Shown piece after piece: positions 1 through 64,000 of a stretch of DNA of 64,000 nt. Source of the stretch: Anisus vortex (Eukaryota; Mollusca; Gastropoda; Planorbidae); NCBI GenBank assembly GCA_949126835.1, contig OX421506.1, positions 14,976,284 through 15,040,283 of the forward strand, in the 5' to 3' direction. Under the pieces are notes generated by a model. The model ran no database searches, was not told the DNA's origin, and was given only the letters and a program-made list of their open reading frames with translations. The first letter of the stretch is position 1. Each line of letters begins with the position of its first letter. Both the position numbers and the translations under genes were made by a program.

Positions 1-34
1 CTAGTATATATTTGTTTCTTTGTGTGTCTGACAG

Positions 35-287
35 AAAGGTGGCGACATCAGAAAAAGACATTTAACCACTGGGGCCACGGCTCTGCATGTAGCAGCCAAA
101 ATGGGCCACCAAGCTATAGTATCCTACCTGATACAATACTGCAAACAGTATCACAGGAAGAACACAGCACGCCAGCCTGGCAGTGTGCCGAGGCCTAGTT
201 CTGGTCAGGCGAGCAGGAATCGTTATCTGGACATCAACGCAATGGACAGAGAGAATAAGACAGCTTTACAAGTAGCCGCTGAGAGAG
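35..287 (+). CDS. Ankyrin gene exon a
   Basis: The acceptor is gtctgacag before 35 and the donor is gttagt at 288. The exon is in phase 0 at its start and leaves one base. It holds TALHVAAKMGHQAIVSYLI and the start of the next repeat, TALQVAAERG, with a polar insert between them. Confidence 0.8.
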
Positions 288-3200
288 GTTAGTTAGAGTA
301 GAGAGTATCTATCTATCCATCTATACATCTTTTTATCCATCTATCTATCTATATACCCATCTTTAAATCTATCTATCTTTCTATCTATCCATCTATACAT
401 CTTTTTATCCATCTATCTATCTATTTACCCATCTTTAAATCTATCTATATTTCTATCTATCCATCCATGTATAAATCTCTTTAGCCATCTATCTAAATAC
501 CTATCTATAAGTCTTTTTATCTATTGATCTATCTATCTATATATGTATCTATCTATCCATTTATAGATCTACTGTATATATTGGAGCATAGGTCACATCA
601 GTGGATAGGTCACTGTAACTGACTGGCAGATAGGTTGAACTATTAGCTTGGACATTACACTGCACTTTTTTGAACATGAATTCCTTTTTTAAATCATACT
701 TTTTAAACATAAAAGTTACAAAATATTCCTCTTCATTGGGAAACTGTCCTTACAAATAGTTTGCAGTCATGCATAACCCAAACATAAACCAATGAGGTAA
801 GGTTTTAATTTTTTTTTTATCAAACAATAATCGAAGTCAGTGTACAAGTATTGTTTTTTTATGGTTCCAACTGCAATAGAGTCAAGCACAAGCTTTTCTC
901 TCTTTTGTTTTGTTCGCCTTTTTAACAACCCCTATAAAAATCCAAAATTGGCGGTCTTTGCCATGGCAACCTATACATTTTCAGACATTCAAAATAGATT
1001 TTACTGAATGATATGTGTTTAAAGTTTAAGATGTTTTGGTTGAGAACTTAAAAGAAAAATTTGGTAAATAGTATCTCACAGCCTTAATATAACTTTAAGT
1101 TGAACCATATTTCTTAAGGGTATCAATAACACATTTTTAAGTTTATTTTTGTGTCAAAAAAAGGTTTCCTCCATTCTTATGGTCCTAATTTTAGATCCTG
1201 TATTCCTTATTTTTACATTGAGTGTGCCACATTATTATGAGTGGGAGTAGTTGGTATATTACATTTTTACTAGAGAAAATTTCTTATTTAATCATATATT
1301 GTTTTGTATTATTTCTCTATGAATACATGCCTTTTTTTATCTCCAAATCTATTTCAGATATAATATGCGAAATTTGACTAAACCTTTGTGTAATTAATCC
1401 ACACTATCTTGTCTTATTTTTCTAGTTTAGTCATCATTAAATTCCATTCTAAATATTTCCGCAGGTTATAGTAAAATTGTGGAGCTTCTGTTATCCTACG
1501 GTGCCACCACCGCCATGCTGGATAACAACGGCAATTTAGTGACGTGTCCCCAGTACGAAGGTGTGAGAATCATCATTGAAGGGCACAGAGAGCAGCACAT
1601 CAAACAGATCATCAGATGTATAGAGGATAAATCAAAGAAAGCTCTGACCAGCTTACAACAAATTTGGCTGGTGAGTTGTACTAATAATAATAATTCTTAT
1701 ATAGCGCATATTGTTCTATGTGCGCTGACAACAGTTACAGACAGAGTACAAACAACGAAGAACAGACAAAAATGTATATATGTACAGGTGAATACTGCTA
1801 CTGAGATAGGTGAGTCTTCAACCAGCGCCTTCCTGAAGGTGTCGTAGCGAAACAGTAGTGGGAGGGGATTCCAGTACTGATAGAAGCTTCCCCCCCCCCC
1901 ATTTTAGTTTTAAATTAATGAAAGAGTGACACTGATGATAAATGCCAAGCCTGGGAACAATTTTAATGGTCCATAATACTCAGACTATAGTTTTAAACCT
2001 TAATTTTCAATTCTACGTTTGGAAGCATAATGTATGCCTATAAAAGCATAAAATACAACTTTTATTTAGCCATTTATTGAGTTGAAATGAACAAAGATTT
2101 CTAGCTAACAGGACATTATAATGATGTAGAAAGGTTGTTAGTGTTTGTACTTTTGATTTTGATCAATTTTTGGAAACATGCCAAAAGTCACAAACTTTGT
2201 TAAATTTATTATACATTTTACATTTTATTCCAAAGCCAAAGTTTGACCATCACTTGCGTGACAAAGAAGGAAATACTCCGTTGATGATTGCAGCAAAACG
2301 AGGGAAAGTCGCCATCCTTGAATTCCTACTGGAGTCAGCGGTTTATCCTGAGATATCTCAGTACGAGTCAGAGAGGTAAGATTTCTTATTTGTTTTATTG
2401 GAGTCAGATTCCCGTGAATTTTATTGTGGACATAGAAATAAAAAAAGAAATAAGTAACATAACTAGGTAACATTTTATAAAATTATTTTGTCATCCTATG
2501 CTAAATGTTATGGACATTTTTTCTAAACAGAAGTTTTGTTGTGTCTTACAATCTGTGGTATGAGTCTAATTTTGATTTTGATAAGTGTTTTAATTATTTT
2601 AAGATTTGTTGATTTTCCTGGTTTGTTCAGGCAACCCAATCCATATCAAGATGCTTCTTGGGAAGATAATAGAACTTAAATGCATTTGTTCTTGCAAATG
2701 GAATTTTAAAAAAACCTGCTTTTATGCCCTATGTCCATCTTTGCATGATTTGGTTGCTGCGTTGTATTTCTAAGTTGGAATCAAATGCCTTATGTATAGT
2801 CATTACTTTACTCTTTGCCCTTCTGTCCTCTAGTGTTTTTTAAGTTAAAAGATTTTACTAGTGGCATTACACTGATCAGGTGTGAATATTGACTAGTAAT
2901 GAACAGTGCAGCTCTTTTCTGGATTTTATAAAATGTTTTCTTTAGTTGATGGGTCTCTTACAGAAGATGCATATCATATATATATATAAATCTCAAAAGG
3001 AATATGTATGTGGCTGGCTGGGTATGTACATACCGCATAATCTTTTTAAATACTGGACATAAAAACGTGAAATTTGCTACAAATATTCTTTGCGTTACGG
3101 CGGTGAACACTGTCAAGGTTTTAAAAAAATTAAAATGACCGCAGTGGTCAGTTTGGTCAAAAAACGCGAATAAAACGACATATTTTGGGTTCATGTTGAA

Positions 3201-6200
3201 TTTGCCGTTCCAACTTTTTATAGTTTTTCGATCGATCGCGCTAAGAAAATAAAAAAAAGGATGGCGTTGAGATTTTTTTCAGGATGACGTCATCAAAGTT
3301 TGCGCAGGGATAGCTGGTTGTCTTCTTTTTTTATGGCGTCATCGAATTTTGCGTATTCATTTTAATTAACTTCGCTTCAACCTTTGCTAATGTACTTTAT
3401 GAATGAATAGAACAAAATATATTCACGTTTTAATTTGCGTCGTAATTTATAGCGGGATATTTTAAAATTGTTATAATGGGTAATGATTAATGGTTTTAAT
3501 GGGTATCTTACGTTGTAACTGGCAAATAAAAAATTCCTTCACGTTTTTATTCGTGTTGTATATGTCCACAGAATAGGTATAAAACAGAATGCGCAATCGC
3601 ATTTTATTTCTGTTTTGGGCAGTAATACCGACGCCATACTAAGCTTATTTAAACGCAGCGGTCCTGGTTACACTCTATATTTATGCTTATTTAGCCTACA
3701 ACGTCCTTTTCTTCAAATCTACAAGTTCGAACACCCAAAGCTAATATTTCAGGCAAAATGTGCATAAACGGTTGTGTAATAAACTACAACAATGATGCGA
3801 AAACGACTGATTATCGTAAAAAAGAGCATGTCAAACTGCATGGCTTTCCTGACTCCATAAAGGATAAACAACGGCATAAACAACCTCATATTAACTCATT
3901 ATGAATTATATGCCTATTTCCCTTCATAATTTTAAAAGTTTATTTTGGTTTAAAAAGTATATATATTTATGTACCGGTAGCCGTAGCAATTTAGTTACCG
4001 GTACCGAGCTACGTCTAAGCCATTTTTTTTTCAAATCAGTACCGGGTAATAAATATTTTTACATCATATTGGCCTAATCATATAATGTTCAAAACAAAAT
4101 GGGTAATTTAGTCAAATTTATATAAAAGTAAGCCTATAATGAAAGATAATGTAGGCCCTATATATATTGTATATATTTATGGCAGACTTAGATATCCTTT
4201 CACATTTTACTATAGTAGCGTCTCTAGCGACCGCTGCATTGCGGAAAATGGTAACTTTTAGTGACTGCGTATATAGGGATTGTGCATTCTGTTCTATACC
4301 TATTCTGTGTATACGTCTTATAAACTTTGTAGCGGGAAATTTTTCAATTGCCAGGCAATGTTTAAATTGCCGAGCTCAACGTTTTAAAGTTTTAATTTGT
4401 ATCGTATACGTCTTATAAACTATGTAGCGGGAAATTTTTATATTGCCGGGCAATGTTTAAATTTGCCGGACCAACTTTTAAAAGTTTTAATTCATGTCGT
4501 ATACGTTGTATAAACTATGATTCATATCGGTTTCAGTTGTTATTGTTTTTCCTGTTGAATTTAAAATTTAATTCTAAGTTTGCTTCCAAAGCAACAATAA
4601 ATAAATAGCAAATAACACCAACAAAAACAAAAAAAAAATAAGCAAAAATAAATAAATATTGATCTACGACTAATGTTGTAGCAAAAAAATATATCAAACA
4701 ATCATTTTCGAATTAACAGTACTTTTTAAAAGACATGTGAGTTCTGTTTTACAGAAAGAGTTTAATTACCCAATAAACTCACAAAATTCGATCATAGTGG
4801 TCATACTTTGAGCAAGAAATAAAAAAAAATTATTATTATTTGTTTTTCCTTTTTAGTTGTATATTGAATTGGTGTATAATAAAGTGTGCAAAACAAAAAT
4901 AAATTAAAAAAATACTGACCACAAAAAAAAAACATACTACTTTATGTATGTTGCAAACAAAACTAAAAAACTATAATGTGTCAAGCATATTCTAAAAAAC
5001 AGCCCGTTCGAAGAATCGGGCACATATCGGCTTGTCATATATAAATCTCAAAAGGAATATGTGGCTGGCTGGGTATGTACATACCGCATAATCTTTTTAA
5101 ATACTGGACATAAAAACGTGAAATTTGCTACAAATATTCTTTGCGTTAAGGCGGTGAACACTGTCAAGGTTTTAAAAAAATTAAAATGACCGCAGTGGTC
5201 AGTTTGGTCAAAAAACGCAAAAAAAACAACATATTTTGGGTTCATGTTGACTTTGCCGTTCCAACTTTTTATAGTTTTTCAATCGATCGCGCTAAAAAAA
5301 ATAAGAAAAAAGGATGCGCAGAGATTATTTTTGTATGACGTCATCAAAGTTTGTGCAGTGTTAGCTGGCTGTCTTTTTTTTTTGGCGTCATCAAATGTTG
5401 CGTATTCATTTTAATTAACTTTGCTTCAACGTTTGCTAATGTACTTTATGAATGAATAGAACAAAATATATTCACGTTTTAATTTGCGTCGTAATTTATA
5501 GCGGGATATTTTTAAATTGTTATAATGGGTAATGATTAATGGTTTAAATGGGTAACTTACGTTGTATCTGGCAAATAAAAAATTCCTTCACGTTTTTATT
5601 CGTGTTGTATACGTTCACAGAATAGGTATAAAACAGAATGCGCAATCGCATTTTTTTCTGTTTTGGGCAGTAATACCGACGTCATACTAATTTTATTTAA
5701 ACGCAGCGGTCCTGGTTACACTCTATATTTATGCTTATTTAGCCTACAATGTCTTTTTCTTCAAATCTACAAGTTTGAACAAACAAAGCTAATGTTTCAG
5801 GCAAAATGTGGTAAAACGGTTGTGTAATAAACTACAACAATGATGCGAAAACGATTGATTATCGTAACAACAAGCATATCAAACTGCATGGCTTTCCTGA
5901 CTCCATAAAAGATAAACAACGGGATAAACAACCTCATATTAACCCATTATGAATTATATTACAATTTCCCTCTATAATTTTAAAACATTATTTTGGTTTA
6001 CAAAGTATATATTTATGTACCGGTAGCCGTAGCAATTTAGTTATCGGTATAAGCCATTTTTTTAAATCAGTACCGCGTAAGAGGACCTATATTTTTACAT
6101 CATATTGGCCTAATCCTATAATGTTGAAAAGAAAATTGGTAATTAAGTCAAATTTATATAAAAGTAAGCCTATAATGAAAGATAATGTAGGCCCTATATA

Positions 6201-9200
6201 TATTGTATATATTTATGGTAGACGTAGATATCCTTTCTCATTTTACTATAGTAGCGTCTCTAGCGACCGCTGCATTGCCCCCCAAAAAAAATGGCGGAAG
6301 CGAGCTTCACTTTTAGTGACTGCGTACATAGGAATTGCGCATTCTGTTCTATACCTATTCTGTGTATAAGTCTTATCAACTTTATAGCGGGAAATTGTTT
6401 AATTGCCGGGCAATGTTTAAATTGCCGGGATCAATTTTTAAAAGTTAAATTTGTATCTTATACATCTTATAAACTTTGTAGCGGGAATTTTTATATTGCC
6501 GGGCAATGTTTTAATTTGCCGGGACTAACTTTTAAAAGTTTAATTCATATCGTTTACGTTGTATAAACTATGATTCATATGGGTTTTATTTGTTATGGTT
6601 TTTCCTGTTGAATTTAAAACTTAATTCTAAGGATGCTTCCAAAGCAACAATAAATAAATAATTAGCAAATAACACCAACAAATACACAAAAAATAAATAA
6701 ATAAAATATTGATCTACGACTAATGTTGTCTCAAAAAATGTATCAAAAAATCATTTTTAAATTAACAGTACTTTTTAAATGACATGTGAGTTCTGTTTTA
6801 CAGAAAGAGTTTAATTACCCAATAAACTCACACCATTACATCAAAGTGGTCATACATTGAGCAAGAAATTAAAAAAAATGATTCTTATTTGTTTTTCCTT
6901 TTTAGTTGTATATTGAATTGGTGTATTTTAAAGTGTTCAAAACAACAATAAATAAAAAAAAAATACTGAACACAAAAAACAACATACTACTTTATGTATG
7001 TTGCAAAAACAAAACTACAAAACTATCATGTGTCAAGTCTTTTCTACATAAAGCCCGTTCAAAGAATCGGGCACATATCAGCTTGTTCAGTATAAGTATA
7101 ACCAATGTTAGGTAGTATTTTAGTTTTATGGTCTAGTTAAATTTACAGGCGTTCCATTTTTTTTAAGCCAAAGGTTTTGATTGATTTTCAGCAAACATGT
7201 GGATTCCAGGAAAGCTTGTTATTTATTATTTCTATTAAGTACTCTGCAACAACAAGTTATTATTTTATTTTTACCTGTTTGTTTACCTTCTTTTAGTGAC
7301 ACAGATTCAGATACTGACTCTGGAATGTTGGATCAAACCAAAGAAATCTCTAAAGATGGTAAGCATACAACAATACTGAGTGTGGTGTTGGAACAGTATT
7401 ATAACTAATGGTTGTTTCCCTTGTGGAGATTGTTAGAGTTATGTGCCTTCACTATGTTTCCCATGATTCCCCAAATGTTGCTGCTGTGAAGCCTTTCCCT
7501 TCCACTGGAGTAAAGAAATGGCATCCAGCTGTCTGTTTAGTAGTAATAAAAGATTGTATTATAGTGGTAATTGTTTACTAGTATTCTTCTTTATCTTCCT
7601 ACAAATTCTTCTTTATATTCCTACAAATTCTTCTTTATATTCCTACAAATTCTTCTTTATATTCCTACAAATTCTTCTGTATATTCCTGCAAATAATAAA
7701 CTGACAAATGACAGTTTTTCATTTTTTTATTTTTACAAAATTGTATTTCTAGTTAATTTTATTAGTACTCTATAAAATAGACTGACTCCAAGTTCCTCGA
7801 TGCAGAAGAGGATGTGACAGCACATATTGATGCCACATGGCTTCACCTTCCATAGTAAAGAAGCACAAACTGAAGTACATACAAAAGCACAAAATTGCAT
7901 ATTTACATAGACTTACACAAATTTGTTCCCACACACAGAGAGAGAGACACACAGAGATGACATATGCATTCAAATACATGTATTCACAGCCTCTTAGACA
8001 GTAAGCAAACCAATGCTATGAAAAATTCAAAAATTATTTCATTTTGAAGCAAGGTGAACATCCTTGTCCAGGTTTTATTAATTTAATTTGTTGTCTACAA
8101 TTACAAATATTTTGTACAATGTAGATGAGCTTCATGGCAGTCTGGAGGCCACACCATCATCTTTCACACACAGCAGCTTGAACATAGAAAGGGACATTAA
8201 GTAAGTAACATTAAATTAAAGTTTCATTCAAAACTGTCACAAAGTTATCCAAAGAAATTTTGATGATAACTAAATAAATTGTAAATTTAAATTGTGTGTA
8301 TTGGTTTCATAAACTGTGTTGTAACTTGTTGTTTTTATACTTAAAATATTATTTTTTTAACTGATTCATATCAAAAGTTCTTATTTATTCTGTTTCTGAA
8401 CAGTTGAAAAAAAAAAAGTAACTACCGGGTATTTGGTTTGCATTGAACTGAATGCTAATGTTACAGTGACAATCAAAGGGCCAATTTCTTGATCTATGGG
8501 TCAATGTAGTCTAGTCACAGCCCACTTGGATTGCTATTCCAAAGGGCCGGTGTTTGAATTCATGTTAAAGCCAGACTTTTTCTTTCTAGGGACTGGGGTG
8601 GGTGTACCCGGAGTCTACCCAACATTTATTGGCACTCAACGTTAGTTGGATGATCGGCAGCCTGTTTGACTGGCATACCAAAGGTTCTGGGTTGAAATCC
8701 TGGTTAAGGCTAGGATCTGTTCCCTGGACTGGAGGGTGTCATTGAGTCTACCCAGATCTGATAGGGTGCCTGACATTTTTTGGGGTACAGTAAAGATGGC
8801 TGGGCATTGTGCTGGCCACACAATCCTCTAGAATGCCGTGGCCACAGAAACTGGTGAACGATGCTTCACGGCCCTATGGTCAATCTGATGGGTACTTTAC
8901 TTTACTGATATTAGTTGTGGCAAAGTAAAGGCTGCTGGGCAACTTGATCTGAAATGGATCCATAAGTTACTTACATGTTTATATTGTTCCTTATCCACCC
9001 AGGGAAGATTTTACAGACTCAGGTCAACTTGTCCCAAGTAATGCTCTCACCAACAGTCTTGAAGTGTTCTTTCAGAAGAGATTAACAAGGATTGTCAATG
9101 ATGCCAACAGGCCTAAAGGTTTTTCAATATATCATGGTAACAGTGACATATTTTTTTCTTTAATTATGTATTCATTTATCATATATAATTTCCTTAACTG

Positions 9201-11391
9201 TGTTTATACTTTTTTTTGTTGGCAATCAACTCTTAGGTTATTTGTGTGCATTATTAACTTTCATAAATTTTAAAGATAATACTAACAGTAATAGGAAGAT
9301 AAAAAAAAAGGAGAAAATAATTTTGTTTTATATCCCATAGATTTGATTTCACTAGATGTATTTATAAGACATTCAAAATAGTGTATCTATTACAGATGGC
9401 CTTGTCAGTCATGTCTGCGCTGTGAATCTGCTGGACGGCACCACAGCGCTGCACCAAGCCCTGAAGGCATCAGACAATCTCAGCATAGCAGCTTCGCTGG
9501 TGAACTCTGACCCCGCTGTGCTGACCCTACAAGATGACAAAGGGGAGACAGTCCTGCACGCAGCTTGTAGGTGGAATAGAAAGAAATGCGTGGAATTTAT
9601 TCTGGTATTTATCATTTGTTGGAAGCCAATGACATTCTATTAAGCATCTCATCTAAAATATTGAAGCCCATTAGCTTTTTTTGTTGGCTCTTTGTCAGGC
9701 GACGTGACTTACTTGACTTAATCCCCAGAGTTCCTAATGGAGAAAAGGGCCGTAATTACAATTCTCTATAGTGATCTTGGGTGGTTCCCCTCAGCTGGGT
9801 CCATGTTCAGGCAAAGTTATTTGTAAACATTTTCAGAAGAAAAACTTTTATTTTTTAAACTTTCCTTATTGTTGTAAATCTAGCAGCATCATTCTCAGAT
9901 TACAATCCTCAATGTCTTGAGTCGAAATCTAGGATAAATGCCATATTTTCTTTCTCCTGAGGGACTGAAGTTTTTTTTTAATTTTATCCAACTTGATGGG
10001 TTACTAACTAACTGACCTTAATGGAAGGGAAAGTAAAGACAGTAAGGAATTCGGCTGAAGTACATGGAAACTAGTGAACCCTGCTTTACTAATAGACAAG
10101 ATCTGAAAAGGATTGTTTTAATCACTTGCTTTGACAGCTTGCTACTCCATTGATATTGTGTCTCAATAAAGTCTCATTTGTCTCACATTAATTATTTACT
10201 TTTCATTAGTCAAAGAATTAGTTTTCACGACCTTATGCTCAATTTATTTCTCCTCAGTCACATATGACATATAGAGTAAAACAACTAACGGGAATGGGGC
10301 TAGGTCTAAAAAATGTGTCAATATAATGGTGCAATTAGATTGACTGAAACGGCTTAATAGAAGAAGAGTTAGACACTATTTATCCAGTGTTGTTGTGTTG
10401 TAAATTCTATGCATGCACAAAACTTAAGAGTTCTTTTATGTTCATGACCTTTTAGAGCCAGCCTGACCTAGACCTCAATCTGCGTGCCAGAGATGGCTGC
10501 TTGCCCGAAGAGCTCACTTCCTCCAGGGCAATACGTAAATTGCTGGTGAAAGCAAGAGCCTCAGTTGTCAAAGTCAAAACAGAGTAGGAACATTTTATTT
10601 ATTCTATTTGAACAGCAGAGGTTTTAATAATAAAACTATTCTCTTTAAGCTACAGCATTTTAGTAAAAGAACAAATGTACAGTATTGATATGACTCTAAT
10701 TTATTGGTTCAGAAGTTTACTTACTGCAATTTTACTGTTTCATTTTCTGTAGAATTCTTCAAAGTAGTTTCATTATAACACTAGTGGTTATGCCCGTAAA
10801 AATGACTAAGAAACAAATGATTAAAATTTGTTTTGTTAAAAGAGACAGAAAAAAATAACTAACACTATTACAATAAAAACTGTAGTTAAAACGTGTTTAG
10901 TTTTTGTTATTTTTTTATTGAAAGCATTTCAAAGGGATATCATTCTGAAATGGTGCTCAGTTTAGAACTTTAACATACAGTGATTATCAATAGGTCTAAG
11001 TTTTTTTTTTAAATTAACAAATTAAGCAATATTGTTTATATAATAAAAAATTCATTTTGAGGACGTTTCCAATTTATACATTTAACTTTTCCCCAGATTA
11101 GTCAGATGGCTTAGGAGCCTATAGAGGAAAAACACATATAGAAATATATAAACAAACATATAAACAAACTCACAGCAATTATATATATTGATAGTCAGCA
11201 ATACATGTGAGTATTTAATGTAACTAATAAAAAAAAATGTTTTTCTCAGGGTGAATACACCATTCAGCCGTCCGTCATCCGTGGCTGAAAGTGAACATTC
11301 CAGCAGTGCGCGAAGTTCAACAGTTAATTTTGACAAAATCCACACGCATTATGAAGCACTGAAGCATGGAGGCGTGAAGACGAACGTTTGA
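35..11391 (+). CDS. Ankyrin-repeat protein, C-terminal part (spliced, 9 exons, 5'-incomplete)
   Basis: I join exons 35-287, 1465-1670, 2236-2375, 7297-7358, 8125-8200, 9003-9136, 9396-9604, 10456-10583 and 11250-11391. Every junction has AG/GT borders and matching phase, giving 1,350 nt (449 aa plus stop). Visible ankyrin units: TALHVAAKMGH near residue 15, TALQVAAERG near 75 followed by IVELLLSYGA, a copy with NTPLMIAAKRG near 166, TALHQALKAS near 305 and TVLHAACRWN near 341. Residues 200-290 are an acidic/Ser-rich linker (DTDSDTDSG). The last 90 residues are basic and then Ser-rich. Ankyrin repeats are protein-binding scaffolds, probably intracellular here, since no helix or signal is visible in this part. 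I do not recognise the family. The start lies left of the window. Intron 3 (4.9 kb) carries a LINE fragment and a 2-kb tandem element pair. Confidence 0.8.
301..565 (+). repeat. CTAT/CCAT microsatellite
   Basis: Degenerate tetranucleotide tract of ctat and ccat words in intron a-b of the ankyrin gene. The remaining intron (566-1464) shows nothing recognisable. Confidence 0.85.
1465..1670 (+). CDS. Ankyrin gene exon b
   Basis: The acceptor is ttccgcag and the donor gtgagt. It completes the second repeat (IVELLLSYGA) and continues into a Lys/Gln-rich helix-like stretch ending QQIWL. It ends in phase 0. Confidence 0.8.
1679..1885 (+). mobile_element. Dispersed SINE/MITE-like repeat (AATAATAAT...TATATAGCGC type)
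   Basis: The stretch opens aataataataattcttata followed by tagcgc and later contains gtcttcaaccagcgccttc and a gggaggggattccag end. I recall this word order from repeats common in marine and freshwater invertebrates. It starts immediately after the exon b donor. The class is uncertain. Confidence 0.45.
2236..2375 (+). CDS. Ankyrin gene exon c
   Basis: It begins PKFDHHLRDKEGNTPLMIAA and encodes one full ankyrin repeat. The donor is gtaaga. A second acceptor AG six bases further in (exon start 2242) is also in frame, so the start could shift by two codons. Confidence 0.75.
2606..2930 (-). mobile_element. Degenerate LINE 3' fragment (jockey/CR1-like)
   Basis: On the + strand this reads ttttcctggtttgttcaggc, then aatgccttatgtat and ctctttgcccttctgtcctc. 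These words recur in the same order at 20.4, 35.8 and 62.7 kb and, inverted, in the RT-bearing copy at 30.3-31.6 kb. It is the oldest-looking copy. Confidence 0.65.
2991..5035. repeat. 2.04-kb interspersed element, tandem copy 1
   Basis: It begins tctcaaaaggaatatg after a TA-rich tract and ends with the hairpin gcccgttcgaagaatcgggc plus acatatcggcttgt. It is followed after ten bases by a second copy. No long ORF is present. Inside are repeated words built on gccgggcaatgtttaaa and 'gcgggaaatttt'. It may be a non-autonomous Helitron-like or Penelope-like unit. The class is not established. Confidence 0.75.
5046..7086. repeat. 2.04-kb interspersed element, tandem copy 2
   Basis: It aligns end to end with copy 1 by eye, with only point changes and small indels. 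It ends in the hairpin gcccgttcaaagaatcgggc and gcttgt. The head-to-tail arrangement sits in intron c-d of the ankyrin gene. Confidence 0.75.
7297..7358 (+). CDS. Ankyrin gene exon d
   Basis: A short 62-nt exon after a pyrimidine-rich acceptor (ccttcttttag) with donor gtaagc. It encodes the acidic stretch SDTDSDTDSGMLDQTKE. Its phase matches exons c and e. Confidence 0.7.
7582..7692 (+). repeat. 22-bp minisatellite
   Basis: About five copies of a unit containing ttctttatattcctacaaa, 22 bp apart. Confidence 0.85.
8125..8200 (+). CDS. Ankyrin gene exon e
   Basis: A 76-nt exon with donor gtaagt and acceptor caatgtag. It encodes a Ser/Thr-rich linker (DELHGSLEATPSSF). Its phase matches both neighbours. 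Confidence 0.65.
8500..8910 (+). mobile_element. tRNA-derived SINE, partial copy followed by a fuller copy
   Basis: The second copy (about 8640-8910) has a tRNA-like B box (ggttgaaatcc) after 'gactggcataccaaagg', then a body with gtctacccag, ggtgcctgacatt, ggccacagaaactgg and 'gggtactttacttta'. The first (8500-8635) is a truncated copy of the head. I recall a similar SINE in pulmonate snails. This is the main basis for the gastropod inference. Confidence 0.65.
9003..9136 (+). CDS. Ankyrin gene exon f
   Basis: The acceptor is tccacccag and the donor gtaaca at 9137. An alternative donor at 9119 (gttttt) keeps the same phase and would drop six codons. It encodes EDFTDSGQLVPSN and a basic FFQKRLTRIVNDAN helix. 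Confidence 0.65.
9396..9604 (+). CDS. Ankyrin gene exon g
   Basis: The acceptor is ctattacag and the donor gtattt. It holds two ankyrin-like units, TALHQALKASDNLSIAASL and GETVLHAACRWNRKKCVEFI. Exon GC content is well above that of the introns. Confidence 0.8.
9895..10110 (+). mobile_element. Degenerate SINE copy
   Basis: It carries diverged versions of the SINE words: cttgagtcgaaatctagg (B-box-like), ggaaagtaaagacagtaagg and 'catggaaactagtgaaccctgc'. It lies in intron g-h. Confidence 0.4.
10456..10583 (+). CDS. Ankyrin gene exon h
   Basis: The acceptor is gaccttttag. The donor gtagga overlaps an in-frame TAG, so this exon would be terminal if unspliced. Splicing to exon i restores a longer frame. 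It encodes DLDLNLRARDGCLPEEL and a basic tail. Confidence 0.65.
11250..11391 (+). CDS. Ankyrin gene last exon (i)
   Basis: The acceptor is gtttttctcag. It encodes a Ser-rich C-terminus (PSSVAESEHSSSARSS) ending GGVKTNV and a TGA at 11389-11391. It fits in phase with exon h. Confidence 0.65.
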
Positions 11392-12271
11392 TCCTGAAAT
11401 GGAAACATTAACTCCCCAGGAGGACATGTCATGGTGAATTAATGTTAGAGGCGGTGTTCCATACACACAGCGCACAGCAGACATGGTGCACAAAAGACGC
11501 AGTGCACAGAGGACGCAGCATGCATTATACACATTCACCTTCAACACTAAACACATCACCTGCTACTATTAGCTACAGTACTAAGAACAATTATAGTACT
11601 GACAATCTCACTGGAGCCATTTAAAATATTGTGCCAATATTTAATATGATTATTTTATTATTCCTCTTTGTCAGTGCAAAATAATTCCTAATGTTTGAAG
11701 TATGTTATATAATGTGACACAAACAAAATTAATGTGACGGTGATAGAGCTGACAAATATGGAAATGATTGACCCCAAAGCTATGGTAATGACTAAGCCCC
11801 TCAACTATGGGGATGGTTCAGCCCACAGCTATGGAAATTATTGAGCCCACAGCTAAGGTAATGGGTGAGGTTACAGCTCAAACAGCATGTAAAGTTGTGT
11901 CAATCAGGGGAAGCAACCTCTAAAGTATGTTTCTATGGACTATTTATCGGATACTTCAAAGTGTTCAATAATTAGCATAATGTATTAAATACCAAGTTTT
12001 GTTCATAAAAAAAAATTTTGTTTAAATTTTAGAGTACAATTTAGCAACTGCTGTTTTTTTTATTTTTCTTATTTTTTTAGAAGAGCTATTTTGTTTTCAA
12101 ACTATTTTGTGCTAATTTATTTGTTTTATTAAAGTTAAGGCTGTTACAATGGAACTCCAATATTCATCTGTGCTAATACTCATCTTTTAAAAATATTCTT
12201 CCAGTTTTTTCTGTTTGATATTTTGGATTTAATATTTGCTTGATAACTCAATATAAAGTCACCAGTCTCCT

Positions 12272-13006
12272 GATTCCAACTGAATACATCAGGAGCTAGT
12301 TACATCAGCTAGTTGCATCAGGAAATAGTTACATCAGGAGCTAGTTACGTCAGCTAGTTGCATCTGGAGCTAGTTACATCAGGAGCTAGTTACATCGGCT
12401 AGTTACATCAGGAGCTAGGTACATCAGGAGCTAGTTACATCAGCTAGTTACATCAGCTAGTTACATCAGGAGCTAGTTACATCAGGAGCTAGTTAAATCA
12501 GCTAGTTGCATCAGGAGCTAGTAACATCAGCTAGTTACATCAGCTAGTTGCATCAGGAGCTAGTTTCATCAGCTAGTTACATCAGGAGCTAGTTACATCA
12601 GCTAGTTACATCAGCTAGTTACATCAGCTAGTTGCATCAGGAGCTAGTTACATCAGCTAGTTACATCAGGAGCTAGTTACATCAGCTAGTTGCATCAGGA
12701 GCTAGTTACATCAGCTAGTTACATCAGGAGCTAGTTACATCAGCTAGTTGCATCAACTAGTTGCATCAGGAGCTAGTTACATCAACTAGTTGCATCAGGA
12801 GCTAGTTACATCAGCTAGTTACATCAGGAGCTAGTTACATCAGCTAGTTGCATCAACTAGTTGCATCAGGAGCTAGTTACATCAACTAGTTGCATCAGGA
12901 GCTAGTTACATCAGCTAGTTACATCAGGAGCTAGTTACATCAGCTAGTTGCATCAGGAGCTAGTTACATCAGCTAGTTGCATCAGGAGCTAGTTACATCA
13001 GCTAGA
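12272..13006 (+). repeat. Composite 13/16-bp minisatellite
   Basis: About 735 bp built from two interleaved units, acatcaggagctagtt (16 bp) and acatcagctagtt (13 bp). The 16-mer is the 13-mer with a three-base 'gga' insertion. First-base a/g alternation is common. Confidence 0.95.
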
Positions 13007-13210
13007 ATTCCTTTGGTAAATATTTCTTTGTTTTTTTGTCAATACCTCTGAATGGAATAATGAACAATTTTGGTGTACTACTGCATTGGTAAATATATTC
13101 CTTAGCGTAATGTGTGTTTACATGCAATGACTCTAATTCTGCTGTACATTAAATGCTAAACTTGACCTGTATATACAAATTGTCTTTTTATGTATGTATG
13201 TAGGCTAGTG

Positions 13211-13417
13211 CAGGGGTCGGCAACCTACGGCACGCGTGCCAGACTTGGCATCCAGAGCGATGTTAATTGGCACACAGATGACCCCCCAAAAAGGCTATTC
13301 AAGTCTCTGTTACAAGGAATTGAGTGCTAAATCAGTATGACTTTTATGATGTTTTCACGCTGAATGAATTACAAATCCTTCTTTGGCACACCATTCTAAA
13401 AAGGTTGCCAACCCCTG
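13211..13417. mobile_element. Non-autonomous hAT-like element (MITE)
   Basis: The left end is caggggtcggcaacct and the right end aggttgccaacccctg, inverted repeats with one mismatch. Flanks ggctagtg (13203-13210) and ggccagtg (13418-13425) match at 7 of 8 bases, the target-site length expected of hAT elements. It is 207 bp with no ORF. Confidence 0.85.
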
Positions 13418-13849
13418 GGCCAGTGAATTGTATAAATAGTATTTGTTGAACATACTTTTACAGTATCAGTTCAAGATGTTGCCAACTTTTTGTGATACAA
13501 ACTAAAATTATTCTTTGGAAAACTTGTGGCTTTTAAAAATGTGGACTATATAATTTATATTTTAAAATTGTTGAATATCTTTGTTGATGTTGGATTGCCA
13601 TTCCCTTTTTGTTGTTGCTGAAATGTTGCAACTTCACTTTGAAATTATTTCTGTTCATTGTTGACTAAAACACTTATATCTCAGGTGCCATAAGATTACT
13701 GTTGGTAAATCCAATAAAAAAAAAAGTTTGTATCATATTTGTTTGCTGTAGTTGTAATTGCATGACATTGTTCAATTCCTCAACTTTTGTGGTTTCGTAG
13801 TGTGATAGTTGGAATACATTTTTTAAAATTATATTTGAAGTACTTGGCT

Positions 13850-14065
13850 ATCTTGAAAGTCCCAGGTTGAAATTGTTGAAATCCGGGTTTCCTCCAGGTG
13901 TTCTTTTTCCGGGGATAGGTTGTCACAGTTCACCTAGCTCTTGAAGGTACCTAGCATTAGTTGGGGGAAAGTAAAGGCGGCTGTGCATTGTACTGGCTAC
14001 TCAATCCCCTTGCCTGCCATGCTTCCAAAATCATGTGAATGCTACTTCACTACCCCTAATAACTA
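13850..14065 (+). mobile_element. Degenerate SINE copy
   Basis: It has gtacctagcattagttgggg, gaaagtaaaggcggctg and cattgtactggctactcaat in the order seen at 8.7 kb. Confidence 0.5.
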
Positions 14066-15497
14066 ACATGGCCTAATCCGGACAACATACTTTTGCTTGG
14101 TCTCTGTATAGTGTTTATAATGTTTTTTTATTTACCTTTAATGGCTGTCCTGTGTTCATTTCTTTCAATTTTTTTTAATTTCTTTAATTGCTTCACCTTA
14201 CTTTATATCTAGTCCTATTACAGAATTTTGTTTTCTTTTTGTCAATGTCCCAAAAAAAATAAAAAAAATATTTGTAATGCAACCCCACAGAATGGTACTG
14301 AAGTCGTCAAAATAAGATATTTATTTAGTTTTAGGTATTTAATGGAAGCTAATTCATTTATCTATATATTGGTGAAAAAATCTCTAAAATCCATCAATTA
14401 GTTCAAAAGTTATTAAAAATATCATTAATGAATGTAAGAGAAGTCATTTTGGAGAAACACAAGAAAGAAAACAGTAGGTCTATCGATTTTTTACATTTTT
14501 TGCATTGCAACAGATAAATAAGTATTACCAGGATGAAGAAATATTCACTAATCACCATGAAATTTAGCAAACACAATCATTATAAGTCAGTAGTACACCA
14601 GCTGATACAGTTAAAAATATTTTTCATTTATTTAGTTGACTTTTAAAATTTTTTATCTTTAGATAACTTTTTGCTTGCTTGATTGTATACAAAAGCTGAC
14701 TAAAAACACTTTCCATAGCTGAGGGCTTAGTCATTACCATTTTAAAGTAATTTATAAAAACAATTTTAGTCTGAAAATTTCACTGCTCTAAGTTAGAGGC
14801 ATTCAACATTACAAATCAATAATAATCTCAAAAATGATCTTGGACCCTTTTATGCATTTATTGAAAAATCAGTTTTGCCGGCTTCCATACCGATTCAAGG
14901 GGTAGCGTCACATTTAGTCCATATGGTCAAAATAGCTGAATTTTTTGTGTGAATTAATGTCATATACTTTTTACTTTGATCTAAATCCAAATGCTAATTA
15001 CTGCATAATTCTGTTGTAATTCCTGAGTGATAAACTTAGAAATGATTGGTTTATCCAACAGCAATGGTTAGAATCTATGTATAAAAATGCAACTTGTTGA
15101 TTACTCAAGATGGGTGCAATATACATTTGGAACATTTACTTTAGTGAAGATAATTATAAAACCTTTTGTTTATAGGACAGTCCATTTGTACAGAAAATAA
15201 TATATTCCATTGTACTTATTTTAAAATGTTTTTCAAATAGTTGTAAATATTTTTCATTTAAGTATGGTAGTCCTTATGTATTGATGTGTGCTGTTATATA
15301 CAATGAAATTTTGTTATTAATTAACAATAGAACTGTAAATAAGATTATTAAATATTAAACTTCCAATTGAAATATACTTTGCAAAAGTAGACAATGTTGA
15401 GATTTACTAACCTAGTCTTTCTTATTTTATTCAACATATTTTTGCAACCTTCTGCATACTGTTGTCTAAATTTAGTTGTAAGAAGGGAAAATAATGT
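14066..15497. other. AT-rich stretch without recognised features
   Basis: I see no long ORF, splice-supported exon or repeat family here. Confidence 0.5.
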
Positions 15498-15801
15498 GTT
15501 TTCTGTAAACTCATGTGTGTAAGTATGGTTTTCTGTAAACTCATGTGTGTAAGTATGGTTTTCTATAAACTCATGTGTGTAAGTATGGTTTTCTATAAAC
15601 TCATGTGTGTAAGTATGGTTTTCTGTAAACTCATGTGTGTAAGTATGGTTTTCTGTAAACTCATGTGTGTAAGTATGGTTTTCTGTAAACTCATGTGTGT
15701 AAGTATGGTTTTCTGTAAACTCATGTGTGTAAGTATGGTTTTCTGTAAACTCATGTGTGTAAGTATGGTTTTCTGTAAACTCATGTGTGTAAGTATGGTT
15801 T
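15498..15801 (+). repeat. 30-bp minisatellite
   Basis: Ten copies of a 30-bp unit containing gtaaactcatgtgtgtaag, nearly identical. Because 30 is a multiple of three, open frames of about 10-residue repeats appear on both strands. They are not supported as genes. Confidence 0.95.
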
Positions 15802-16544
15802 TTGTTATTGGCTGTGATGAAAAAATAAAGACCATGAAAAAAATCAAAGTATTATCTATGATTATGTTTCTTTGCATTCTTTGACCCTTATTGAAAAAAT
15901 CTCTGTTGGCCTTTTTTTCAATCTTTCATGTACCAGGATACTCTCAGGTCTTGTTTATCACGCAGTAATTATTCATTGCTTTGATAATTATGCATATGAC
16001 GCAAAAATATTCTCTGTAGAATTAGGAGCGCCTGTAGTAATATATAAGAAAAAATAAATATCGTTCACATAATTTTTATTTTTTTTAATTTTGAAAGACA
16101 GTTGATGTTGTTGTCAAAATCTGGGTAGCCCTCAAAGTTATAGAGTAAGGCCCACAATTTACTGCAACAAAATATGGTCAATTATGCAGCAAATTTGAAT
16201 CCACAGATTTGCTTAAGGCAAACAGAGCTGAAACATATGCCGGACATAATATTGTTCTCAACTAACTATTCAGTAATGTTTCTAAAGATATTTATTTATT
16301 TATTGTAAAAGAAAACTGTCTGTTGGATAATAAGTTTTCTTGTGATAGAGAATATCGCCATTGTGTTTGCTAGCAGTCGCATTTCCACCAACGTTATATC
16401 TATGCAGACACTTCTGTTTCACTGCAGACACAATAATTTTTATCAATTAGAGTCTTCTAATAAAGTTATGAATTATGTTTTTTTTCTTCAAATTTTGATA
16501 TATTAATGTTGATGTTAATTTTGATGTTCTACAATATATTTTGC

Positions 16545-16622
16545 GGAAGCTACTTCTGTACAGAAGATTAATGCGTTCAAAACCCTATTGGTGGTTTGAG
16601 CCTATATTTAGTAAGATTTATT
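16545..16622 (-). mobile_element. Possible LINE 3'-end relic
   Basis: gctacttctgtacagaagat followed by taatgcgttc and 'ggtttgagcc' parallels the LINE 3' end (gctccttctataaagaagat, attgcgtcc, ggtccgagtc) seen elsewhere. It is diverged and short. Confidence 0.35.
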
Positions 16623-16660
16623 CATATTCTATTTTTTCCGTGACAGTTAGATTACTTCTA

Positions 16661-16880
16661 CAGTACTGCAGCACTTAAATTCTGCAGCATAAAGTTAAAT
16701 TCTGCAGCATAAAGTTAAATTCTGCAGCATAAAGTTAAATTCTGCAGCATAAAGTTAAATTCTGCAGCATAAAGTTAAATTCTGCAGCATAAAGTTAAAT
16801 TCTGCAGCATAAAGTTAAATTCGTCAGCACAAAGTTAAATTCTGTAGCATAAAGTTAAATTCTGCTGCAAAAAGTTAAAT
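16661..16880 (+). repeat. 20-bp minisatellite
   Basis: Eleven copies of tctgcagcataaagttaaat. The last three and the first are diverged, the middle ones identical. Confidence 0.95.
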
Positions 16881-17047
16881 TCTTCTGGCAATCGTAAACC
16901 TTAGGATCTAGTAATGAATCCCATTTCTATTGTATTTCTTTAGCTACATTAGAAAGTCAATTTTCTCCATATTTCTTTGTAAACTACTTTAGGCCAGCCT
17001 TTACATTTCTGTCTTGACTATTTCTGTATTCTGTCTTTTATTATACT

Positions 17048-18056
17048 GTTTTGTACACACCATCTTATTGTCATGTCCTGTACACACACCATCTTATTGT
17101 CATGTCCTGCACACACACCATCTTATTGTCATGTCCTGTACACACACCATCTTATTGTCATGTCATGTACACACACCATCTTATTGTCATGTCCTGTACA
17201 CACACCATCTTATTGTCATGTCATGTACACACACCATCTTATTGTCATGTCATGTACACACACCATCTTATTGTCCTGGCTGGCGTGTACAAACATCATC
17301 TTATTGTCATGTCATGTACACACACCATCTTATTGTCATGTCATGTACACACACCATCTTATTGTCATGTCGTGTACACACACCATCTTATTGTCCTGGC
17401 TGGCGTGTACAAACATCATCTTATTGTCATGTCATGTACACACACCATCTTATTGTCATGTCCTGTACACACACCATCTTATTGTCATGTCATGTACACA
17501 CACCATCTTATTGTCATGTCATGTACACACACCATCTTATTGTCATGTCATGTACACACCATCTTATTGTCATGTACACACACCATCTTATTGTCATGTC
17601 ATGTCCACACACCATCTTATTGTCATGTCGTTTACACACACCATCTTATTGTCATGTCATGTACACACACCATCTTATTGTCATGCCATGTACACACACC
17701 ATCTTATTGTCATGTCCTGTACACACACCATCTTATTGTCATGTCATGTACACACACCATCTTATTGTCATGTCCTGTACACACACCATCTTATTGTCAT
17801 GTCATGTACACACACCATCTTATTGTCATGTCATGTACACACACCATCTTATTGTCATGTCGTGTACACACACCATCTTATTGTCCTGGCTGGCGTGTAC
17901 AAACATCATCTTATCGTCATGTCATGTACACACACCATCTTATTGTCATGTCATGTACACACACAATCTTATTGTCCTGGCATGTACAAACATCATCTTA
18001 TTGTCCTGGCGTGTACAAACATCATCTTATTGTCCAGTTATGTATACACACCATAA
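17048..18056 (+). repeat. 29-bp minisatellite
   Basis: About 35 copies of a 29-bp unit containing acacaccatcttattgtca, with a variant block carrying 'ctggctggcgtgtac'. It has no stop codons in any forward frame, so three overlapping ORFs of more than 320 codons arise by chance. No gene is called. Confidence 0.95.
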
Positions 18057-18059
18057 TCT

Positions 18060-19260
18060 TAGCCTGAAATGTAAAAGCAAGTCAAAAACTACCAGAAAGT
18101 CTCAATGTTTCCACCAAATATGGCTGATCTGGATTCAATTTGGCGAATGTCAGATTCTAATACAAATTGTGATGGCTAAATCCTGCTTTCTGTTAACAAG
18201 TCCTAATTGAACATTTCTCATAAATCTATTTGCAGAATACTTAGGTTATTGTAATGTTCTTGACTACATAAAATTAATTGTAAACATTTTAATAAACTAG
18301 TTTATAAACTTGTTTTAATTTTAATTAAACATAGTAGGGTATTTAAAAAAAAATTTCCTTGTTAATTTCTACATGTTGGACTTTGATTACTTGTACATTA
18401 TTCAACATTTTTGTAACATTCCTTTTACATTTTGTATTATTATATTAAAATGCTTCCACATAATGTTATTGAATAAAGTATTTTTATAACAATTATTCTT
18501 TGTTAAATTTAACTTTTAATTTGTCATTACAAAAATATTTCCCAACAGGTTGAAACAAATTGTCCATGGTATTTGTCGTACTGTAGTATTATTTTAAACA
18601 CCTCTTTTGTCTGCAATGTGTTTATCAGCGACAATAATTTCTTTTTTTATCACCTAAAACTCATGGGGTTTACTTATAAGCCAGTTAAATCTTTTAATAA
18701 CCTGGCATTTAACCTTTGAATCTACAAAGCCCATGGTTGCATTTGGGTCTGACGGAATTGGCTGTCAATCATCCCCAAGACTTTTTCACAATGTACATTA
18801 TTAGCTGGGGCTGAAGACCCTTGTTGCATCATTTCTAGGGTAGGCTCAGACTATTCTCCTTATGAGATAGTCATCTAGCAGTATCTCTAAAACTGAAAGA
18901 AAACGTGTTGATAAAATTTCAACAGAAAAACAAATGGTCTAGATTTTCTTGAATGTTTTTTTTTTTAGCTCATCCAGTAGCTCAGTCTCTGCCAATAGAT
19001 CACTAAATGCATCATAATCCATTATGAGGATCAATGCTAAATTATGTTCTATTTCCTTCAGCCCAGAAACACATTTTTCAATGTAAGGAATCTGTAATAA
19101 AAATATTTTAAAATTTACAGAAATGTAGAAAAGCTACTACATGGATGAAGATTCATCATCATCAAACCCTTGACATTGTGGTCATTGGGGGAAATGAATG
19201 GAAGCCTAAGCAGTCATCTTTCTTCATTTTTGAGCAGCTGTCAATAGTTCAGTCATTTGC
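18060..19260. other. Stretch without recognised features
   Basis: AT-rich sequence. I found no exon with supporting splice sites and no named repeat. Confidence 0.45.
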
Positions 19261-19265
19261 AGATT

Positions 19266-19376
19266 TGTAACACGACAGATTGTAACACGACAGATAGTAG
19301 CACGACAGATTGTAACAGGACAGATTGTAACATGACAGATTGTAAGACAGATTGTAACACGACAGATTGTAACACT
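19266..19376 (+). repeat. 15-bp minisatellite
   Basis: About seven copies of acacgacagattgta with small deletions. Confidence 0.9.
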
Positions 19377-19586
19377 GAAAACTAATTCACTTGAGTTTTT
19401 ATTACTCTATAACATGTTTAAACAATAAATATTTTGTATTCATATATAATGATCATTTAACAAATAGATCTAGAGATATTTAGTGGGCTTTTTATTAAAA
19501 ACATACTAGAGAACAACAAGAAAATCTCCATAAATTTGTAACCCACTTAAATGGGTTGTGAAGAGTTCCTTATCACAGTTGTACAG

Positions 19587-19688
19587 TTCTGATACTAAAT
19601 TAGTCTATAGAACAATGAAATCTGATACTAAATTACTCTATAGAACAATGAAATCTGATACTAAATTAGTCTATAGAACAATGAAATT
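19587..19688 (+). repeat. 33-bp tandem repeat
   Basis: Three copies of a unit containing tctgatactaaatta and tctatagaacaatgaaa. Confidence 0.9.
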
Positions 19689-20375
19689 CAACTTTTCTAT
19701 TGAATCAAGCAGTGGTCATGATTTCTTCTCCATATATACATTTTAAACCAGTCTAGAAATCATGTGATAATTATTTATCATAATATAACTTTTTGCACAC
19801 ATTGGAATCCTTTAGTGTCTGGCGCTATCTGGCTATATTTTCTGGCTCTGTCAAATTACCCCCCCCCCTCCCATTCCAAGACGAATCGGTAGTCAGTGGT
19901 TTTAATAGCGGTGGAGGCGGCTGATCATTTATAGAAAATTCACTCAAGCGTATTAAATGCAGTCTAGCATGACAGTAGACGTATAGTCTCCTTATAATGT
20001 CTATTGGAGCTTTGGCATTGAATGGAAATTAATAAATATCTAATGTGTACTTGACATGGCAGCATGATCACTGACAGGAAAAGAGAGAGGGGGGAGGGGG
20101 AGGTAGGTCATTGTGCGACCTTAAAATGTATAACTTTGAGCTGGTGGTACTTATATTAATTTATTCATTGGTGGATCATTCGTTAGAAACTTAAATCTGC
20201 GCCATCTTTACATACATGACATAACAATACAGAATCTGTAAAGCAGTTTGATAGCGACCACAATATCACTGTCAATTCATATGTGTGTAAGTTGTGCCTG
20301 AACGTAACACATGTTAAACTATACTAAACAGTTGTTTAAAGTCTAGTTTTGTTCAACTATACTATCTTATCTTAT

Positions 20376-20580
20376 CTTATACATTACAGACGCTCCTTCT
20401 ATAAAGAAGATTATTGCGTCCTACGCTCATCCGTGGTCCGAGTCTAGTCTTGCATTTTTATTAATGTTTTAAATGATGTTAGGTTATTGGTTTTCCTGGT
20501 TTGTTCAGGCAACCCATTCCATGCCCGAATGCCACTCGGGAACAGAGATTAAAGGCTAGTTTTTTTCAAGAAAAACTACA
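20376..20580 (-). mobile_element. LINE 3' end (jockey/CR1-like), 5'-truncated
   Basis: It starts with the tail repeat tatcttatcttatctta, then gacgctccttctataaagaa, ggtccgagtctagtc and 'cctggtttgttcaggcaacc'. The same order, reverse-complemented, ends the RT-bearing copy at 31.6 kb, whose tail reads ataagata. This is therefore a minus-strand 3' end. Confidence 0.85.
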
Positions 20581-20869
20581 AACCCATTTTTAGATTTCCA
20601 AGCTATGTCAGTAGGCTATAGGCCATAGAATACCATCTTGACATGTTTAATATAATAAAGAAAAATACAATACATATTTATATACATATATTTATCGGAT
20701 AGACATGATACAATATTATAACAAAGATAAGAGCAGCAGTATAAAATAAATAAAATGGGTTTAATATTAATTCAACAAATTGGTTTGAAATAAATACAAT
20801 GGAATCGACATGTGTTAAGTATTATAAGAGATCAACAACCAAATGGGCACCATAAGTTATTTTAACAAC

Positions 20870-21200
20870 ACCCAATATAGAAATTGCATAAAAGAAAAAC
20901 AGAAATTACATAACAAAATAACAATAATAACATACAAATTACATAACAAATAACATAGAAATTAAATTACAAAAGAATAAAGACATATTACATTACAAAA
21001 TATAGAAATGACATAACAAACTATCATAGTACTTACATATAAAAAACAACAACATAGAATTTACATAACAAACTTACAGAGAAATTACAGGACAAACTTA
21101 CAGAGAAATTACATATCAAAATAACATTGAAACTACATAGGGCCTACAAAAATAACATACAATTTACATAGCAAAAATACCCATAGAAATTACATCACAA
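20870..21200 (+). repeat. Degenerate ACATA/GAAATTACATAACAAA tandem region
   Basis: About 330 bp of irregular words such as acataacaaa, gaaattacata and 'aaataacat'. Old minisatellite with no fixed period. Confidence 0.7.
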
Positions 21201-21543
21201 AAAAACAATAATTGTAGTTTTAATAAAACATATTGAAATTGAAGGCACACGTATATTGGGTAAATAAATAGTGAACATGAATATATCAACAAATATTTTC
21301 TTTTTTTTTCAAAGGTCGAATTTTGATTTATGTTAAAACACTGCATGTACATTATTACTTCCATATATAGCCAACGAAATGGGCCCAAGCTTTATCTTGC
21401 GAAAGCGTAATAATAGTATCGCAGCATTTTTAATTGATAGGCCTACTATACAATACATTACAAAAACAGTTTTTGATTATTTATAATAAATAAAACATCT
21501 TCGTCAAACTTGTTTATCATCTGTAATTGGGCTATATACCAAG

Positions 21544-21549
21544 TTTAAT
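21544..21549 (-). promoter_or_regulatory. Candidate poly(A) signal of the mucin gene
   Basis: ATTAAA on the minus strand, about 95 nt after the mucin stop codon. It is a common variant signal, but unproven. Confidence 0.25.
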
Positions 21550-21642
21550 TAGTTTTTTTTACATGTATGGCAAGTTAGACCTAATTGTGATTGGTCACTT
21601 ATGATAAAGGCGTCCATATTGTTTACTTTATCCACCGACACT

Positions 21643-22018
21643 TTATGCAAATCCTTCTTCATTGCTCCAGAAAGACGACCTTCCAGACCACCGTGATCTG
21701 GAATTGTGGGCCAGCGGAAGCCCTCTGCTGAAAGCACTATCTCGCAATCTTGCGTCGCGGTCCGCTCTTGCAGACGGCCGCCTTGGTACGTCCGAGTCGG
21801 AAGACTGAAACTGTGAAGTGGGCGAGTAGATGGACCTGTGGTAGGCCATTCCGCTGTTTGCGTTCTCCGGATCACGTGACACCCTGGGGATTCTGAGGTT
21901 CTCGAAATGTCCGTAAAGCGCTGGCTGTAGAGGCGCTGTCCCAACAAATGGAGGCTCTCTCGACTCAAACAATGTCGGTCCAACTATGCTTTCCTCAGTA
22001 GTGCTGGGTGATCTTTTC
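21643..22018 (-). CDS. Mucin exon 7: cytoplasmic tail
   Basis: The acceptor is aatattttttcag. It encodes 124 residues ending EEGFA and a stop at 21645-21643. It is rich in Arg and Ser, with tyrosines in YGHFENL, YHRSIY and SPTSQF contexts that could be phosphorylation sites. No domain is recognised. GC content is well above that of the flanks, and the frame is open throughout. Confidence 0.8.
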
Positions 22019-22411
22019 CTGAAAAAATATTTAAATATTAAAGGTCAAGAGGAAAAGGTTATTAATTCAATGGCCATTATGAAGACCAATTTAATCATCA
22101 TTCAGTTTGCATTTAAGTTTACATTTATTTTTATTTTTTTTTATTGAGAATGCGCGAAGGTTGAATTGATGTAGGCCTACAGTATTGGTAATATTTGTAT
22201 GTCTATTACATAGATGTCTAACTGTATTTAATTGTCTGTAATGACTTATCAAACAATCTCTCAATCTGTATTTGTCTGTAATGCATTGTCTAGCAATATG
22301 TTGTTGTCTACTATAATATGCCAGATTGTCATTGCAAAAAGAATCATTGGAAAATCACTGTTTGTTTATCTATGCATTAAATATATACATATATAAAATA
22401 TATATATATAT

Positions 22412-22457
<46 letters not shown>

Positions 22458-25400
22458 ACTACAAGCTAAATTGCCCGGCGTTGCCCGGGTGAAAAAATTA
22501 TGTGTTTCTGTGTCAACTTACTGTCTTCTCCTTCTGTAGACTACGGCCAACACGATAATGATGGTGAGGATAATGGCAACCAGACCAAGGCTGACAGCTA
22601 TGGCGATAATTTCATTGGCTTTCAGTGCCAAATTCTCTACAGCAATTGCACAGTCTTCTCCAGTGTATACATATTTGTTTGTAGATTTACATCTGTAACA
22701 AAATACAAATTAATTAGTTATTCAATGTATTGATTTGTTTTGTAAATGTTGGCCTATAAGATCTGAAAAAACATTTGGTTATTAGATAGGCCTACTTGTA
22801 ACAAGGTAGAGAATCGAACCACATAATATTATACTTTTATTTAAGCTGCATAAATTTCTAAAATTTATTTCGGAAAGCGACATTATTGAAAGTATAAATG
22901 CATATGTCATCTTTACTGCTACAGGAGATTTGGCGAGACTCACAGTCAGGGCCGTATTTAAGAATGTGGGGACCCTGTTCCCAAATTTATGTGGGGGCCC
23001 CTCGTGGTCTCACCTCTGCCTTCCACACACCTCATAAAAGGTCCATTAATTTATGTTACATTCTGTAAAATCATACATTTTATGTCGCACTTAACTTGGT
23101 TGGACTGAAGCGCTCTAAGTTGTAGAGAAATAGAGCGTTCTCGGTGGGCGTGGCTTAGGTTTTTAGTGACGTATTTGTGTAAATATAAGAACCCACTTGA
23201 GGTACAAATGTAACGTGGTGAAAGTGACGTTGTTCTTTATCATGCAAAATTCACATCTGAATATTGGCTATCCTACTCAAAAATAAGGAGGTAAATAGTA
23301 GTACTGTAGATTAATTGATTAATGTGATTAGGCTAGGGCCGGCTAGACCTATTTACACTTTCAATTTCACTTTATAGGCCTACACTTTTAATGTTTCGTA
23401 GGCTAGGCTACGATGTCAAGTGATAGTGTTGGTGATAGGCTATCTAGTCAAGTCACTAATAGGCTCACATCGTCTATGATCTATGTCTATGATAATAATA
23501 AAATAGCCTATTTTATTTAACATACATAATACAGCTTAAATCTTAATAAGACTTAAAACATAACACATCAGTTAAAAAAAAGCTCGAGCCTATATGAAAC
23601 TTTATTAATACAGCGGCCATTATTACTTGTACAACATTACTCAAAGTAAACACAAATCACGTGCTTTTTGTCACGTGATTGCAAACGCCCTATAAATGAA
23701 TTTTATTTTACATTCTCAACGACAGAGTGGGTATGTCACTAAAACATTTCTTTTTGGGATGTGTGAAGGCCCCTTTTGTGTAGGGGCCCCTGTTCCAATG
23801 GAACATGCCTAAATACGCCACTGTTCACAGTGTAACTGTGTTACCAGCGAAGGCTCAGTTAATTCGTATAAAAACAGTGCTGAGGCGGCTGGAAATTGAG
23901 TGAATGGATAAGGTGGCAACGAGGATGGGGATAGAAGGATGAAGTGGTGTATAATTAATCTAAGCCATAGGTTCTCAACGGGGGCGGTATCGCCCCCAGG
24001 GGGGCGGTGAGAAGCTTTAGGGGGGCGCTGACATTCCCGGGGGCGATTGGGGGGCGGTGGAGGGCAAGTGGGCGGTACAAACAACTGATATAATTTGAAC
24101 ACCTCAGCTATTTGAATCGATTAGTTTTTGGATGAAATGTTATATAAACGCAAGTGCTGCTAAATATCTGATATCCCTCAACAGTTGTACCTACATATTA
24201 TTATACTAATAAGAAATGGGAATCGCAATGCTTTTTGGATGAAGTAGGGGTCAGTATTTGACAATAAATATGGGGTGCAGCTGGCTGGACTGTCACCCTG
24301 CTGACCAATCACTGTCGCCCTGACATCTGCTAATGTTAATGATATATGATCTCAGTTTTACCGAGACGTCTTTGATGTGTTTTGAGACTTTTTAGATATA
24401 CAAGCAATTAACGACATGCGGTATAGATACGTAGTAACTAGGTATTTTTTGTAATGCTTGAAAATATACATATACATTCTTTAGTCATATAATATTTATA
24501 TAATTTTCAAATACTTTTTATATTTTGATCATTTCAAAGTTATAAATTGTAAGCCATTTTTTTTCTTATAAAAGAAAAAAACAACATTAGAAATATTAGC
24601 TCAAATGAAAATTAATTATCTCCCTTCAATAAAAAAATGTTTCCACATTTGATTCAATAGTGATGCCGAACAAGTTCTGTTTTGTAATATAACAAATATA
24701 ACTTAATATTATTATTTCTTTATATACATTCAACATTATGGTGTTCATAACAAGATTTAATTTAATTATTAGCGGATTAAAATAATTTACATTAAACAGT
24801 TGCAATTCTTAACTGCTTTAATTGTTTGTCCATTGAAGGAGTTTATGTTTTATACATTAATAAGTACAGAAATGATTAATATAGTACTATTAAATAAGTT
24901 TCTTATATTTCTAAATAAATTATACTAATAAATTTGTTATAGAATTAATTATATTTATGTTTAATTAAAAAAGATGAAAATAATAACTCTTTTAAATTTA
25001 GTCAGTATCAATTAATGAGCGGTCAAGTGTAAGTGCTCCTTTGTATGCTTACAAACAGCTTTGATGTGCGATCAAATCTGTTCACAGTTGTAAGTTGAAT
25101 CAAAAGCTGAAAGTAAAGGAGCGCATGCCAAGCGGTTGAGAATAGCAGTTGACTTTCCTAAGCAGCATCCTTACAGTTTTTTTCCGCAAATGGGCACATT
25201 TGGATGCCCATTTTTAAAATGTTTAAAATTTAACTTGCTCCATTTTAAAATCGCCAATATTCCTCCACTTAAAAAGATATCTGCATCTAAGAAGTTTGTA
25301 GTAAGATCAAAACAGTTAGGTTTGATGTGGTATAAAAAAAATATGTCCATCAATTTGAAAGACTTGCTTTTGATTAGAAGACTCCAATTTGAGTGCTTCG

Positions 25401-28400
25401 ATATACTTCTGAAAAAGCCTAACTATCTATCTTATTATTTTCTTTAACAAATGAATGTACATATAGTTAAAACGTTTTGAAATTGATTTCACGACAAGAT
25501 ATGTCCAATTTCAATGTAAAAAAATCCATTGCAGTGGTCCTTGTAAATGCAAGTTCAACTGACTGAAATGTGTCAGAAACATCGGCTTCAACAGTCAGTT
25601 TTCCTCATTCAGAACCGGAAAATGTTTTTTTTTTAAAATAAATAAACACCTCCTCGCGTGGCCTGGAAAATCGCTTTGTGTGCCAAGTGTGGAACGCATA
25701 CCTTTGGTTGCCGACCCCTGATTTAGAGTACATTGTGAGATTACCTGAAGACATCACAATTTTCTTTATAACTGGATGCGTCTACGCTACCAGACAATCA
25801 TGCTTTACTTTCAGCTTAAGTTAATTTGAGTAAAAAAAAAGAGATTCTCTGTATCGCTCACTTCAATATTAAAGCAGTTCACAAATAAGTAATACATTCA
25901 ATGATTTTTTTTCGACAGCTTTGCATTGAAACCTTAAAATAATTTATTATTATTATTTATATTATTATTTTTAATATCTGTATGACTATTATTGTCTCGA
26001 TAAAATTTTTTATTGTTTGCCAATTTTCTCATTTACTTGTTATGTATTTGACTATGCCTTTATTGTTCTTATGTACTATGTGACAAAATAAATAGTGTTC
26101 ATTGACGAGGACTACAAGCGATGGCTACTGCACACAGATGTGCTTTGGTTAGTAAACGATGACTGTTTAAACATAATGTATGAGACTTGGATTCGGTGCT
26201 CGAGTTTTTGAAAAGCAAATGCGATTCTTTGGGAGAAAGTCTATCAGCTTCTCTAGGTCTGTGAGTTTTGACTACAATTTTGTATTGCATTCTTATCACC
26301 CTCTTTTGTGGAAAGTGGATTTTATGCTAATACCATTTTGTTGTCAAAAAAGAAATACAAGCTGCAGATAGTGAAGCGTGGAGACCTAAGGCTTTTGAAA
26401 CCAAAATTGAAACAAATATAAGCTTAGACAAACTACAAGAAACACACCAGGCAAACGATTCACATTAATATTGATTTATTAAAACCTCTTGTTTAGGCAA
26501 TTTATTATCGATTAATTCTTAAATTATGTTTCCTTTTCAGTTTTTTTAAAAGTAAATTAAAGACAATAAATCACACAAAAAGTCTAGTCCGCCTAAAAAA
26601 AATTGCCGAAACTATAGTCCAGATGGTGGGGGGGGGGGGGAAGGGATGGGCGCTAAAAGAAAGTTGGGGGGGGGGGGGGGGGGCGGTGAGCGGAATTTTT
26701 TTTTTTAAAGGGGGCGGTGAGATGAAAAATTTTGAGAACCTATGATCTCATCTCACATTTGATAGCACAAATTTAATTGATCAGACTTCATGGTAAACAC
26801 ATGCCGCAGCCGCTTATTGTGTGTGAATAGGAGAAATATTCCACATCATATGACTATGTAGGTTATTAACTCAGGGTTCGTACAGAAAAATTGCCTCAAA
26901 ATTCCAGGAGTTTTCCAGGAGTGTTCCAGAAGTTTTTCAGGAGTAAATTTGTTGAAAAGCCGAGCTGAGCTCTTTAAAAAAAAGACATATTGCTACAGAG
27001 CTTTTTTTTTGTGTTTTTAACGACATTACTTATATAGCCTACATCCCAAGTTTGGATAAAAAAAAACCAGATCTATTAAAAAAAACAAAACAAAGCGTGG
27101 CATCACTGCTGTTATCAACGTTTGTGCGTGAAAATAGAAAGTGGCAAAGCAGGTTTAGTATTTTCCCAGGACTAAATGCAGTTTTTCCAGGAGTTTTAAG
27201 GTCCTGGAACACAACTTTTTGTTTTCCAGGAGTTTCAAGGAGTTTCCAGGAGCTGTACGAACCCTGTAACTGGAAGAGGTTGAGACAAAAAACAATGCGA
27301 GGTGGGAGGAGAGACAAACAGTGTAAATAAGTAAGGAGGGGGGAGGGGGCAAAGGGTAGGCAAATACTATAAAGGGGTGGGGGGCAACACTTTGCATCGG
27401 GGTAATAGTGCACGGATTGGGGTGTGGGAAATAATACATCAGCTTTTTCTGCACTTGTGCATGATTTCACCCTTAAAAATTCGAAAACCTTTTTTAACTA
27501 TCAAAAATTGAAACGTAAACAGATCATTAATCTTTTTAGGCCTATAATAAAACTTAAATTTTGAAAAAAAAATTTTTTTTTAATAAACCAAAAAGAAAAC
27601 ATTTTATATAAAGATATATAGACTAGATCTATATGTATATATTTAAGTTTTTCGTTTTGGGGACCCAAAAAAAAGGGCGGGGGCGGAGAGGTGCACATGG
27701 GACTCATGGGTTAAGTTGAAAAAAAAATAAGATGAGGGGGGGGGGATAGGTCACCGAGACCCTTTTTATTATAACTTGGCTTTTCTGGGCTTTTTTAGGA
27801 TCTTAATGTAGGTCGGTGACTTAAATTAAAAGTGTGATTAATTGCTTTGTGCTGTACGAGTGGTCCGTTTGAATGTGTTTAAGTTTCTGTGCTCTGTGGG
27901 TGCTATGATTTGTGAGAATGTAAGTAATGGACTTTTAATGTAAATATATTTTATTATTTGTAATATAGATATAGACTTGGGGGACTGTTTGGTATAAAAA
28001 TGATGTATGTAAATATTGTTTTGTATTTTGTGAAAGCCCTGAAACGAGGTTAAGCGGCTAGGCCTTGCGTCATTTTTCGGAATTCTTTTTCTGATCATTT
28101 TAAATTGGGTTTTCGTTAGTGTAGTTTAATTAAAGTAATAGGTAGAATTTTTATTGTAGTTTAATTTAATATAGGGTTGTACATAAGGTAGATTTGTAGA
28201 TATTTAGCAATTAGAGATTTAGAATAAGGATTAGCACTTTAGTCAACAGGAAATAGTCATTTTGAAATTAGTTAGAGCGAGAGTTAGAGTTGTCACCAAA
28301 GACGTTCGGTCAGCGTCTATAAATAGAACAATTAATCAATCACTTCCGTCTGAAATGGCCCATTTTGTGGAAGACCAGTGGTCAGATTATGGCGTAGTTG

Positions 28401-31400
28401 TGTGTGGCTTGTTCGGATATGATGTGAGTTGAGATTTAATTACTTTTTAGAATTTTTATTTTATTTTATACTATGTTTAATTTTTTTTTATTTTATGTAT
28501 ATTGTCCACTTGTCTATGATAAGTGCATTGATGGGAATGGATTAAGTTGGAGGTTTGGGAAGGAACATTATCCGCCATGTTGGCTTCTTCTTTTTAAATG
28601 TATATTTCTTTTTATTTCATGTATATTATTATTTTAATGTAATGTTGCCTTTAACGGCCGGCATGGGAATAAGTTATGGTAGATGTTTTTATTTCATGCT
28701 TGGTTTTAACTGGTATGTATTAACCAGTGAGTGGCCTAACTCTGTGGTACAGAGTATAGAGCGGTGTTGTCTTGTTCTAGTCTTCATTGACTAGAGCTGA
28801 GTTGATTCTATTGTCATAATTCATATTATGTTATAAGATGTACAAGGAGTTATAGGTTCATGTTTGAACTGGTTATAGTTGGGACTATGCTATGTAGTTT
28901 TTATTTACTGTATATAGTATGTATATATATTATGCTTATGTATATAGATGACCATGTTCTAATGTTTATTTTTGTTTCTCTATTTCTATTCTATTATATT
29001 GTAGGTCGTAATGTCGGCCTATGTTGGTTTTTAGTGGGGAGTTGAAGTTTGGTTTTTAGTGGGGAGTTGAAGTTAGTTTTTTTAGTAGGGAGTTGAAGTT
29101 AGTTTTTTTAGTGGGGAGTTGAAGTTAGTTTTTTTAGTGGGGAGTTTAAGTTGGTTATTATTTGTGAGGGTTCACAGTATGTTTATAGAGTTTAGATAGT
29201 ATAGGTTTATTGTTGGGGTTTAATTTGTTCTTATGATTTTTATGTTCCCTTTAATGGGACAAGTGAATTTCCATGAATAAAAAGTAATTTGTATATTAAG
29301 TATGATTTTAGTGTTTTATGTTTAGTGTTCAGTGTTGTTGGTCTGTTTAGATTGTAATAATCCTTCTGTCCCAACGGAAGTGTCACGGAAGCCCAAAGTC
29401 CCCTCGTGTCCTAACCAAGATGTTTTTAGTAAATGATTGCTGTCCTTTACCCACAACCCTCTTTAATTAGTAGTAACTATGAATAATAAAAAATATAACC
29501 GCCCTCCCCTCGCCCCACCCTGTTACATTAACTTGGCTTTTCTGAAATTTTAGAGCGGTATCACTGATCATATGGTTTGTTACTCGGGCAGTGGCGTAAC
29601 GATAGGGCGGGGCTATGAGGGTGTGGCCACCCCAGATTCCAAAGTTTAGGTAGGACTAAGCGCCAAACTGTCAATTTCTTCACTTTAACTGACTATTAAA
29701 GCAAAACTAACATTCTTAAATTGCTACTATTTTGCTCAATGCTCGACACTATAGTCGATAGGCCTACAGCAACAAACCTTAAGGTACAATCGGGTGATTG
29801 AAATTCTTTAATCAAAGCAATAATCCATTTACCTGCATTGAGGCTGCGAGTATGAGTTGATAAAACAGTCAGCGTTCTCTGGACAGGTGTAGTTTTGACA
29901 CTTGGGCACACAGTAGATGGCTGTTGAGTTGGATCTGCAATATGTGTCACCCGGACACACGTTGGTAGCCTCACAGGGCTGAGTGTTGATCTGAGCCAAT
30001 GTCTTCGCGGCTACAAGACAGAATTTTATGCTTTCTTATTCTTTTGACCGTAATGGTGTTTTGTGTTGAATTTTGTCAAACCAGTTTAACTGCATTGCCT
30101 GAAATAGGGAAACCACCCTAGCTGTATTGCCTGAAATAGGGAAACCACCCTAACTGTATTGCCTGAAATAGGGAAACCACCCTAACTGTATTGCCTGAAA
30201 TAGGGAAACCACCCACACTGTATTGCCTGAAATAGGGAAACCACCCTAACTGTATTGCCTGAAATAGGGAAACCACCCTAGCTATAAACTTAAATATTTT
30301 GGCATCTCTGGTCCCTTACATCAGTGCATTCAGGACTTTCTTGTAGGCAGAGAACAAACAGTGATAATAAATGGCTCTAAGTCATCACCAATAACTGTAA
30401 ACTCAGGAGTTCCACAAGGAACTCAATGGTAATGGTAATTTATATAGCACTTCTATCCATGCTATTTTAGCATGCTATTAATCTGTGAGAGGTTTAACTG
30501 CTGCATGTGATAACAACTCAATATTAACGTCATCTAGTCCCAAAACTCCTGTAGGGCGACAGGGATCTGCCGGTGGCGGGGCTCGAACCCGCGACGTGTC
30601 AAGTGGTTTTTTGGTTGACAGTCTGGTGAGCTAACCGCTAGGCCAGCCGAAACTCAAGGAACCCTTCTATTTCTAATTTATATTAACGATCTACCAAATT
30701 GTATCAACACAGGAACAAAAGTAATATTATTTGCCGATGATTGCATAATTTATAGAATAATAAAGACAGGAAAAGATAGTGAACTTTTACAAAAAGACCT
30801 AGATGAACTACAAAAATGGGAATCTTACTGGAGTATTTCTTTTCACCGAGAAAAATGCCAACTGATAAGGGTATCCAAGAAAAATAAACAAATAATAACA
30901 AACTACTTCATTCGTGGTAAAGAACGAGCTCAAGCTAACAATGCAAAGTATCTAGGAGTAATAATAAATGATAAGTTATCTTGGAACCCTCAATGAAGTA
31001 ATTTAAAAATCAAACAAAACATTAGGATTCATAAAAAATAACTTTTACCAATTTAATAAGAATATAAAACTAAAATGCTATCTCACATTAGTTAGGCCTA
31101 TACTAGAATATGCAGCACCTGTATGGGACCCATTAACTAAAGAAAACCTTAAAAAAATTATAGCAAATTCAAAAAAGAGCTGCAAGGTTCATAACTAGTG
31201 AATATTCAAAATTAACAAGAGTAACACCATTAGTCAAATCACTAAACCTAGAAACACTAGAGGACAGAAGATCAAAGAGTAAAGTATTAATAATACATAA
31301 GGCATTATTAAACTCTAATTTAGAAATACAACTCAATAAAAACATGTAGCAAAGCTCAGGTAAACGTAAAGACAAAAACACTTTCCTTATCCCATATGCG

Positions 31401-34400
31401 AGAACAAATGCATATAAGTACTCTTTATTTCAGAGTGGCGTTCGGGCATGGAATGAGTTGCCTGAACAAACCAGGAAAACCAGTAACTTAACATCATTTA
31501 AAACATTTATAAAAATGCAAGACTAGACTCGGACCACGGATGAGCGTAGGACGCAATAATCTTCTTTATAAAAGGAGCGTCTGTATTGTATAAGATAAAA
31601 TATATTGCTTGAAATGCACAAACCACCCTAGCTCTATTGCTTAAAATGCAGAAACCACCTTGACCCTAGCTATATTGCTTGAAATGCAGAAACCACCCTA
31701 GCATTATTGCTTGAAATGCAGAAACCACCCTAGCTTTATTGATTGAAATACAGAAACCACCCTAGCTTTATTGGTTGAAATAGGGAAACCTTTCTAGCTA
31801 AATTTGATTGAAAAGGGAAAACATTCTAGCTATATTGTTTTAAAAAGGAAATCATTCTAGCTATATTGCTTTAAATGCAGAAACCACCCTTAGCTATATT
31901 GCTTGAAATGCATAAACCATCTTGACCTTAGATATATTGCTTGAAATGCAGAAACCACCCTAGCTGTATTGCTTGAAATGTAAAAGCCACCTTAGCTATA
32001 TTGCTAGAAATAGGGAAACCTTTCTAGCTCTTTCGCTTGAAATAGGGAAACCACCCTCGCTTTATTGCTTGAAATAGGTCTACCACCATGGTTTTATTGC
32101 TTGAAATACGGAAATTAGCACTCGGGAATATCTCGAATTTTCGGTGACTAATTAAGTAAAATGAAATGCATACAGGTGAATTAAATGTAACGTACAGTTG
32201 TTTATTTGTGCAGGAAATGTCTGGTTGGTGTAAGACGCATCGATGCCCGGCAACTGGATCAAACTTTGTTGGACCGTTTGCAGTTGACCTTTGAACGTAG
32301 TGGTGTTCACAGGATTGGCTGTCTGGTTTAGAACTGCATTGAACATCACAATGACACTTCCAGGTCTGTTATAAAAGTGGGGACAAAAAACATTCGGAAA
32401 TTTGAGTCAAACAATACGTAAGAGTGTCAAATATTTAGAGAGTGTTCCGGGTGATATCTACGTGTTTATATTATTTAGAAAGTGAGGTCAAATGTAATGA
32501 AAGTGTCAATGCTAAAGTTAGAAAACTGGGTCAATTGTAAGGAAAATATACAAGTATGTATATACAAGTATGTCAAGTATGTTTTAAATGTAAAAAGAAA
32601 TGTGTTTAAATGTAAGTCTGTCTGCTGTTAGTTTAGGGTAGTATGTACAACATAAACAATCTCAATTAAAATTGTAAATAAATTAGGCTACAAAAAAAAA
32701 TAAAAAAAATTAGGGGCGAATTCTCCCCCCCTCCCGAAGCAGATGCTTCCAGCCCATTGTAGTTGTACCATTTGTTGTGACAATTTTATATAAACCTAAC
32801 ATAGATTTCCAGAGTTTAAAAAAAAAGTATAAGATCATCAGATGTCCAGAAATAAGGATAGCTTACGTTTATCTCCAGAAATAACAAAATATCATTGTAG
32901 GCCTGCAACCCCTTAAAACCCATTAAAAAACAAGTTTTCCGTATGCTTCTCGCAACCTCGCCACAATTTTTTTTATGCTATTATTTTTTAGGGATCTACA
33001 TATTTAAACCTTTTAAAAAATATTTTCCACTAATATTAATAGGCCCTTTAACATTTATACTCTAAAAGCATTTTTAATCTTTTAAGCAATAAAGATTTTT
33101 AAAACTTTTTTTTTTATGGAAAAAGCATCTAGATTCTAGATCTAGATCTAATCATCATCGAAAACGTTCGTGAATTTTTGGTACAAAAGCTAGTCTAGTT
33201 CTTTTGGAACATATGTAAATGAAAATATTTTTTAAGATAGTATTTTCAAGCAAAAAAAAAATGTCAAAACAAATACTGTACATAGTAGTTGTGCCGAAAG
33301 AAAAGTTTAAAAAAGAGAGAGTACTTACATAAATTGAGTAATTTCTATGCTGTTAAAGTTGTTCAACAACTGGAAGGGACCTTGTAGCTTTGGGGGGGGA
33401 AAGGAAAGGATGGTATAAAAATTGTAAATTAACAAAACTATGAAACAAAATATATATAAAAAAAAAAAAGAAAAACAACTAAAGAATATAAAGCCGTAGT
33501 ATGAACACATGTAAAACAAATATAAAACTAATGGAATATCTATGTCCATTGCCGATTCGGGGACTGTGAGGCCCTAAGCTATACTACTTGTGACATGCTA
33601 CTACCGTCTTTTCTGAAAGGCAGTGTCTATACGTCCGGCGACCGGACGTATAGCGCGGGAGATATACGTCCGGCGACCGGACAAAATATTGCGGGAGATA
33701 TTCTTCCGGCGAGCACGTCACGTGACCGCCGGACACATTCGGAATATGGAAGATATTATTCTTGCGGGCTTGTTATTTTACTACCCAAGTACAAACGAGA
33801 GACGTAGAGCGTATTGATATTAAAATATTTATAAAGAAACTGGCATTATGCCTAATGCCTAATAGTCTAATTATTAGTTTAATACTTTGAATGGATACAT
33901 TGAATGAGATTGTTATGCCCACCCACATTCATAGTAGGCTAAATGAATGGCTTATCGTAATTGAAATTGTAGCGCAAGTCAAGATGTTTACTAATGACTT
34001 TATTAAACTACTTTATAAATTGTTTGATAATGACATTTAACACGTTTTCTAAAGAAATAGACATTAGGCATTAGGCCTAACAGTTGAATCTTTTATTTCT
34101 TTGATACTTTGAATGAAATTATGTCCACCCACATTAATAAATAAAGGGTATTCTCGTAATGAAATAAAAAAAAATATCTCGTTGTACTGTATTTGAATTT
34201 TAAAAAATAAAAATAAAAAAAGATGGAGTAAGCTGGAGTCGAACCTGCCAGATCACGCTACTGACCACTAGGCCACGATGTCTTGATGTTAGCACACAAT
34301 AAATAGTAATTAAGCAACTCGAACATGCGCCAGTAGCCGTGTACTTTTTTTTAAAATTTGGTTGGTCACGTGACTTGGGTCGCTGGACGTATATCTCCCG

Positions 34401-37400
34401 CGCTATACGTCCGGTCGCTGCGTTGTCCATCTTAAGGGTGTATATTATTAGGATGAGATGGGCTGCTGTGTTGTCCATCTTAAGGGTGTGTATTATTAGG
34501 ATGAGATGGGCTGCTGTGTTGTTCAGCTTAAGGGTGTATATTATTAGGATGAGATGGGCTGCTGTGTTGTCCATCTTAAGGGTGTATATTATTAGGATGA
34601 GATGGGCTGCTGCGTTGTCCATCTTAAGGGTGTATATTATTAGGATGAGATGGGCTGCTGTGTTGTCCACCTTAAGGGTGTATATTATTAGGATGAGATG
34701 GGCTGCTGTGTTGTCCATCTTAAGGGTGTATATTATTGGGATGAGATGGGCTGCTGTGTTGTCCATCTTAAGGGTGTATATTATTGGGATGAGATAAGCT
34801 GCTGTGTTGTCCATCTTAAGGGTGTATATTATTGGGATGAGATGGGCTGCTGTGTTGTCCATCTTAAGGGTGTATATCATTGGGATGAGATGGGCTTCTG
34901 TGTTGTCCATCTTATATTAAATAATATTATTGGGATGAGATGGGCTGCTGTGTTGTCCATCTTAAGGGCGTATATTATTTGGATGAGATGGGCTGCTGTG
35001 TTGTCCATCTTAAGGGTGTATATTATTGGGATGAGATGGGCTGCTGTGTTGTCCATCTTAAGGGTGTATATTATTGGGATGAGATAAGCTGCTGTGTTGT
35101 CCATCTTAAGGGTGTATATTATTGGGATGAGATGGGCTGCTGTGTTGTCCATCTTAAGGGTGTATATCATTGGGATGAGATGGGCTTCTGTGTTGTCCAT
35201 CTTATATTAAATAATATTATTGGGATGAGATGGGCTGCTGTGTTGTCCATCTTAAGGGCGTATATTATTTGGATGAGATGGGCTGCTGTGTTGTCCAACT
35301 TAAAGGTGTATATTATTGGGATGAGATGGGCTGCTGTGTTGTCCATCTTAAGGGTGTGGCTTTTGTTTCGTTGGCGCTTTATATCTCTCGCCACAGAGCC
35401 ATTTGGGATTTTAAAATTCAAATATTTTGTTCTCCTTGTCTATGTACTATGAGTGGTAGGCCTACCTCCCGCGTGTAATTTTTCTTGGTTTCCATATACA
35501 AGTTGGTGGTTGGATCGCCCATGTCTTCTTTGTACACAGCATTGAATTTAACAGAGAATGGCAATTGTATAACACCTCCACCTAGACAGGGAAGACAAAT
35601 GAAACTATTATTACAAAAATACAACTAAAATACAATAAAATACAAAATGCAATTGAAAGAGGCAGATAGTTATAAAACACCATTTAGCGCCTTCGTCTAT
35701 CTTATCTTATATATTACAGACGCTCCTTCTATAAAGAAGATTATGGCGTCCTACGCTCTTCCGTGGTCCGAGTCTAGTCCTGCATTTTTATAATGTTTTA
35801 AATAATGTTAAATTACTGGTTTTACTGGTTTGTCTAGTCAACCCATTCCATGCCCGAATGCCACTCGGGAAGAAAGAGTACTTATAAGCATTCGTTCTTG
35901 CAAAAGGGATAAGGAAAGAGTTTTTGCCTTATGTTTATCTGAGCATTGGTTGTTATTGGGTTGTATTTCTAAATTATAGTTTAATGCCTTATGTATTATT
36001 ACTACTTAACTCTTTGCCCTTCTATTCCTCTAGTGTTTCTAGGATTAGGGATTTGACTATTGGTGTTAGGCCTACTCTTGTCAGTTGTGAATATTCGTTA
36101 GTAATGAACCTTGCAGCTCTTGAAAGACTTTTATATTTTTTTTGTCGTTGATGTGGGTTTAAACCGTATCTAGGTTACTGTGAATTCTTTGTCGTATTCG
36201 TACGCTTTGGAGACACTCGACAATGTTTTAGGCACAATTTTAAAAAACCCCGATAAAACGGACAAAGAAAATGTGTCTTTTTCAAAATATATTTTAAGGG
36301 AGTTTAAAAAACAATCAAAAGGTCAATAATAGTTTTGTTCCTTTTGGTGTTTTGATCGTAACATAACTATTTGGATACCCAAATTAAACTCAAATAATTC
36401 AATTTGCAAGACTAGACTCAAACGACGGTTAAACGTAGGACGTAAAAATCTTCTTTATAGAAGAAGCGCCTGTTACACGTAATGTAGGAAAGAAATGCCC
36501 TTAGCTCATTGTACAAATGTTTGCATTATGTGGAGAGGTCTTCGCTGTCTACCACCTCATTTACCCTTACGGTCACCAACACCAAAAAAAAAAAGGAAAT
36601 TATTGAAAAATAAAAAAGAAAAAGAATTAATTTTAAAATACATTTATATAGATTAATTTTAAAGCAAGATACAATTATAAATAAAATTAGCTAATGATGA
36701 GTTTCAGTAAAAAGCTCCTATAAATAGCCTTAATAATATTAGGTGTGTTCTAGTTAAAAAATTTATTTTTAGTGGACAATGTCTGGCGATGTAATTTGCG
36801 AAAACACAAGAAAAGATCATATTAAGAAAAAAGCTTAGACAATTTAAAATTTAAAAATAGAAAAAGGCAATGTGGAAATAAAGACTAGATCTTTCTGAAA
36901 TATAAAAAAAATCGACAAATGGACAAAAATGGATGTGAAAATAAAGACTTTCCGATTTAAAAAAAAATCGACAAAAGGATTGCATGAAATAATAACGTTA
37001 TTATGAAGTAGGCATAGGCTATATTAGGCTATATAAATCTATAATTGATATTGGCACCATATGTGAGTTTTCTTCCATTAATTTTTTTGTTCTATTGAAT
37101 GTACAATGTGGATATGGGCATGAGACACAGGCGCCCCGGTCATGTCATCTGATAAGACATACGAACAATAGGCCTACATTTAAAAAAAGTTGATGGTTTT
37201 ATAATCGTTAAGATGCCTCTTGCCTTTTTCTCTGGTGCCGCGGTCGTTGTTAAGATGCCTCTTGCCTTTATCTCTATCAAACATAATAGGCTGTCTAAAA
37301 TTAAATTTGACTCTTTTTTTTTATTTAACCAATACGAGCTATAGCTAGGCCTACTTAAAACCACAATGGCAAAAGCCGATATACCGATTGTCTAATAAAT

Positions 37401-40400
37401 GTTTTTCGTTACAAATACTAGTTCTAAACGTTATTTTTTTAACAGTTCGCTCCCGAGATACTTAGTATAAAGTTTACATGTGTTTTAATTGTCTAAAATT
37501 TAAAAGAAATGGCTATAATAACATAAAAAACCACAATGCCTTTTGTAAAATACTAAGTCGAAAAAATGCTTTAAATTTGGTTGCCCCAAAGCGACGCATG
37601 TTAGAGTGTCAACAAGTTTCTATATTAACCGGGGTGAGAAAATATAGGTCTACAGAACAATGATATGTTGTATAACTTATAGAAATATATTGATAAAATA
37701 GACAAACCTGTGCCAATAAATGTATAATTTGTTGTTGTAGTCTCTGTTGAAGTACTTGGTATTGTAGAGGAACTGGTAGGTATTGCAGTAGTACTTGAAG
37801 TCGTAGTTGTTGGTGCCGCGGTAGTTGTTGGTGCCGCGGTGGTTGTGGGTGCCGCGGTGGTTGTGGGTGCCGCGGTGGTTGTGGGTGCCGCGGTGGTTGT
37901 GGGTGCCGCGGTGGTTGTGGGTGCCGCGGTGGTTGTGGGTGCCGCGGTGGTTGTGGGTGCCGCGGTGGTTGTGGGTGCCGCGGTGGTTGTTGGTGCCGCG
38001 GTGGTTGTGGGTGCCGCGGTGGTTGTGGGTGCCGCGGTTGTTGTGGGTGCCGCGGTGGTTGTGGGTGCCGCGGTGGTTGTGGGTGCCGCGGTGGTTGTGG
38101 GTGCCGCGGTGGTTGTGGGTGCCGCCGTCGTTGTGGGTGCCGCCGTCGTTGTGGGTGCCGCCGTCGTTGTGGGTGCCGCCGTCGTTGTGGGTGCCGCCGT
38201 CGTTGTGGGTGCCGCCGTCGTTGTGGGTGCCGCCGTCGTTGTGGGTGCCGCCGTCGTTGTGGGTGCCGCCGTCGTTGTGGGTGCCGCCGTCGTTGTGGGT
38301 GCCGCCGTCGTTGTGGGTGCCGCCGTCGTTGTGGGTGCCGCCGTCGTTGTGGGTGCCGCCGTCGTTGTGGGTGCCGCGGTCGTTGTGGGTGCCGCGGTCG
38401 TTGTGGGTGCCGCGGTCGTTGTGGGTGCCGCGGTCGTTGTGGGTGCCGCGGTAGTTGTGGGTGCCGCGGTGGTTGTGGGTGCCGCGGTGGTTGTGGGTGC
38501 CGCGGTGGTTGTGGGTGCCGCGGTGGTTGTGGGTGCCGCGGTGGTTGTTGGTGCCGCGGTGGTTGTGGGTGCCGCGGTGGTTGTGGGTGCCGCGGTGGTT
38601 GTGGGTGCCGCGGTGGTTGTGGGTGCCGCGGTGGTTGTGGGTGCCGCGGTGGTTGTGGGTGCCGCGGTGGTTGTGGGTGCCGCGGTGGTTGTGGGTGCCG
38701 CGGTGGTTGTGGGTGCCGCGGTGGTTGTGGGTGCCGCGGTGGTTGTGGGTGCCGCGGTGGTTGTTGGTGCCGCGGTGGTTGTGGGTGCCGCGGTGGTTGT
38801 GGGTGCCGCGGTGGTTGTGGGTGCCGCGGTGGTTGTGGGTGCCGCGGTGGTTGTGGGTGCCGCGGTGGTTGTGGGTGCCGCCGTCGTTGTGGGTGCCGCC
38901 GTCGTTGTGGGTGCCGCCGTCGTTGTGGGTGCCGCCGTCGTTGTGGGTGCCGCCGTCGTTGTGGGTGCCGCCGTCGTTGTGGGTGCCGCCGTCGTTGTGG
39001 GTGCCGCCGTCGTTGTGGGTGCCGCCGTCGTTGTGGGTGCCGCCGTCGTTGTGGGTGCCGCCGTCGTTGTGGGTGCCGCGGTCGTTGTGGGTGCCGCGGT
39101 CGTTGTGGGTGCCGCGGTCGTTGTGGGTGCCGCGGTCGTTGTGGGTGCCGCGGTCGTTGTGGGTGCCGCGGTCGTTGTGGGTGCCGCGGTCGTTGTGGGT
39201 GCCGCCGTAGTTGTGGGTGCGGCGGTACTTGTGGGTGCCGCGGTACTTGTGGGTGCCGCGGTACTTGTGGGGGCCGCGGTTGTTGGGGCCGCCGTCGTTG
39301 TTGGGGCCGCCGTCGTTGTTGGGGCCGCCGTCGTTGTGGGTGCCGCGGTCGTTGTGGGTGCCGCGGTCGTTGTGGGTGCCGCGGTCGTTTTGGGTGCCGC
39401 GGTCGTTGTGGGTGCCGCCGTCGTTGTGGGTGCCGCCGTCGTTGTGGGTGCCGCCGTCGTTGTGGGTGCCGCCGTCGTTGTGGGTGCCGCGGTCGTTGTG
39501 GGTGCCGCGGTCGTGGTGGGTGCCGCGGTCGTGGTGGGTGCCGCGGTCGTGGTGGGTGCCGCGGTCGTGGTGGGTGCCGCGGTCGTGGTGGGTGCCGCGG
39601 TCGTGGTGGGTGCCGCGGTCGTGGTGGGTGCCGCGGTCGTGGTGGGTGCCGCGGTCGTGGTGGGTGCCGCCGTCGTTGTGGGTGCCGCCGTCGTTGTGGG
39701 TGCCGCCGTCGTTGTGGGTGCCGCGGTCGTTGTGGGTGCCGCGGTCGATGTGGGTGCCGCGGTCGTAGTGGGTGCCGCGGTCGTGGTGGGTGCCGCGGTC
39801 GTGGTGGGTGCCGCGGTCGTGGTGGGTGCCGCGGTCGTGGTGGGTGCCGCGGTCGTGGTGGGTGCCGCGGTCGTGGTGGGTGCCGCCGTAGTGGTGGGTG
39901 CCGCCGTAGTGGTGGGTGTCGCCGTAGTGGTGGGTGCCGCCGTAGTTGTGGGTGCCGCCGTAGTTGTGGGTGCCGCGGTTGTTGTGGGTGCCGCCGTAGT
40001 TGTGGGTGCCGCGGTCGTTGTGGGTGCCGCGGTCGTTGTGGGTGCCGCGGTCGTTGTGGGTGCCGCGGTCGTTGTGGGTGCCGCGGTCGTTGTGGGTGCC
40101 GCGGTCGTTGTGGGTGCCGCGGTCGTTGTAATTGCCGCGGTCGTTGTGGGTGTCGCCGTCGTTGTGGGTGCCGCCGTCGTTGTGGGTGCCGCGGTCGTTG
40201 TGGGTGCCGCCGTCGTTGTGGGTGCCGCCGTCGTGGTGGGTGCCGCGGTCGTGGTGGGTGCCGCGGTCGTGGTGGGTGCCGCGGTCGTGGTGGGTGCCGC
40301 GGTCATGGTGGGTGCCGCGGTCGTGGTGGGTGCCGCGGTCGTGGTGGGTGCCGCGGTCGTGGTGGGTGCAGCGGTCGTTGTGGGTGTCGCGGTCGTTGTG

Positions 40401-43400
40401 GGTGCCGCGGTCGTTGTGGGTGCCGCGGTCGTTGTGGGTGCCGCGGTCGTTGTGGGTGCCGCGGTCGTTGTGGGTACCGCCGTCGTTGTAGGTGCCGCCG
40501 TCGTTGTGGGTGCCGCCGTCGTTGTGGGTGCCGCCGTCGTTGTGGGTGCCGCCGTCGTTGTGGGTGCCGCCGTCGTTGTGGGTGCCGCCGTCGTTGTGGG
40601 TGCCGCCGTCGTTGTGGGTGCCGTGGTCGTGGTGGGTGCCGCGGTCGTGGTGGGTGCCGCGGTCGTGGTGGGTGCCGCCGTAGTGGTGGGTGCCGCCGTA
40701 GTTGTGGGTGCCGCGGTTGTTGTGGGTGCCGCCGTAGTTGTGGGTGCCGCAGTCGTTGTGGGTGCCGCGGTCGTTGTGGGTGCCGCGGTTGTTGTGGGTG
40801 CCGTGGTCGTTGTGGGTGCCGCGGTCGTGGTGGGTGCCGCGGTCGTTGTGGGTGACTCCGTAGATGTGGGTGCCGCGGTCGTTGTGGGTGCCGCGGTCGT
40901 TGTAATTGCCGCGGTCGTTGTGGGTGTCGCCGTCGTTGTGGGTGCCGCCGTCGTTGTGGGTGCCGCGGTCGTTGTGGGTGCCGCCGTCGTTGTGGGTGCC
41001 GCCGTCGTGGTGGGTGCCGCGGTCGTGGTGGGTGCCGCGGTCGTGGTGGGTGCCGCGGTCGTGGTGGGTGCCGCGGTCGTGGTGGGTGCCGCGGTCTTGG
41101 TGGGTGCCGCGGTCGTGGTGGGTGCCGCGGTCGTGGTGGGTGCCGCGGTCGTGGTGGGTGCCGCGGTCGTGGTGGGTGCAGCGGTCGTTGTGGGTGTCGC
41201 GGTCGTTGTGGGTGCCGCGGTCGTTGTGGGTGCCGCGGTCGTTGTGGGTGCCGCGGTCGTTGTGGGTGCCGCGGTCGTTGTGGGTGCCGCGGTCGTTGTG
41301 GGTGCCGCCGTCGTTGTGGGTGCCGCCGTCGTTGTGGGTGCCGCCGTCGTTGTGGGTGCCGCCGTCGTTGTGGGTGCCGCCGTCGTTGTGGGTGCCGCCG
41401 TCGTTGTGGGTGCCGCCGTCGTTGTGGGTGCCGCCGTCGTTGTGGGTGCCGCCGTTGTTGTGGGTGCCGCCGTCGTTGTGGGTGCCGCCGTCGTTGTGGG
41501 TGCCGCCGTCGTTGTGGGTGCCGCCGTCGTTGTGGGTGCCGCCGTCGTTGTGGGTGCCGCCGTCGTTGTGGGTGCCGCCGTCGTTGTGGGTGCCGCCGTC
41601 GTTGTGGGTGCCGCCGTCGTTGTGGGTGCCGCGGTCGTTGTGGGTGCCGCGGTCGTGGTGGGTGCCGCGGTCGTGGTGGGTGCCGCGGTCGTGGTGGGTG
41701 CCGCGGTCGTGGTGGGTGCCGCGGTCGTGGTGGGTGCCGCGGTCGTGGTGGGTGCCGCGGTCGTGGTGGGTGCCGCGGTCGTGGTGGGTGCCGCGGTCGT
41801 GGTGGGTGCCGCCGTAGTGGTGGGTGCCGCCGTAGTTGTGGGTGCCGCGGTTGTTGTGGGTGCCGCCGTAGTTGTGGGTGCCGCAGTCGTTGTGGGTGCC
41901 GCGGTCGTTGTGGGTGCCGCGGTTGTTGTGGGTGCCGTGGTCGTTGTGGGTGCCGCGGTCGTGGTGGGTGCCGCGGTCGTTGTGGGTGACTCCGTAGATG
42001 TGGGTGCCGCGGTCGTTGTGGGTGCCGCGGTCGTTGTAATTGCCGCGGTCGTTGTGGGTGTCGCCGTCGTTGTGGGTGCCGCCGTCGTTGTGGGTGCCGC
42101 GGTCGTTGTGGGTGCCGCCGTCGTTGTGGGTGCCGCCGTCGTGGTGGGTGCCGCGGTCGTGGTGGGTGCCGCGGTCGTGGTGGGTGCCGCGGTCGTGGTG
42201 GGTGCCGTGGTCGTGGTGGGTGCCGCGGTCTTGGTGGGTGCCGCGGTCGTGGTGGGTGCCGCGGTCGTGGTGGGTGCCGCGGTCGTGGTGGGTGCCGCGG
42301 TCGTGGTGGGTGCAGCGGTCGTTGTGGGTGTCGCGGTCGTTGTGGGTGCCGCGGTCGTTGTGGGTGCCGCGGTCGTTGTGGGTGCCGCGGTCGTTGTGGG
42401 TGCCGCGGTCGTTGTGGGTGCCGCGGTCGTTGTGGGTGCCGCCGTCGTTGTGGGTGCCGCCGTCGTTGTGGGTGCCGCCGTCGTTGTGGGTGCCGCCGTC
42501 GTTGTGGGTGCCGCCGTCGTTGTGGGTGCCGCCGTCGTTGTGGGTGCCGCCGTCGTTGTGGGTGCCGCCGTCGTTGTGGGTGCCGCCGTCGTTGTGGGTG
42601 CCGCCGTCGTTGTGGGTGCCGCCGTCGTTGTGGGTGCCGCCGTCGTTGTGGGTGCCGCCGTCGTTGTGGGTGCCGCCGTCGTTGTGGGTGCCGCCGTCGT
42701 TGTGGGTGCCGCCGTCGTTGTGGGTGCCGCCGTCGTTGTGGGTGCCGCCGTCGTTGTGGGTGCCGCGGTCGTTGTGGGTGCCGCGGTCGTGGTGGGTGCC
42801 GCGGTCGTGGTGGGTGCCGCGGTCGTGGTGGGTGCCGCGGTCGTGGTGGGTGCCGCGGTCGTGGTGGGTGCCGCGGTCGTGGTGGGTGCCGCGGTCGTGG
42901 TGGGTGCCGCGGTCGTGGTGGGTGCCGCGGTCGTGGTGGGTGCCGCCGTAGTGGTGGGTGCCGCCGTAGTTGTGGGTGCCGCGGTTGTTGTGGGTGCCGC
43001 CGTAGTTGTGGGTGCCGCGGTCGTTGTGGGTGCCGCGGTCGTTGTGGGTGCCTCGGTCGTTGTGGGTGCCGCGGTCGTTGTGGGTGCCGCGGTCGTTGTG
43101 GGTGCCGCGGTCGTTGTGGGTGCCGCGGTCGTTGTGGGTGCCGCGGTCGTTGTGGGTGCCGCGGTCGTTGTGGGTGCCGCGGTCGTTGTGGGTGTCGCCG
43201 TCGTTGTGGGTGCCGCGGTCGTTGTGGGTGCCGCGGTCGTTGTGGGTGCCGCCGTCGTTGTGGGTGCCGCCGTCGTGGTGGGTGCCGCGGTCGTGGTGGG
43301 TGCCGCGGTCGTGGTGGGTGCCGCGGTCGTGGTGGGTGCCGCGGTCGTGGTGGGTGCCGCGGTCGTGGTGTGTGCCGCGGTCGTGGTGGGTGCCGCGGTC

Positions 43401-46400
43401 GTGGTGGGTGCCGCGGTCGTGGTGGGTGCCGCGGTCGTGGTGGGTGCCGCCGTAGTTGTGGGTGCCGCCGTAGTTGTGGGTGCCGCCGTAGTTGTGGGTG
43501 CCGCCGTAGTTGTGGGTGCCGCGGTCGTTGTGGGTGCCGCGGTCGTTGTGGGTGCATCGGTCGTTGTGGGTACCGCGGTCGTGGTGGGTGCCGCGGTCGT
43601 GGTGTGTGCCGCGGTCGTGGTGGGTGCCGCGGTCGTGGTGGGTGCCGCGGTCGTGGTGGGTGCCGCGGTCGTTGTGGGTGCATCGGTCGTTGTGGGTACC
43701 GCGGTCGTTGTGGGTGCCGCGGTCGTTGTGGGTGCCGCGGTCGTTGTGGGTGCCGCGGTCGTGGTGGGTGCCGCGGTCGTGGTGGGTGCCGCGGTCGTGG
43801 TGGGTGCCGCGGTCGTGGTGGGTGCCGCCGTAGTTGTGGGTGCTGCCGTCGTTGTGGGTGCCGCCGTCGTTGTGGGTGCCGCGGTCGTGGTGGGTGCCGC
43901 GGTCGTGGTGGGTGCCGCGGTCGTAGTGGGTGCCGCGGTCGTGGTGGGTGCCGCCGTAGTTGTGGGTGCCGCCGTAGTTGTGGGTGCCGCCGTAGTTGTG
44001 GGTGCCGCCGTAGTTGTGGGTGCCGCGGTCGTTGTGGGTGCCGCGGTCGTTGTGGGTGCAGCGGTCGTTGTGGGTACCGCGGTCGTTGTGGGTGCCGCGG
44101 TCGTTGTGGGTGCCGCGGTCGTTGTGGGTGCCGCGGTCGTTGTGGGTGCCGCGGTCGTTGTGGGTGCCGCCGTCATTGTGGGTGCCGCCGTCGTTGTGGG
44201 TGCCGCCGTCGTTGTGGGTGCCGCGGTCGTTGTGGGTGCCGCGGTCGTTGTGGGTGCCGCGGTCGTGGTGGGTGCCGCGGTCGTGGTGGGTGCCGCGGTC
44301 GTGGTGGGTGCCGCGGTCGTGGTGGGTGCCGCGGTCGTGATGGGTGCCGCGGTCGTGGTGGGTGCCGCGGTCGTGGTGGGTGCCGCGGTCGTGGTGGGTG
44401 CCGCCGTCGTTGTGGGTGCCGCCGTCGTTGTGGGTGCCGCCGTCGTTGTGGGTGCCGCGGTCGTTGTGGGTGCCGCGGTCGATGTGGGTGCCGCGGTCGT
44501 GGTGGGTGCCGCGGTCGTGGTGGGTGCCGCGGTCGTGGTGGGTGCCGCGGTCGTGGTGGGTGCCGCGGTCGTTGTGGGTGCATCGGTCGTTGTGGGTACC
44601 GCGGTCGTTGTGGGTGCCGCGGTCGTTGTGGGTGCCGCGGTCGTTGTGGGTGCCGCGGTCGTGGTGGGTGCCGCGGTCGTGGTGGGTGCCGCGGTCGTGG
44701 TGGGTGCCGCGGTCGTGGTGGGTGCCGCCGTAGTTGTGGGTGCTGCCGTCGTTGTGGGTGCCGCCGTCGTTGTGGGTGCCGCGGTCGTGGTGGGTGCCGC
44801 GGTCGTGGTGGGTGCCGCGGTCGTAGTGGGTGCCGCGGTCGTGGTGGGTGCCGCCGTAGTTGTGGGTGCCGCCGTAGTTGTGGGTGCCGCCGTAGTTGTG
44901 GGTGCCGCCGTAGTTGTGGGTGCCGCGGTCGTTGTGGGTGCCGCGGTCGTTGTGGGTGCAGCGGTCGTTGTGGGTACCGCGGTCGTTGTGGGTGCCGCGG
45001 TCGTTGTGGGTGCCGCGGTCGTTGTGGGTGCCGCGGTCGTTGTGGGTGCCGCGGTCGTTGTGGGTGCCGCCGTCATTGTGGGTGCCGCCGTCGTTGTGGG
45101 TGCCGCCGTCGTTGTGGGTGCCGCGGTCGTTGTGGGTGCCGCGGTCGTTGTGGGTGCCGCGGTCGTGGTGGGTGCCGCGGTCGTGGTGGGTGCCGCGGTC
45201 GTGGTGGGTGCCGCGGTCGTGGTGGGTGCCGCGGTCGTGATGGGTGCCGCGGTCGTGGTGGGTGCCGCGGTCGTGGTGGGTGCCGCGGTCGTGGTGGGTG
45301 CCGCCGTCGTTGTGGGTGCCGCCGTCGTTGTGGGTGCCGCCGTCGTTGTGGGTGCCGCGGTCGTTGTGGGTGCCGCGGTCGTTGTGGGTGCCGCGGTCGA
45401 TGTGGGTGCCGCGGTCGTGGTGGGTGCCGCGGTCGTGGTGGGTGCCGCGGTCGTGGTGGGTGCCGCGGTCGTGGTGGGTGCCGCGGTCGTGGTGGGTGCC
45501 GCGGTCGTGGTGGGTGCCGCCGTAGTTGTGGGTGCCGCCGTAGTTGTGGGTGCCGCCGTAGTTGTGGGTGCCGCGGTCGTTGTGGGTGCCGCGGTCGTTG
45601 TGGGTGCCGCGGTCGTTGTGGGTGCAGCGGTCGTTGTGGGTGCCGCGGTCGTTGTGGGTGCCGCGGTCGTGGTGGGTGCCGCGGTCGTGGTGGGTGCCGC
45701 GGTCGTGGTGGGTGCCGCGGTCGTGGTGGGTGCCGCGGTCGTTGTGGGTGCCGCCGTCGTTGTGGGTGCCGCGGTCGTGGTGGGTGCCGCGGTCGTGGTG
45801 GGTGCCTCGGTCGTGGTGGGTGCCGCGGTCGTGGTGGGTGCCGCCGTAGTTGTGGGTGCCGCCGTAGTTGTGGGTGCCGCCGTAGTTGTGGGTGCCGCCG
45901 TAGTTGTGGGTGCCGCGGTCGTTGTGGGTGCCGCGGTCGTTGTGGGTGCAGCGGTCGTTGTGGGTACCGCGGTCGTTGTGGGTACCGCGGTCGTTGTGGG
46001 TGCCGCCGTCGTTGTGGGTGCCGCCGTCGTTGTGGGTGCCGCGGTCGTGGTGGGTGCCGCGGTCGTGGTGGGTGCCGCGGTCGTGGTGGGTGCCGCGGTC
46101 GTGGTGGGTGCCGCCGTAGTTGTGGGTGCCGCCGTAGTTGTGGGTGCCGCCGTAGTTGTGGGTGCCGCGGTCGTTGTGGGTGCCGCGGTCGTTGTGGGTG
46201 CAGCGGTCGTTGTGGGTGCAGCGGTCGTTGTGGGTGCAGCGGTCGTTGTGGGTACCGCGGTCGTTGTGGGTGCCGCGGTCAATGTGGGTGCCGCGGTCGT
46301 TGTGGGTGCCGCGGTCGTTGTGGGTGCCGCGGTCGTGGTGGGTGCCGCGGTCGTGGTGGGTGCCGCGGTCGTGGTGGGTGCCGCGGTCGTGGTGGGTGCC

Positions 46401-49400
46401 GCGGTCGTGGTGGGTGCCGCCGTAGTTGTGGGTGCCGCCGTAGTTGTGGGTGCCGCCGTAGTTGTGGGTGCCGCCGTAGTTGTGGGTGCCGCCGTAGTTG
46501 TGTGTGCAGCGGTCGTTGTGGGTGCCGCGGTCGTTGTGGGTACCGCGGTCGTTGTGGGTGCCGCGGTCGTTGTGGGTGCCGCGGTCGTTGTGGGTGCCGC
46601 GGTCGTGGTGGGTGCCGCGGTCGTTGTGGGTGCCGCGGTCGTTGTGGGTGCCGCGGTCGTTGTGGGTGCCGCGGTCGTTGTGGGTGCCGCGGTCGTTGTG
46701 GGTGCCGCGGTCGTTGTGGGTGCCGCCGTCGTTGTGGGTGCCGCCGTCGTTGTGAGTGCCGCGGTCGTTGTGGGTGCCGCGGTCGTTGTGGGTGCCGCGG
46801 TCGTGGTGGGTGCCGCGGTCGTGGTGGGTGCCGCGGTCGCGGTGGGTGCCGCGGTCGTGGTGGGTGCCGCGGTCGTGGTGGGTGCCGCGGTCGTGGTGGG
46901 TGCCGCGGTCGTGGTGGGTGCCGCGGTCGTGGTGGGTGCCGCCGTCGTTGTGGGTGCCGCCGTCGTTGTGGGTGCCGCCGTCGTTGTGGGTGCCGCGGTC
47001 GTTGTGGGTGCCGCGGTCGATGTGGGTGCCGCGGTCGTAGTGGGTGCCGCGGTCGTGGTGGGTGCCGCGGTCGTGGTGGGTGCCGCGGTCGTGGTGGGTG
47101 CCGCGGTCGTGGTGGGTGCCGCGGTCGTGGTGGGTGCCGCGGTCGTGGTGGGTGCCGCCGTAGTTGTGGGTGCCGCCGTAGTTGTGGGTGCCGCGGTCGT
47201 TGTGGGTGCCGCGGTCGTTGTGGGTGCCGCGGTCGTTGTGGGTGCAGCGGTCGTTGTGGGTGCAGCGGTCGTTGTGGGTGCCGCGGTCGTTGTGGGTGCC
47301 GCGGTCGTGGTGGGTGCCGCGGTCGTGGTGGGTGCCGCGGTCGTGGTGGGTGCCGCGGTCGTGGTGGGTGCCGCGGTCGTTGTGGGTGCCGCGGTCGTTG
47401 TGGGTGCCGCGGTCGTTGTGGGTGCCGCGGTCGTTGTGGGTGCCGCGGTCGTTGTGGGTGCCGCGGTCGTTGTGGGTGCCGCGGTCGTTGTGGGTGTCGC
47501 CGTCGTTGTGGGTGCCGCGGTCGTTGTGGGTGCCGCGGTCGTTGTGGGTGCCGCCGTCGTTGTGGGTGCCGCCGTCGTTGTGGGTGCCGCCGTCGTGGTG
47601 GGTGCCGCGGTCGTGGTGGGTGCCGCGGTCGTGGTGGGTGCCGCGGTCGTGGTGGGTGCCGCGGTCGTGGTGGGTTCCGCGGTCGTGGTGTGTGCCGCGG
47701 TCGTGGTGGGTGCCGCGGTCGTGGTGGGTGCCGCGGTCGTGGTGGGTGCCGCGGTCGTGGTGGGTGCCGCCGTAGTTGTGGGTGCCGCCGTAGTTGTGGG
47801 TGCCGCCGTAGTTGTGGGTGCCGCCGTAGTTGTGGGTGCCGCGGTCGTTGTGGGTGCCGCGGTCGTTGTGGGTGCATCGGTCGTTGTGGGTACCGCGGTC
47901 GTTGTGGGTGCCGCGGTCGTTGTGGGTGCCGCGGTCGTTGTGGGTGCCGCGGTCGTGGTGGGTGCCGCGGTCGTGGTGGGTGCCGCGGTCGTGGTGGGTG
48001 CCGCGGTCGTGGTGGGTGCCGCCGTAGTTGTGGGTGCTGCCGTCGTTGTGGGTGCCGCCGTCGTTGTGGGTGCCGCGGTCGTGGTGGGTGCCGCGGTCGT
48101 GGTGGGTGCCGCGGTCGTAGTGGGTGCCGCGGTCGTGGTGGGTGCCGCCGTAGTTGTGGGTGCCGCCGTAGTTGTGGGTGCCGCCGTAGTTGTGGGTGCC
48201 GCCGTAGTTGTGGGTGCCGCGGTCGTTGTGGGTGCCGCGGTCGTTGTGGGTGCAGCGGTCGTTGTGGGTACCGCGGTCGTTGTGGGTGCCGCGGTCGTTG
48301 TGGGTGCCGCGGTCGTTGTGGGTGCCGCGGTCGTTGTGGGTGCCGCGGTCGTTGTGGGTGCCGCCGTCATTGTGGGTGCCGCCGTCGTTGTGGGTGCCGC
48401 CGTCGTTGTGGGTGCCGCGGTCGTTGTGGGTGCCGCGGTCGTTGTGGGTGCCGCGGTCGTGGTGGGTGCCGCGGTCGTGGTGGGTGCCGCGGTCGTGGTG
48501 GGTGCCGCGGTCGTGGTGGGTGCCGCGGTCGTGATGGGTGCCGCGGTCGTGGTGGGTGCCGCGGTCGTGGTGGGTGCCGCGGTCGTGGTGGGTGCCGCCG
48601 TCGTTGTGGGTGCCGCCGTCGTTGTGGGTGCCGCCGTCGTTGTGGGTGCCGCGGTCGTTGTGGGTGCCGCGGTCGATGTGGGTGCCGCGGTCGTGGTGGG
48701 TGCCGCGGTCGTGGTGGGTGCCGCGGTCGTGGTGGGTGCCGCGGTCGTGGTGGGTGCCGCGGTCGTTGTGGGTGCATCGGTCGTTGTGGGTACCGCGGTC
48801 GTTGTGGGTGCCGCGGTCGTTGTGGGTGCCGCGGTCGTTGTGGGTGCCGCGGTCGTGGTGGGTGCCGCGGTCGTGGTGTGTGCCGCGGTCGTGGTGGGTG
48901 CCGCGGTCGTGGTGGGTGCCGCCGTAGTTGTGGGTGCTGCCGTCGTTGTGGGTGCCGCCGTCGTTGTGGGTGCCGCGGTCGTGGTGGGTGCCGCGGTCGT
49001 AGTGGGTGCCGCGGTCGTGGTGGGTGCCGCCGTAGTTGTGGGTGCCGCCGTAGTTGTGGGTGCCGCCGTAGTTGTGGGTGCCGCCGTAGTTGTGGGTGCC
49101 GCGGTCGTTGTGGGTGCCGCGGTCGTTGTGGGTGCAGCGGTCGTTGTGGGTACCGCGGTCGTTGTGGGTGCCGCGGTCGTTGTGGGTGCCGCGGTCGTTG
49201 TGGGTGCCGCGGTCGTTGTGGGTGCCGCGGTCGTTGTGGGTGCCGCCGTCGTTGTGGGTGCCGCCGTCGTTGTGGGTGCCGCCGTCGTTGTGGGTGCCGC
49301 GGTCGTTGTGGGTGCCGCGGTCGTTGTGGGTGCCGCGGTCGTGGTGGGTGCCGCGGTCGTGGTGGGTGCCGCGGTCGTGGTGGGTGCCGCGGTCGTGGTG

Positions 49401-52400
49401 GGTGCCGCGGTCGTGATGGGTGCCGCGGTCGTGGTGGGTGCCGCGGTCGTGGTGGGTGCCGCGGTCGTGGTGGGTGCCGCCGTCGTTGTGGGTGCCGCCG
49501 TCGTTGTGGGTGCCGCCGTCGTTGTGGGTGCCGCGGTCGTTGTGGGTGCCGCGGTCGTTGTGGGTGCCGCGGTCGATGTGGGTGCCGCGGTCGTGGTGGG
49601 TGCCGCGGTCGTGGTGGGTGCCGCGGTCGTGGTGGGTGCCGCGGTCGTGGTGGGTGCCGCGGTCGTGGTGGGTGCCGCGGTCGTGGTGGGTGCCGCCGTA
49701 GTTGTGGGTGCCGCCGTAGTTGTGGGTGCCGCCGTAGTTGTGGGTGCCGCGGTCGTTGTGGGTGCCGCGGTCGTTGTGGGTGCCGCGGTCGTTGTGGGTG
49801 CAGCGGTCGTTGTGGGTGCCGCGGTCGTTGTGGGTGCCGCGGTCGTGGTGGGTGCCGCGGTCGTGGTGGGTGCCGCGGTCGTGGTGGGTGCCGCGGTCGT
49901 GGTGGGTGCCGCGGTCGTTGTGGGTGCCGCCGTCGTTGTGGGTGCCGCGGTCGTGGTGGGTGCCGCGGTCGTGGTGGGTGCCTCGGTCGTGGTGGGTGCC
50001 GCGGTCGTGGTGGGTGCCGCCGTAGTTGTGGGTGCCGCCGTAGTTGTGGGTGCCGCCGTAGTTGTGGGTGCCGCCGTAGTTGTGGGTGCCGCGGTCGTTG
50101 TGGGTGCCGCGGTCGTTGTGGGTGCAGCGGTCGTTGTGGGTACCGCGGTCGTTGTGGGTACCGCGGTCGTTGTGGGTGCCGCCGTCGTTGTGGGTGCCGC
50201 CGTCGTTGTGGGTGCCGCGGTCGTGGTGGGTGCCGCGGTCGTGGTGGGTGCCGCGGTCGTGGTGGGTGCCGCGGTCGTGGTGGGTGCCGCCGTAGTTGTG
50301 GGTGCCGCCGTAGTTGTGGGTGCCGCCGTAGTTGTGGGTGCCGCGGTCGTTGTGGGTGCCGCGGTCGTTGTGGGTGCAGCGGTCGTTGTGGGTGCAGCGG
50401 TCGTTGTGGGTGCAGCGGTCGTTGTGGGTACCGCGGTCGTTGTGGGTGCCGCGGTCAATGTGGGTGCCGCGGTCGTTGTGGGTGCCGCGGTCGTTGTGGG
50501 TGCCGCGGTCGTGGTGGGTGCCGCGGTCGTGGTGGGTGCCGCGGTCGTGGTGGGTGCCGCGGTCGTGGTGGGTGCCGCGGTCGTGGTGGGTGCCGCCGTA
50601 GTTGTGGGTGCCGCCGTAGTTGTGGGTGCCGCCGTAGTTGTGGGTGCCGCCGTAGTTGTGGGTGCCGCCGTAGTTGTGTGTGCAGCGGTCGTTGTGGGTG
50701 CCGCGGTCGTTGTGGGTACCGCGGTCGTTGTGGGTGCCGCGGTCGTTGTGGGTGCCGCGGTCGTTGTGGGTGCCGCGGTCGTGGTGGGTGCCGCGGTCGT
50801 TGTGGGTGCCGCGGTCGTTGTGGGTGCCGCGGTCGTTGTGGGTGCCGCGGTCGTTGTGGGTGCCGCGGTCGTTGTGGGTGCCGCGGTCGTTGTGGGTGCC
50901 GCCGTCGTTGTGGGTGCCGCCGTCGTTGTGAGTGCCGCGGTCGTTGTGGGTGCCGCGGTCGTTGTGGGTGCCGCGGTCGTGGTGGGTGCCGCGGTCGTGG
51001 TGGGTGCCGCGGTCGCGGTGGGTGCCGCGGTCGTGGTGGGTGCCGCGGTCGTGGTGGGTGCCGCGGTCGTGGTGGGTGCCGCGGTCGTGGTGGGTGCCGC
51101 GGTCGTGGTGGGTGCCGCCGTCGTTGTGGGTGCCGCCGTCGTTGTGGGTGCCGCCGTCGTTGTGGGTGCCGCGGTCGTTGTGGGTGCCGCGGTCGATGTG
51201 GGTGCCGCGGTCGTAGTGGGTGCCGCGGTCGTGGTGGGTGCCGCGGTCGTGGTGGGTGCCGCGGTCGTGGTGGGTGCCGCGGTCGTGGTGGGTGCCGCGG
51301 TCGTGGTGGGTGCCGCGGTCGTGGTGGGTGCCGCCGTAGTTGTGGGTGCCGCCGTAGTTGTGGGTGCCGCGGTCGTTGTGGGTGCCGCGGTCGTTGTGGG
51401 TGCCGCGGTCGTTGTGGGTGCCGCGGTCGTTGTGGGTGCAGCGGTCGTTGTGGGTGCCGCGGTCGTTGTGGGTGCCGCGGTCGTGGTGGGTGCCGCGGTC
51501 GTGGTGGGTGCCGCGGTCGTGGTGGGTGCCGCGGTCGTGGTGGGTGCCGCGGTCGTGGTGGGTGCCGCGGTCGTTGTGGGTGCCGCCGTCGTTGTGGGTG
51601 CCGCGGTCGTGGTGGGTGCCGCGGTCGTGGTGGGTGCCGCGGTCGTGGTCTGTGCCGCGGTCGTGGTGGGTGCCGCCGTAGTTGTGGGTGCCGCCGTAGT
51701 TTTGGGTGCCGCCGTAGTTGTGGGTGCCGCCGTAGTTGTGGGTGCCGCCGTAGTTGTGGGTGCCGCGGTCGTTGTGGGTGCCGCGGTCGTTGTGGGTGCA
51801 GCGGTCGTTGTGGGTACCGCGGTCGTTGTGGGTACCGCGGTCGTTGTGGGTGCCGCCGTCGTTGTGGGTGCCGCCGTCGTTGTGGGTGCCGCGGTCGTGG
51901 TGGGTGCCGCGGTCGTGGTGGGTGCAACGGTCGTGGTGGGTGCCGCGGTCGGTGTGGGTGCCGCCGTAGTTGTGGGTTCCGCCGTAGTTGTGGGTGCCGC
52001 CGTAGTTGTGGGTGCCGCGGTCGTTGTGGGTGCCGCGGTCGTTGTGGGTGCAGCGGTCGTTGTGGGTGCAGCGGTCGTTGTGGGTACCGCGGTCGTTGTG
52101 GGTGCCGCGGTCGTTGTGGGTGCCGCGGTCGTTGTGGGTGCCGCGGTCGTTGTGGGTGCCGCGGTCGTTGTGGGTGCCGCGGTCGTGGTGGGTGCCGCGG
52201 TCGTGGTGGGTGCCGCGGTCGTGGTGGGTGCCGCGGTCGTGGTGGGTGCCGCGGTCGTGGTGGGTGCCGCCGTAGTTGTGGGTGCCGCCGTAGTTGTGGG
52301 TGCCGCCGTAGTTGTGGGTGCCGCCGTAGTTGTGGGTGCCGCCGTAGTTGTGGGTGCAGCGGTCGTTGTGGGTGCCGCGGTCGTTGTGGGTACCGCGGTC

Positions 52401-55400
52401 GTTGTGGGTGCCGCGGTCGTTGTGGGTGCCGCGGTCGTTGTGGGTGCCGCGGTCGTGGTGGGTGCCGCCGTAGTTGTGGGTGCCGCCGTAGTTGTGGGTG
52501 CAGCGGTCGTTGTGGGTGCCGCGGTCGTTGTGGGTACCGCGGTCGTTGTGGGTGCCGCGGTCGTTGTGGGTGCCGCGGTCGTTGTGGGTGCCGCGGTCGT
52601 GGTGGGTACCGCGGTCGTTGTGGGTGCCGCGGTCGTTGTGGGTGCAGCGGTCGTTGTGGGTACCGCGGTCGTTGTGGGTGCCGCGGTCGTTGTGGGTGCC
52701 GCGGTCGTTGTGGGTGCCGCGGTCGTTGTGGGTGCCGCCGTCGTTGTGGGTGCCGCCGTCGTTGTGGGTGCCGCGGTCGTGGTGGGTGCCGCGGTCGTGG
52801 TGGGTGCCGCGGTCGTGGTGGGTGCCGCCGTAGTTGTGGGTGCCGCCGTAGTTGTGGGTGCCGCCGTAGTTGTGGGTGCCGCCGTAGTTGTGGGTGCCGC
52901 CGTAGTTGTGGGTGCCGCGGTCGTTGTGGGTGCCGCGGTCGTTGTGGGTGCAGCGGTCGTTGTGGGTACCGCGGTCGTTGTGGGTGCCGCGGTCGTTGTG
53001 GGTGCCGCCGTCGTTGTGGGTGCCGCCGTCGTTGTGGGTGCCGCCGTCGTTGTGGGTGCCGCGGTCGTGGTGGGTGCCGCGGTCGTGGTGGGTGCCGCGG
53101 TCGTGGTGGGTGCCGCCGTAGTTGTGGGTGCCGCCGTAGTTGTGGGTGCCGCCGTAGTTGTGGGTGCCGCGGTCGTTGTGGGTGCCGCCGTCGTTGTGGG
53201 TGCCGCCGTCGTTGTGGGTGCCGCGGTCGTGGTGGGTGCCGCGGTCGTGGTGGGTGCCGCGGTCGTGGTGGGTGCCGCGGTCGTGGTGGGTGCCGCCGTA
53301 GTTGTGGGTGCCGCCGTAGTTGTTAGTGCCGCCGTAGTTGTGGGTGCCGCCGTAGTTGTGGGTGCCGCCGTAGTTGTGGGTGCCGCCGTAGTTGTGGGTG
53401 CCGCGGTCGTTGTGGGTGCCGCGGTCGTTGTGGGTGCAGCGGTCGTTGTGGGTGCCGCGGTCGTTGTGGGTGCCGCGGTAGTTGTGGGTGCCGCCGTCGT
53501 TGTGGGTGCCGCCGTCGTTGTGGGTGCCGCCGTCGTTGTGGGTGCCGCGGTCGTGGTGGGTGCCGCGGTCGTGGTGGGTGCCGCGGTCGTGGTGGGTGCC
53601 GCCTTAGTTGTGGGTGCCGCCGTAGTTGTGTGTGCCGCCGTAGTTGTGGGTGCCGCCGTAGTTGTGGGTGCCGCCGTAGTTGTGGGTGCCGCGGTCGTTG
53701 TGGGTGCCGCGGTCGTTGTGGGTGCAGCGGTCGTTGTGGGTGCCGCGGTCGTTGTGGGTGCCGCGGTCGTTGTGGGTGCCGCGGTCGTTGTGGGTGCCGC
53801 GGTCGTTGTGGGTGCCGCGGTCGTTGTGGGTGCCGCGGTCGTGGTGGGTGCCGCGGTCGTGGTGGGTGCCGCGGTCGTGGTGGGTGCCGCGGTCGTGGTG
53901 GGTGCCGCGGTCGTGGTGGGTGCCGCGGTCGTGGTGGGTGCCGCGGTCGTGGTGGGTGCCGCCGTTGTTGTGGGTGCCGCCGTTGTTGTGGGTGCCGCCG
54001 TAGTTGTGGGTGCCGCCGTAGTTGTGGGTGCCGCCGTAGTTGTGGGTGCCGCGGTCGTTGTGGGTGCCGCGGTCGTTGTGGGTGCAGCGGTCGTTGTGGG
54101 TACCGCGGTCGTTGTGGGTGCCGCAGTCGTTGTGGGTGCCGCGGTCGTTGTGGGTGCCGCCGTCGTTGTGGGTGCCGCCGTCGTTGTGGGTGCCGCGGTC
54201 GTGGTGGGTGCCGCGGTCGTGGTGGGTGCCGCGGTCGTGGTGGGTGCCGCCGTAGTTGTGGGTGCCGCCGTAGTTGTGGGTGCCGCCGTAGTTGTGGGTG
54301 CCGCCGTAGTTGTGGGTGCCGCCGTAGTTGTGGGTGCCGCGGTCGTTGTGGGTGCCGCGGTCGTTGTGGGTGCCGCGGTCGTTGTGGGTGCCGCGGTCGT
54401 TGTGGGTGCAGCGGTCGTTGTGGGTACCGCCGTAGTTGTGGGTGCCGCGGTCGTTGTGGGTGCCGCCGTCGTTGTGGGTGCCGCCGTCGTTGTGGGTGCC
54501 GCCGTCGTTGTGGGTGCTGCCGTCGTGGTGGGTGCCGCCGTCGTGGTGGGTGCCGCGGTCGTGGTGGGTGCCGCAGTCGTGGTGGGTGCCGCGGTCGTGG
54601 TGGGTGCCGCGGTCGTGGTGGGTGCCGCGGTCGTTGTGGGTGCCGCGGTCGTTGTGGGTGCCGCGGTCGTTGTGGGTGCCGCGGTCGTTGTGGGTGCCGC
54701 GGTCGTGGTGGGTGCCGCGGTCGTGGTGGGTGCCGCGGTCGTGGTGGGTGCCGCGGTCGTGGTGGGTGCCGCGGTCGTGGTGGGTGCCGCCGTAGTTGTG
54801 GGTGCCGCCGTAGTTGTGGGTGCCGCCGTAGTTGTGGGTGCCGCCGTAGTTGTGGGTGCCGCCGTAGTTGTGGGTGCAGCGGTCGTTGTGGGTGCCGCGG
54901 TCGTTGTGGGTACCGCGGTCGTTGTGGGTGCCGCGGTCGTTGTGGGTGCCGCGGTCGTTGTGGGTGCCGCGGTCGTGGTGGGTGCCGCCGTAGTTGTGGG
55001 TGCCGCCGTAGTTGTGGGTGCAGCGGTCGTTGTGGGTGCCGCGGTCGTTGTGGGTACCGCGGTCGTTGTGGGTGCCGCGGTCGTTGTGGGTGCCGCGGTC
55101 GTTGTGGGTGCCGCGGTCGTGGTGGGTACCGCGGTCGTTGTGGGTGCCGCGGTCGTTGTGGGTGCCGCCGTAGTTGTGGGTGCCGCGGTCGTTGTGGGTG
55201 CCGCGGTCGTTGTGGGTGCAGCGGTCGTTGTGGGTACCGCGGTCGTTGTGGGTGCCGCAGTCGTTGTGGGTGCCGCGGTCGTTGTGGGTGCCGCCGTCGT
55301 TGTGGGTGCCGCCGTCGTTGTGGGTGCCGCGGTCGTGGTGGGTGCCGCGGTCGTGGTGGGTGCCGCGGTCGTGGTGGGTGCCGCGGTCGTGGTGGGTGCC

Positions 55401-58400
55401 GCCGTAGTTGTGGGTGCCGCCGTAGTTGTGGGTGCCGCCGTAGTTGTGGGTGCCGCCGTAGTTGTGGGTGCCGCCGTAGTTGTGGGTGCCGCGGTCGTTG
55501 TGGGTGCCGCGGTCGTTGTGGGTGCCGCGGTCGTTGTGGGTGCCGCGGTCGTTGTGGGTGCAGCGGTCGTTGTGGGTACCGCCGTAGTTGTGGGTGCCGC
55601 GGTCGTTGTGGGTGCCGCCGTCGTTGTGGGTGCCGCCGTCGTTGTGGGTGCCGCCGTCGTTGTGGGTGCTGCCGTCGTGGTGGGTGCCGCCGTCGTGGTG
55701 GGTGCCGCGGTCGTGGTGGGTGCCGCGGTCGTGGTGGGTGCCGCGGTCGTGGTGGGTGCCGCGGTCGAGGTGGGTGCCGCCGTAGTTGTGGGTGCCGCCG
55801 TAGTTGTGGGTGCCGCCGTAGTTGTGGGTGCCGCGGTCGTTGTGGGTGCCGCGGTCGTTGTGGGTGCCGCGGTCGTTGTGGGTGCCGCGGTCGTTGTTGG
55901 TGCCGCGGTCGTTGTGGGTGCCGCGGTCGTTGTGGGTGCCGCGGTCGTTGTGGGTGCCGCGGTCGTTGTGGGTGCCGCGGTCGTTGTGGGTGCCGCGGTC
56001 GTTGTGGGTGCCGCGGTCGTTGTGGGTGCCGCGGTCGTTGTGGGTGCCGCGGTCGTTGTGGTTGCCGCGGTCGTTGTGGGTGCCGCCGTCGTTGTGGGTG
56101 CCGCCGTCGTTGTGGGTGCCGCCGTCGTTGTGGTTGCCGCCGTCGTTGTGGGTGCCGCCGTCGTTGTGGGTGCCGCGGTCGTTGTGGGTGCCGCGGTCGT
56201 TGTGGGTGCCGCGGTCGTTGTGGGTGCCGCGGTCGTTGTGGGAGCCGCCGTACTTGTGGGTGCCGCCGTACTTGTGGGTGCCGCGGTACTTGTGGGTGCC
56301 GCCGTCGTTGTGGGTGCCGCCGTCGTTGTGGGTGCCGCGGTCGTTGTGGGTGCCGCGGTCGTTGTGGGTGCCGCGGTCGTTGTGGGTGCCGCGGTCGTTG
56401 TGGGTGCCGCGGTAGATGTGGGTGCCGCGGTCGTTGTGGGTGCCGCGGTCGTTGTGGGTGCCGCGGTCGTTGTGGGTGCCGCGGTCGTTGTGGGTGCCGC
56501 GGTCGTTGTGGGTGCCGCGGTCGTTGTGGGTGCCGCGGTCGTTGTGGGTGCCGCGGTCGTTGTGGGTGCCGCGGTCGTTGTGGGTGCCGCGGTCGTTGTG
56601 GGTGCCGCGGTCGTTGTGGGTGCCGCCGTAGTTGTGGGTGCCGCCGTAGTTGTGGGTGCCGCGGTCGTTGTGGGTGCCGCGGTCGTTGTGGGTGCCGCGG
56701 TCGTTGTGGGTGCCGCGGTCGTTGTGGGTGCCGCGGTCGTTGTGGGTGCCTCCGTAGATATGGGTGCCGCGGTCGTTGTGGGTGCCGCGGTCGTTGTGGG
56801 TGCCGCGGTCGTTGTGGGTGCCGCGGTCGTTGTGGGTGCCGCGGTCGTTGTTGGTGCCGCGGAGGTGGACTGCGTGGTAGTTGTTGCTATAGTTGTAGAA
56901 TCTGTGGTAGTTGGTGCCGCGGAATTGGACTGTGCGGTAGTTGTTGCTATAGTTGTAGAGTCGGTTGTTGTTGGTGCTGCCGAAGTGGACTGCGTGGTAG
57001 TTGTTGCTATAGTTGTAGAGTCTGTGGTAGGTGATACTATAGTTGTAGAGTCTGTGCTAGTTGGTGCCGCCGAAGTGGACTGTGCGGTAGTTGATGCTAT
57101 CGTTGTAGAATCTGTGGTAGTTGGTGCCGCGGAAGTGGACTGTGCGGTAGTTGATGCTATAGTTGTAGAGTCTGTGGTAGGTGATACTATAGTTGTAGAG
57201 TCTGTGCTAGTTGGTGCCGCCGAAGTGGACTGTGCGGTAGTTGATGCTATAGTTGTAGAGTCTGTGGTAGGTGATACTATAGTTGTAGAGTCAGTGGTAG
57301 TTGGTGCCGCCGAAGTGGACTGTGCGGTAGTTGATACTATCGTTGTAGAATCTGTGGTAGTTGGTGCCGCGGAAGTGGACTGTGCGGTAGTTGATGCTAT
57401 AGTTGTAGAGTCTGTGGTAGGTGATGCTATAGTTGTAGAGTCTGTGGTAGGTGATACTATAGTTGTAGAGTCTGTGCTAGTTGGTGCCGCCGAAGTGGAC
57501 TGTGCGGTAGTAGATGCTATAGTTGTAGAGTCAGTGGTAGGTGATACTATAGTTGTAGAGTCTGTGCTAGTTGGTGCCGCCGAAGTGGACTGTGCGGTAG
57601 TAGATGCTATAGTTGTAGAGTCTGTGGTAGGTGATGCTATAGTTGTAGAGTCTGTGGTAGGTGATACTATAGTTGTAGAGTCTGTGCTAGTTGGTGCCGC
57701 CGAAGTGGACTGTGCGGTAGTAGATGCTATAGTTGTAGAGTCTGTGGTAGGTGATGCTATAGTTGTAGAGTCTGTGGTAGGTGATACTATAGTTGTAGAG
57801 TCTGTGCTAGTTGGTGCCGCCGAAGTGGACTGTGCGGTAGTAGATGCTATAGTTGTAGAGTCTGTGGTAGGTGATACTATAGTTGTAGAGTCTGTGCTAG
57901 TTGGTGCCGCCGAAGTGGACTGTGCGGTAGTAGATGCTATAGTTGTAGAGTCTGTGGTAGGTGATGCTATAGTTGTAGAGTCTGTGGTAGGTGATACTAT
58001 AGTTGTAGAGTCTGTGCTAGTTGGTGCCGCCGAAGTGGACTGTGCGGTAGTTGATGCTATCGTTGTAGAGTCTGTGCTAGTTGGTGCCGCCGAAGTGGAC
58101 TGTGCGGTAGTTGATGCTTTAGTTGTAGAGTCTGTGCTAGTTGGTGCCGCCGAAGTGGACTGTGCGGTAGTTGATGCTATAGTTGTAGAGTCTGTGCTAG
58201 TTGGTGCCGCCGAAGTGGACTGTGCGGTAGTTGATGCTATCGTTGTAGAATCTGTGGTAGTTGGTGCCGCGGAAGTGGACTGTGCGGTAGTTGATGCTAT
58301 AGTTGTAGAGTCTGTGGTAGGTGATACTATAGTTGTAGAGTCTGTGCTAGTTGGTGCCGCCGAAGTGGACTGTGCGGTAGTTGATGCTATAGTTGTAGAG

Positions 58401-59656
58401 TCTGTGGTAGGTGATACTATAGTTGTAGAGTCAGTGGTAGTTGGTGCCGCCGAAGTGGACTGTGCGGTAGTTGATGCTATCGTTGTAGAATCTGTGGTAG
58501 TTGGTGCCGCGGAAGTGGACTGTGCGGTAGTTGATGCTATAGTTGTAGAGTCTGTGGTAGGTGATGCTATAGTTGTAGAGTCTGTGGTAGGTGATACTAT
58601 AGTTGTAGAGTCTGTGCTAGTTGGTGCCGCCGAAGTGGACTGTGCGGTAGTAGATGCTATAGTTGTAGAGTCAGTGGTAGGTGATACTATAGTTGTAGAG
58701 TCTGTGCTAGTTGGTGCCGCCGAAGTGGACTGTGCGGTAGTAGATGCTATAGTTGTAGAGTCTGTGGTAGGTGATGCTATAGTTGTAGAGTCTGTGGTAG
58801 GTGATACTATAGTTGTAGAGTCTGTGCTAGTTGGTGCCGCCGAAGTGGACTGTGCGGTAGTAGATGCTATAGTTGTAGAGTCTGTGGTAGGTGATGCTAT
58901 AGTTGTAGAGTCTGTGGTAGGTGATACTATAGTTGTAGAGTCTGTGCTAGTTGGTGCCGCCGAAGTGGACTGTGCGGTAGTAGATGCTATAGTTGTAGAG
59001 TCTGTGGTAGGTGATACTATAGTTGTAGAGTCTGTGCTAGTTGGTGCCGCCGAAGTGGACTGTGCGGTAGTAGATGCTATAGTTGTAGAGTCTGTGGTAG
59101 GTGATGCTATAGTTGTAGAGTCTGTGGTAGGTGATACTATAGTTGTAGAGTCTGTGCTAGTTGGTGCCGCCGAAGTGGACTGTGCGGTAGTTGATGCTAT
59201 CGTTGTAGAGTCTGTGCTAGTTGGTGCCGCCGAAGTGGACTGTGCGGTAGTTGATGCTATAGTTGTAGAGTCTGTGCTAGTTGGTGCCGCCGAAGTGGAC
59301 TGTGCGGTAGTTGATGCTATAGTTGTAGAGTCTGTGCTAGTTGGTGCCGCCGAAGTGGACTGTGCGGTAGTTGATGCTATCGTTGTAGAGTCTGTGCTAG
59401 TTGGTGCCGCCGAAGTGGACTGTGCGGTAGTTGATGCTATCGTTGTAGAATCTGTGGTAGTTGGTGCCGCCGAAGTGGTCTGTGCGGTAGTTGATGCTAT
59501 AGTTGTAAAGTCAGTTGCAGTTGATGCTATAGTTGTAGAGTCAGTGGTAGAGTCAGTTGGTGCCGCGGAGGTGGACTGCGTGGTAGTTGATCCAGCTGCT
59601 ACTAAAACTACATTGGTGATTAATATGAAAAATATTAAAGTGTTTCCTTTCTCCAT
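21643..59656 (-). CDS. Giant SEA-EGF transmembrane mucin (7 exons, 7,672 aa)
   Basis: Exons in order of translation: 59656-37708, 35581-35466, 33387-33329, 32365-32196, 30010-29833, 22692-22522 and 22018-21643. All introns have GT/AG ends and all phases agree (23,019 nt). Domains: signal peptide about 1-22; Ser/Thr repeats about 23-934; about 1,060 PTTTAA hexapeptides about 935-7287; Thr/Ser linker; SEA about 7322-7432 with GSVIV at 7377-7381; Cys-rich/EGF 7443-7505; membrane helix about 7519-7542 followed by YRRRR; 124-residue tail. In known membrane mucins the PTS region is densely O-glycosylated and forms a cell-surface brush, SEA cleaves itself between G and S to leave two non-covalently joined chains, and the tail signals. 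Which human mucin it corresponds to, if any, cannot be said. It could equally be an independently expanded SEA/EGF mucin. Confidence 0.88.
22385..22455 (+). repeat. TA microsatellite
   Basis: About 70 bp of (ta)n and taaa words in mucin intron 6. Confidence 0.95.
22456..22500. mobile_element. Hairpin end fragment of a dispersed element
   Basis: acaagctaaattgcccggcg continues into ttgcccgggt: a CCCGG/CCGGG hairpin abutting a TA tract. It resembles, inverted, the ends of the 2-kb elements at 5.0 and 7.07 kb (hairpin then gcttgt). I recall this motif as widespread in mollusc genomes. Confidence 0.5.
22522..22692 (-). CDS. Mucin exon 6: end of EGF and membrane helix
   Basis: The acceptor is tgttacag and the donor gtaagt. 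It supplies the last EGF cysteines (CKSTNKYVYTGEDC). A short stalk follows, then one hydrophobic helix (AIAVSLGLVAIILTIIIVLA, then VVY) stopped by RRRR. The positive-inside rule and the N-terminal signal predict a type I membrane protein. Confidence 0.88.
22947..23823. mobile_element. Non-autonomous hAT-like element
   Basis: The left end is cagggccgtatttaag and the right end, read inverted, cagtggcgtatttaggc. Flanking octamers ctcacagt (22939-22946) and ttcacagt (23824-23831) match at 7 of 8. 877 bp, no transposase ORF. Lies in mucin intron 5. Confidence 0.85.
23966..26744. mobile_element. Degenerate hAT-like transposon, about 2.8 kb
   Basis: Terminal inverted repeats are cataggttctcaa and ttgagaacctatg. 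Flanks atctaagc and atctcatc match at 6 of 8. Gg-rich subterminal blocks containing gggggcggtgag occur at both ends. Near 26105 the + strand encodes EDYKRWLLHTDVLWLVNDD, which resembles a conserved stretch of SCAND3/ZBED-type hAT transposases (LLHT-V-WL). The frame breaks soon after. A lone hAT right end (ggttgccgacccctg, ending 25720) lies inside. Confidence 0.6.
26872..27266. mobile_element. TIR element with ccaggag subrepeats (MITE)
   Basis: Ends cagggttcgtaca and tgtacgaaccctg are perfect inverted repeats of 13 bp. Both ends carry repeated ccaggagttt words. Flanking taact on each side is a possible 5-bp target duplication. Mucin intron 5. Confidence 0.75.
27788..29528. other. 1.74-kb segment between 16-bp direct repeats
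   Basis: taacttggcttttctg occurs at 27772-27787 and again at 29529-29544. Between them are a TATA-like tataaatag (28318), a 26-bp-type tandem repeat with gtggggagttgaagt (29033-29150), and an AATAAA near 29277. It may be an insertion or an LTR-like relic. No RT or gag frame was found. Confidence 0.35.
29833..30010 (-). CDS. Mucin exon 5: Cys-rich segment and first part of EGF
   Basis: The acceptor is ctgtcttgtag and the donor gtaaat. Nine cysteines fall in this exon: four in a first cluster (C-x5-C-x5-C-x8-C), then five counted with exon 6 as C-x4-C-x5-C-x9-C-x1-C-x12-C, an EGF-like six-cysteine pattern. Sequons NYT and NST are present. Confidence 0.85.
30075..30282 (+). repeat. 32-bp minisatellite, left part
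   Basis: About six copies of a unit containing attgcctgaaatagggaaac. It continues beyond the LINE insertion at 31.6 kb. Confidence 0.9.
30283..31600 (+). mobile_element. 5'-truncated jockey/CR1-like LINE with RT remnant
   Basis: The + strand encodes reverse-transcriptase motifs: KYFGISG, then NSGVPQGTQ, (after the SINE) GTLLFLIYINDLP, VILFADDCIIY with the FADD catalytic box, KYLGVIIND, LVRPILEYAAPVWDP and GVRAWNELPEQTR. A TGA after SWNPQ and frameshifts near 31000 and 31160 inactivate it. The 3' end has gagcgtaggacgcaataatc and tail ataagataaa. It is missing everything upstream of RT block 3. Confidence 0.88.
30427..30650 (-). mobile_element. tRNA-derived SINE inside the LINE
   Basis: On the minus strand it begins tcggctggcctagcggttag (A box) and has B box gggttcgagccccg, then a body and a taccattacca tail. 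Direct repeats aactcaa (30420-30426 and 30651-30657) flank it. Removing it rejoins the RT motif VPQGT to QGTLLF in frame, which fixes its ends. Confidence 0.9.
31601..32110 (+). repeat. 30-32-bp minisatellite, right part
   Basis: Degenerate copies of attgcttgaaatgcagaaac plus 'caccctagct', the same family as 30.08-30.28 kb but more diverged. Confidence 0.85.
32196..32365 (-). CDS. Mucin exon 4: SEA cleavage strand and second half
   Basis: The acceptor is ttataacag. The exon opens (I)PGSVIVMFNAVLNQTAN, close to the PGSVVV self-cleavage strand of vertebrate SEA mucins. The predicted cut is G7377/S7378. It ends after INN at donor gtacgt (32195). A second GT four bases on would break phase with exon 5. 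It carries three N-glycosylation sequons (NQT, NTT, NQT). Confidence 0.85.
33329..33387 (-). CDS. Mucin exon 3: SEA middle
   Basis: 59 nt after a long pyrimidine tract (ttcctttccccccccaaag), donor gtaagt. It encodes LQGPFQLLNNFNSIEITQF and two bases of Ile. It leads straight into the SEA cleavage strand in exon 4. Confidence 0.8.
33625..34420. mobile_element. Long-TIR element with Pol III-like box
   Basis: A perfect 34-bp inverted repeat (33638-33671 and 34385-34418) contains gcgaccggacgtatagcgcg. Weaker inverted similarity continues inward through gtcacgtgac. Inside, on the minus strand at about 34232-34275, are tggcctagtgg (A-box-like) and ggttcgactcc (B-box-like). The right end abuts the 48-bp minisatellite. 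Mucin intron 2. The class is unknown. Confidence 0.7.
34421..35360 (+). repeat. 48-bp minisatellite
   Basis: About 19 copies of a unit containing gttgtccatcttaagggtg and ggatgagatgggctgct. A block with cttatattaaataatatta recurs 290 bp apart. The 16-codon unit leaves long ORFs on both strands, which I treat as chance because the array lies in mucin intron 2. Confidence 0.95.
35466..35581 (-). CDS. Mucin exon 2: start of SEA domain
   Basis: The acceptor is cctgtctag and the donor gtaggc. It encodes GGVIQLPFSVKFNAVYKEDM through NYTRE. The pattern of alternating hydrophobics in LPFSVKFNAVYKEDM followed by an NLYMETKKNY helix fits the first strand and helix of SEA. It ends in phase 0. Confidence 0.82.
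35696..36147 (-). mobile_element. LINE 3' end (jockey/CR1-like)
   Basis: It opens with ctatcttatcttatatatta and gacgctccttctataaagaa, and runs in reverse complement through the RT C-terminal region of the family at 30.3 kb. Mucin intron 1. Confidence 0.85.
36404..36478 (+). mobile_element. Short LINE 3'-end relic
   Basis: tgcaagactagactcaaacg, then aaacgtaggacgtaaaaatc and ttctttatagaagaagcgcc match the LINE 3' terminus in + orientation with several changes. Confidence 0.7.
36480..37205. other. Intron 1 sequence without recognised features
   Basis: AT-rich sequence. Related words such as 'aaatcgacaaa' repeat loosely at 36.91 and 36.97 kb. I see nothing else. Confidence 0.5.
37206..37275 (-). 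repeat. Isolated mucin-type unit in intron 1
   Basis: ggtgccgcggtcgttgtt (37234-37251) equals one region-B unit and would encode TTTAAP on the minus strand. It sits between two direct copies of gttaagatgcctcttgcct. It is 456 bp downstream of the exon 1 donor. Confidence 0.8.
37708..59656 (-). CDS. Mucin exon 1: signal peptide and whole PTS repeat domain
   Basis: The ATG at 59656-59654 is the first Met in frame after a TAA at 59671-59669. It has an A at -3 and a G at +4. Residues 1-22 (MEKGN, then the hydrophobic LIFFILITNVVLVAA, then GS) form a secretion signal. One uninterrupted frame of 7,316 codons follows. Composition is almost only Thr, Ala, Pro and Ser, with no Cys in the repeats. It ends TTTNYTFIGT plus one base at donor gtttgt (37707). 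Reading through the donor would add only 27 residues before a stop, and the exons downstream fit in phase, so splicing is preferred. A 22-kb single coding exon is exceptional, though giant central exons are typical of mucin genes. Confidence 0.92.
37804..56862 (-). repeat. Mucin repeat region B (18-bp unit, PTTTAA)
   Basis: About 1,060 tandem copies of an 18-bp unit, + strand gtgccgcggtcgttgtgg and variants. It is about 72% GC with three CpGs per unit, in otherwise AT-rich DNA. Most variants are synonymous. Rare residue changes are PTTTAV, PTSTAA, HTTTAA, PTLTAA, PKTTAA and one unit short by a Thr near 39.28 kb. Each unit offers three Thr for O-GalNAc, so about 3,000 sites. Long-period duplications are all multiples of 18 bp. 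Confidence 0.95.
56863..59590 (-). repeat. Mucin repeat region A (60-bp and 30-bp units)
   Basis: The units are 20 residues (TDSTTIASTTAQSTSAAPTS) with optional 10-residue inserts (IVSPTTDSTT, IASPTTDSTT). They are Ser-richer and lower in GC than region B. A 1,140-bp segment is duplicated in tandem: 57061-58200 matches 58201-59340 almost base for base. It is the N-terminal part of the glycosylated domain. Confidence 0.93.
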
Positions 59657-59685
59657 TGTGTCTTTGCCTTATTTGTGTGGTATCG

Positions 59686-59693
59686 GTTTTATA
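59686..59693 (-). promoter_or_regulatory. Possible TATA-like sequence upstream of mucin ATG
   Basis: The minus strand reads ttataaaacc about 30 nt before the ATG. If functional as a TATA box it would leave a 5' UTR of only a few bases, so either transcription starts elsewhere or an upstream noncoding exon exists. Confidence 0.2.
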
Positions 59694-59723
59694 ATGAAAC
59701 AAAATGTAGCAAATTATTTTTAA

Positions 59724-60230
59724 AAACTGAAAGTTTTTTTTTTAATCTTTAAATTTTATTCATTTGAAGCTTCGTTCCATTCCGCTCAACGCAATTTGTG
59801 AAAGCTACATGTTTCTGTGGAAAAGATTTATGGGCTATGATCTATTCTGAAAAACAACGGATACACACAATTTTAGATAGTTTGATGAAGGAACAATTCT
59901 TAATATTATTATAATAATGTTATCTCATTTTGCTCAATAGATAGACAGGTGTACTGTATTAAATAAAAGAATCTTTTAAAGTACTTTTTAATAGTTGCGA
60001 GAAGGTTATAATATATTAGATCTACAGCTTAAGAGAATAAAAAGCTGTAACAGTCGAAAAAGAGGAATTGAGAAATTTTACTTCACACATAAAAATCAGA
60101 ACGTGTTTGTAGATTAACTTTTTAATCTAAATAGAATGTAATGTCCCCTAATAGTAGTTCAGTTAACCCACTATGTCCATGCTATCAAGGATTTATAATT
60201 TCTTAAATACGACGCTTTTTGTTCGCTGTC
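59724..60230. other. Upstream region of the mucin gene
   Basis: AT-rich, non-repetitive sequence between the mucin start and the minisatellite. It presumably includes the promoter. No confident motif. Confidence 0.4.
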
Positions 60231-60239
60231 AAACATATC

Positions 60240-61735
60240 CGCGGCTTTCTGTGTGACACAGCTGTAGTTTACAATGTATTGGGCTTTCTGTGTGACACAT
60301 CTGTAGTTTACAATGTATTGGGCTTTCTGTGTGACACATCTGTAGTTTACAATGTGTTGGGCTTTCTGTGTGACACATCTGTAGTTTACAATGTGTTGGG
60401 CTTTCTGTGTGACACAGCACTGACACATCTGTAGTTTACAATGTGTTGGGCTTTCTGTGTGACACATCTGTAGTTTACAATGTGTTGGGCTTTCTGTGTG
60501 ACACAGCACTGACACATCTGTAGTTTACAATGTGTTGGGCTTTCTGTGTGACACATCTTTAGTTTACAATGTGTTGGGCTTTCTGTGTGACACATCTGTA
60601 GTTTACAATGTGTTGGGCTTTTTGTGTGACACAGCACTGACACAGCTGTAGTTTATTATGTGTTGAGGTCTTCAGTGTGACACAGCACTGACACATCTGT
60701 AGTTTACAATGTGTTGGGCTTTCTGTGTGACACAGCACTGACACAGCTGTAGTTTATTATGTGTTGAGGTCTTCAGTGTGACACAGCACTGACACAGCTG
60801 TAGTTTATAATGTGTTGGGGCTTTCTGTGTGACACAGCACTGACACAGCTGTAGTTTATTATGTGTTGAGGTCTTCAGTGTGACACAGCACTGACACAGC
60901 TGTAGTTTATAATGTGTTGGGGCTTTCTGTGTGACACAGCACTGACACAGCTGTAGTTTATTATGTGTTGAGGTCTTCAGTGTGACACAGCACTGACACA
61001 GCTGTAGTTTATAATGTGTTGAGGTCTTCAGTGTGACACAGCACTGACACAGCTGTAGTTTACAATGTGTTGAGGTCTTCAGTGTGAAAAAGCACTGACA
61101 CAGCTTTCTTTTATAATGTGTTGAGGCCTTCTGTGTGACACAGCAGTAGTTTACAATGTTTTGAGGTCTTCTGTGTGACACAGCTGTAGTTTACAATGTG
61201 TTGAGGTCTTCAGTAAAACACAGATGTAGTTTACAATGTATCGAGGTCTTCAGTGTGACACAGCACTGACACAGCTGTAGTTTATAGTGTGTTGGGGTCT
61301 TCAGTGTGACACAGCACTGACACAACTGTAGTTTATAATGTGTTGAGGCCCTCTTAGAGACACAGCTGTAGTTTACAATGTGTTGAGGTCTTCTGTGCGA
61401 AACAGCTGTAGTTTACAATATGTTGAGGTATTCAGTGTGACACAGCACTGACACAGCTGTAGTTTATATTGTGTTGAGGTCTTCAGTGTGACACATCTGT
61501 AGTTTACAATGTATTGAGGTTACTGTGTGACACAGCACTGACACAGCCGTAGTTTATAATGTGTTAAAGTCTTCAGTGTGACACAGCTGTGACACAGCTG
61601 TAGTTTATAATGTGTTGAAGCCTTCTGTGTGTCACAGCTGTAGTTTACAATGTGTTGAGGTCTTCAGTGTAACACAGATGTAGTTTAGAATGTGTTGAGG
61701 TCTTCAGTGTAACACACATGTAGTTTAGAATGTAA
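60240..61735 (+). repeat. Complex minisatellite upstream of the mucin gene
   Basis: About 1.5 kb of related units built on tgacacagctgtagtttaca, atgtgttgaggtcttc or tgggctttctgtg, with an optional 'agcactgacac' insert. Unit length varies from about 37 to 60 bp. Right-hand units are more diverged. Confidence 0.93.
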
Positions 61736-61764
61736 TTTTAGATAATCAATATATATAGGACGTG

Positions 61765-61795
61765 AGTTTGTTTATATAAATATATATATAGATAT

Positions 61796-61826
<31 letters not shown>

Positions 61827-61835
61827 TAGATATAA
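61765..61835 (+). repeat. TA/GATA microsatellite
   Basis: tatatatagatatatagata followed by (gata)n. Confidence 0.9.
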
Positions 61836-61839
61836 TATG

Positions 61840-62635
61840 TATATGTCCTCTATAGACGCCTAGGCGTTGAACATATAGAGTTTCATTTTTTATTGTATAA
61901 TATATTGGAAACGTTCTCCAAAAGAAATTTTTATTATACAAACAATATTGCCTTATTCGTTAATAATTTTTTTAATAAACGTAAACCTATTACTAATCAA
62001 CGTATGTTAAGATTGTAAGCTGAGCGCCATTTCAGAATAATGTCTTTTGGGCGCCGAAAGAAACGTTCTCACAACCAGTTTTTATTGTAATATTGTTTGT
62101 TCATTTTTTTTTTCTATTAACAAAACACATCGGAATCATTCGTTTATCCGTCATTTTGACGGGCATTACTCCCAGTTTGCAAATAAGTCTCCATGTTAAT
62201 ATACCCAAAAAAAGTAGTACAATTTAGAGCTACTTTCACTTAGGAAATATAATATAAATGCCCATTAACAGCATCTAAACATTTCTTTAGTCTACCGTCT
62301 CTAAGGTCTTAAGTAAAGTTAAAGGTATGTGAATTAAGGCTAAATTTAATGTAAATGAAGTTAAAAGCGTTAAAATAATGTAAAAGAAGATGAATATATT
62401 TAAAGATGTGAAAGTAAAATGTAGACTAATTATTTAAATATATTTTAATTGTATGTGAAAATAACACATTATTTATAGATGAAATTAAAAAGTAGAACAG
62501 TGTAAAATAGTGTTTAAAGATAAAATGTAAAAAAGAGTTAAAAAATACTGAGGAAAATAGAGTTTAAAGATACAGTGTAAAATAGAGTTTAAAAATAGCA
62601 CTTAAATGGAAAAATAATGTAATCTTCTATCTTTT
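61840..62635. other. Stretch without recognised features
   Basis: AT-rich. Loose repeats of gtgtaaaatagtgtttaaag and 'aaagatacagtgtaaaatag' near 62.5 kb suggest an old tandem duplication. Confidence 0.5.
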
Positions 62636-62636
62636 A

Positions 62637-63275
62637 AATTATAGACGCTCCTTCTTTAAAGAAGATTATTGCGTACTAGTCTCATCCGTGGTTCGAGACT
62701 AGTCGTGCATTTTTATTAATGTTTTAAATGATGTTAAGTTACTGGTTTTCCTGGTTTGCTTAGGTAACCCATTCCATGCCCGAATGCCACTAAGGAAAAA
62801 AATAGTACTTATATACATTTGTACTCGCATAAGGGATAGGGAATTTTTGTTTGTCTTTATGTTTATCTGAACTTTGCAACAGGTTGTTATTGGGTTGTAA
62901 TTCTAAATTAGAGTTTAATGCCTTATGTATTATTACTACTTTACTCTTTGCCCTTCTGTCCTCTAGTGTTTCTAGGTTTAGTGATTTGACTAATGGTGTT
63001 GCTCAAGTTAATTGGGAATCTTCACTAGTTATGAACCTTGCAGCTTTTTGTTTTAAATATTTCTAATTTTCTAAAAATTGACGGATCCCATACAGATGCT
63101 ACATATTCTTGTATAGGCCAAACTAATGTGAGATAACATTTTAGTTGTATATTATTATTCAATTTGTAAAAGTTCCTTTTTATGAATCCTAATGTTTTGT
63201 TTGATTGTTTAATTAATTCATCAATATGAGGGTTCCAAGATAACTTATCATTTATTATTACTACAAGATACTTGC
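62637..63275 (-). mobile_element. LINE 3' end (jockey/CR1-like), longest minus copy
   Basis: From gacgctccttctttaaagaa through gcttaggtaacccattccat to aactaatgtgagataacatt, matching in reverse complement the 30.3-kb copy back to its NDKLSWNP region. It lacks the FADD motif. Confidence 0.85.
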
Positions 63276-63402
63276 AAATATGTACAGTGCTTAGGGAAAA
63301 TATCTATTACAAAACTGTAATCATACGGGCTTTACATCGTGTGCATTGGAATGAGCTCAACTATAAGCCCTACAAACAATTTAAGATCCACTGAGCTTTG
63401 TT

Positions 63403-63432
63403 TTTTTGTTGTTGTTGTTGTTGTTTTTTTTT
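63403..63432 (+). repeat. GTT microsatellite with T run
   Basis: (ttg)n followed by an uninterrupted T run. Confidence 0.85.
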
Positions 63433-63444
63433 TTGCTTTCTTTG

Positions 63445-63560
63445 TCCTAAGGGGACGTTCATTAATTACGTCAACAAAATAGGGGGGAGGGGGGTAGAAA
63501 AAGTTTGACAATTGTTGACATGGGGGAGGGGGGGGAGTTCAAGAAAAGTGGACGTCAACA
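63445..63560. mobile_element. Possible MITE end (GGGGACGTTCATTAATTACG type)
   Basis: ctaaggggacgttcattaat followed by tacgtcaa and two G-rich blocks with gggggaggggggg. I recall this head from dispersed elements in invertebrates. No matching second end is seen before 64 kb. Confidence 0.35.
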
Positions 63561-64000
63561 ATGTTACTTTTTATGAAGTAAATAATGATACAAATTTAAT
63601 ACTAAGTTCTACATTTGTCCTGTTAAACTTACATAGATAACATTAACAACATAGTTTAACGTTAATACAAATATATCAATTATGGAAACTACATTTAATA
63701 TGTCCTTTTTGTGTCCATTTTGCTAGTTTGTAGATCTATGTATGGGTGCAAACTAATGAAATTGTTAGCAAGGCAAAGTGACCGACCAATTGTAGAAAAC
63801 CTCACCTTCGCTGTCTATTGTAGGGTTGCCAGTTGCCAGACACATGGGTGTCAAAAGGAGGACACCGAGAGACAAAATTGAGGACATTGTGTTTCAATTG
63901 CATAGTTGCGCATTTAGCCCGCAATCAGTATAATTTTATTACAAGAGCTTCCACTAAGTTTAAATGTGTATTGGTAAACTGAGCAAGAAACAGTTTTGTT

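What the first reader, a model, noticed from the sequence alone, without database searches (positions are those of the whole stretch)
21643..59656. A 7,672-residue membrane mucin with a 21.9-kb single repeat exon
Seven exons joined by hand give one continuous 23,019-nt CDS with signal peptide, giant PTS domain, SEA, EGF, one helix and a tail. The downstream exons were found independently (SEA motif, six-cysteine EGF, helix) and all six junctions agree in phase, which is unlikely by chance. The size is at the upper end for any animal mucin, and I know of no described mollusc mucin with this make-up.
Basis: partly seen in the sequence, partly recalled or inferred. Interest (0 to 1): 0.93.

Follow-up and report, generated by a model that had tools for sequence, protein, structure and literature searches.

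The report
Giant membrane mucin of a snail
This is most likely a real gene for a very long, sugar-coated protein anchored in the surface of snail cells, built like the mammalian membrane mucins that protect the gut; its size has precedents in humans, but such mucins have been described as arising only in vertebrates.

Summary
Seven minus-strand exons (59656 to 21643) join through six GT-AG junctions into a 23,019-nt frame of 7,672 residues without an internal stop. The protein has a probable signal peptide, a 7.3-kilo-residue Thr/Ala/Pro domain (1,057 units of 18 bp, consensus TAAPTT), a SEA domain that passes Pfam's cut-off only with exons 2, 3 and 4 together, ten cysteines of which six are EGF-like in spacing, one helix and a tail. 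A Biomphalaria glabrata protein annotated as 266 residues matches from exon 4 almost to the end at 54% identity, across the last three junctions. The exon 1 to exon 2 join alone has no such support; it rests on splice signals and phase. Best reading: a SEA-type tethered mucin, probably self-cut at GSVIV. The length is no record: human MUC3B has a 39-kb repeat exon (PMC9578598). The interest is the lineage: that paper places the origin of SEA-type membrane mucins in vertebrates, although a sea anemone case is in print (PMC9080433). Transcription, glycosylation and self-cleavage are inferred. Array length depends on the assembly.

The parts
59591..59656 (-). Start codon and predicted signal peptide, residues 1-22 (MEKGNTLIFFILITNVVLVAAG)
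   Evidence: hydrophobic core and small residues before the cut; start context ACAATGG. Read by eye, no signal-peptide predictor run.
56846..59590 (-). N-terminal mucin block, residues 23-937, units of 10 residues (TTDSTTIAST and TAQSTSAAPT types)
   Evidence: 56 DSTTI cores, spacings 10 (25 times), 20 (28), 30 (1), 40 (1); TRF 77% match, 0% indels
37808..56845 (-). Main mucin array, residues 938-7283: 1,057 units of 18 bp, consensus TAAPTT, with one partial unit of 15 bp that keeps the frame
37708..59656 (-). Exon 1, 21,949 nt; donor CAG|GTTTGT
35466..35581 (-). Exon 2, first part of SEA domain
33329..33387 (-). Exon 3, 59 nt, middle of SEA domain
   Evidence: adding it to exon 2 lifts the SEA score from 14.8 to 22.2 bits, leaving it out of exons 2-4 drops it from 32.9 to 14.7
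32196..32365 (-). Exon 4, rest of SEA domain with the GSVIV motif (residues 7377-7381), putative self-cleavage site
   Evidence: its end matched by P0001
29833..30010 (-). Exon 5, four-cysteine stretch and most of the six-cysteine EGF-like stretch
   Evidence: Pfam gives only a sub-threshold EGF-type match (20.1 bits, cut-off 27)
22522..22692 (-). Exon 6, end of EGF-like stretch, transmembrane helix (about residues 7519-7543), then RRRR
   Evidence: 21 of 25 helix residues identical to P0001
21643..22018 (-). Exon 7, most of the cytoplasmic tail, and stop codon
   Evidence: 67 of 123 aligned tail residues identical to P0001

Best explanation
A gene for a SEA-type, type I membrane mucin of a gastropod. 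Shown from sequence: a continuous spliced frame, a Thr-rich repeat ectodomain (3,736 Ser/Thr in 7,283 residues), a SEA domain with a GSVIV motif, a cysteine-rich EGF-like region, one helix, and a tail conserved in B. glabrata. Inferred: the protein enters the secretory pathway, its SEA domain folds and cuts itself between Gly7377 and Ser7378, the two parts stay joined without a covalent bond, the repeats are densely O-glycosylated, and the molecule stands on an epithelial surface as a rod of the order of 1.8 micrometres (7,283 residues at about 0.25 nm each, a recalled figure). The SEA joint would act as a breakable link that sheds the ectodomain under force; the tail would signal or anchor. 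The repeat number would change by 18-bp units and by duplication of blocks of up to about 4.2 kb.
For: Gene model. SEA over exons 2-4. B. glabrata protein from exon 4 almost to the end; its second, shorter record. Best donor in the open tail at 37708. Indels: the N-terminal block has 77% match and 0% indels, whereas of 11 array rows outside exon 1 with 76-86% match (some overlapping) 10 show 3-13%; the main array has one in-frame partial unit in 19 kb. By occurrence, 919 of 1,038 repeat variants are third-position and synonymous. GSVVV or GSIVA motifs are named as leading to SEA self-cleavage (PMC6954182, passages), and the cleaved two-part mucin is described in PMC9578598 (introduction read).
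Against: No transcript seen. Exon 1 to exon 2 rests on splice signals and phase. No relative with both repeats and SEA was found: one search gave 2 proteins, both short and without the SEA part; one search gave none. When distinct units are counted once, synonymous steps are not in excess (27 of 66 single-step links, expected a third, p 0.19; 3 two-step links left out), and the N-terminal block shows 31 synonymous of 98 changes (no expectation computed). Six of 17 array rows outside exon 1 also have 0-1% indels, among them all three with 92-95% match, so lack of indels does not by itself set the 95%-match main array apart. The exon 4 donor is weak (3.9 bits). No EGF model reached its cut-off.
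Confidence: 0.82

Rival explanations
1. Two genes: exon 1 is a secreted mucin that ends in its first intron after 7,343 residues, and the SEA-EGF-helix gene has its own start.
For: Reading through the donor gives a stop after 7,343 residues. The two B. glabrata relatives are annotated as short proteins without repeats.
Against: A SEA domain outside a membrane needs a signal peptide upstream, and none was found nearer (not searched systematically). Exon 2 follows exon 1 in phase with a pyrimidine-rich acceptor, judged by eye. The donor at 37708 is the best listed in the open tail. P0001 begins just past the matched part of the SEA domain, so its start is probably a misannotation (inference). 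Both forms could exist by intron retention.
Confidence: 0.1
2. The 19-kb array is a satellite-like repeat that is open only because its 18-bp unit holds no stop; the coding gene uses little or none of it.
For: The consensus unit lacks stops in all six frames and one antisense frame is open for 7,331 codons. The per-unit network test shows no excess of synonymous steps. Non-exon arrays of 92-95% match also lack indels.
Against: A signal-peptide-like start opens straight into the frame; the different N-terminal repeats keep the same frame for 2.7 kb at 77% match with 0% indels; the residues are almost only T, A and P, as in a mucin domain.
Confidence: 0.05
3. The gene is real but the array length is an assembly artefact, with blocks duplicated or inserted by the assembler.
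For: Blocks of 2,627 bp at lag 4,176 (99.85% identical) and 1,190 bp at lag 4,194 (99.66%), and an exact 2,170-bp repeat.
Against: The blocks differ at some bases and the two lags differ by one 18-bp unit, as recent unequal exchange would give; human mucin exons of this type reach 39 kb (PMC9578598).
Confidence: 0.2

Closest known systems
Vertebrate MUC3/MUC12/MUC17 group (SEA-type membrane mucins)
   Same: Giant PTS domain in one exon, SEA, single helix and cytoplasmic tail encoded downstream (PMC9578598); signal peptide and EGF-like region (PMC9578598 introduction; PMC9080433 passages)
   Different: No class I PDZ motif at the end (tail ends EGFA; PMC9578598 reports one for the MUC3 cluster); PTS lies in exon 1 with the signal peptide, in MUC3A/B in exon 2; repeats are TAAPTT; no vertebrate protein appeared
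MUC1 and the mucin1-like protein of Actinia tenebrosa (PMC9080433, passages)
   Same: Signal peptide, PTS regions, one SEA, helix
   Different: No EGF region in either; MUC1 is far shorter (recalled)
Interphotoreceptor matrix proteoglycan 2 (name a source gives to P0002)
   Same: SEA, EGF-like, helix, mucin-like stretch (architecture recalled)
   Different: IMPG2 has two SEA domains (recalled); one is found here, and none before the repeats within exon 1
Biomphalaria glabrata LOC106066510 (P0001) and P0002
   Same: 54% identity over a 266-column alignment from exon 4 almost to the end; likely orthologue
   Different: Annotated as short proteins of 266 and 211 residues, with neither repeats nor the matched part of SEA

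Membership tests
SEA-type membrane mucin (by architecture) | N-terminal signal peptide | tested here: met
   Read by eye from the sequence; no dedicated predictor run
SEA-type membrane mucin (by architecture) | PTS domain rich in Pro, Thr, Ser | tested here: met
   T 3,508, A 2,194, P 1,103, S 228 of 7,283 residues; Ser is low and Ala high
SEA-type membrane mucin (by architecture) | SEA domain before the helix | tested here: met
   PF01390, 32.4 bits, cut-off 26.4; exon-by-exon controls
SEA-type membrane mucin (by architecture) | Self-cleavage of SEA | not testable with these tools
   GSVIV motif at 7377-7381; cleavage not shown
SEA-type membrane mucin (by architecture) | EGF-like domain (in most, not all, members) | tested here: inconclusive
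   Six-cysteine spacing conserved in P0001; Pfam only sub-threshold; model of P0001 too poor (mean pLDDT 44.3)
SEA-type membrane mucin (by architecture) | One transmembrane helix and cytoplasmic tail | tested here: met
   Hydropathy peak 3.18 at 7524, conserved in P0001; the helix is the only confident part of the P0001 model
SEA-type membrane mucin (by architecture) | Dense O-glycosylation | not testable with these tools
   Composition only
Orthologue of a vertebrate MUC gene | SEA closer to a given MUC than to other SEA proteins | not tested
Orthologue of the MUC3/12/17 group | C-terminal class I PDZ motif | tested here: not met
   Tail ends EGFA, in B. glabrata GESA; motif definition (S/T-x-hydrophobic) recalled
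IMPG2 | Two SEA domains (recalled) | tested here: not met
   One SEA in the C-terminal 390 residues; exon 1 holds signal peptide and repeats. Exon 1 was not scanned with Pfam, and exons upstream of 59656 were not sought

The most novel reading that the evidence does not exclude
SEA-type tethered mucins are not a vertebrate invention: gastropods carry a conserved one, whose tail is kept at 54% identity between two snails and whose ectodomain is a near-homogeneous array of over a thousand TAAPTT units, overlooked because annotation keeps only the last 266 residues.
Probability: 0.6. Interest if true: 0.6.

Novelty: new member of a known kind. Interest (0 to 1): 0.5.

Why it matters
If transcribed as predicted, it gives a protostome example of the PTS-SEA-EGF-helix plan that PMC9578598 dates to vertebrates, so shared ancestry versus repeated assembly of the plan becomes testable with SEA trees and intron positions. 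It also suggests that snail gene sets lose such genes: both B. glabrata records found stop short of the repeats. Snail surfaces and guts meet parasites and microbes, so a micrometre-scale glycocalyx protein would be a candidate barrier component (inference).

Tried and rejected
Record size: rejected, since human MUC3B (39,267-bp exon) and MUC12 (32,428 bp) are larger (PMC9578598). Openness of the array as proof of coding: rejected as weak. Codon-position test: by occurrence strongly synonymous, by distinct units not significant; N-terminal block 31 of 98 synonymous. Indel control: tells for the 77%-match N-terminal block, not for the 95%-match main array. PDB sequence search: one match, a syndecan-2 chain at E 0.59 over the helix. 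Longer relatives: none at E up to 0.01, where 7,997 candidates, a capped set, were scored. Structure of P0001 with P0002: mean pLDDT 44.3, only the helix confident, so no fold search was made. Antifreeze-glycoprotein likeness (Thr-Ala-Ala, recalled): dropped, because the unit is TAAPTT and a SEA, helix and tail follow. No tRNA. Paper searches for a mollusc or invertebrate SEA mucin: held 0 papers; one echinoderm review and two papers, listings seen only; two papers and fifteen of 355, listings only; 13 papers, two of them seen by passages (12 of 17 places, 7 of 7), with no SEA mucin in the passages shown; others (12 listed of 13; 4) gave the other papers used here. PMC1552070 and PMC4456727 were seen by passages and add nothing decisive.

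Full report
What is there. On the minus strand seven exons (59656-37708, 35581-35466, 33387-33329, 32365-32196, 30010-29833, 22692-22522, 22018-21643) carry GT-AG borders and join to 23,019 nt, 7,672 residues and a stop, without internal stops. The unglycosylated mass is 709 kDa. Residues 1-22 look like a signal peptide. Residues 23-937 are 10-residue mucin repeats with 56 DSTTI cores, and residues 938-7283 are 1,057 copies of an 18-bp unit with consensus TAAPTT plus one partial unit of 15 bp that keeps the frame. The first cysteine is residue 7444.

The anchor end. Pfam SEA matches residues 7323-7397 at 32.4 bits against a cut-off of 26.4. The score grows exon by exon: exon 2 alone 14.8, exons 2+3 22.2, exons 2-4 32.9; exons 2+4 without exon 3 give 14.3 or 14.7 depending on the ends, and exons 3+4 or 4 alone no match. 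So the small exon 3 and its two junctions belong to the domain. The motif PGSVIV has Gly at 7377 and Ser at 7378; GSVVV and GSIVA are named as motifs that lead to self-cleavage in PMC6954182 (passages). Ten cysteines follow: four, then six in EGF-like spacing. Pfam gives only a sub-threshold EGF-type match. A helix peaks at 7524, followed by RRRR and 125 further residues.

Relatives. Among 858 candidates one protein passed at E up to 0.001: P0001, B. glabrata LOC106066510, 266 aa. Its residues 2-261 align at 54% identity (143 of 266 columns, 13 gapped), starting at residue 7409 here, just past the matched part of SEA. By part: SEA end and linker 15 of 36, four-cysteine stretch 6 of 25, EGF-like 26 of 37, helix 21 of 25, tail 67 of 123. 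The match crosses the junctions 32196/30010, 29833/22692 and 22522/22018. A profile search (7,997 candidates scored, E up to 10) found that record and P0002, a 211-aa partial record of the same species that a source names interphotoreceptor matrix proteoglycan 2-like. Neither has repeats or the matched part of SEA. A search among proteins of 0.55 to 1.75 times 1,230 residues found none at E up to 0.01 among 7,997 scored candidates. Proteins longer than that were not searched.

How sure is exon 1. The donor CAG|GTTTGT scores 6.0 bits on an approximate, recalled weight matrix, the highest of the 4 sites listed between 37900 and 37625 and in the top 4% of minus-strand GT sites between 3000 and 60000. 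The frame's openness alone says little, since the consensus unit has no stop in any frame and an antisense frame is open too. Occurrence counts show 919 synonymous third-position variants against 119 non-synonymous ones, but copies are not independent; in a tree linking 70 distinct units 27 of 66 single-step links are synonymous against an expected third (p 0.19; 3 two-step links left out), and the N-terminal block shows 31 synonymous of 98 changes, with no expectation computed. Indels: I compared TRF rows of 150 bp or more and 75-97% match. Of 17 rows outside exon 1, some overlapping, 11 have 76-86% match, and 10 of these show 3-13% indels and one 0%; the exon 1 N-terminal block has 77% match and 0%. 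Of the other six outside rows, 4309 has 1%, 17055 has 3%, and 16675, 30087, 34417 and 61136 have 0%. So the control speaks for coding in the N-terminal block, less so for the main array at 95% match.

Array dynamics. Blocks at lags of 4,176 and 4,194 bp are 99.85% and 99.66% identical over 2,627 and 1,190 bp, with shorter ones at lags of 1,134 and 900 bp among others. The two large lags differ by exactly one unit. This fits recent unequal exchange with 18-bp steps, or an assembly effect that only reads can exclude.

Mechanism. By analogy with membrane mucins (PMC9578598, introduction read), the protein would be cut in the SEA domain during folding, stay together as two parts, receive O-glycans on the repeats and stand on the cell surface. 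SEA is described there as a mechanosensor. Here only the sequence features are shown; cleavage, sugars, site of expression and signalling are inferred.

Comparison and novelty. The plan is that of SEA-type membrane mucins. PMC9578598 states that these emerged in vertebrates; PMC9080433 (passages) reports a MUC1-like SEA protein in a sea anemone, so the vertebrate-only statement was already in doubt. The tail lacks the class I PDZ end reported for the MUC3 cluster. Orthology to any vertebrate MUC was not tested by a tree. Searches of the held open-access library for a mollusc SEA mucin showed none in what I saw; most subscription papers are not held. The size is large but below human MUC3B and MUC12. 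Hence a new member of a known kind in an unexpected lineage.

Noticed in passing
window 32-289 and 9368-9640, + strand: Ankyrin-repeat reading frames (Pfam Ank_2 above cut-off), possibly exons of one neighbouring gene on the opposite strand.
   Followed up: partly
window 30619-30993, + strand; also 63028-63303, - strand: Reverse-transcriptase fragment (PF00078, 38.6 bits) in intron 4 of the mucin gene; a similar-looking fragment at 63028 by eye only. Likely LINE remains.
   Followed up: partly
window 37728-59723, + strand: An antisense frame of 7,331 codons stays open across the repeat exon, probably a by-product of the stop-free unit.
   Followed up: partly
window 12285-13005, 17055-18054, 34417-35357, 60243-61733: Several minisatellites outside the mucin exon, one of 48-bp units in intron 2 and one upstream of the start.
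   Followed up: no
window 37625-37708, - strand: Retention of intron 1 would end the protein at 7,343 residues without an anchor, a possible secreted form.
   Followed up: partly
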